Assembly: GCA_021582655.1 (NCBI GenBank)
Contig: CP091135.1
Coordinates: forward strand, 2,393,614 to 2,429,941
DNA length: 36,328 bases
Direction: 5' to 3'
DNA from: Nitrosomonas sp.
Lineage (GTDB): Bacteria > Pseudomonadota > Gammaproteobacteria > Burkholderiales > Nitrosomonadaceae
Below are positions 1 through 36,328 of the stretch, one piece after another. How positions within the stretch are numbered: the stretch's first letter is position 1; each line of letters starts with the position of its first letter. A program made the translations under genes and the position numbers. The notes below the pieces were generated by a model that saw only the letters and a program-made list of their open reading frames with translations, had not been told where the DNA came from and ran no database searches.

Positions 1-54
1 TTAAGATCACGTATCAAACACTTGCCATTCATCTCGCATCTATATAGGCACTCA

Positions 55-77
55 ATTGGATAGTGGTGTCATCCAAT
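55..77. promoter_or_regulatory. Inverted repeat upstream of the porin gene
   Basis: Two perfect 7-bp arms, ATTGGAT and ATCCAAT, are separated by 9 bp and lie about 70 bp before the porin start. The size and position would suit a dimeric repressor or activator site. No promoter boxes are convincing around it, so this is a tentative operator only. Confidence 0.25.
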
Positions 78-144
78 CGACTCTTGCGTTAAGCTTAGCA
101 GCATTGCATAGAATTTGCGTGGACATCGGGCGAAACAGGAATCC

Positions 145-1722
145 ATGATCAAGTACTTAAGAAAAAAACGATTTTCCATTTTTGCTTGTAGTGTCGCCGT
201 CGTGAGTGGATTCCAGTCTTTGTCTGTGATTCAAGCAAAGGCATCTTCAATCACTCCGTTTGTCGAACCACTCAATACCGGTATCCGGTCTTTTACAGGA
301 GACAAGCTGTACGACATTAATTACAATTTTCCATCTTCTAAGAATGACTTGCTACTCTTAACTCAGTCGAGCGTTACCACATCGAGTACTGCGCTGCCAT
401 TTAAACCGCTGCGGTACGACGAAGATTATCGGTATCTACAAAACTCGAAATATCGACATGACTTCTGGGATCCCGTTAAGTTTATCCCCCTTAACGATCG
501 AAAAGATTGGTTTCTTTCATTCGGCGGTGAAATACGACAAAGATACGAGAGTTACCATAATCCTAATTTCGGTAGTGGCCCGGTGGACAATCGAGGAAAT
601 AATGACTATCTGCTCCAACGGTATTTATTGCATGGAGATCTTCACTTGGGGCAACGCTTCCGTTTTTTTGGTCAGTTTATGGCGAGCCTCGAAGATGGTC
701 GGATAGGTGGGCCGCGCCCTGAGGTTGATCGAAATATTTTTGACTTGCATCAGGGGTTTATGGATTTTGTTATTCCGACTGGTAGCAAAGTGTCGACCAC
801 TTGGCGGTTAGGAAGGCAAGAATTTGATTATGGCTCGGGGCGGCTCATTTCCGCACGGGAGGTTCCGAACACGCGCCGCTCGTTTGATGCCGCTCGAGTG
901 CTTCTTCGAATAAATCAATGGTCAATTGATGGATTCTGGGGGAAGCCGGTTCGTAATCGCTTTAACGTGTTTGATGATGATCCGGATCCGGACAGAACCT
1001 TGTGGGGTGCTTATGCTGTGCGACCGAATACATTTTTGCCTGATGGCCATATCGATCTGTACTACCTGGGTTTTGAAAACAAACACGGCGTATTTACTCA
1101 GAGTGTTGCAAACGAACTGCGCCACACGCTAGGAACGCGATTATGGGGGCAACCGTTGCCATGGGAATACAATATCGAGCTTATCTGGCAGTTTGGCCAA
1201 TTCGGTACCGGAAATATCAATGCTTGGGCGGTGGCAACCAATACTCGATACAGCTTCAATAGCTTGCCGCTTCGCCCACGGCTGGGTTTGACAGCCGACA
1301 TTACCAGCGGAGATCGAAATTCGAATTCAGCAAAACTGCAAACATATAACCCGCTATTTCCAACGGGAGCCTATTTTAACCTTGCCGATCTGCTAGGACC
1401 GTCAAATTTTATCCATCTCCACCCCTCAGTAGACCTACATCTCAATAATAAACTGAGAGTCACACTGGATTGGGGATTCTTCTGGCGAGAAAGTATTCAT
1501 GATGCACCCTATTCGATTGCAACTTTTCCAATTTTCTCGGATTACCTTGACCGAGGGCGATTTTCCGGCCATTCTCCAGCGATGACAATAGTTTGGGAGC
1601 TTAGTCGAAATATCACGATGCTTGCCAGTTATGTTCATTTCTTTCCAGGATCATTCTTCAATGACAACCATGAAAATAATTCCGTCGATTATTTTACGTC
1701 CTGGATCACCTATAAATTTTAG
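145..1722 (+). CDS. Alginate-export family outer-membrane porin
   Basis: The product (525 aa from this start) has a basic N-terminus with a hydrophobic stretch up to about residue 30, read as a signal peptide. A long domain rich in alternating aromatic and polar strands follows, with the opening FGGEIRQRYESY and many W/F/Y-ended strands, and the protein ends in an aromatic residue (YKF). This is the look of the Alginate_exp family of beta-barrel porins (AlgE-like), which move anionic polysaccharides or other solutes through the outer membrane. The ATG at 145 is preferred over an in-frame TTG at 115 because CAGGAA lies just before it and the protein then starts with MIKYLRKKRF. Substrate is unknown; no alginate biosynthesis genes are in view. 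Its TAG stop touches the first base of a dispersed repeat element. Confidence 0.8.
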   Translation: MIKYLRKKRFSIFACSVAVVSGFQSLSVIQAKASSITPFVEPLNTGIRSFTGDKLYDINYNFPSSKNDLLLLTQSSVTTSSTALPFKPLRYDEDYRYLQNSKYRHDFWDPVKFIPLNDRKDWFLSFGGEIRQRYESYHNPNFGSGPVDNRGNNDYLLQRYLLHGDLHLGQRFRFFGQFMASLEDGRIGGPRPEVDRNIFDLHQGFMDFVIPTGSKVSTTWRLGRQEFDYGSGRLISAREVPNTRRSFDAARVLLRINQWSIDGFWGKPVRNRFNVFDDDPDPDRTLWGAYAVRPNTFLPDGHIDLYYLGFENKHGVFTQSVANELRHTLGTRLWGQPLPWEYNIELIWQFGQFGTGNINAWAVATNTRYSFNSLPLRPRLGLTADITSGDRNSNSAKLQTYNPLFPTGAYFNLADLLGPSNFIHLHPSVDLHLNNKLRVTLDWGFFWRESIHDAPYSIATFPIFSDYLDRGRFSGHSPAMTIVWELSRNITMLASYVHFFPGSFFNDNHENNSVDYFTSWITYKF

Positions 1723-1841
1723 GAGAATGCTGATTCGTTGCGCAGGTGACGTGTTCCCTCACCCATCTTATTGATAGGTGACGATTATCGTGTTTCATGC
1801 GTCTTGCGCTTTATTCCGTTCGCCGAATTAATCAGTGTTTT
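1722..1841 (-). repeat. Dispersed TIR element, copy 1
   Basis: This is a 120-bp copy of the family described in the findings, in reverse orientation. The right end reads CCGAATTAATCAGTGTTT and the left end GGAGAATGCTGATT, so the ends are imperfect inverted repeats. An internal block CCCATCTTATTGATA is shared with the copies at 7676 and 26938 as their complement. The first G of the element is the G of the porin's TAG stop codon. About 25 bp near the left end are missing compared with the 26938 copy. Confidence 0.75.
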
Positions 1842-1883
1842 TTTTTAGCGCTATCCGGATTCCTTGAAAACTTGGATGTACAC

Positions 1884-1909
1884 TCATCGTTCCAATAATA
1901 GAACGATGA
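1884..1909. promoter_or_regulatory. 9-bp-arm inverted repeat upstream of pirin gene
   Basis: TCATCGTTC and GAACGATGA form a perfect 9-bp inverted repeat around an 8-bp AT-rich centre, 102 bp before the pirin start. The arms and spacing suit a dimeric transcription factor. Pirin/reductase clusters are often redox- or electrophile-controlled, so an operator is a reasonable inference. It could also be a weak hairpin, but it lacks a T-run. Confidence 0.45.
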
Positions 1910-2010
1910 AAATTATATTGACGGTCTACTCAAGCCATGACACGGCGAGTATATGGATTTCTTCTCAATGATTAGAAATTGAATGGAATAAACAACACGA
2001 GGGGATTGCG

Positions 2011-2877
2011 ATGAAAAATATTGTCGGTATATATGATGCGCCTCCAATCCATTGGGTTGGCGATGGTTTTCCGGTGCGCTCTTTATTTTCTTATCGAAAT
2101 CATGGAAGGTCACTCAGTCCATTCCTGCTGCTGGACTATGCCGGTCCTATGGAATTTCCACCTGCTGATCAGCCACGCGGTGTGGGGCAGCATCCCCATC
2201 GCGGGTTTGAAACGGTGACTATCGTCTATCATGGAGAAGTCGCGCACCGGGATTCCACAGGTCAAGGAGGCGTGATCGGCCCCGGTGATGTGCAATGGAT
2301 GACGGCCGGTGCAGGTATTTTGCATGAGGAGTTTCACTCTGAGTCTTTTACCCGCTCGGGTGGCTTACTGGAAATGGTGCAGTTATGGGTTAATCTGCCC
2401 GCCAGGAATAAAATGACTGCGCCGGGTTACCAAGCAATCCAGAATCAGGATATCCCAGCCATTGCCTTACCTGATGAAGCGGGCGTGCTTCGTGTGATCG
2501 CAGGAAACTATCAGCACCATGCCGGGTCTGCGCATACCTTTACGCCCATGAATGTGTGGGATTTGCAACTACATCAGAAAAAAAAGATTAGCCTGCCACT
2601 CATCGAGGATTGGAGCGCGGCGCTTGTCGTTCTGCATGGCGCAATATCCGTGAACGGCAGTGTGCCTGTAAAAGAAACGCAAATGATCATACTGGACCGG
2701 CCTGGCGATGAGGTATCCATCGAATCTCGCAGTGATGCAGTCATGCTTTTGCTCAGCGGCCAATCCATTGACGAGCCGGTGGTCGGGCAGGGGCCTTTCG
2801 TCATGAACGATCAGGCGGAAATCGATCAGGCTATCGCCGATTTTAACAGCGGGCACTTCGGAGAGCTATCGCGCTAG
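2011..2877 (+). CDS. Pirin family protein (metal-binding cupin)
   Basis: The 288-aa product matches bacterial pirins in length and layout. The N-terminal cupin has the metal-binding signature HPHRGFET at about residues 62-69, followed by HRDS and the block GDVQWMTAGAGI with HEE, which supplies the remaining His/Glu ligands. The C-terminal half is the second, less conserved cupin. Some bacterial pirins act as quercetin 2,3-dioxygenases and others as regulators of metabolic enzymes; sequence alone does not choose. GAGGGG precedes the ATG at a good distance. It heads a same-strand series with a YcaC-like hydrolase, an FMN reductase, ChrA and catalase, which suggests a role in redox or electrophile defence. 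An inverted repeat at 1884-1909 may control it. Confidence 0.9.
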   Translation: MKNIVGIYDAPPIHWVGDGFPVRSLFSYRNHGRSLSPFLLLDYAGPMEFPPADQPRGVGQHPHRGFETVTIVYHGEVAHRDSTGQGGVIGPGDVQWMTAGAGILHEEFHSESFTRSGGLLEMVQLWVNLPARNKMTAPGYQAIQNQDIPAIALPDEAGVLRVIAGNYQHHAGSAHTFTPMNVWDLQLHQKKKISLPLIEDWSAALVVLHGAISVNGSVPVKETQMIILDRPGDEVSIESRSDAVMLLLSGQSIDEPVVGQGPFVMNDQAEIDQAIADFNSGHFGELSR

Positions 2878-3013
2878 CCCGCAGTGTGTCAGAGAATTTT
2901 CATCATTCAATTTAACTTGATCCCAGAGTAGGAAATAGCGTGCAATCATGCATAAACAATGCAATGAACCATAAATTCAGTAGCTGTATGTTTTTTATGA
3001 TAAGGAGAAAGAA

Positions 3014-3640
3014 ATGAGCAAACCATATCGTCGTCTCGATAAAAATAATGCACTTGTTGCCTTGGTCGATCATCAGGCAGGGCTGCTGTCGCTGGTCCGT
3101 GATTTTGAACCCGATAGATTCAAGAATAACGTGCTGGCATTGGCGGATTTGGCTAAATACTTCAAATTGCCAACGATTCTGACCACCAGTTTTGAAGATG
3201 GTCCCAATGGCCCTCTAGTGCCTGAACTGAAGCAAATTTTTCCGGATTCGCCTTATATCGCGCGTCCGGGGCAAATCAACGCGTGGGATAATGGGGATTT
3301 CGTTAAAGCAGTCAAGCAAACGGGGAAAAAACAACTGATCATTGCCGGTGTGGTTACCGAGGTGTGCGTGGCATTTCCTGCGCTTTCCGCTTTGGAAGAA
3401 GGCTATGAAGTGTTTGTGGTAACGGATGCTTCGGGGACCTTTAACGAGGTTACGCGCGAAGCCGCTTGGAGCCGTATGGCTGAAGCCGGCGCACAGCTGA
3501 TGAGCTGGTTTGCTGTCGCCTGCGAGCTGCACCGCGACTGGAGAAATGATATCGAGGGCTTGGGCGCTTTGTTCTCCAATCATATTCCTGACTATCGCAA
3601 TCTTTTTACAGCATATACTGCAATCAAAGGCAATAAGTAG
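3014..3640 (+). CDS. YcaC-like isochorismatase-family hydrolase
   Basis: This 208-aa cysteine hydrolase has the isochorismatase-like fold. The catalytic Asp is D19 (ALVDHQ) and the nucleophile Cys is C118 in GVVTEVCVAFPA. R84 (ARPGQ) stands where many relatives have Lys, so the usual Asp-Lys-Cys triad appears as Asp-Arg-Cys; this should be confirmed by alignment. YcaC-type proteins are octameric or larger and their true substrate is uncertain. AAGGAG lies just before the ATG. The gene sits 136 bp after pirin and just before the FMN reductase, a grouping that suggests co-induction under oxidative or electrophile stress. Confidence 0.88.
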   Translation: MSKPYRRLDKNNALVALVDHQAGLLSLVRDFEPDRFKNNVLALADLAKYFKLPTILTTSFEDGPNGPLVPELKQIFPDSPYIARPGQINAWDNGDFVKAVKQTGKKQLIIAGVVTEVCVAFPALSALEEGYEVFVVTDASGTFNEVTREAAWSRMAEAGAQLMSWFAVACELHRDWRNDIEGLGALFSNHIPDYRNLFTAYTAIKGNK

Positions 3641-3746
3641 ATGATATATTGAAACAACCACAGCGCGGTTGAGCTTGAGCCCGGCCGTGCAGTATTACTT
3701 GCATATGATTGAAGAAGGCAAGTCACTGATAAATGAGGAATCGGAT

Positions 3747-4313
3747 ATGGAAGAATCTCACAAGGTCAATGTATTAGGTATTTCTGGCAGCTTGCGGCAA
3801 GGCTCCTACAATACCGCAGCGCTACGCGAGGCGGTTCAACTTGCTCCGGATGGCATGCATATCACGCTAGCTGATATCTCTGAAATTCCGCTTTATAACG
3901 AAGACATTTACGCAAAGGGATTTCCTTCGGCAGTCGAGTGCTTACGTGAGCAAATTCGATCTGCCGACGCACTGCTTTTTGTGACGCCGGAATATAATTA
4001 TTCTATCCCCGGTGTGCTAAAAAATGCGATTGACTGGGTATCACGACCACCGGAGCAGCCTTTTTCCGGAAAACCGGCCGCATTGATGGGGGCAAGTCCC
4101 GGGCGTTTCGGTACGGTGCGCGCGCAATACCATTTGCGCCAAAGCATGATATTTCTCGATGTAAAGTTACTTAATCAGCCCGAAGTAATGATTGGTAACG
4201 CACAAAATGTTTTTGATCAACAGGGCAAGTTAATTGATGCAGTGAGCCGAGAGCATATTCGCGGTTTGTTGAATGCGTTATATCAATGGACACTTTTGCT
4301 AAGGCAACGCTGA
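3747..4313 (+). CDS. NADPH-dependent FMN reductase
   Basis: This flavodoxin-like oxidoreductase (188 aa) moves electrons from NAD(P)H to FMN or quinones. The phosphate-binding loop GISGSLRQGSYN lies near the N-terminus, and TPEYNYSIPGVLKNAIDW is the family hallmark that holds the flavin ring. GSPGRFGT is here ASPGRFGT. The start at 3747 has GAGGA seven bases upstream and gives the usual family length; an in-frame extension back to 3669 also reads like protein but has no good ribosome site. The TGA stop lies inside the terminal repeat of a dispersed element, so the last residues (RQR) are encoded by repeat-border DNA. It is probably part of the stress set with the genes on both sides. Confidence 0.88.
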   Translation: MEESHKVNVLGISGSLRQGSYNTAALREAVQLAPDGMHITLADISEIPLYNEDIYAKGFPSAVECLREQIRSADALLFVTPEYNYSIPGVLKNAIDWVSRPPEQPFSGKPAALMGASPGRFGTVRAQYHLRQSMIFLDVKLLNQPEVMIGNAQNVFDQQGKLIDAVSREHIRGLLNALYQWTLLLRQR

Positions 4314-4352
4314 TTAATCGAGTGAACGAGACGAAGCGTGAGGTACCCGGGG
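4302..4352 (+). repeat. Dispersed TIR element, copy 2 (left part only)
   Basis: GGCAACGCTGATTAATCG, then GAACGAGACGAAGCG, matches the left 50 bp of the family. The rest of the element is not recognisable. The FMN reductase stop codon TGA (4311-4313) is the TGA of the terminal repeat. The remaining sequence up to the chrA ribosome site (4353-4592) holds nothing I recognise. Confidence 0.65.
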
Positions 4353-4603
4353 CGATGGCGATAAACCACTGACAGTGACGGTTGCCAGTTTACCGGAAAA
4401 GAAATGATGGAAGCGGGAAAAAGGGGCATCCTGCCATGTTGGCGGTGATATTTATTCGCGACAACATATGCTCCGCTATTTTTCGCTATTGCTTTTTTTA
4501 CTCGAAATCGAGACAATGCGCGCTATCGGGGATTCAGCAGCCTCCCCGTTTCAAGACATTTTGTCCAAGGACTGCTCTTATTGGATTTTTCCAAGGAGAA
4601 GCT

Positions 4604-5959
4604 ATGGACGCACACCAACCAAAATCCACCAACGATATACCTCCACAACCGGTTACGCTGTCGCAAGCATTCTGGTATTGGCTCAAGCTCGGCTTCATCA
4701 GCTTTGGCGGTCCGGCCGGGCAGATTGCGATCATGCATCAGGATTTGGTCGAGCGGATGCGTTGGATTTCGGAACGGCGTTTTCTACACGCGTTGAATTA
4801 TTGCATGCTGTTGCCGGGACCGGAGGCGCAGCAGTTGGCGACGTATATCGGCTGGCTGATGCATCGCACTTGGGGTGGTATCGTTGCCGGAGTGTTGTTC
4901 GTATTGCCGTCACTGTTCATTCTGATCGTATTGTCGTGGATTTACATTGCGTTCGGCGATGTACCGCTGGTCTCCGGTTTGTTTTACGGTATCAAGCCGG
5001 CGGTTACCGCGATTGTGGCGCAAGCGGCACACCGCTTAGGCTCGCGCACGCTCAAGAATAACGTGCTATGGGCGGTCGCGGCGGCGGCGTTCGTGGCGAT
5101 TTTCGCGCTCAAAGTGCCGTTTCCGTTGATAGTCGCCGGTGCGGCGCTTATCGGTTATGTCGGCGGACGGTTATCGCCGAATCATTTTAAAGCTGGCGGC
5201 GGGCACGGCCACGCCGGCCAATCCTATGGCGCGGCATTGATCGGCGATGATACGCCGACGCCGGAACATGCGCGTTTCCGCTGGTCGAGATTGCTGATGG
5301 TGGTGGCTGTGGGGGCGCTGTTGTGGCTGCTGCCGATGAGTTTGTTGGTTGCGTATTTTTCCTGGGAACATACATTGACGCAGATGGGCTGGTTTTTCAC
5401 CAAAGCTGCGTTGCTGACGTTCGGTGGTGCGTATGCGGTGCTACCTTATATCTATCAAGGCGCAGTGGAGTTTTACCAATGGCTCACTCCAACGCAAATG
5501 ATCGACGGGCTTGCGCTCGGCGAAGCGACACCCGGACCGCTGATCATGGTGGTGGCGTTTGTCGGCTTTATCGGCGGTTATGCGCAAGCATTGTTTGGGG
5601 CGGACGCACCGTTTTTCGCTGGTGCGGTTGCTGCGACCTTGGTCGTTTGGTTTACCTTTTTACCGTCGTTCATTTTCATTTTTGCCGGTGGTCCGTTGGT
5701 GGAGTCGACGCACGATAACCTGACATTCACCGCGCCGCTGACCGCGATCTCAGCGGCAATCGTCGGCGTTATTTTGAATTTGGCGCTGTTCTTCGGTTAT
5801 TATGTGCTGTGGCCGCAAGGATTTAGCGGTGCATTCGATGGTTGGGCGGCTATTATCGCACTGTTTGCCGCCATCGCATTGTTACGTTTCAAGCGCAATG
5901 TCATTGAGGTCATCGGGGTGTGTGCGGTTATCGGATTAATGTTGAAAACGCTGATGTAA
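4604..5959 (+). CDS. chrA: Chromate transporter ChrA, long-chain type
   Basis: The 451-aa membrane protein belongs to the CHR superfamily and is expected to expel chromate from the cytoplasm. It has two homologous CHR domains. The first carries FISFGGPAGQ (about 31-40) and LLPGPEAQQ (about 69-77). The second carries LTFGGAYAVLPYI and LGEATPGPL with further membrane helices. Ten or more hydrophobic segments are visible. The start at 4604 is set by AAGGAG five bases upstream; the reading frame is open further back to 4382 but that part is not protein-like. G+C is higher here than in the preceding intergenic DNA. Neighbouring reductase and catalase genes fit a chromate or oxidative-stress role, since chromate reduction makes reactive oxygen; this link is inference. 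Confidence 0.93.
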   Translation: MDAHQPKSTNDIPPQPVTLSQAFWYWLKLGFISFGGPAGQIAIMHQDLVERMRWISERRFLHALNYCMLLPGPEAQQLATYIGWLMHRTWGGIVAGVLFVLPSLFILIVLSWIYIAFGDVPLVSGLFYGIKPAVTAIVAQAAHRLGSRTLKNNVLWAVAAAAFVAIFALKVPFPLIVAGAALIGYVGGRLSPNHFKAGGGHGHAGQSYGAALIGDDTPTPEHARFRWSRLLMVVAVGALLWLLPMSLLVAYFSWEHTLTQMGWFFTKAALLTFGGAYAVLPYIYQGAVEFYQWLTPTQMIDGLALGEATPGPLIMVVAFVGFIGGYAQALFGADAPFFAGAVAATLVVWFTFLPSFIFIFAGGPLVESTHDNLTFTAPLTAISAAIVGVILNLALFFGYYVLWPQGFSGAFDGWAAIIALFAAIALLRFKRNVIEVIGVCAVIGLMLKTLM

Positions 5960-6061
5960 AGTGCAATCAGTGTAGGTTTGCCGGAAAATATTCGCGTTAA
6001 TTCGTTGTCTATCGGATGCTGCATCATGTAACCGACGATTCATACCACCCAGGAGATTGCC

Positions 6062-7519
6062 ATGAGTGATAAGCACAAATTGACTACGGCTGCCGGCGCA
6101 CCGGTGCCGGATAATCAGAATACCATGACTGCCGGTCCGCGCGGGCCGGCGCTGTTGCAGGACGTGTGGCTATTGGAAAAACTGTCGCATTTCAATCGTG
6201 AAGTGATCCCGGAACGGCGTATGCATGCGAAAGGCTCCGGCGCTTACGGGGTGTTCACGGTGACACATGACATCACAAAATACACATGTGCAAAAATCTT
6301 CTCTCGGATCGGCAAAAAAACCGAGCTTTTCGCTCGGTTCACCACGGTCGCCGGCGAACGCGGCGCGGCGGATGCGGAGCGCGATATTCGCGGCTTTGCA
6401 GTCAAGTTTTATACCGAGGAAGGTAATTGGGATATGGTCGGTAATAACACCCCGGTGTTTTTCCTGCGCGATCCGTTGAAGTTCCCCGATTTGAACCATG
6501 CGGTCAAACGCGATCCGCGCACCAATCTGCGCAGTGCCAAAAACAATTGGGATTTCTGGACGTTGCTGCCGGAAGCATTGCATCAGATCACCATCGTTAT
6601 GTCGGATCGCGGCATTCCGGCGAGTTACCGCACCATGCACGGTTTCGGCTCGCATACCTTCAGCTTCATCAATGCCGCTAATGAACGCTTTTGGGTGAAA
6701 TTGCACTTCAAAAGCCAACAAGGCATCGAAAATCTGACCAACGCCGAAGCCGAAACGCTGATCGGCAAGGATCGCGAAAGCCACCAGGGCGATTTGTATC
6801 AAGCCATCGAGCGCGGTGACTTCCCCAAATGGACGCTGAAAGTGCAGATCATGCCGGAAGCCGACGCATCCAAAGTATCTTATAACCCGTTCGATCTGAC
6901 CAAGATCTGGCCGCACCGGGATTATCCGCTGATCGATGTCGGCGTGATGGAGCTCAACCGTAATCCGGAGAATTTCTTTGCCGAAGTCGAACAATCGGCG
7001 TTCAATCCCGCGAATGTCGTACCCGGTATCGGTTTTTCACCCGATAAAATGCTGCAAGCCCGGTTGTTTGCATACGGCGATGCGCAACGCTACCGGCTCG
7101 GCGTCAATCACCATTCGATTCCGGTGAATGCACCGCGCTGTCCGTTCCACAGCTATCATCGCGACGGTCAAATGCGTGCCGACGGCAATCACGGCAGTAC
7201 ACTCGGCTATGAGCCGAACAGTCACGGAGAATGGCAGCAACAGTCCGATTTTCGCGAGCCGCCGCTGGCCGTCGACGGCGTAGCCGATCACTGGAATCAT
7301 CGCGAGGATACGGATTATTTTTCACAACCCGGAGTACTGTTCCGTTTAATGACACCGGCCCAACAACAGGCATTGTTCACCAACACCGCCGATTCAATCG
7401 GCGCCGCGCCGCGCGAGATCCAGATCCGCCATATCCGTCACTGTCTCAAAGCTGACCCGGCCTATGGCAAAGGCATTGCGGAGGCCTTGGGAATACCGTT
7501 ACAAGAAATTACCGGTTGA
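6062..7519 (+). CDS. Monofunctional heme catalase
   Basis: The 485-aa enzyme disproportionates hydrogen peroxide to water and oxygen. It is of the small-subunit, clade 3 size. Key residues are present: distal His H55 in [12 protein letters not shown], Asn N128 in [11 protein letters not shown], and proximal heme ligand Tyr Y338 in [12 protein letters not shown]. The C-terminal helical region is also complete. AGGAGA precedes the ATG. It lacks a signal peptide and should be cytoplasmic. It follows chrA on the same strand after about 100 bp. I do not see an OxyR site by eye. Stem-loops in the 3' region may end the transcript. Confidence 0.95.
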
Positions 7520-7539
7520 CAGTCATAGTGTTCGGTTTA

Positions 7540-7604
7540 CGGCACAAAAACGATCATGTGCCGGTTGTTCGGGAATCCTGTCGTGATATTCCTTGTTCAA
7601 CCGG
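7540..7604 (+). terminator. Stem-loops downstream of catalase
   Basis: CGGCACA and TGTGCCG form a 7-bp stem (7540-7563). A second, larger imperfect hairpin follows directly: CCGGTTG and GGAAT pair with ATTCC and CAACCGG (7561-7604). The two share bases and would be mutually exclusive. There is no T-run, so this is not a textbook intrinsic terminator; it could stabilise the catalase mRNA 3' end. Confidence 0.35.
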
Positions 7605-7675
7605 CAATTCTGTGTATAGGAATATTTCAGAGGCCCAAACCATGTCAAAGAATTAATGTGTTCAGAAAGAACGAA

Positions 7676-7818
7676 GGAAACGCTGATTAATTCGGCAAAC
7701 GGGATGAAACGCAAGATGTAAGGAACACAGTGACCTGTGTATATCCATAAGATGGGTGAGAAAGCGCGTTACCTTTGCAACGAAGCGATTCACTCGCATG
7801 GTCAATTCGATAGTGAAA
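7676..7818 (+). repeat. Dispersed TIR element, copy 3
   Basis: The left end is the clearest in the window, GGAAACGCTGATTAATTCGG. The interior shares GGGATGAAACGCAAG, GGAACACAGTGAC, CATAAGATGGGTGAG and TTTGCAACGAAGCGATTC with other copies. The right end (from about 7801, GTCAATTCGATAG) has decayed. This copy is 156 bp from the catalase stop, so it is the least closely tied to a gene end. Confidence 0.75.
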
Positions 7819-7843
7819 TACCCTGAAATCTGTAATCGAAGGT

Positions 7844-7898
7844 TGCATGCATGCATGAATGGTTTTCGGGATTTCCCTTAGCGTAACCGTCATATAGT
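7844..7898 (+). promoter_or_regulatory. Possible promoter region of the microprotein-amidase operon
   Basis: A perfect 12-bp palindrome TGCATGCATGCA lies at 7844-7855. About 38 bp further a TATAGT hexamer at 7893-7898 could be a -10 box, 23 bp before the microprotein ATG. No good -35 box is seen, so any promoter here would probably need an activator. Confidence 0.25.
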
Positions 7899-7920
7899 GA
7901 GATCAAACAGGAGAATAGCG

Positions 7921-8043
7921 ATGGCAAATACGGACACCGATCCTGTCCATGAAGACGAAATCGATCTTTGCGGACAGCCTATTGATGATGCCGATGTAAC
8001 TGCGGATGAAGATTTACCTGTGGCTGTCGGAGGAGTGGAGTGA
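7921..8043 (+). CDS. Acidic 40-aa microprotein with C-terminal double glycine
   Basis: An ATG with AGGAG eight bases upstream opens a 40-codon reading frame that ends one base before the amidase start. The product has 13 Asp/Glu and no Lys or Arg. It has one Cys at position 17 (LCGQP) and ends in EDLPVAVGGVE with Gly37-Gly38. The pattern of an acidic helix followed by a hydrophobic-GG end resembles double-glycine leader peptides of exported bacteriocins, but almost no core follows the GG. It is not a membrane protein. The Gly-Gly codons form part of the ribosome site of the amidase gene, so the two are translationally coupled. Possible roles are leader-like export tag, inhibitor or immunity partner of the amidase, or a mere leader peptide for coupling. 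Function unknown. Confidence 0.65.
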   Translation: MANTDTDPVHEDEIDLCGQPIDDADVTADEDLPVAVGGVE

Positions 8044-8044
8044 T

Positions 8045-8872
8045 ATGACCCAACAATTAACCTGGCTGGCAACGGTACTGGAAAATGCCGGACTCAAGGT
8101 CGCGGAAGTTCCGGGGTGGCAAAACCGCGGCCGCCCGATTCCGATGGGAGTCGTTAAAGGTGTGATCTGCCATCACACGGGTGGCTCCAAGAATGGCAAC
8201 ATGCCGAGTTTGAATCTGCTGATCAACGGCCGTCCGGAACTTGCAGGTCCGTTGGCTCAGCTGGGACTGGGACGCGATGGTACGTTTTACATTATCGCGG
8301 CGGGTCGTTGCAATCATGCCGGTTCGGGAATTTGGGAGGGTGAAACGGACGGTAATGGTTGTTTCATCGGCATCGAAGCCGAAAATACCGGCGGAAGTAA
8401 CAATCCGCCTGGTGCTAAAGATCGGCCTTTTGATCCTTGGCCCGCAGTGCAACTGGATGCTTACCGCCGTGGTGTCGCTGCAATTCTGAAGCATATCGGT
8501 GTATCGGCGCAAATGTGCTGCGGACACAAAGAATACCGACTTCCTTTGGGAACCAAGCCGGATCCGCACACAATTGACATGGCGCAATTTCGTAAAGAGG
8601 TGCAAGCGCTGATGGACGGTACGGCCTTACCCCCGCCGCTCATCAAAAATAAGGATTTGCATGACCGCCCCACTTTGCGTCGCGGAAGTTCGGCAAACCC
8701 GAAATTTCTGGTGGAAGCGGTACAGAAAAAACTCGGGTTTGCAGGCCGGCAGGTTGACGGCAAGTTCGGACCCTCGACCGAAGCACGGGTGCGCCAATTC
8801 CAGCGCGATCATGGATTGGTGCCTGACGGTATTATTGGACCCAAGACCTGGGTGGAGATGGATAAGCGATAA
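8045..8872 (+). CDS. N-acetylmuramoyl-L-alanine amidase with peptidoglycan-binding domain
   Basis: The 275-aa product should cleave the amide bond between MurNAc and L-Ala of peptidoglycan. The N-terminal Amidase_2/PGRP-like domain (about 35-185) has likely zinc ligands at H43 or H44 (ICHHTGG), H91 (NHAGSG) or H161 (CGHKEY), and D173 in the KPDP segment. The C-terminal domain (about 210-272) is a PG_binding_1 repeat: LRRGSS, AVQKKLGF, VDGKFGPST, VRQFQRDHGLVPDGIIGPKTW. No signal peptide or lipobox is visible, which is typical of endolysins or of effectors exported by special systems. The start at 8045 has GGAGGAG upstream inside the preceding microprotein gene. No holin, phage or secretion genes are nearby. 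Confidence 0.9.
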   Translation: MTQQLTWLATVLENAGLKVAEVPGWQNRGRPIPMGVVKGVICHHTGGSKNGNMPSLNLLINGRPELAGPLAQLGLGRDGTFYIIAAGRCNHAGSGIWEGETDGNGCFIGIEAENTGGSNNPPGAKDRPFDPWPAVQLDAYRRGVAAILKHIGVSAQMCCGHKEYRLPLGTKPDPHTIDMAQFRKEVQALMDGTALPPPLIKNKDLHDRPTLRRGSSANPKFLVEAVQKKLGFAGRQVDGKFGPSTEARVRQFQRDHGLVPDGIIGPKTWVEMDKR

Positions 8873-8956
8873 GGGGATTGGGAATCGTTCGAAATCAGTC
8901 GACGCAAGGCAGCAGCAAGTGCGCTTTGTACGTGCGACAGACAGGTTCCGGTGATC

Positions 8957-9014
8957 GCTGTGTTTGGTGCGCCTTGCACCTCAATCCCGCTCGCCGAATT
9001 AATCAGCACTTTCC
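8957..9014 (-). repeat. Dispersed TIR element, copy 4 (partial)
   Basis: Read on the minus strand it begins GGAAAGTGCTGATTAATTCGG and continues GCGAGCGGGATTGAGGTGC, then AACACAGCGATCACC, matching the left half of the family. The rdgB stop codon TGA is the TGA of the terminal repeat, so the final residues GKC are encoded by the element edge. The other half toward the amidase gene is not clear. Confidence 0.7.
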
Positions 9015-9605
9015 GTCGCGCAAAATGGCAACCAATTGCGCCAACCCTTGACCGCGATGGCTGATGCGGTTTTTTTGCTCCGCGGTTAATTCGGCGGCGG
9101 TTTTATCGAATTCCGGCAGATAAAAATACGGATCGTAGCCGAATCCGCCGGCTCCTTGCGGCCGATCGATGATTTCGCCGTGCCATGAACCGTCGACGAT
9201 GATCGGTTGCGGGTCGTCCGCATGGCGAACCAATACGATGACGCAATAGTAATAGGCGCGTCGGTCGGTGTGATGCTGCAATGCTTCGATGAGTTTTTGA
9301 TTGTTGCGTTCATCCGATTTCGGTTCCCCGGCGTAGCGGGCGGAATTGACACCGGGTGCGCCGTTGAGCGCTTGCACGCAAATGCCGGAATCGTCCGCCA
9401 GCGCGGGCAAGCCTGAGTAACGGCTGGCATGGCGGGCTTTGGCCAGGGCGTTTTCGATAAACGTCGGGTGCGGCTCGTCGGCTTCGGTGATCGAGAAGTC
9501 GGATTGCGGCGCTGCATCAATGGCCAGCGGCGTCAGAATTGCCCTGATTTCCCGTAGCTTTCCCGGATTGTTACTGGCGATGATCAGTTTCCGCAGGGTG
9601 CTCAC
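9003..9605 (-). CDS. rdgB: XTP/dITP diphosphatase (HAM1 family)
   Basis: The 200-aa protein removes non-canonical purine triphosphates (dITP, XTP) by hydrolysis to the monophosphate and pyrophosphate. Family signatures are the N-terminal [13 protein letters not shown], the central [25 protein letters not shown], and [12 protein letters not shown]. All lie where expected. It overlaps the end of rph by 4 bp, so both are read from one mRNA. The C-terminal residues DGKC come from a dispersed element that brings the stop codon, so the original tail was probably a little different. Cytoplasmic house-keeping enzyme. Confidence 0.96.
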
Positions 9606-10324
9606 GATTGCGCCAGCACGCTTTTCTGGATTGCGATCAATTCCTGGATGCCATGCTGCGCCATGTCGAGCATGGTGTTTAATTCATCGCGGCTGAATGC
9701 GTTGCCTTCGGCGGTGCCTTGCACTTCGATCAAGTGCAGTCTGCCGGTCATGACGATGTTCATGTCGGTGTCGCAAGCGGAATCTTCCGCATAATCCAGG
9801 TCCAGCACCGGCGTGCCTTCGAAAATACCCGCCGAAATTGCCGCGACATGGTCGAGAATCGGGGATGTCGTGATGGCTTGCCGGTCGAGCAGTTTCTGGA
9901 TCGCGTCGTGTACTGCGACGAATGCGCCGGTGATGCTCGCGGTGCGAGTGCCGCCGTCAGCCTGAATGACATCGCAGTCGATCTGTATCGTGCGTTCGCC
10001 GAGTTTTTTCAGATCCACCGCGGCGCGTAACGCACGTCCGATCAAACGTTGAATTTCCATGGTGCGACCCGATTGTTTGCCTTTGGCGGCTTCGCGCTGC
10101 ATGCGTGAATGGGTCGATCCCGGCAACATGCCGTATTCGGCGGTCAGCCAGCCTTGTCCTTGGCCTTTCAGGAATGCCGGCACTTGGTCGGCGATGCTGG
10201 CGGTACAGACTACTTTGGTGTCACCGCATTCGATCAATACCGAGCCGGCGGCATGCTTGATGAAGTGGCGTTTGATTTTAACCGGGCGGATCTGTGCGGT
10301 AGTGCGCTGATAACTGCGTGTCAT
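9602..10324 (-). CDS. rph: Ribonuclease PH
   Basis: The 240-aa phosphorolytic exoribonuclease trims the 3' end of tRNA precursors. Hallmarks seen are the N-terminal [48 protein letters not shown], and the Arg-rich [10 protein letters not shown] followed by [23 protein letters not shown] as two adjacent family blocks. Length is standard. It lies 27 bp after map and overlaps rdgB by 4 bp, forming a compact map-rph-rdgB group. Confidence 0.97.
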
Positions 10325-10351
10325 ATATTGCCGAGTGCTCCAAAGGGAAAG

Positions 10352-11158
10352 TTAAGTGGTAAAGCGGTAAGCGGGTTTGGGCGGGGCACCGGCTGACAGG
10401 GTCAGTACTTCATAGCCGTTATCGGTCACCAATATAGTGTGTTCCCATTGTGCGGATAAGCTGCCGTCTTTGGTGGTGATGGTCCAGCCGTCCGGCAGGT
10501 GCCGGATGGCGGCTTTGCCGGCATTGATCATCGGCTCAACGGTAAAAATCATACCCGGTTGCAACTCCAAACCGGTACCCTGGCGCCCGTAATGCAGCAC
10601 TTGCGGATCCTCGTGAAATTTTGCGCCGATACCATGGCCGCAAAACTCTCTGACCACGCTATACCCGGCGCCTTCCGCCAATTTCTGAATGGCATGGCCG
10701 ATATCGCCCAAGTGCTTGCCGGGTGCGATTTCGTCGATACCGCGCCACATTGCTGCGTAAGTGACTTCGCAAAGCCGTTTTGCCAGAATGGAAGGTTCCC
10801 CGATGTAAAACATCCGGCTGGTGTCGCCATGATAGCCGTTGTAGATGACGGTGATGTCGATATTCACGATATCGCCGTTTTTGAGTTTCTTGGGACCGGG
10901 CACGCCATGGCAAATCTGGTTGTTAACCGAAGTGCAGATCGATTTGGGATAGGGTTTATGGCCCGCGGGCGCGTAGTTGAGCGGAGCGGGGATGGTTTGC
11001 TGCACGTCGACCATATAGCGGTGGCATAGGGCGTCCAATTCCTCGGTGGTGACGCCGGCCACGGCATAGGGGGCGATGTAGTCCAATACTTCGGAAGCCA
11101 AGCGGCCCGCGACACGCATGGTTTCAATTTCCTGCGGCGTCTTTATCGTGACTTTCAT
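10352..11158 (-). CDS. map: Methionine aminopeptidase, type I
   Basis: The 268-aa enzyme removes the initiator methionine from nascent proteins. All expected residues are visible: substrate-binding His H84 in ICHGVPG, metal ligands D101 and D112 (NIDITVIYNGYHGDTSR), H175 (EFCGHGIG), E208 (TVEPM) and E239 (QWEHT). There is no N-terminal zinc-finger extension, so it is type Ia. It usually follows rpsB-type genes elsewhere, but here it heads the group with rph and rdgB and follows a SPOR protein by 74 bp. Confidence 0.97.
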   Translation of the reverse strand: MKVTIKTPQEIETMRVAGRLASEVLDYIAPYAVAGVTTEELDALCHRYMVDVQQTIPAPLNYAPAGHKPYPKSICTSVNNQICHGVPGPKKLKNGDIVNIDITVIYNGYHGDTSRMFYIGEPSILAKRLCEVTYAAMWRGIDEIAPGKHLGDIGHAIQKLAEGAGYSVVREFCGHGIGAKFHEDPQVLHYGRQGTGLELQPGMIFTVEPMINAGKAAIRHLPDGWTITTKDGSLSAQWEHTILVTDNGYEVLTLSAGAPPKPAYRFTT

Positions 11159-11232
11159 GTTTCAATAGATTTTGTTATCGATGCGGTCAAATTGGAAAAT
11201 AATCCCGGATAGGGATGGCGGCAAAGCGCTTA

Positions 11233-11829
11233 TTATAAACGCTCGCATTTGTCCTGGATCAGTTTTGTGCCGTCGAATTGCTTCGCGAGTGTTTGCAGCT
11301 GTGCACTGTTGCTAGCGAATGGCTGATGAATGACGATTTTTCGTAACGGAGCCGTGCGTTCCTCGATTTTTACCTGAGTGATTCCCTTACTTTCAATGGT
11401 CTTGATTTGTTTCAATGCGTCGGCTTGTTGATAAAAAATACCCAGTGAAATCGCATTTTCCCACTGTGGATCGTTCTTTATCCGAAAACTGACGATACCG
11501 ATATTTCTTAATTTGTTGATTTCGCGATTGGCGGCTTCTCTGTTTGGAAATGGCGGAAGATACAACCAATACATTACCGCATTGCCGGATGTTTCCGCAC
11601 TGAAAACCAGGTTTGGAAGTTGTTCCGATAACGATTTCTCGGCGTACTGGAGTTGCTCCTGATAGAAGTCGCCCCATATCAGGCAATGCGCAAGTGACGG
11701 TACTAACTGGATCTTTTCGGCATTGATCGGCATGGGGAGTGCGTGGGACTGCCGGGAGGCGCGATAGTGGGTGGTAGCTGTGACAACGAGATTGGCGGCC
11801 AATAAAATAAGGAAAATGATTTTTACCAT
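11233..11829 (-). CDS. SPOR-domain-like membrane-anchored protein
   Basis: The 198-aa product has one N-terminal hydrophobic segment (about 3-19) that should anchor it in the inner membrane or act as a signal. The rest would be periplasmic. Residues about 85-155 contain the pattern YWLYLPPFPNREAANREI, then ISLGIFYQQADALKQI, which is the repeated 'aromatic-hydrophobic ... A...L' pattern of SPOR domains that bind denuded glycan strands at the septum. A Cys in AHCLIWGDF sits before it. Similar proteins occur in betaproteobacteria near birA and coaX; these neighbours are not seen here. Assignment rests on motif pattern and is moderately sure. Confidence 0.7.
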   Translation of the reverse strand: MVKIIFLILLAANLVVTATTHYRASRQSHALPMPINAEKIQLVPSLAHCLIWGDFYQEQLQYAEKSLSEQLPNLVFSAETSGNAVMYWLYLPPFPNREAANREINKLRNIGIVSFRIKNDPQWENAISLGIFYQQADALKQIKTIESKGITQVKIEERTAPLRKIVIHQPFASNSAQLQTLAKQFDGTKLIQDKCERL

Positions 11830-12159
11830 ATGCGATCAAAGCGACCGGTTGCGGCCGGTGCGTGCTACGTTCACAGTTCTTTCAAATGCTTGTAACATGG
11901 TGGGCAGGGGCCGGGTGAATGAAAATTTGTTGGCGTTAAATAAGCGTTACGATCATCGGGGAGCGAGAAACGATCCACCGGCACCGCCGAACGGATGGCA
12001 ATGGAAAATCCGTGCCTCTCGACCTGCTTGTAACGCCTGCCGTATTTCTTCCGCCGGATGATAAACTGCATTGGATGATTTGTCATCGCGCCGATTGTGG
12101 CGACGATGCGGGCGCTGAAAAAAAAACATCGACCTTGTTGACGCTGCCGGATTGTTGAG
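11830..12159. other. 330-bp gap with no recognisable gene
   Basis: Weak open frames exist on both strands (for example 11871-12086 minus), but none has a ribosome site or a protein-like composition. No dispersed element copy was recognised. A run of ten A at about 12118-12127 is the only notable feature. It probably contains the SPOR gene promoter. Confidence 0.5.
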
Positions 12160-15100
12160 TCAGTCGGGCGAAATGCTCAGTATTTTACTGACAAATCCTT
12201 GGATGTGGTCGGCAGTAAGCGGTTTTTCAAGGATCAAGTAATTGATGTCCGGGAGCAAATTAAGCTTTGGGTCCAAGGTGCGTAAGGCTTTCCTTACGGC
12301 ATCCTGTTTGAACGATGTGACGACGATGAGCGGTATGTTAGCATTCATTTCGCGGATGGATTTGATTAAATCCATCCCCGGCATGCTGGGGATCAGCATA
12401 TCCAGTAGGATTAATTTAAACCGGAAGGGATCCTGGCGCAGCAGTTCCAATCCTTTGATCGGATCGATAAACGTTGTTGCCTTGTGGCCCATCGCTTTCA
12501 AGATATGCTGATATAGTTCGCATGTCCATTGATCGTCGTCGATGATCAGAATTTCAGCCGGTTGCGGTGCGGCGGGAGTGGATTGATCGGTACTCCATCG
12601 CTTGATAAAATTTTCGGCTTCAGCGGGCGGTAACGGTTTGCTGAAATAATAACCTTGAATTTTATCGCAGCCGAGTATTTTTAGATATTCGATTTGTTTT
12701 GCTGTTTCGACGCCTTCGGCAACCACTTCCAGTCCCAGATTATGCGCAAGCGAGATCGAAGCCGCGCACACGGCGGCATCACTCGGGCCGGTCTCAATGT
12801 CTTTGACGTAGGTGCGGTCCAGTTTCAAGCAGTTGATCGGCATTTGTTTCAGATAACTCATCGAAGAGTAACCTGTACCAAAATCGTCAAGCGCCAGCTG
12901 GACACCGATTTGGTGCAAAGTGTTCAGACTTTCAATGGTTTTTTGCGGATCGTCCATCGCCATACTTTCGGTGATTTCAAATTCCAGTTTGGCGGGGTTG
13001 ATATTTTCCGTTGTTACGATATTTTGTATCAGGGATGCAAGATTGGGGCGGTGCAATTGCCGCTGGGACAGGTTGATCGAAATTTGCAGATAAGCCATGC
13101 CGCGCTCATGCCAATCTTTGATTTGCCGGCAAGCCGTTCTGATGATCCATTCGCCCAGTGGCGCGATCAATCCGGATTCTTCCGCCAACGGAATGAATTT
13201 GAGCGGGGATATCAATCCCTTGCTGGGGTGCCGCCACCGGACCAGCGCTTCTACACCGCTGATCTGCAATGAATTGGCATTGACTTTGGGCTGAAAGTGC
13301 AATTCGAATTCTTCCCGCTCCAGAGCAACACGCATGTCACGCTCCAATTCCAAACGTTCCAGATTCGCTTGATTCATCGACGATTCAAAGAACTGATAGT
13401 TGTTTCGTCCTTTGGCTTTGGCATGATACATCGCGGTGTCGGCGTTTTTTAAAACCTCATCGGCGTCATCGCCGTTGTCAGGATAAAAAGCGATGCCGAC
13501 GCTGGGGGTGGAATATATCTCGTGCCCTTCGAGCAAATAAGGCTGTTCCAGTGCATGCAGCATTTTGTCGGCGATGTGGAAAGTGGTGTCGGTGTGCCCA
13601 AGTTCAAGTAAGGCCACAACAAATTCATCGCCGCCGAGCCGCGCCACGATATCGTTGTTGCGAATGCACGTCTGTAAGCGCTGAGCGACCTCGATCAGCA
13701 ATAGATCGCCGATATGATGCCCCAATGTGTCGTTGATGATTTTGAACCGGTCCAGATCGATGAACATCACGGCTACTTTTTCCTTATGGCGCTGAGCCGA
13801 GTGGATTGCTTGCTTCAACCGTTCGATCAGGGTGAAACGGTTCGGCAAATCGGTGAGTGTATCGTGATGCGCCAGGTGATGAATCCTGTTCAAAGCGGCC
13901 TTATGTGCGGTAAAGTCGGTGAAGCAGGCGATGAAGTGAGTGATTTTATTGTGCGGATTACGTACGGCGGTAATGGATAGCCAGGCGATGTACGAATGGC
14001 CATCCCGATGAAGGAGCGATAGCTCGCCTTGCCAGAAATTATGTTTTACCAAGTCACGCCATATAAACGGATTTTTTTCATCAACGGGTTGAGCCGACAA
14101 TAGGGTGTATGGATTCTGAGCGAGCGCTGCTTGTTGATCGTATCCGGTGAGTCGATGGAACGCCGCGTTAGTGGCAAGAATTTTGCTATCGGCATCGGTG
14201 ATGACGATAGCCTCGCCGCTTTGCTCAAAAACCGATGCGTACAGATGAATGGTTTCTTCCGCCAGCATCCGCGCGGTGATGTCTTGCACAGTACCCACGG
14301 AACGTACCGGTTTACCTTGATCGTCGTAAAATGTGGTGCAATGCGCGTTTACCCATTTGATGCGATCGTCGGCAAGCAGTAGGCGGTGTGCGATTTCATA
14401 AGGTGAATGGGTTTCAAGCGAATGCCGGTAGGATTGGTCGACCCTGTTTCGATCTTCCGGATGCACGACACCGAGAAATGCGGCGTAAGATGCGCTGCGT
14501 TTTGTTTGATCGATTCCAAAGATCGAGTAGATTTCGTCCGACCAGTACAGTTTATTGCTGAGCAAATCCAATTCCCAATTCCCGATTTCTGCAAGATGCA
14601 ACACTTCTTTCAACCGGGCTTCACTGCGCAGCAATCGATCTTGCGTTTGTTCTTGCAGTGAAATCTTATGCGCGACGACATCCGCCATACGATTGACACC
14701 GGCCTCGAGTTCGGCCAATTCATTACTACCCGCTGTCACGCAACGCTCCGAAAAAATCCCGCCGGCGATGGCGGTGGTTTTTTCGGTCAAACCATGCAGC
14801 GGATTAAGGATGTTGCGCTTGCAATAACGGATGGCAAACATTGCCCCTGCCATGAGCAGGATGACGATTGCGCCGGTGATGAATAACGATTGCTGCAATC
14901 GGGTTTGGGCGGTGATTAGCTCAGTGCTGGTGCGTTCATGCACCAATGCGTGAAGCTGTTTGAGCGGCAGCATTGTGTTCACTTTTTCATCGGCATACAT
15001 TTCACTCCATAGTAGTGCCGCGGCTGAGTTTTTATCGGATTCGCCGAGAGCGGTAAATTCACTTTGCCCGTTATCAAAGCGGCGTTCGGCCGCCGCAAAA

Positions 15101-15558
15101 GCTTTTTCTTCAAGTGTGACCAAGCGATCCGAGTTGAGCTGGAATTGGCGAAGCGATTGGAATTCTTCCGGAGTCAGGTTTTGCCGGCGAAGTAAGTCGA
15201 TTAATGCCGCGGCCTCCCCGGTGCGGCTCACCGGTAACTTGCCGACACCTTCCAGATGCCAATAAGTCGATGAAAAATCGTGAGGGCGGGGCGATAATCC
15301 GTTACGAATGGCGAGTATCTGGTAAAAATATGTTTTGTAAGCTGGAATTCCGGTAACGACATAAGCTTGCGCCACGCGTGTCAAGTCTTCGGAGCTTTGA
15401 AACAGCTCTTGAACCAGCGTGATTGCATGCAGCCGGTTATGTTCTTTTTCAGTAATTTCAAGCTGGATTTGGCGAGAGTGAAAAACTGTCAGTAATAACA
15501 GGAACAGAAGCACCGAGAGCGAAGCGAAGCCAAAGGTAAGAAATTTTTTAATACTCAT
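12160..15558 (-). CDS. Membrane PAS-GGDEF-EAL protein with C-terminal receiver domain
   Basis: The 1132-aa c-di-GMP signalling protein has, in order: membrane helix (about 6-27), periplasmic sensor region (28-223), second helix (224-245), HAMP (about 247-300), PAS (about 320-435), PAS (about 440-555), GGDEF (about 565-735), EAL (about 745-990) and a receiver domain (1002-1130). The cyclase motif GGDEF (642-646) is intact. The phosphodiesterase motif EAL is at 770-772 (GVEALVRW), with DDFGTGYSS at 892-900 and the ETESM-like loop as EITESM. The receiver has DDD near 1007-1009, phospho-acceptor D1053 and K1112. A receiver placed after the EAL domain is uncommon. No hisKA domain is present, so phosphate must come from a separate kinase. 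Both enzyme activities are possible. Stands alone between intergenic gaps. Confidence 0.93.
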   Translation of the reverse strand: MSIKKFLTFGFASLSVLLFLLLLTVFHSRQIQLEITEKEHNRLHAITLVQELFQSSEDLTRVAQAYVVTGIPAYKTYFYQILAIRNGLSPRPHDFSSTYWHLEGVGKLPVSRTGEAAALIDLLRRQNLTPEEFQSLRQFQLNSDRLVTLEEKAFAAAERRFDNGQSEFTALGESDKNSAAALLWSEMYADEKVNTMLPLKQLHALVHERTSTELITAQTRLQQSLFITGAIVILLMAGAMFAIRYCKRNILNPLHGLTEKTTAIAGGIFSERCVTAGSNELAELEAGVNRMADVVAHKISLQEQTQDRLLRSEARLKEVLHLAEIGNWELDLLSNKLYWSDEIYSIFGIDQTKRSASYAAFLGVVHPEDRNRVDQSYRHSLETHSPYEIAHRLLLADDRIKWVNAHCTTFYDDQGKPVRSVGTVQDITARMLAEETIHLYASVFEQSGEAIVITDADSKILATNAAFHRLTGYDQQAALAQNPYTLLSAQPVDEKNPFIWRDLVKHNFWQGELSLLHRDGHSYIAWLSITAVRNPHNKITHFIACFTDFTAHKAALNRIHHLAHHDTLTDLPNRFTLIERLKQAIHSAQRHKEKVAVMFIDLDRFKIINDTLGHHIGDLLLIEVAQRLQTCIRNNDIVARLGGDEFVVALLELGHTDTTFHIADKMLHALEQPYLLEGHEIYSTPSVGIAFYPDNGDDADEVLKNADTAMYHAKAKGRNNYQFFESSMNQANLERLELERDMRVALEREEFELHFQPKVNANSLQISGVEALVRWRHPSKGLISPLKFIPLAEESGLIAPLGEWIIRTACRQIKDWHERGMAYLQISINLSQRQLHRPNLASLIQNIVTTENINPAKLEFEITESMAMDDPQKTIESLNTLHQIGVQLALDDFGTGYSSMSYLKQMPINCLKLDRTYVKDIETGPSDAAVCAASISLAHNLGLEVVAEGVETAKQIEYLKILGCDKIQGYYFSKPLPPAEAENFIKRWSTDQSTPAAPQPAEILIIDDDQWTCELYQHILKAMGHKATTFIDPIKGLELLRQDPFRFKLILLDMLIPSMPGMDLIKSIREMNANIPLIVVTSFKQDAVRKALRTLDPKLNLLPDINYLILEKPLTADHIQGFVSKILSISPD

Positions 15559-15783
15559 CGAGAAATAAATTTCTTGTATAAGCTCATGGCGAAAAACGGC
15601 GCATATTCGGTTTTGTATGATGGGCGGTGCCGAAATATCAATTGTGTACGGATAAGTTTTATAGCACTAATGCTAAATGAAAAATGAAAGCAGGTGATGA
15701 AATAAAACATATGGATTTTCGGTCTTATTTTCCGCGAAACGACGAATGACCTGTAACCGGGGCCGGATCGCTGCGATAAAACC

Positions 15784-15893
15784 GGGGAAGCGCCGATCCA
15801 TTGGTTGTACCAGCAAATCGCTTCATATGTCTCAGTCGCTGTGTTCCATGCGTTGCGCGCTTCTCCCGTTCGCCGGATTAATCGACGTTCCCC
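15784..15893 (-). repeat. Dispersed TIR element, copy 5
   Basis: This 110-bp copy has ends GGGGAAGCGCCGATCCATTG and, on the other strand, GGGGAACGTCGATTAATCCG, imperfect inverted repeats. The core matches the family (CCCGTTCGCCGGATTAATCG). On the minus strand its first G is the last base of the TAG stop of the ABC exporter gene, the same arrangement as copy 1. The 225 bp between it and the start of the gene at 15558 hold nothing clear beyond AT-rich promoter-like DNA. Confidence 0.75.
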
Positions 15894-17668
15894 TAATCTT
15901 CCTGCTGCTGTAGTTTCCACATATGTGCGTATGCACCCTTGCTGTCGAGAAGCTCGGCGTGTGTGCCGTGTTCGATGATGCGTCCACGCTCCATGACCAG
16001 GATTTGGTCTGCGTCCGTAACGGTGGAAAGACGATGCGCAATGGTGAGAGTGGTGCGGTGTGCTGCAATGCGCTTCAGTTCCGCTTGGATGATTTTTTCA
16101 GACTGCGAATCCAGCGCCGATGTGGCTTCGTCAAAAATCAGAATGGCAGGGTTTTTCAGTATTGTTCGTGCAATGGCGATGCGCTGTTTTTCGCCACCGG
16201 ATAATTTCAATCCGCGTTCGCCGACGATCGTTTCGTAGCGGTGCGGCAGGCTTTCAATGAAATCATGGATATGTGCGGATTTCGCCGCGGCATATACTGC
16301 TTCGGCGGTAGCATCGGGATGTCCGTACGCGATATTGTAGTAAATGCTTTCGTTGAACAGTACGGTATCTTGCGGCACGATGCCGATAGCCATTCGCAGA
16401 CTGTGCTGCGTGATATCGCGAATATCATGGTTGTTGATGCGGATGGCACCGGATTGCACATCGTAAAAACGGAACAATAAACGCGCCAGCGTCGATTTTC
16501 CGGAACCACTTTGACCGACTACGGCAATATTTTGTCCGGCCGGGACGGTGAAGTCGATGCCAAACAAGATCTGGCGGTTTGTTTCGTAACTGAAATCAAC
16601 TTGTTCGAAACGGATCGTGGCGGGCTGGGCAATCAAGGGTTGGGCATCGGATTTGTCCTGGATTTCACGGTTCTCATCCAGTAATGTGAACATACGCTCC
16701 ATATCTGCCAGTGAATGCTTGATTTCACGATAAACGAAGCCGAGAAAATGCAACGGCAAGTATAATTGCAGCATAAATGCGTTGATCAGTACCAAATCGC
16801 CTAATGTAATAATGCCATTGATCACTTGCTGCGCTGCCAGTAGCATCAGCAGCGTAACACCGACTGCGATAATCGCACTTTGGGCGCTGTTAAGCGTGGC
16901 GAGGGAGGTCTGATTGCGTACGGCGGCTTTTTCCCAGGCTTGCAGGTGTTCGTCATAGCGCTGCGCCTCCCATGTTTCGTTGCCGAAATATTTCACCGTC
17001 TCGTAGTTCAGCAGGCTATCGATGGCTTGAGTATTGGCTTTGGAATCCATGTTATTCATGGTGCGACGGAAAATCATGCGCCACTCAGTGACAATCAGGG
17101 TTAGCGCAATATACGCAAGCAGCGTGAAAAAGATAATGATGGCAAACCGGATATCGTACTGATGGATCAGAATTGCCAGCACCAAGCCGATTTCGAGCAG
17201 GGTCGGCAGGATGTTGAACAGCATGAAGTTCAATAGAAACGAAATACCGCGCGAACCGCGTTCGATATCGCGCGAGACGCCACCGGTTTGCCGTTCCAAA
17301 TGAAAGCGCAGCGACAGCGAATGCAAATGGGCGAATACTTTGCTCGTGGCACGGCGAATGGCGCGCTGCGTAACTTTGGCGAAAATTGCATCACGCAGTT
17401 CGCCAAATAAGGTACTGCAAAAACGCAATGCACCATAGCCGATCAATAAGAAGAACGGCAGCACCAATTCGGTGGGTGATTGATCCAATGCATCGACAAT
17501 TTCCTTTAGCACCAGCGGTACCGAGACATTGGCCAGCTTCGCCAGGATCAACAGGCTTAACGCCAATATCACACGGACTTTAAATTCCCATAAGTAGGGT
17601 AGCAGTGTAGCGATAGTTCTCAGATGGCTGTGTGTTTGTGCGGGTTTTTCCAAACGAGTAGGGCGCAT
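15893..17668 (-). CDS. Atm1-type ABC exporter (fused permease and ATPase)
   Basis: The 591-aa half-transporter has six membrane helices (about 30-310) and an ATPase domain (about 350-590). ATPase motifs are Walker A GQSGSGKS (385-392), signature LSGGEKQR (489-496), Walker B ILIFDE (509-514) and the H-loop AHRLS. The membrane part has GGVSRDIERGSRGISFLL and NYETVKYFGNE, hallmarks of the ATM1/ABCB7/HMT1 subfamily that moves glutathione or glutathione-metal/persulfide conjugates from the matrix or cytoplasm. It works as a homodimer in the inner membrane. It lies 15 bp downstream of the NRAMP-related gene, so co-transcription and a metal-linked role are likely. Confidence 0.93.
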   Translation of the reverse strand: MRPTRLEKPAQTHSHLRTIATLLPYLWEFKVRVILALSLLILAKLANVSVPLVLKEIVDALDQSPTELVLPFFLLIGYGALRFCSTLFGELRDAIFAKVTQRAIRRATSKVFAHLHSLSLRFHLERQTGGVSRDIERGSRGISFLLNFMLFNILPTLLEIGLVLAILIHQYDIRFAIIIFFTLLAYIALTLIVTEWRMIFRRTMNNMDSKANTQAIDSLLNYETVKYFGNETWEAQRYDEHLQAWEKAAVRNQTSLATLNSAQSAIIAVGVTLLMLLAAQQVINGIITLGDLVLINAFMLQLYLPLHFLGFVYREIKHSLADMERMFTLLDENREIQDKSDAQPLIAQPATIRFEQVDFSYETNRQILFGIDFTVPAGQNIAVVGQSGSGKSTLARLLFRFYDVQSGAIRINNHDIRDITQHSLRMAIGIVPQDTVLFNESIYYNIAYGHPDATAEAVYAAAKSAHIHDFIESLPHRYETIVGERGLKLSGGEKQRIAIARTILKNPAILIFDEATSALDSQSEKIIQAELKRIAAHRTTLTIAHRLSTVTDADQILVMERGRIIEHGTHAELLDSKGAYAHMWKLQQQED

Positions 17669-17683
17669 TAACCGGATTCCGGG

Positions 17684-18961
17684 TCATAGTAAAAGATAGG
17701 CGATCGAACAGCCGGATAACGCCGCGACGCTCGACCAACACCAAACCTCCATGAGCTTTCCCGGCCGGTATTGATCCGGTATATGCGCGCTGAACATGGC
17801 TTTCATGTTCAGCACCGCTAAAATAGGTGCGGCCACAAATGAAATCACCGTCGCCACTTTTACCATCTCACGCATCGAGGTTAGAAAGAAGAAAATGATC
17901 AGTAAGGCACCGGTTATGATGATGATCAACCAAATCAGGTAGGTTTTGTTGGCAGTATTGTGTGTGGATCGGTCCGGAAATAACAACGACAACGAGGCGT
18001 CAAGCGAACGTGAGAAACCGTCCAGTACTGTCAGCGTAGTGCTCAGCATAGTCGTCAATGCGGCGACGGCGACGATCGGATACGCCCATTCGCCCAGTGC
18101 TTGCTGATACATATCAAGCAATTGGCCGGCGAAGGCGGCGCCGCCCGCGGCAAACGGGATATCACTACCCCACATGATCAGTGCACCCAGCAGTAAGAAG
18201 CAAATTGCCAGAAACGCGGTACCGATGTACCCGACCCGGAAATCGAACAGCGCTTCCTGCATGCAGGTGTTTTGGCCGTCATTTTCGTTTTTGCTTTTTG
18301 ACCAAATCGAATGCCAGACCGACAAATCCAGCGGTGCGGGCATCCAGCCAAGGAAAGTGGCGAGAAAGATCAAATGCGTGGTATCCCCGAACGAGAAAAA
18401 AACCGCCGCTGTTTTGTGATGTCCGGGATTGTCGAACAGTAACATGGTCACCGCCGCAACTGAGGTGACAGTAAGGATCAGAATAATGATCTTCATCAAT
18501 CGATCCAGCAGTCGATAGTGGCCGCTGACCAGCAGCACTAAGGAAATCAGCAGCAATAGGCTACCGATGATAAACGAGATGGTTTGCGGATCGTACCCAC
18601 CCAATCCTTCCAATCCGAAAATATGGGTGACCAAGCCCGCAGTAACCACCGTAATGGCGGCTTGTACAATAAACATCGTCGCAACGGTCAACAGCAGGTA
18701 AAGCCAGACCGCCCATACACCGAGTTGTTGGTAGCCATGCAGCATATGTTCGCCGGTTGCCGCGGTATAGCGTGGCCCGAATTCAAAAAATGGATATTTG
18801 ATCAAATGGATAATGATGATCGCAATGATCAGCTCAAAACCGAACATTCCCCCGGCTTGCGTGGATTGAACCAAATGCGAAACGCCGACAGCTGCGCCTG
18901 CATACAATAATCCGGGGCCCAGGCGCGATAAGAACTGATTGACCGTTTGTATGAGTGGCAT
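17684..18961 (-). CDS. NRAMP-related membrane transporter lacking the DPGN motif
   Basis: The 425-aa protein has about eleven hydrophobic helices and opens with SRLGPGLLYAGAAVGVSHLV, which aligns with the NRAMP first helix (GPG...DPGN). The metal-binding Asp and Asn of DPGN are absent, and the helix 6 'MPH' is MPA (LGWMPAPLDLSVWHS). So it is a distant NRAMP family member that probably does not carry Mn or Fe by the classical site. I chose the ATG at 18961 because the first helix follows closely; the frame is open from a TTG at 19024 and no ribosome site is strong at either. Coupled with the Atm1-type exporter downstream by a 15-bp gap. Substrate unknown. Confidence 0.75.
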   Translation of the reverse strand: MPLIQTVNQFLSRLGPGLLYAGAAVGVSHLVQSTQAGGMFGFELIIAIIIIHLIKYPFFEFGPRYTAATGEHMLHGYQQLGVWAVWLYLLLTVATMFIVQAAITVVTAGLVTHIFGLEGLGGYDPQTISFIIGSLLLLISLVLLVSGHYRLLDRLMKIIILILTVTSVAAVTMLLFDNPGHHKTAAVFFSFGDTTHLIFLATFLGWMPAPLDLSVWHSIWSKSKNENDGQNTCMQEALFDFRVGYIGTAFLAICFLLLGALIMWGSDIPFAAGGAAFAGQLLDMYQQALGEWAYPIVAVAALTTMLSTTLTVLDGFSRSLDASLSLLFPDRSTHNTANKTYLIWLIIIITGALLIIFFFLTSMREMVKVATVISFVAAPILAVLNMKAMFSAHIPDQYRPGKLMEVWCWSSVAALSGCSIAYLLL

Positions 18962-19096
18962 TTTATTTTTGTAACAGTGAATTGGTGAGTCGATGGTGGT
19001 ACCAAAGTTTTTGGTTTGCAACAAATCGGGTAATATAACAGACGCTGGTGATTTTATTGGGCGTGCGAATTTTAAACTGTAAGGGAATGATAAGCG

Positions 19097-19516
19097 ATGG
19101 AAATTACTTGCTATCGGGATCCGGAAGTAAGCCGGGTGGAGCGTTACTTGCCGGCCAAAACCTATAATCTGGCAGTGACTTTGCTTTCACATTGCGCAAC
19201 GCCGTACTTATTTGTACCGATACGCAGTATGCAGTATATGGCGATTATCGATCATGACGAATTCGTATTCATTGATGGCGAGCGCAAATGTTGGATCGAT
19301 ATCGCTTGGTGTGATTTCAGGCGCCAGGAACGTAATACTTTGGATGAGCCGGTGGCATATCAAGTTGTTTTCTACCGTGATCGTATGCCGGCAGTCATGC
19401 TGCGTTTGCAGCGGGAATTTCCGTTAGCCTTGGAAGCTTTGGCCGGTAGGTCAAAATTGGAAGGTCCTGCGCGGATTATTCATTTTCCGGCTAAGAACCA
19501 AGGAAATACCGGTTGA
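19097..19516 (+). CDS. Conserved-looking hypothetical protein, 139 aa
   Basis: I do not recognise this protein. It has no signal peptide or membrane helix. It is rich in aromatic residues and Arg, with one block VPIRSMQYMAIIDHDEF and another KCWIDIAWCDFRRQER, both strand-like. GGGAAT and AAG precede the ATG loosely. Codon use is like its neighbours and both ends fit gene borders. Its last three codons and TGA stop (encoding the end NTG) lie inside the terminal repeat of a dispersed element, so its C-terminus may have been altered by insertion. Confidence 0.7.
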   Translation: MEITCYRDPEVSRVERYLPAKTYNLAVTLLSHCATPYLFVPIRSMQYMAIIDHDEFVFIDGERKCWIDIAWCDFRRQERNTLDEPVAYQVVFYRDRMPAVMLRLQREFPLALEALAGRSKLEGPARIIHFPAKNQGNTG

Positions 19517-19635
19517 TTCGGCAAGCCGGATGAACGCGAGGCGCACGGAACGCAGTACTATCGACCGATTGGCAAGGGAGCGACTACCTTTACACCAAAG
19601 CGATTCGTCGGCGCAGTCAATTAATCTGTGTTTCC
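19502..19635 (+). repeat. Dispersed TIR element, copy 6, filling a convergent gap
   Basis: The 134-bp element starts GGAAATACCGGTTGATTCGG and ends CAATTAATCTGTGTTTCC. Inside, GGATGAACGCGAGGCGCACG, GGAACGCAG, CTACCTTTACACCAAAGCG and GATTCGTCGGCGCAG match the family. Its left edge contains the stop of the plus-strand gene (TGA 19514-19516), and its right edge touches the TAA stop of the minus-strand gene (19636-19638). The element therefore makes up the entire space between the two convergent genes. Confidence 0.8.
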
Positions 19636-19938
19636 TTAATCGTCCTCTCCCAGCTCGGCACTCCACCCTTTATTTTTGGCTGCGCTGATCGCTTGCTCGT
19701 AAATCAGCATATGGCGTTCGCGTAATTCGTCCGGTAATCGGCTGGGTAGATGCGCATAAGGTTCCCAGGCGGCGTAAACCTTTTCATAAAGGACTTGCAT
19801 TTGCGCGCCACTCCAGCCGGTGCAGGTTTCGGTTTCGGGAATAATCCCGAACACCCATGCATCCCGCACCACTCGTCCCAAATGCGTGAGTCCTTCATTC
19901 TCATCTTCCTGTATACCCGCATAAACTAGTTCCTGCAT
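19636..19938 (-). CDS. Hypothetical protein, 100 aa, downstream of antiporter
   Basis: A soluble, acidic protein without recognised domain. Residues read MQELVYAGIQEDENEGLTHL and later VRDAWVFGIIPETE, and it ends GELGEDD-like (AELGEDD). It begins 18 bp after the antiporter stop. The ATG at 19938 has GAGAG nine bases upstream; a TTG five codons earlier overlaps that site and is less likely. The close spacing suggests an operon with the antiporter, but no functional link can be stated. Its stop touches the border of a dispersed element. Confidence 0.7.
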   Translation of the reverse strand: MQELVYAGIQEDENEGLTHLGRVVRDAWVFGIIPETETCTGWSGAQMQVLYEKVYAAWEPYAHLPSRLPDELRERHMLIYEQAISAAKNKGWSAELGEDD

Positions 19939-19956
19939 GTGTAATTCTCTCAATTG

Positions 19957-21663
19957 TTAGTGTTTTTCCGATTTGGCATTAAACCGTTGCAAGATATGGC
20001 TTGCCATCCCTTTTGCCAATTCCTCCTCGCTAAAGAATATGGTACCGAGTTTATCCGTGCGAAACAATTTCGCTTCATCTTCATCATGGGTGCGCAGCAC
20101 GATTTCGATATCGGGATTCAGCGTACGCGCAGTGTCAATCATTTGGCGGATGTGCAACGTATCGGGAATGGCGATCACCAGCATGGCAGCGTCGGCGATA
20201 TGCGCTTGAATCAATACGGATGGATCGGAAGCATCGCCCGAAACGGCGTTGATTTCTCGCTCTCGCAAATCCTGTACCAATTCCCGGTTTTGTTCGGCAA
20301 TGATGAAAGGGATGTTTTGCTGGCCGAGTGCGGCCGCGATACGCTCCCCGGCATGGCCGTATCCTACTAGAACGACTTGTCCTTTTAAGTACTTGCGTTC
20401 TGTCGTCATCGGCAATTCGGCGTAAGGGTCATCGCGATTTTCGTATTTGCGTGCGATCGCGGAATGCTTCAAGATCCAGTTACGAACCGGGTTAATGGCG
20501 GTGAAGGCGATAGGATTGAACGCGATGGAGATCAGCGCGCCGGCAAGTACCAAACTCATTCCTTCCTCCGGCATCAATTCGAGCGACAAGCCCAATCCGG
20601 CGAGAATAAAGGAAAATTCACCGATTTGTCCCAGGCTGGCAGCAACCGTGAGCGCCATATTGAGTGGATAACGCAGCATCAGTACGAGCAGCATCGCTGC
20701 TACCGATTTGCCGACGATGATGATGGCGACCACACCCAATACCTGTAACGGCTCATCAAGCAGAACTTTGGGGTCGAACAGCATGCCGACAGAAACGAAG
20801 AACAGCACGGCAAAAGCATCGCGTAGCGGCAGCGATTCTTCCGCCGCACGATGACTGAATTTGGATTCGCGCATCACCATTCCAGCAAAAAAAGCACCCA
20901 ATGCGAACGATACGTTGAACAATGCCGCTGCGCCGTAGGCGATGCAGATGGCAACCGCAACCACGGCCAGTGTAAATAATTCACGTGATCCGGTGCGCGC
21001 AACCTGCCACAGTAGCCAAGGTAAAAAACGACGGCCGCCAATGAGCATGACAGCAATAAAAGCCGTCACCAGCAGCAACGTAGTTCCTAATGTCTTCCAT
21101 AATGATCCGGTATCGCCGGTATCATTATTCGTGCCTCCGAGCAATGGTGCGAAGGTTGGTAGGAGCACCAGAATAAGTACGGTGGCGAGATCCTCGACGA
21201 TCAACCAGCCGACCGCAATGCGCCCATTCATCGTTTCGAGCAGATTGCGCGATTCCAACGCTTTGAGCAATACCACCGTACTGGCACACGACAACGACAA
21301 ACCGAGCACCAATCCGGCGCCAAAGCTCCAACCCCACCAGTCGGCCAGCATCACACCCAAACAAGTGGCGACCGCCATTTGTACAATGGCACCGGGTACG
21401 GCGATGCGCTTGACCGCCAGTAGATCATCCAGGGAAAAATGCAACCCGACGCCGAACATCAACAGCATTACACCGATTTCCGCTAATTGGGAAGCGATGC
21501 CGACGTCGGCAATATAACCGGGTGTGGTTGGTCCGATAGCGATGCCGGCAAGCAAATAACCCACCAAGGCGGGAGTTTTGAGTCGTTCCGCGATAAAGCC
21601 GAACATCAATGCCAGGCCGAAGCCGGCGGCAATTGTGGTGATGAGTATAACATTATGATCCAT
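19957..21663 (-). CDS. Monovalent cation:proton antiporter, YbaL/KefB type
   Basis: The 568-aa CPA2-family protein has twelve or so membrane helices (1-390) followed by a cytoplasmic TrkA-N/RCK nucleotide-binding domain (about 415-545). Typical blocks are LVGYLLAGIAIGPTTPG, IGVMLLMFGVGLHFS, GLSLSCASTVVLLKAL, FFVSVGMLFDP and, in the RCK domain, VVLVGYGHAGERIA. It exchanges K+ or Na+ for protons across the inner membrane and is likely gated by nucleotide or redox ligands. Overall order and ending fit YbaL more than glutathione-gated KefB/KefC, which carry extra regulatory segments. A small upstream frame overlaps its start by 11 bp. Confidence 0.92.
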   Translation of the reverse strand: MDHNVILITTIAAGFGLALMFGFIAERLKTPALVGYLLAGIAIGPTTPGYIADVGIASQLAEIGVMLLMFGVGLHFSLDDLLAVKRIAVPGAIVQMAVATCLGVMLADWWGWSFGAGLVLGLSLSCASTVVLLKALESRNLLETMNGRIAVGWLIVEDLATVLILVLLPTFAPLLGGTNNDTGDTGSLWKTLGTTLLLVTAFIAVMLIGGRRFLPWLLWQVARTGSRELFTLAVVAVAICIAYGAAALFNVSFALGAFFAGMVMRESKFSHRAAEESLPLRDAFAVLFFVSVGMLFDPKVLLDEPLQVLGVVAIIIVGKSVAAMLLVLMLRYPLNMALTVAASLGQIGEFSFILAGLGLSLELMPEEGMSLVLAGALISIAFNPIAFTAINPVRNWILKHSAIARKYENRDDPYAELPMTTERKYLKGQVVLVGYGHAGERIAAALGQQNIPFIIAEQNRELVQDLREREINAVSGDASDPSVLIQAHIADAAMLVIAIPDTLHIRQMIDTARTLNPDIEIVLRTHDEDEAKLFRTDKLGTIFFSEEELAKGMASHILQRFNAKSEKH

Positions 21664-21913
21664 TCCAATCCTTAGAGTCGGTTAGCGCAAGCTGTTGAAA
21701 AACGATCTGTAATTGCCGTTGCGTCGCTGGCAACGGGATCGAGATGTACATTTGTTCCGCATAAGCTGCGATTTCTACTTGTTTTTTTCTTGCATTGGCT
21801 GCTTCAAGATGTCTTTGGCGGCCTGTTAGCGGGTGAACGAAAAGTGATGCGATAATGCTTTTTAAAGCAGGGCGGAGCAGGTTGATATTTGCCGGAATGT
21901 CAAAAATAAGCAA
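21653..21913 (-). CDS. Possible small gene overlapping the antiporter start
   Basis: An 86-codon frame ends 11 bp inside the antiporter gene, an arrangement typical of translational coupling. The product is mildly basic with segments such as LEAANARKKQVEIAAYAEQ. There is only a TTG start with no ribosome site, so it may be part of a longer decayed gene or not translated. A TATAAT hexamer on the minus strand lies at about 21925. The rest of the 346-bp gap up to 22009 is otherwise empty. Confidence 0.3.
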   Translation of the reverse strand: MLIFDIPANINLLRPALKSIIASLFVHPLTGRQRHLEAANARKKQVEIAAYAEQMYISIPLPATQRQLQIVFQQLALTDSKDWNGS

Positions 21914-22009
21914 GCTGCGGATATTATACAGAAACTGCCGCCCATGGTCGGCATGTCATTTGTTTGAATCGATTGGAACGGGTTGCTGTATATCCGCCAT
22001 TTGGCGCAT

Positions 22010-25000
22010 CTAAATTCGCTCTGAGTGAAGCAAACGCGTTATTTTAGCCGAAGACACCGGTACACCGAAATAAAATCCTTGATACAGATCGCAACCTTTT
22101 CCGTTGAGGAATGCGAGTTGTTTTTCGGTTTCAACGCCTTCGGCGACCACCACCATGCCCAGGCTATGGGCCATGCCGATAGTGGCGGTGACGATCGCGG
22201 CATCGTTTTCGTCGGTGGTGATATCTCTGATAAACGAGCGATCGATCTTCAGTTTATCGATAGGGTAATGTTTTAAGTAAGCCAGATTGGAATAGCCGGT
22301 ACCAAAATCATCGATTGCGATGGTAAATCCTAAGTGGCATAGCTGTGCAAGGGTTTTTTGGATCAGATCGTTATCTTTCATCAGTAAGCTTTCGGTAATT
22401 TCTAAAATCAGGTTCTGACTCTCCACGCCGGTTTCATGCAATATGTGCTGGAGATTCGGTAAGAAAGCTTTATGCTGGAATTGCTTGGCGGAAAGATTAA
22501 GTGCAATTTTGGGAACGGTATAGCCGTCACTCAACCAGCTTTTGATTTGCAGACAGGCCGATTTGATGATCCAATCGCCAAGCGGCAGAATCAATCCCGA
22601 TTCTTCGGCAAGCGGAATAAAGCGGGCGGGTGAAATCCAACCCTCTTGGGAGTGTTGCCAGCGTAATAATATTTCCAAGCTGACAATGGTATTTTCATTA
22701 TTGACGATAGGTTGAAAATAGAGCTGCAATTCATTATTCTTAATGGCGGAATACAAGTAATTGGTAATGCGGTGATTTTCAATTGCCTGTAAATTCATTT
22801 CATCGGAAAAATAACGGTAGCTGTTGCGTCCGGATGATTTCGCATGATACATCGCGGTATCGCTGTGTTTTAATAATGCATCCGCGCTCTTGCCATGTTC
22901 CGGGTACAGTGCGATACCGATGCTGCAAGTGATGTAGAATGCATGCCGGCTGATATGATAAGGTTCGGAAACCTGGCTTAAGATTTTTTGCGACACCAAT
23001 TCGACCACGTTGAGTTCGGTGAAATGCGGTAATACCACAATAAACTCATCCCCGCCCTGGCGTGCGACAGTGTCTTCGCTGCGGATGCTGGTCGATAGTC
23101 TTTTTGCTACTTTCTTCAGCAGTAAATCGCCCAGGTTATGTCCGAAAGTATCATTGATATTCTTGAAATTATCCAAATCGATGAATAAAACCGCCGTCAT
23201 GCCATGATGACGTTGGTTAAATTCCAGTGCTTTGGTGATCCGATCTTGTAGTAAGAGCCGGTTCGGCAATCCCGTCAAAACATCATGGCAAACCATGTGA
23301 TTGATATGCTGCTCGTGATTTCTGCGCTCATACCAGATTCCTAAGTCTTCCGCGATAAAATTGATCAGATTTTGTTCGTCAGGCAAGATAAAAGGCTTAT
23401 GTTCCGTATAAATGACCCGCAATTGTCCGCAGATTTTTCCATTGACCTTGATTCTGGCGGTTAGGGCATGAGTAAGATCATGATGAAAATTATCCGAAGC
23501 GAAAAAATCGTTAAAAAGATTGATGCTGCATGCGGCGATTTCCGGATAGTGCAGGGTGGATACAAGATGTTTAATGATCTGGCCGCACAGTTTTTGCAAT
23601 GAGGTTTCCTTCACCATTTCGCGATGAATCGTATAGAGGCAGCTTTTTTCCTTTAACTGCTGCTGAAGCTGTATCTCTTTTTGTTTCCGGCTGCTGACAT
23701 CGACCCGGATTGAAATATACCGCTCAATACGGCCTTCCGGATTATTGAGCGGTACGATCACCGAGTCCACCCAATAGAGTTTTCCACTCTTGGCACGATT
23801 GCAAATTTCCTTGTGCCAAATACGCCCATCCGTAATGGTTTTCCACATTTCTACAAAAAAAGCCTTGGAATGTTTTCCCGATTTCAGCATGCTGTGATTT
23901 TGCCCGACGAGCTCATCCCGGGAATACTCACTGATTTGGCAAAAACGATCGTTCGCTTCGATAATCTTTCCCGAGCGGTCCGCCACCGATACCAATCCCA
24001 ATTCGCCGATCGCTTGGATATAGGTGATCAATTCCGTATTGGTGAGCCTGAGCTGTTCAGTTGCTTGCAGCAGTTTCTGCTTAAAATCGGATAGCCCGCT
24101 GCCGGTAAAATGCAGCCGTTTATTGGCATGATACAGATCGTCATTAGCGGCGTGAAATTTGTTATGGTCTGAATGCGATGCTTGTGCTTCATTGCGGGCG
24201 GTACGCAACTCTTCGCGCGCCGCTTTCAATTCCACCATTAATGATTCTATCGTGGCCGGATTTGGCAATGACGCTGAATGGGTGCCGGTAATGTCATTGG
24301 GCGAATTCACCGGATTTCTTTGCGTTGCGCCTGTAGCCAGATTCTCGTCGCACATCGGTCGGTGCGAAATAGCAGGATGGTCCGCCATATTATGATTGAT
24401 AGCGGGAATTGTATTGGTACCGCTTTCGTATAACAAATTGCTTTTGATTGCGCGCGCATTATCCGGTATCGGGTGCGGGAGCCGTGGCTGTTTGGGAGCT
24501 TGGGGCTGCCCGGGGTTGTCGCTGCGCTGGTAAATCGATAAGTGATCGTCGATGGGTATGAATAAGCCTTCATGCTGGCCGGTGTCCTCGGTGGTGCCGA
24601 GAACCAGCAATCCGCCGGGATTCAAGGCGGTATGAAAATTGAGAATTAATTGTTCGTGTAGCGTTTTGTCTAGATAGGTTAGTAGATTACGACAAAACAG
24701 AAGATCCAATTTTGAAAAAGGGGCATTTTTGGTAATGTTGTGCTCGGTAAACGCGACAAGTGTTCTGATGTCATCCTTGATTTGGTACCCATCATTTTTT
24801 TTGTGGAAAAATCGTTCCAACCGTTCCGGTGATACATGTTTGCTGATAGTCGAGGGATAGCAGCCTTGTTTTGCTTGAATCAGTGCCGTGCGGTTCCAGT
24901 CGGTCGCGAAAATTTGAATTTGGGGCGTGTGACGTAGATTGTGCGTGCCGATGATTTCCTTGATCAATATCGCTACGCAGTACGCTTCTTCACCAGTAGC

Positions 25001-26023
25001 GCAAGCCGGAATCCAAATCCGTAGCGCACTGTTTTTTGCACGTTGCTGGAGAAATGATGGCAACGTGCTATTTCTCAGGCAATTCCATACTATCGGATCG
25101 CGGAAGAAACCGGTGGTATTGAGTTGTAATTCGTCAAATAAATAAGAGACTTCTTTGGGATTCTTATGTAAAAAATGCAAGTAATCGGTAATATTGTTCA
25201 ATCCGCGTTGTTGCACTCGTTTTTCGATACACTGGCAAATTGTATTTTGTCTGTAATGAGAGAATGCATGGCCGGTTTGCAGATAAACGAACAGCAAAAT
25301 TTGGCTCAGCACGTCACCGGAAGGAAGTGGGTGATTTCGGTTACGATGATCCGGTTTGCCGGTTTGGTGATGTTCGAGAGCCGTAATGATCATGCCGGGC
25401 AGTTCTTCGACTTGACCGATTACGTCGACGCATGCAGCCGCAACAGCACGTTTTGGTATACCGGAGGCTTGACAAGTACGCGGATCTTGCGCAAAAGTTT
25501 GTCCGTGATATTTCTTAATGGTTTGAAAACCCTGTATGCCATCAATTCCTTCACCGGACAAAACGACACCGATTGCCCAGTCTCTTTGCGCCAATGCTAA
25601 AGCTCGGAAAAAGGAATCGGCGGGTAATTGCGGCGTGCGTGGATGTTTTACGGTGCGTAATGCGCCGCCGCGGATTGAAAAGCGTTGGCCGGGGGGGAGT
25701 AGATAAATGCAATCGGGCATGATTTTCATACTATCCGTTGCTTGCAGTACCTCCAAGCACACCTGCGATCGGAGTAAAGTATGCAATTCGTCATACCGCC
25801 AAGTAACCGAGCCCGTTATAACTACAAATGCCAATCCGGATTTGGCGGGCATATGTGAGAAAAATCCGGTTAATGCGGAAACTTCATCAGCGGAAGCGGC
25901 AATGCCTACAATCGGTGGATGGGTTTTGATAACGTGGCGAAAAACATGAGCGGATTGAAAAAACGACACATCATTAGTATTTTTTCGGGTTGTCGGTGTT
26001 TTGGATGTTTCTTTTTGAGACAT
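22010..26023 (-). CDS. CheB-like/CheR-PAS-GAF-like-GGDEF-EAL fusion protein
   Basis: The 1337-aa soluble protein joins chemotaxis and c-di-GMP domains. Order: CheB methylesterase-like (about 36-215), CheR methyltransferase (about 240-500), a Pro/Asn-rich linker, coiled coil (about 590-670), PAS (about 672-785), GAF-like region (about 790-900), GGDEF (about 905-1075) and EAL (about 1085-1330). In the CheB part Ser44 and Asp161 remain, but the usual QHL with catalytic His is ITGS (about 69-72), so esterase activity is probably lost. CheR has the SAM-binding block ACATGEEAY (340-348) and FCRNLLTYLD. GGDEF is intact at 990-994 (ARQGGDEF). The EAL motif reads EIL (1117-1119), with the Glu kept, and DDFGTGYS is intact. 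No receptors or other che genes are near. It is divergent from a CBS-pair gene across a 297-bp AT-rich gap. Confidence 0.9.
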   Translation of the reverse strand: MSQKETSKTPTTRKNTNDVSFFQSAHVFRHVIKTHPPIVGIAASADEVSALTGFFSHMPAKSGLAFVVITGSVTWRYDELHTLLRSQVCLEVLQATDSMKIMPDCIYLLPPGQRFSIRGGALRTVKHPRTPQLPADSFFRALALAQRDWAIGVVLSGEGIDGIQGFQTIKKYHGQTFAQDPRTCQASGIPKRAVAAACVDVIGQVEELPGMIITALEHHQTGKPDHRNRNHPLPSGDVLSQILLFVYLQTGHAFSHYRQNTICQCIEKRVQQRGLNNITDYLHFLHKNPKEVSYLFDELQLNTTGFFRDPIVWNCLRNSTLPSFLQQRAKNSALRIWIPACATGEEAYCVAILIKEIIGTHNLRHTPQIQIFATDWNRTALIQAKQGCYPSTISKHVSPERLERFFHKKNDGYQIKDDIRTLVAFTEHNITKNAPFSKLDLLFCRNLLTYLDKTLHEQLILNFHTALNPGGLLVLGTTEDTGQHEGLFIPIDDHLSIYQRSDNPGQPQAPKQPRLPHPIPDNARAIKSNLLYESGTNTIPAINHNMADHPAISHRPMCDENLATGATQRNPVNSPNDITGTHSASLPNPATIESLMVELKAAREELRTARNEAQASHSDHNKFHAANDDLYHANKRLHFTGSGLSDFKQKLLQATEQLRLTNTELITYIQAIGELGLVSVADRSGKIIEANDRFCQISEYSRDELVGQNHSMLKSGKHSKAFFVEMWKTITDGRIWHKEICNRAKSGKLYWVDSVIVPLNNPEGRIERYISIRVDVSSRKQKEIQLQQQLKEKSCLYTIHREMVKETSLQKLCGQIIKHLVSTLHYPEIAACSINLFNDFFASDNFHHDLTHALTARIKVNGKICGQLRVIYTEHKPFILPDEQNLINFIAEDLGIWYERRNHEQHINHMVCHDVLTGLPNRLLLQDRITKALEFNQRHHGMTAVLFIDLDNFKNINDTFGHNLGDLLLKKVAKRLSTSIRSEDTVARQGGDEFIVVLPHFTELNVVELVSQKILSQVSEPYHISRHAFYITCSIGIALYPEHGKSADALLKHSDTAMYHAKSSGRNSYRYFSDEMNLQAIENHRITNYLYSAIKNNELQLYFQPIVNNENTIVSLEILLRWQHSQEGWISPARFIPLAEESGLILPLGDWIIKSACLQIKSWLSDGYTVPKIALNLSAKQFQHKAFLPNLQHILHETGVESQNLILEITESLLMKDNDLIQKTLAQLCHLGFTIAIDDFGTGYSNLAYLKHYPIDKLKIDRSFIRDITTDENDAAIVTATIGMAHSLGMVVVAEGVETEKQLAFLNGKGCDLYQGFYFGVPVSSAKITRLLHSERI

Positions 26024-26220
26024 TAGCTGAAATGCCGGTAAGAATGAATCGTGTTTGTCAAAGCCTGATAATTCGCCCCAAAAGCATCAAAATCTTAAAT
26101 TTCCCGATAGTAGCGGCTAAGAAAAATTAGTACCATAGGAAAATTCTGATTTTTTAAGAAAAACAAAAGATTATATTGTCTATGTATATTTCTTTCTAAT
26201 TTTATTAAACAATATATTTG

Positions 26221-26249
26221 TTGCCCCTGGTTTTTATTCGGCGTAGAGT
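26221..26249 (+). promoter_or_regulatory. Possible sigma-70-like promoter for the CBS-pair gene
   Basis: TTGCCC and TAGAGT are separated by exactly 17 bp and lie 72 bp before the CBS-pair start, in a 297-bp divergent gap that is AT-rich from about 26085 to 26220. The -10 match is moderate. No other element was recognised in the gap. Confidence 0.3.
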
Positions 26250-26320
26250 GCCATTACAAGATAGAGCGTCTATTTTGAAATCAAGTGATTACCTTCAACC
26301 GTTATTGAGGAGTGCACAAC

Positions 26321-26911
26321 ATGATGAATGGATATAAATCTCTTGCCGTTCAACATCTTTCGGGTCAGGTGAGTATCGTTAAACCGGCCTTGCCAAATCC
26401 GGTGACGTTCGACTCGCCGGCGTTGGAAGTTATGACCGATTTACGATCAATCCCTGCTGCCGTCATCGCACCGAATATCACCATGGAGATTGCCAACGCA
26501 TACATGATGCAGCGTGGTGTCCGGACGCTGCTGGTAATGTATGAGGACAATCTACTGGCCGGTATCATTACTGCCACTGATATTCTCGGTGAGAAGCCGA
26601 TGCGTTTTATTCAGGAAAGGGGCGTCAAACACAATGAAATTCTGGTAATGGATATCATGACTCCGCTGGAGATGTTGGAAGCGATTCCACTGGAAGAAGT
26701 AATGCATGCCCGAGTAGGCAATATCGTTGCGAGCTTGCGCGAAAGCGGGCGATTACATGCTTTGGCGATTGACGACAAGTCCGGCGATTTGCCCAGAATA
26801 TGCGGAATCTTTTCCTGGACTCAAATAGAAAAACAATTAGGAATAAAGATCGAACAGACGAATGCGGCGCAGAGTTTTGCGGAGATAGAATCCGCATTGG
26901 CTGCCGGTTGA
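26321..26911 (+). CDS. CBS-pair protein
   Basis: The 196-aa cytoplasmic protein is made of a CBS pair with a short extra N-terminal segment. The first CBS has AAVIAPNITMEIANAYMMQR, then VRTLLVMYEDNLLAGIITATDIL. The second begins VMDIMTPLEMLEAIPLEEV and ends RICGIFSWTQIEKQLGI. Such domains sense adenine nucleotides and often act as stress or energy sensors. No enzyme domain is attached. The ATG at 26321 is favoured by GAGGAG ten bases upstream; a GTG three codons earlier overlaps that site. It is divergent from the large CheB-like/CheR/GGDEF/EAL gene and may share regulation with it, which is inference. Confidence 0.85.
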   Translation: MMNGYKSLAVQHLSGQVSIVKPALPNPVTFDSPALEVMTDLRSIPAAVIAPNITMEIANAYMMQRGVRTLLVMYEDNLLAGIITATDILGEKPMRFIQERGVKHNEILVMDIMTPLEMLEAIPLEEVMHARVGNIVASLRESGRLHALAIDDKSGDLPRICGIFSWTQIEKQLGIKIEQTNAAQSFAEIESALAAG

Positions 26912-26937
26912 TCATATAAAGCCGGCTCGCTGAATTT

Positions 26938-27084
26938 AGGGGCAGCGGATTATTCGGTAAACGAGATGAAGCATAATAGCGCACGGAATATAGAGACCCA
27001 GATATATCAATAAGATAAGTGGGGAGATTGTACTGCCCTCGCAACCAAGAGATTCGTTTGCGCGGCCAATTAATCAGCGTTTCC
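26938..27084 (+). repeat. Dispersed TIR element, copy 7 (most complete)
   Basis: This 147-bp copy has the left end GGGGCAGCGGATTATTCGG and the right end CCAATTAATCAGCGTTTCC. It contains the internal blocks ACGAGATGAAGC, GCGCACGGAATATAGAG, TATATCAATAAGATAAGTGG and CTCGCAACCAAGAGATTCG. It starts 26 bp after the CBS-pair stop and is followed at once by a second, unrelated palindromic element. Confidence 0.75.
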
Positions 27085-27087
27085 TGA

Positions 27088-27243
27088 TGCCGGACTTAAC
27101 AAAGTTGTTGAAAAATTACTCGTATTGTCGCTACGGGGAAAAGCAGGTTCGAAAATACTCAATTTACATCAGTTTTATTGCTTACCTGCTTTTCCTGGTA
27201 TCGTTCTCTATGAAAATTTTTCAGCGACTTGTTAAGACCGGCA
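27088..27243. mobile_element. 156-bp palindromic MITE-like element
   Basis: The ends are long inverted repeats: TGCCGGACTTAACAAAGTTG continuing into TTGAAAAATT at the left, matched at the right by AATTTTTCAGCGACTTG and TTAAGACCGGCA. A second inner pair, GGAAAAGCAGGT and ACCTGCTTTTCC, is perfect. The whole can fold as one long hairpin. There is no transposase; the only frame is a by-product. It lies between two convergent genes, ending 5 bp before the stop of the minus-strand gene, and could act as a two-way terminator. It is unlike the TIR family next to it. Confidence 0.7.
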
Positions 27244-27248
27244 CACCG

Positions 27249-27797
27249 CTAATTTCCCGTTCTCCTTTTCAATAACTTGTCGGTCATCAGCATAATCAAA
27301 AGAAAAGTAATGATGTAGGGCACTGCGATAAAGAACATGTCACGATAAGTTTTCATCTGGATGCGCAAAGGGTATTCATAATAAAGCGGCGGTACACCCT
27401 CGCCGGTTACCAGCATCGTATAATGACCTTCGTCCAGATTGAATTCCCCTTTGATAATTCCGCTCGAATGGCTGGTGGAATACAGTGAGGCTACGGTTTC
27501 ACTTAAATCCCCACCATCGCCTCTGACCACTTTGATGCCAATCGGCATATCACGCAATGCTTGATCAACCAAATCCAGCACCCACAACGTTTCGCCCTCT
27601 CTGGGTATTTCGGTGCAGTACTCGGCCTCGGGATCGTGTTGCGGTTGATAGGTGCTTAAATGAACCATGCTGCCCGCCATATTGCGTGTGCATGCATCTG
27701 ATTCCAAATTAACTTTTCCGTGCGCAGCAACGAGGCCGGAATGTAGCGCGAGTACAAATGCCGCGAAACCGAACCATGATTTTATTGTATCTTTCAT
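27249..27797 (-). CDS. Periplasmic protein with signal peptide and C-terminal membrane helix
   Basis: The 182-aa product begins with a clear signal peptide (about 1-25, ending VAAHG), has a periplasmic domain of about 125 residues with three Cys (NLESDACTRN, AEYCTEIP), and ends in one membrane helix (about 151-170, MFFIAVPYIITFLLIMLM) and a basic tail. The domain looks beta-rich, with a strand such as HYTMLVTGEGVPPLYYEYPL. I do not recognise a family with confidence. AGGAG nine bases upstream sets the start. It is the last gene of a group whose promoter region carries a four-copy repeat array, and structured RNA lies just before it. Confidence 0.75.
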   Translation of the reverse strand: MKDTIKSWFGFAAFVLALHSGLVAAHGKVNLESDACTRNMAGSMVHLSTYQPQHDPEAEYCTEIPREGETLWVLDLVDQALRDMPIGIKVVRGDGGDLSETVASLYSTSHSSGIIKGEFNLDEGHYTMLVTGEGVPPLYYEYPLRIQMKTYRDMFFIAVPYIITFLLIMLMTDKLLKRRTGN

Positions 27798-27982
27798 CTG
27801 AATTTACTCCTATTTAACACAAAAATAAAAGAATCCGGAATGAGAGGGCCGTCGGGACCCTCCTCATGACTTACTGACTGATGAGTCATGGGAAAAGTTG
27901 CTGCAGTATTTGCCGGTGAACAGCCGGTATCGGATACAAGAAAGGTCAATGAGCCTAAGGAGAGCATGCTTGATACCGTCAC
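27794..27982 (-). CDS. Doubtful small frame coupled to the periplasmic gene
   Basis: A 62-codon frame from a GTG ends in TGA that overlaps the ATG of the next gene (ATGA), and starts 11 bp after the small membrane-protein gene. That spacing favours a real gene. Against it, no ribosome site is seen, its codons run through two hairpins, and the product is not family-like, although it has a lipobox-like SDTGC. It may be leader RNA rather than coding DNA. Confidence 0.25.
   Translation of the reverse strand: MTVSSMLSLGSLTFLVSDTGCSPANTAATFPMTHQSVSHEEGPDGPLIPDSFIFVLNRSKFR
27842..27890 (-). terminator. Two adjacent hairpins before the periplasmic gene
   Basis: On the minus strand CATGACT pairs with AGTCATG over a 12-base loop, followed directly by GAGGGTCC and GGCCCTC over a CGAC loop with one bulged base. 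A T-rich stretch (TTCTTTTATTTTTG) comes about ten bases later. This resembles an attenuator or partial terminator between the small membrane-protein gene and the gene ending at 27249. Confidence 0.4.
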
Positions 27983-27993
27983 TTGTTTTTCAG

Positions 27994-28182
27994 TTATTGT
28001 TCCTTCGGTTTGATCGAGCCGCGGACAAATGTATCCAAGAGATAAGCCAAATATAAGGACAATACGAGATCGGATAATACGCCTTCTACCATCGATGGCT
28101 TCAATTCAAATGACAATAGGATGTTGTAAAAAGCAACGCTAAACATCACTATGGAAAAAATTAATACCTGATTATTTTTCAT
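27994..28182 (-). CDS. Small two-helix membrane protein
   Basis: The 62-aa product has two hydrophobic helices (about 6-24 and 35-53) joined by a short polar turn (ELKPSMVEG) and a basic end (RGSIKPKEQ). GAGGTAG lies seven to eight bases before the ATG. I do not know the family. Its promoter region is the array at 28236-28290, so it is the first gene of a regulated unit with the periplasmic gene downstream. Confidence 0.7.
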   Translation of the reverse strand: MKNNQVLIFSIVMFSVAFYNILLSFELKPSMVEGVLSDLVLSLYLAYLLDTFVRGSIKPKEQ

Positions 28183-28235
28183 ACTTACTACCTCTTATCG
28201 CCTTAGTAAAAATCATTAGAAGCTAAGATTTCGAT

Positions 28236-28290
28236 ATTATAATCTAAAAATTCACGCAAAATTCACAATTTATTCACAAAAAATTTACAA
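28236..28290 (-). promoter_or_regulatory. Four 11-bp direct repeats and -10 box upstream of the small membrane gene
   Basis: On the plus strand TTCAC begins at 28251, 28262 and 28273 and TTTAC at 28284, each exactly 11 bp apart, with A/T-rich spacers. On the minus strand the units read TTGTAAATTTT, TTGTGAATAAA, TTGTGAATTTT and GCGTGAATTTT. A TATAAT follows on the same strand at 28241-28236, about 54 bp before the ATG. The repeats cover the -35 area, where no good -35 box at a 17-bp distance is present. Direct repeats with 11-bp period next to a -10 box are typical of OmpR/PhoB-family response regulators, so this is likely an activator-dependent promoter. The regulator is not identified. Confidence 0.6.
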
Positions 28291-28734
28291 TAGAAGGCGT
28301 CACGAGGTAACCCTTTCAGAAAAAGCAGGAATTGCAGGTGGGTCTTTCTTATAATGCTGCTATATGTATTCCGGTCGAAGCCGGTCAGGAAGCGATTTAT
28401 ACAAGCACAGTACGTGCGTGACGGTAGAAAGGGCTATGCCGGATGCGAGTTGATTTCCCATGACAGAGGTTTCGCCTTGAGTGTTTTGATGTTGGATTTA
28501 TCGATAAAAGATTCAATGCCCGGTGATTACGTCACAAGTGAAGCAGGGCTTTCAAGGCCCTGATGATTCATCCGGGGTGGGGATTTATTGGTAGCAGCAC
28601 ACCAGCATATGTGAGAGCGGCAGATAAAGAATTGCAGGCCATCGGGAAAAGTCGTGCAGGAATACCACGAAGATTCTTTTGCCGATTGAGTTTGAGAGAA
28701 ATCAATGACTGTCCGTTGGTTGCCAGGTCAGTCG
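28291..28734. other. Stretch with no recognisable gene
   Basis: Open frames such as 28354-28563 plus and 28563-28772 plus have no ribosome sites and no protein-like composition. Together with the transposase relic next to it, this looks like decayed mobile DNA whose origin I cannot name. Confidence 0.4.
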
Positions 28735-29230
28735 CTTTGGTATGGGTGCGATACCGGCGTTACGGACTTTGACATGAGTGCAATCGAGATAGATCACAAG
28801 ATACACCGATCGCAAGCCCGGGGTTTTGTCATTACCTCACGTTGTCCAGCACGCCATTGATGGCCGCGGGAATAAGCAAGTGCGAGTGGTACGTTGGCAC
28901 AGTACATTTCAATGAGGCATTGTCGGATTTTATGCACTCACATCTTGATGTTGCCGTCAGAATTCAGTGGGGTCGTCATCCACGGTTCGAAGCTGCCTTC
29001 GCGGTCATTGGAGGTCTTGACGGGAAATTCACCAAATTCGCTTTTCGGGATCTTACGGTTTCCACTGTTTCTGGCATGATAGGTAGGATTCGTTGCGATT
29101 TCGCGCTTATCATAGCCAAAATGTTGGGATATTCCGGTTTATAAATTACATTTGATCAGTGTCATGTTGAGTTTTTTCGAAGTGTGGCCGATCAAATTCT
29201 CAGGTTGTTGATGATCAATCAGCAATGTTT
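28735..29230 (-). pseudogene. IS256-family transposase relic
   Basis: Translating the minus strand gives, in one frame broken by stops, QQPENLIG, then ISQHFGYDKRE, ARNSGNRK, SEFGEFPVKTSNDREGSFEP, and after a stop IRQCLIEMYC. A frameshift is then needed for YLVIYLDCTHVKVRN. These match in order the N-terminal and central parts of IS256-type transposases (HLGY, GNSRNG, GDFGEIPIE, RDRNGSFEP, LEEMYG, YLDCIHVKVRD). At least two in-frame stops and one frameshift are seen. The C-terminal half with the last catalytic residues is missing. No terminal repeats were found. Confidence 0.75.
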
Positions 29231-29328
29231 ATCGCCGGCTAAGACTGAAAGCTGTCTGTTGGAGTGCTCGGGTTGCTACAATAACTGGCGCATACTTTAA
29301 TTGATCGGATCAGTTTGGTTTCCATCGC

Positions 29329-29901
29329 CTATTTGAAAAGCTGATCAAGTTGCACATCTTGTTTTTCAGCCCCAGTAAATTCAAGTGACTGATACGGTTT
29401 GAATTTAAACCATTTTGCAATAAATACATCGGGAAACTGTTCGATCCGGACATTATTGATCCGGACCGATTCATTATAAAACTCACGCCGGTCCGCGATG
29501 CTGTTTTCCAAACCGGTAATGCGCGTCTGCAGGAAATGAAATTTCTCGCTTGACTTTAATTCAGGGTACGCTTCCACAACGGCGAACAAATGCCCCAGCC
29601 CGGCTTGTAACAGCTTCTCACCGGCATTCAGTGCACCGATATCGCCTGTTTCGCGCGCTTTTGCAATATGCGAGCGGGCCAGAATAACCTGTTCCAGCGT
29701 GCCTTGTTCATAGCGCATGTATTGCTTGCAAGCTTCCACCAGCTTGGGAAGTTCATCGTGCCTTTGCTTTAAAAGGATATCGATATTGGACCATGCCTGC
29801 ACAACGGCATGTTTCAAATCAATGAGATTGTTGTATAGCAGCACGCCGTAAATCAGTATAAAAGTTGCTGCCGCTGCGGCAAAATAGGTGGCGATGTCCA
29901 A
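29329..29901 (-). CDS. lemA: LemA family protein
   Basis: The 190-aa protein has one N-terminal membrane helix (about 5-23) and a helical bundle domain. Family blocks include LIDLKHAVVQAWSNIDILLKQRHDELP, broken here as two adjoining parts VVQAWSNIDILLKQR and HDELPKLVEACK, then ITGLENSIADRREFYN and NVRIEQFPDVFIAKWFKF. Its function is not settled; it is commonly paired with a TPM/YgcG protein, absent here. The start is TTG at 29901, preceded by AGAGGT; no ATG is close. Confidence 0.88.
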   Translation of the reverse strand: MDIATYFAAAAATFILIYGVLLYNNLIDLKHAVVQAWSNIDILLKQRHDELPKLVEACKQYMRYEQGTLEQVILARSHIAKARETGDIGALNAGEKLLQAGLGHLFAVVEAYPELKSSEKFHFLQTRITGLENSIADRREFYNESVRINNVRIEQFPDVFIAKWFKFKPYQSLEFTGAEKQDVQLDQLFK

Positions 29902-30103
29902 GGACGTACCTCTTGTTCAATAAATAAAAAGGCAATTTAACCTAAATGACTACCAGCAAAAATTTAATAAGAAATCGATTTACATGTCATTTCTATGGTC
30001 CATTATGCACAACAAAGTGCTGCGTTGCTATTGACTAAAAACGAAGCGTTTATCTATGCTTGCTGCCCATATATCATTTGGAATCACAGCTCAGGAGTTG
30101 TTT

Positions 30104-30475
30104 ATGAAAAGAGTAATAATAATCAGAGTATTAACCAAGTTGATCGGTTTGTTGCTGATCGTTTCCGGCTGGGGGGTGGCTGTTGTGCAGGCTGCGGATA
30201 CCAAGAATGTCGTGATCATGCTGGGCAACGAAGCTCCCGGTGGCTGCGAATTGCTCGGAAAAGTGAAGGGCTCGTCCAAAGAAAACGAAGCCGATGAAAG
30301 CAGCGCACCGTACGTCGACCGATTATTAAAAGCAAGAAAAAATTTAGTGGCGGAAGCAAAGCAGCTGGGCGGTGATACGGTGCATGTGATTCATTCGAAT
30401 AACACCGGCAGATATGAGGTACCGGGGATGGAAAAGGAAATTATTTACATCGGCGATGTGTACCGCTGCGAATGA
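30104..30475 (+). CDS. DUF4156-like exported protein
   Basis: The 123-aa product has a signal peptide (about 1-29, ending VVQAAD) and a small domain with two Cys (GGCELLGKVKG and VYRCE). The order 'C-E-x-L-G-x-V' near the start of the mature domain, then KNLVAEAKQLGGDTVHV and a C-terminal YRC, is the DUF4156 pattern (E. coli YjeI type). Many relatives are lipoproteins; no lipobox is seen here. AGGAG upstream sets the ATG at 30104 rather than an earlier frame opening at 30056. Function unknown. Confidence 0.75.
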   Translation: MKRVIIIRVLTKLIGLLLIVSGWGVAVVQAADTKNVVIMLGNEAPGGCELLGKVKGSSKENEADESSAPYVDRLLKARKNLVAEAKQLGGDTVHVIHSNNTGRYEVPGMEKEIIYIGDVYRCE

Positions 30476-30530
30476 TGATTTTGACCGGCATTAGCCGCAT
30501 GTGAAATGAACCGGTAAACAAATTCAATCC

Positions 30531-32744
30531 ATGAAACACTACCAATTGTTTGCAACCGCGCCCAAAGCGGTTGAAGAAATACTTGCCCGGGAAATTCAAG
30601 TACTGGGTGGGCAAAATATACGGCAGAAAATGGCGGGTGTCGCCTTTGAAGGCGATTTGGCCATGGCGTATCGGGCGTGTTTGTGGCTTCGCACCGCCAA
30701 TCGGGTATTGCTGGTGCTTGGCAGTTTTGAGGTTAAATCCCAGCAAGACCTTTATGATGGCATACAAAACATCGATTGGACGGAGCATTTAAATCCCGAT
30801 GACAGCCTGGCGGTGACTTGTAGCTGTAAAAATACCCCGGCGATCAATAATACCCACTTCGGCGCATTGAAAGTCAAGGATGCCGTGGTCGATCAAATGC
30901 GCGACAGGTATGGCTGCCGACCTAATGTCGATACAGAACGGCCGAGCATCCGCATCAATGTTTTTTTGCAAAACGACAGTGCGCAAGTGAGCCTGGATCT
31001 ATCCGGCGAGAGTTTGCACCGGCGGGGATACCGTGATGTCAACCTCGCCGCACCGATCAAGGAGAATCTGGCGGCGGCGATGTTGTTGCGCGTATCCTGG
31101 CTGGAAACCGCCAAGCAAGGGGGATCGTTGCTGGATCCGATGTGCGGTTCCGGGACATTGCTGATCGAAGGCGCACTTATCGCGGGAGATATCGCCCCGG
31201 GCCTGTTAAGGAGTTATTTTGGTTTTTCCGGTTGGAAGCAGCACGACGACGCATTGTGGCAAAGTTTACTGGAGCAGGCGCGTAGCCGTCGTGAAATCGG
31301 CCTGAGTCGATTGCCGGTAATCGTCGGCTACGATCAGAATCGTCATGCTGTCGTAGCGGCGTTGCATCATGTCGATAATGCCGGATTGGCTGGCAAGATT
31401 CACATCGAAAAACGCGATATCCGCGATGCTTCGGTTCCAGACAGCTGGCCGAAAGGGCTGATAATCTGTAATCCGCCATACGGCGAGCGGCTTGGCGAAG
31501 AAGCGCAAGCGGCGGAACTCTATTATCAGTTTGGCGAGGTATTGAAAAAGCGATTTATCGGCTGGCAGGGGGCAATGCTCATAGCCGACCCGGAATTGGG
31601 TTTCCGCTTGGGCATACGCTCGCAGAAGCCCGTTACGTTATTCAACGGCGCTCTGGAATGCAAGTTATTGCGGTTTATCGTTGAAGAAAAGGCATTCTTC
31701 GTGCCGAAAGCAAAATCCCGTCAGCAACATATCGCACAAATCAGTAACAGTATTCAGAATGAACAACCGGATAATCAGGCGGAAATGTTCACCAACCGTT
31801 TGCGCAAAAACATCAAGCGATTGGCAAAGTGGATCAAGCAAAGTAATGTGCATTGCTATCGCCTGTATGATGCGGATTTGCCCGAATATGCGGTTGCTAT
31901 CGATGTTTATCAGGGCGATAAAACATGGATCAACGTGCAGGAGTATGAGCCGCCCGGCACCATTGATATCGTGAAAGCCGATCAGCGACTGGCCGGTGTA
32001 TTGCAAGAAACTGCAAAACTATTTGAAATTCCGGCTGATCAAGTCTTCCTGAAAATTCGGCGTAAGCAGAAAAATACCGATCAATACGAGAAGCTTAGCA
32101 ATTCCCGCCATTTTCATGTGATCGAAGAAGGCGGTTGCAAATTTTGGGTGAATTTCGAAGATTATTTGGATACCGGTTTGTTTCTTGACCACCGGCCGAT
32201 GCGTGCATTGATTCAACAACAAGCCGCGGGCAAGCGTTTCCTCAATTTGTTCGCCTATACCGGCAGTGCGACGGTGCATGCCGCAATTGGCGGCGCGTTA
32301 TCAACCACGTCGGTGGATATGTCCAATACATATCTGGAGTGGGCGCAACGGAACTTCGAGTTGAACGGCATGCGCGGCAAGCACATGTTGGTGCGTGCCG
32401 ACTGCACGCAATGGTTGTCCGAGCAAGCGCGCGCCAGGAGAAAACCGCAATTTGATCTGATCTTCATCGATCCGCCGACTTTCTCCAATTCAAAGAAAAT
32501 GGAGGGGGCTTTTGACGTGCAGAAAGATCATGCGTTATTGATTCAGAATGCCGCCGCATTGCTTGCACCGGGCGGAGTGCTATATTTTTCCACCAATTTC
32601 CGCCGCTTCAAAATGGATCAAGCGGCACTCGCATATCTGCATATCGAAGATATAAGCGGTAATACGATACCTGAGGATTTTAAGCGTAACACCAAGGCGC
32701 ATTATTGCTGGAAAATCGGTCCGCCGGGATTAAGCGGCGGCTGA
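30531..32744 (+). CDS. rlmKL: Bifunctional 23S rRNA methyltransferase RlmKL
   Basis: The 737-aa fused enzyme makes m2G2445 and m7G2069 in 23S rRNA. It has an N-terminal THUMP domain (about 45-155), the RlmL methyltransferase (about 165-390) with LLDPMCGSGT (200-209) and the catalytic NPPYGER (314-320), and the RlmK methyltransferase (about 420-737) with LFAYTGSA (573-580) and FIDPPT (645-650). Domain order and length match the family (E. coli about 700 aa). No strong Shine-Dalgarno is visible before the ATG. It is followed by greB after 78 bp. Confidence 0.96.
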   Translation: MKHYQLFATAPKAVEEILAREIQVLGGQNIRQKMAGVAFEGDLAMAYRACLWLRTANRVLLVLGSFEVKSQQDLYDGIQNIDWTEHLNPDDSLAVTCSCKNTPAINNTHFGALKVKDAVVDQMRDRYGCRPNVDTERPSIRINVFLQNDSAQVSLDLSGESLHRRGYRDVNLAAPIKENLAAAMLLRVSWLETAKQGGSLLDPMCGSGTLLIEGALIAGDIAPGLLRSYFGFSGWKQHDDALWQSLLEQARSRREIGLSRLPVIVGYDQNRHAVVAALHHVDNAGLAGKIHIEKRDIRDASVPDSWPKGLIICNPPYGERLGEEAQAAELYYQFGEVLKKRFIGWQGAMLIADPELGFRLGIRSQKPVTLFNGALECKLLRFIVEEKAFFVPKAKSRQQHIAQISNSIQNEQPDNQAEMFTNRLRKNIKRLAKWIKQSNVHCYRLYDADLPEYAVAIDVYQGDKTWINVQEYEPPGTIDIVKADQRLAGVLQETAKLFEIPADQVFLKIRRKQKNTDQYEKLSNSRHFHVIEEGGCKFWVNFEDYLDTGLFLDHRPMRALIQQQAAGKRFLNLFAYTGSATVHAAIGGALSTTSVDMSNTYLEWAQRNFELNGMRGKHMLVRADCTQWLSEQARARRKPQFDLIFIDPPTFSNSKKMEGAFDVQKDHALLIQNAAALLAPGGVLYFSTNFRRFKMDQAALAYLHIEDISGNTIPEDFKRNTKAHYCWKIGPPGLSGG

Positions 32745-32762
32745 TGCCGCGTAATTTGTACG

Positions 32763-32797
32763 TAAAATACTTGAATGCGCCGCGCCGTATTATTTTT
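32763..32797 (+). terminator. Weak terminator-like hairpin after rlmKL
   Basis: AATAC and GTATT flank a G+C-rich centre (GCGCCGCGC) and are followed by seven T. The stem is short and the loop large, so termination is likely partial at best. It lies just before greB. Confidence 0.3.
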
Positions 32798-32822
32798 TTA
32801 ACAGACCATCCGACGAATCCCT

Positions 32823-33371
32823 ATGAATAAAGCGTTTACCAAAGAAAGCGATGACGATGAGGAACTCGACGATGCGCCAAAATTACCGCACGGGGTGAAG
32901 AACTATATCACTCCGTGCGGACATCAGCGATTGCAGGAAGAATTCGATCGTTTGTGGAAAATCGAGCGGCCCGAGTTGGTTAAAACAATTACATGGGCTG
33001 CTTCCAATGGCGATCGCTCGGAAAACGGCGATTATATTTACGGAAAAAGACGCTTGCGTGAAGTCGATCGCCGGTTACGATTTTTGTCCAAGCGCTTGGA
33101 TGCTGCCGAAGTGATCGATCCGGTGCAACGCGGTGATTGCGATCAGGTGTTTTTTGGCGCCACGGTGACCATCCGCAATCCGCGGGGCGAAATCAATACC
33201 TACAGTATTGTCGGTCTCGACGAGACCGATCCGGGGCGCGGCCATATCAGCTGGATATCGCCTTTAGCCAAAGCGTTGCTTAAAGCGCGCGCGGGCGATA
33301 TCGTGATGTTGCACACGCCCGTCGGAGCGGAGGAAGTTGAGGTTTTGGAAATTCGTTATCAGGCGATTTAA
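32823..33371 (+). CDS. greB: Transcription elongation factor GreB
   Basis: The 182-aa factor rescues backtracked RNA polymerase by stimulating transcript cleavage. The coiled-coil tip carries ASNGDRSENGDYIYGKRRLRE, in which D64 and E67 match the catalytic acidic pair (given as NGDRSEN), and a C-terminal FKBP-like domain follows (GATVTIRNPRGE, GHISWISPLAKALLKARAGD). It fits GreB rather than GreA by YIYGKRRLRE. An extra acidic N-terminal stretch of about 20 residues (ESDDDEELDD) precedes the usual start. Confidence 0.95.
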   Translation: MNKAFTKESDDDEELDDAPKLPHGVKNYITPCGHQRLQEEFDRLWKIERPELVKTITWAASNGDRSENGDYIYGKRRLREVDRRLRFLSKRLDAAEVIDPVQRGDCDQVFFGATVTIRNPRGEINTYSIVGLDETDPGRGHISWISPLAKALLKARAGDIVMLHTPVGAEEVEVLEIRYQAI

Positions 33372-33379
33372 GTGGTTGC

Positions 33380-33425
33380 AAATTGCAAGTCACATCCCGC
33401 TCGCCGGATTAATCAGTGTTCTCCC
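33380..33425 (-). repeat. Dispersed TIR element, copy 8 (partial)
   Basis: CATCCCGCTCGCCGGATTAA and then TCAGTGTTCTCCC match the left end of the family in reverse. Only about 46 bp remain, starting 9 bp after the greB stop. Confidence 0.6.
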
Positions 33426-33462
33426 AAGTAACCGCCGAACAGCACGCTGCGCTATTGCAGTG

Positions 33463-33501
33463 TGCGCTTTATTCCGGAAACTCCGGCGATTGAACAGTGT
33501 A
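33463..33501 (-). repeat. Degenerate TIR-element end, copy 9
   Basis: TGCGCTTTATTCC, then CGGCGATTGAACAGTGT, resembles copy 1 (TTGCGCTTTATTCC, CGCCGAATTAATCAGTGT) with several changes. It sits just downstream of the aldolase stop, which is at 33505-33507 on the minus strand. Calling it a family member is tentative. Confidence 0.35.
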
Positions 33502-33504
33502 AGT

Positions 33505-34551
33505 TCAGGCGACGGTCACCTCCTTCGCCAGGTACACATCTTGAATCGCGTTGAGTAACTTGACGCCTTCGGCAAACGGTTTCTGAAATGCCTTGCGCCC
33601 GGAGATCAAACCCATTCCGCCGGCGCGTTTGTTGATGACTGCGGTACGCACCGCTTGATGCAGGTCATCGCTGCCGGATTCCCCGCCTGAATTGATCATG
33701 CCGATACGTCCCATATAGCAATTCGCAACTTGATAACGCACCAGATCGATCGGGTGTGTGGTAGTCAATTCGCTATAAACCTTGGCGTGGGTTTTGCCAA
33801 ATTTGAGAGCGTTGTATCCGCCGTTATTGGTCGCCATTTTTTGTTTCACGATATCAGCGCCGATAGTGGCCGCTAGATGATTGGCTTGTCCTGTCAAATC
33901 GGCGCTGACGTGATAATCGTTATCGGCGGTTTTGAACGCGGCATTGCGCGTATACGCCCACAAAATAGTCGTCAATCCCAAATCATGTGCGTGTTCGAAG
34001 GCTTCGGAAACTTCCTGAATCTGCCGGCGTGATTCTTCGGCACCGAAAAATACCGTGGCGCCGACCGCACAGGCGCCCATATCAAAAGCCTGGTCCACGC
34101 TTGCAAACAGCGTCTGATCGTATTTGTTGGGGTAGGTCAGCAATTCGTTATGGTTGATTTTCAGTATCATCGGAATTTTGTGGGCATAGCGCCGCGATAC
34201 GATGGACAATACCCCCAGTGTCGAGGCTACACCGTTGCAGCCACCCTCGATGGCCAGTTCGACAATGTGCTTGGGGTCGAAAAACATCGGATTCGGTGCA
34301 AAAGATGCACCGGCGGAATGCTCTACTCCCTGATCAACCGGCAGCAGCGACAAATAACCGGTACCTGATAACCGACCGTGATCGAAGAGTGCTTGCAGAT
34401 TGCGCAATACGCCCGGTTTTCTGCTGCTCGCGGCCATGACACGATCGACAAAATCGACACCGGGCAATTGTAAGTGCTGTTTCGGAACGGTAGTACAGAC
34501 ATGACTTAACAGTGAACTGCTTTCATCAGCCAAAATAGCGGTAATATCCAT
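33505..34551 (-). CDS. Class I fructose-bisphosphate aldolase (FbaB/DhnA type)
   Basis: The 348-aa enzyme splits or forms fructose 1,6-bisphosphate in glycolysis and gluconeogenesis through a Schiff base. The barrel shows [39 protein letters not shown] and the active-site Lys region [15 protein letters not shown], then [13 protein letters not shown] for phosphate binding. It belongs to the bacterial/archaeal class I type, not the class II metal enzyme. AAGGAGT seven bases before the ATG at 34551 fixes the start; the frame is open to 34656 without signal. In an autotroph it could also serve the Calvin cycle, which is inference. Confidence 0.93.
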
Positions 34552-34823
34552 GATTGATACTCCTTCTGAACGATAATCCCCAATTTGCAAGTAAAAGCAT
34601 TGCTTCAGAATCTTGGTCGTCCATACCTGCGGGTGTTCCAATCGAATACCCGGCACGATAGCGATGGCAAACCCTTAATTCCAGCTTATATTGCATATTA
34701 GCATGGATTGTGCGGTACCTTGCCGACTGTATAACCGTACCTCGGTGTACCCCATTCGTGGTAATAAAAGGTTTAGAATGCCTGATCTGCAGTTTTTTAA
34801 CCACTTCATTCAGGGGGTGAAAA

Positions 34824-35843
34824 ATGTCACGTCATACGATCCGGTTATTGAATATTGGCATTGCGTTGAGTTTATGGCTGAGTGTCAGTCATGGGCACGC
34901 GCAATCGGTGATCAAAATAGGCGGTTCCAGCACGGGATATCCGATCACTCAGGCGGTGGCGGATCAGTTTCAGACACTTAAGAAGCAAGCGGTGGCGGTG
35001 ACTGTCAACATTTCCGGCAGCGGCGGTGGATTCAAGCAATTTTGCCGTGGCGAAATCGATATCGTGAACGCTTCGCGACCGATTCTGAAAAATGAGATGG
35101 AAGATTGCAAAAAAAACAACATACAGTTTGTCGAGATTCCGGTGGCATTCGATGCATTGACGGTGGCGATTCATCCGGAAAATGATTGGGCTGCCCGCAT
35201 GACGGTCACCGAATTGAAGAAACTCTGGGAACCTGCAGCCCAAGGAAAGGTTACCCATTGGAATCACATCAATCCGGCCTGGCCCGCGGAACCGGTGAAG
35301 CTGTTCGGTACGAGCCGGGATTCCGGTACATACGATTATTTTACTCAGGCGATTGTCGGCAAAGCCAAATCCAGCCGTACCGATTTTATCCGCTCCGAAA
35401 ATGATACCGTATTGATGGATGGGGTTGCGGGTGAAAAATACGGATTGGGCTTTTTCAGTTTTGCATATTACATTGAGAATCAAAACCGGGTCCGTGCGGT
35501 TGCAATCGATAACGGCAACGGAAAAGGTGCAGTTATGCCATCGGTCGAATCGGTCGAAGACGGCGGTTACCAGCCGTTATCCCGTCCGATTTTTATTTAT
35601 GTCAGCATGCAAGCGGCCGAGAAGCAGGAGGTTAAGGAATTTGTCGAGTTTTATTTAAAAAATGCTGTGTTGCTGGTAAAGCAAGCCGAATTCTTTCCGT
35701 TGCCGCCGCGGGCTTACCGCACCATGCTGGAACATTTCAACCAGAAAAGGACCGGCACCATTTTCAATGGCGCCCCGGCGGTTGGCCTGACCATCGACGA
35801 ACTGATCCGGCGTGAAGGGCGATTGCAGTACGAAAATTACTAG
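34824..35843 (+). CDS. pstS: Phosphate ABC transporter substrate-binding protein PstS
   Basis: The 339-aa protein has a signal peptide (about 1-26, ending HGHAQ) and the PstS/SphX fold: IGGSSTGYPITQAVADQF, the phosphate-binding SGSGGGFKQFCRGEIDI as adjoining blocks, NASRPI, and LFGTSRDSGTYDYF. These bind phosphate in the periplasm for the PstCAB transporter. AGGGGG precedes the ATG. No pstC, pstA, pstB or phoU follows; the next DNA is an AT-rich mobile region, so the operon may be broken or pstS is solitary here. No clear Pho box was found upstream. Confidence 0.92.
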   Translation: MSRHTIRLLNIGIALSLWLSVSHGHAQSVIKIGGSSTGYPITQAVADQFQTLKKQAVAVTVNISGSGGGFKQFCRGEIDIVNASRPILKNEMEDCKKNNIQFVEIPVAFDALTVAIHPENDWAARMTVTELKKLWEPAAQGKVTHWNHINPAWPAEPVKLFGTSRDSGTYDYFTQAIVGKAKSSRTDFIRSENDTVLMDGVAGEKYGLGFFSFAYYIENQNRVRAVAIDNGNGKGAVMPSVESVEDGGYQPLSRPIFIYVSMQAAEKQEVKEFVEFYLKNAVLLVKQAEFFPLPPRAYRTMLEHFNQKRTGTIFNGAPAVGLTIDELIRREGRLQYENY

Positions 35844-35945
35844 GGGCTGTTGATATTTGAAACAATACTAAAAGCTACGAAATGAGTGGTTCGCCAAAGT
35901 GGATAAATCGGATGACTTATAGTGATTGAAATAAATATCGAAGAA

Positions 35946-36254
35946 TTATCTTTGTAATAACTGTTTAAGATTACCTTTGATGTCTTCTTGATCAAAGAAA
36001 TTTATATGATGAACTCGTCTTTGAGCTTTCGATTCAGTGCCATGTTTTAAGCATTCTTTATCATGCATTGTGCTTGAGTCATTTTTCAAATACTTGTTAC
36101 TGGGACTTGCCCCTTCAAACGGCACTATTAAGTCATTAACCGCACCTTCAAAAATGGCAGAGTCCCATAGAAATTTTTCAAGGTATCTAGATAATGTAGT
36201 CACGAGATTAAAACTATGAGATTCTTGTAAAAACACAAGGATTTCATATGACAT
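35946..36254 (-). CDS. AT-rich hypothetical gene, perhaps cut by an insertion sequence
   Basis: The product from the ATG at 36254 is 102 aa and reads like real protein: YEILVFLQESHSFNLVTTLS, then DLIVPFEGASPSN, then HHINFFDQEDIKGNLKQLLQ. I do not recognise it. Base composition is markedly more AT-rich than the rest of the window. Its start lies inside the transposase gene on the other strand and has no good ribosome site, so its true N-terminus may have been removed when the insertion sequence arrived. Confidence 0.5.
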   Translation of the reverse strand: MSYEILVFLQESHSFNLVTTLSRYLEKFLWDSAIFEGAVNDLIVPFEGASPSNKYLKNDSSTMHDKECLKHGTESKAQRRVHHINFFDQEDIKGNLKQLLQR

Positions 36255-36328
36255 ATTCACACCGTAGACATGACATATCAGAGGAAGTATGGTCGCAGCT
36301 AGAGACACATCTGCCTGGACGCCAAGGC
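36248..36328 (+). CDS. IS5-type transposase, N-terminal part (runs off the window)
   Basis: Twenty-seven codons are in the window. The sequence MTYSHRRHDISEEVWSQLE followed by THLPGRQG is the typical opening of IS5-family transposases with a DUF4096 domain. AAGGA lies seven bases before the ATG. The element's left inverted repeat was not identified; it should be within about 60 bp upstream. Whether the copy is intact cannot be seen. Confidence 0.75.
   Translation, partial: MTYSHRRHDISEEVWSQLETHLPGRQG

Follow-up and report, generated by a model that had tools for sequence, protein, structure and literature searches.

The repeats dispersed through the window, by which we mean the whole 36,328-nucleotide stretch of Nitrosomonas sp. 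DNA that was analysed, are MITEs and not REPs, and we read them, with a probability of roughly 0.86, as a family with 17-bp ends, YTAR target duplication, an IS5-type donor and a placement at gene 3' ends that has two causes. The family is new, its kind (IS5-type MITE) is already known, and the element is spread through many Nitrosomonas genomes. A profile (R1) made from the sequences alone of 21 genome copies, leaving out 9 of the first 30 as truncated or odd, was run unfiltered on the window and located eight places at E<=0.0017:

1723..1844, minus strand: decayed copy with internal losses, ends set by eye (R1 match 1731-1841, E=2e-21)
4301..4370, plus strand: left-end fragment (R1 E=8e-7)
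7674..7813, plus strand: best-scoring window copy, right end missing (R1 E=6e-31)
8937..9013, minus strand: left-end fragment (R1 E=3e-10)
15786..15894, minus strand: internally deleted copy (R1 15825-15894, E=2e-11, continued by 15786-15824, E=0.02)
19500..19638, plus strand: nearly full copy between convergent ORFs (element 19502-19635; R1 E=3e-19)
26940..27086, plus strand: nearly full copy (R1 E=4e-24); the stop of ORF 26312-26911 is 28 bases before
33392..33424, minus strand: left-terminal fragment, weakest match (R1 E=0.002); the stop of ORF 32823-33371 is 20 bases before

Eight of the nine places named in the sequence-only reading were thereby recovered, whereas for the one at 33463 R1 had no match at E<=10; the R1 and BLASTN matches in the window and in its own genome also bear out the claim that the repeat blocks align beyond chance. 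Only two window copies, 19500-19638 and 26940-27086, have a near-complete span of the element. As had been proposed for the window, the copies sit at 3' ends: seven of the eight touch an ORF stop or lie within 30 bp of one (stops at 1722, 4313, 9003, 15893, 26911 and 33371, and at 19516 and 19636 for a single copy), the exception being 7674..7813, with no window ORF end within 30 bp. For the copy at 1723..1844, the flank TTAG (1719-1722) contains the TAG stop (1720-1722) of ORF 115-1722, and the other flank is TTAG as well (1845-1848). The stop of the ABC-transporter-like ORF 15893-17668 falls within the TTAG flanking 15786..15894; at 19500..19638, the right TTAA contains the stop of ORF 19636-19953 and the left end supplies that of ORF 19097-19516. 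ORF 3669-4313 runs into the terminal repeat of fragment 4301..4370 and stops at the repeat's TGA, and the terminal repeat of 8937..9013 provides the final codons and the stop of the RdgB-like ORF 9003-9605, which ends GKC, the end GKF being found in 20 of 29 fetched genus orthologues.

Mapping R1 across the 2.46-Mb genome to which the window belongs yielded at least 153 matches at E<=1, a count for which 150 of 1028 first-look candidates were scored and in which a few matches lying side by side may belong to a single copy. BLASTN with one window copy returned 41 matches at E<1e-5, and 46 at E<=1 with second ends of the same copies included; extrapolation from the samples puts the total at about 170-200 copies. 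These copies are fossils, old and decayed, a description based on their median identity to the consensus (79%) and on the finding of no DDE_Tnp_1 transposase in this genome.

Intact copies were found in relatives, in which the short element, mostly 143 bp in length (GGAAACGCTGATTAATT...AATTAATCAGCGTTTCC), has the 17-bp terminal inverted repeats and the lack of a transposase gene that define a MITE and is flanked by a 4-bp duplication, YTAR; the length first given as about 110-150 bp is right at its upper end, the intact unit being 143 bp plus the duplication. In a set of 76 copies readable at each end, which counts some loci twice, YTAR occurred on the left in 62 and on the right in 65. For two-ended copies in named Nitrosomonas records, the 4-bp flanks were identical in 49 of 64 (mean 12.8 and maximum 23 over 2000 shuffles), YTAR stood on both sides in 53 of 64, and the next 4 bp beyond the flanks were identical in 0 of 64. 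The duplication signal is weak in the decayed copies of the own genome, with just 9 of the 29 copies that keep both ends having identical flanks (mean 3.0 and maximum 9 after shuffling), and in a sample of genomes G036 and G027 (3/8; shuffled mean 1.5, maximum 3). Counterpart sites without the element were obtained for 13 of the 110 copies queried; six of the alignments had no gap over 3 bases and seven had gaps of 6-13 bases, the best showing 95.8% identity over 498 bp and a single TTAA.

Of the two classes first suggested, MITE or REP-like, the former is supported by the terminal inverted repeats, the 4-bp duplication, the counterpart sites and an IS5-family element with the same ends. Movement of REP-like repeats by a REP-associated tyrosine transposase (Y1_Tnp) would agree with the 3'-end placement, which is typical of REPs; GTAG-REP ends are reported, in the accessible part of one study, to supply the stop codons of flanking ORFs (PMC3733652), and Y1_Tnp matches number 1 in the own genome, 31 in G036 and 6 in G027. 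This account is nevertheless very improbable: in place of the 20-40-bp palindrome of a REP there is a 143-bp unit with terminal inverted repeats and a duplicated 4-bp target, the ends equal those of an IS5 element, and no copy lies at the own genome's single Y1_Tnp locus (L316), the only such locus checked.

The search for a full-length IS with the same ends, which the sequence-only reading had suggested, led to a 1195-bp IS5-family element in relatives of the same genus, equal to the MITE left end at 19 of 19 bp. Its four compared copies are identical inside, each with a 4-bp duplication (CTAG, CTAG, CTAA and CTCT), and its transposase matches NF033581 with 336.6 bits (cut-off 140) in addition to DDE_Tnp_1 and DUF772. 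When 60 transposase loci were scanned for 1.0-1.5-kb elements with a 4-bp duplication, 19 were found and 41 loci gave none; 17 of the 19 have ends of the MITE kind (GGAAR...CT.A). The MITE was present in 23 of 27 genomes with a transposase homologue and in 30 of 58 without (Fisher P=0.004), an association uncorrected for kinship and based on at most 36 candidates scored per genome. Two genomes (G058 and G076) have full-length donor-like elements yet 1 and 0 MITE matches, respectively, and the MITE-rich genomes G020, G023, G035, G055 and G078 have no transposase homologue at E<=1e-20. A plain deletion derivative of the two IS tested was ruled out, the interiors having no significant match (best alignment of the MITE interior beyond the ends, E=1.5); we therefore infer the donor from ends and duplication, and the element is filed as IS5-type by these features only. 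On such sequence resemblance, the MITE is probably moved by an IS5-family transposase. A pattern search of 85 genomes for the ends without the MITE interior gave 11 matches in 6 genomes, seven of them two-ended variant MITEs. A phage collection contained no match to the element and a plasmid collection contained one.

The placement at gene 3' ends is real, and it was upheld when distance to stop codons was compared with random intergenic placement on samples of three genomes and the named records. Gene calls came from a simple script of our own based on codon usage, and a copy entered the placement counts when it had at least 300 bp of flank and its flanks had not occurred before; the stop-offset test used ends that retain 12 or more of the 17 terminal bases (96, 139 and 21 ends for the respective sets). 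Counting ends up to 10 bp outside the element or up to 25 bp inside it, a gene 3' end was present in 51 of 148 copies and a 5' end in 5, 5' distances being blurred by uncertain gene starts; only 3 of 148 were wholly inside a called gene. The stop codon was the TAA or TAG inside the duplicated YTAR in 27 of 148 copies (18%; 12/61, 10/74 and 5/13 by set), and in all six stop-codon copies with a counterpart the orthologous protein ends at the same codon. By age, a stop was within reach of 22 of 47 copies classed as old, 13 of 46 in the middle class and 16 of 55 recent ones (old versus recent, P=0.10; no effect is claimed), and 15 of 60 copies in the own genome lay between convergent genes, compared with 238 of 1123 control sites (no preference is claimed).

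Part of this effect arises because YTAR is a stop codon, TAA or TAG, after a pyrimidine and because the element ends carry TGA/TAA; by reading of the sequence, within some 20 bp a stop codon closes two of the three frames at the left end and every frame at the right end. That such passive properties would produce the entire bias, with neither selection nor further target choice, seems rather unlikely, as non-coding YTAR control sites contained a gene's stop in only 352 of 4928 cases (7%; P=1e-5 against the 27 of 148 copies). Control sites, moreover, lay within 10 bp of 5' ends nearly as often as of 3' ends (549 and 741) whereas the copies did so 5 versus 51 times (P=3e-8), although some genes among the 51 end within the element, a situation explicable by the passive effect.

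A family of functional 3'-end RNAs or bidirectional terminators, its hairpins kept by selection at gene ends, would also account for the placement, and each of two intact copies forms a single long hairpin when folded (-62.2 and -63.2 kcal/mol, z about -8). We consider this improbable. In 21 own-genome copies, 81.9% of hairpin pairs were paired compared with 81.7% with shuffled partners, the covariation score was reached by 170 of 500 shuffles, and 16 pairs had changed on both sides compared with 14.8 in shuffles, so that compensatory change was no more than chance; the hairpin does beat its slid versions, because the structure was taken from one of the sequences. RNAalifold on 21 copies found hardly any consensus structure (-1.77 kcal/mol), the z values for folding three window copies are -1.5, +0.4 and -2.5, and in an Rfam scan of the window no family reached its gathering score at the repeats. 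Scanning one intact copy revealed 0 terminator-like sites, and its surroundings 1 promoter-like site (0.5 expected). Furthermore, the copies arise via insertion with target duplication, which argues against an RNA role. Coding selection on the element's open frame was ruled out, since the three codon positions had similar substitution levels (0.055, 0.066 and 0.064 in 54 named-record copies) and the frame was open in 35 of these 54; it was open in 3 of 8 143-bp copies in the own genome.

In the MITE reading that we prefer, YTAR would be both the insertion site and the sequence duplicated when a 143-bp non-coding element lands, and the enzyme acting in trans would most likely be an IS5-family (DUF772/DDE) transposase encoded by an element with matching ends; a candidate donor of this type is present in relatives, none having been found in the own genome. 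The first cause of the placement would be that YTAR includes TAA/TAG, making a stop codon after a pyrimidine a legal target. Insertion there mends what it cuts, because the duplicated target is the stop codon, and the protein is left unchanged because the duplication restores that codon; on landing slightly upstream in another frame, an element end would usually give TGA/TAA within about 20 bp. As the second cause, selection would purge insertions in genes and near starts. The anatomy of the repeats, the duplication, the sites lacking the element, the ends in common with the IS and the excess at stop codons are shown; the relative weight of target choice and selection is inferred. A more tentative possibility is that the element is a stop-codon specialist, in which the YTAR target, an insertion step of 147 bp (143 + 4) that keeps the frame, ends that carry stop codons and a single frame open throughout might together permit entry into stop codons, gene tails and even interiors with proteins unbroken, and such harmless entry could have let close to 200 copies accumulate in a 2.5-Mb genome; on this reading the element gave one gene, for a P-type ATPase, 49 further in-frame residues.

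The MITE offers a simple, testable answer to the clustering of small bacterial repeats at gene 3' ends. It may account for about 1% of an ammonia-oxidiser genome, its copies are presence/absence markers for the genus Nitrosomonas, and a likely transposase donor is pointed to in Nitrosomonas sp. sh817, a strain with a public plasmid record and an unannotated copy on a conjugative plasmid. Among the listed titles and abstract openings of openly accessible Nitrosomonas papers, ISfinder lying outside the search, no description of the family was found.

Correia elements of Neisseria duplicate TA. The comparisons that follow draw on the accessible parts of the reports cited. Correia elements are likewise betaproteobacterial MITEs, numbering over 120 in one genome, but unlike the Nitrosomonas MITE they lie mostly immediately upstream of genes and carry promoters (PMC10969869). 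Rickettsia palindromic elements, also palindromic and about 150 bp long, insert in frame in genes, and such insertion is common, in contrast to the few Nitrosomonas copies wholly inside genes (PMC10969869). QMITE2 of Coxiella burnetii is a 150-190-bp palindromic MITE found mainly in 3' untranslated regions that sometimes provides a C-terminus or in-frame insert; it differs in its variable 7-11-nt duplications, and IS5-type ends are not mentioned in the accessible text (PMC5896051). IS5 of E. coli shares the IS5-family DDE transposase and the 4-bp duplication (consensus Py-T-A-Pu, CTAG most often) but is autonomous, and its hotspots are regulatory regions, not stop codons (PMC5493358). MITEPsy1 of Pseudomonas syringae (100 bp, 18-nt ends, GGAAGGTCTGAAAAAGCC) has other ends and another interior, with stop-codon placement not mentioned in the accessible text (PMC3189936). 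It is nevertheless alike in being a probable IS5-type MITE with a 4-bp duplication, CTAG or YTAA; the 1194-bp IS5 element ISPsy2 is its presumed source, and its insertions were trapped on a plasmid, six of them being tabulated (PMC3189936).

A profile built from 21 copies of the element in the window's own genome (G000; a single contig of 2,460,023 bp) recovered eight of the nine places at which the sequence-only reading had put it in the window, the exception being that at 33463, and returned 153 matches across the genome at E≤1, in keeping with the dispersed family claimed. Extrapolation from sampled sequence gave 197 copies per genome with the window included (35 copies per 436 kb) and 172 outside it (28 copies per 400 kb). 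A 30-base element pattern matched 86 stretches of the GTDB collection in a search from which own-genome records were possibly excluded; the 80 listed, which include N. ureae Nm13 and N. oligotropha Nm75, all bore the title Nitrosomonas or 'Proteobacteria bacterium' MAG. At E≤1e-4 the element was found in 53 of 85 genus genomes and, outside the genus but within the family, in 2 of 40, both matches being weak (3e-6, 3e-7). A copy absent from the annotation table also lies on the conjugative plasmid NZ_CP133084.1 of Nitrosomonas sp. sh817 (L313 1501-1646; 97% identity to the query copy), ~240 bp before a ParA gene. Other features of the window are as follows.

4527-4575, + strand: chrB-b RNA motif (Rfam RF03086, 46.4 bits), directly ahead of the next ORF
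4604-5959: ORF, chromate transporter-like by eye
12160-15558 and 22010-26023: ORFs, GGDEF/EAL signalling protein-like by eye, with DNA 71-72% identical at 13117-13504 / 22541-22925

The element measures 143 bp in 53 of the 64 two-ended copies from named Nitrosomonas records, with the ends GGAAACGCTGATTAATTCGG...CCAATTAATCAGCGTTTCC. Identical 4-bp flanks bordered 49 of these 64 copies (shuffled mean 12.8), and the four bases beyond agreed in none. The same test was weak for the decayed own-genome copies (9/29 identical; shuffled mean 3.0, maximum 9) and for the small sample from the relatives G036 and G027 (3/8; mean 1.5, maximum 3). Because median identity, measured against whichever of two consensus forms was closer, was 79% for own-genome copies and 94% for named-record copies, the latter chosen via an exact pattern and hence biased toward well-kept copies, the own-genome copies are, judged by sequence, old remains of an element whose spread elsewhere is more recent. 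When the element and one duplication were deleted and the remainder was sought in other sequences, a continuous counterpart was found for 13 of 110 copies; six alignments had no gap >3 bases and the remainder had gaps of 6-13 bases, the cleanest showing 95.8% identity over 498 bp with a single TTAA.

Placement was compared with non-coding YTAR positions, using genes called with our own caller and tallying gene ends, of which a copy may have two. The settlement at gene 3' ends asserted from the sequence held in all three copy sets: 32 3' ends lay ≤10 bp from the 60 own-genome copies outside genes (61 in the set; 167/1123 control sites), 22 from 72 of 74 named-record copies (203/1604) and 7 from all 13 G036 and G027 copies (371/2788), while 5' ends numbered 5, 3 and 0, respectively. 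Counted per copy (10 bp outside or 25 inside), a 3' end occurred in 51/148 and a 5' end in 5/148.

Stop-codon positions relative to the element edge peaked sharply at zero. The duplication's last three bases formed the stop codon in 12 own-genome (p=0.007), 10 named-record (p=0.011) and 5 G036 and G027 copies (p=0.0015), together 27/148 against 352/4928 control sites (odds ratio 2.9, p=1e-5), YTAR itself containing TAA/TAG. Where a stop-codon copy had a counterpart, the protein encoded at the counterpart site ended at the same codon in 6/6 (of five recorded codons, TAA or TAG in four and TGA in one), so the stop codons probably preceded the element's arrival. Elsewhere, in seven cases altogether, the gene runs into the element end and stops at the element's TGA or TAA, at offsets 11, 15 and 19; the window's RdgB-like gene, one of these, ends in GKC, and 20 of 29 fetched orthologues end in GKF.

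Three of the 148 copies lay wholly within a called gene. The clear case (G000:C1:760802-760948; L009 1476-1619) sits inside a P-type cation ATPase gene in the gene's own reading frame, adding 49 residues that none of 29 further genus loci retrieved for alignment possesses; the query, element included, matched something in 62/85 genomes. Start-choice artefacts may explain the remaining two (L054, L112) and also L095, in which an element is fused to the upstream side of an MnmE-like frame.

Two intact copies each fold into one long hairpin. Compensatory change in decayed copies showed no excess over shuffled columns, and the element's substitutions showed no codon pattern. With no sign of a function kept after insertion, we therefore take the placement as the outcome of target plus selection. 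Copies touching a stop codon made up 22/47 of old and 16/55 of recent copies, a non-significant difference (p=0.10).

The search for a full-length IS with the same ends yielded a candidate donor in G036, a genome that is very probably Nitrosomonas sp. sh817 because the MITE occupies identical coordinates on its second contig and on plasmid NZ_CP133084.1. Seven identical transposase frames were among the matches listed there; the four IS copies compared were identical, at 1195 bp each, with duplications CTAG, CTAG, CTAA and CTCT and the ends GGAAACACTGATCTATTCG and GGAAACGCTGATTAATTCG, the latter being the first 19 bases of the MITE. The encoded protein is an IS5-family transposase, with 95% relatives in the same layout in G058 and G076. 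Between their ends, the IS and the MITE have unrelated sequences. Transposase homologues (E≤1e-20) occurred in 27/85 genus genomes, and the MITE was present in 23/27 genomes with a homologue versus 30/58 without (raw counts, kinship ignored). DUF772 was present in 9 of 12 MITE-bearing genomes searched and not found in G000, G016 and G020. A DDE_Tnp_1 search of G000 gave no match; that genome, with completeness given as 83%, is perhaps reduced or incomplete. A second mini-element of 98 bp combines MITE-type ends and YTAR flanks with a different interior (L114 7377-7474, L304 2601-2698), and forms of 47 bp (L157 1501-1547) and 60 bp (L223 1124-1183) occurred once each. Separately, a dozen of 31 Y1_Tnp matches in G036 share the top score, which suggests that an IS200-like or RAYT-like gene has spread recently in that strain.

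No description of the 143-bp family was found in the literature searched, which lay outside subscription journals and ISfinder. According to excerpts of the papers concerned, MITEPsy1 with ISPsy2 in P. syringae (PMC3189936) is of the same kind as the Nitrosomonas MITE, the IS5 target Py-T-A-Pu is already known (PMC5493358), and placement at 3' ends has been described for QMITE2 (PMC5896051) and for REPs, whose ends supply stop codons (PMC3733652).
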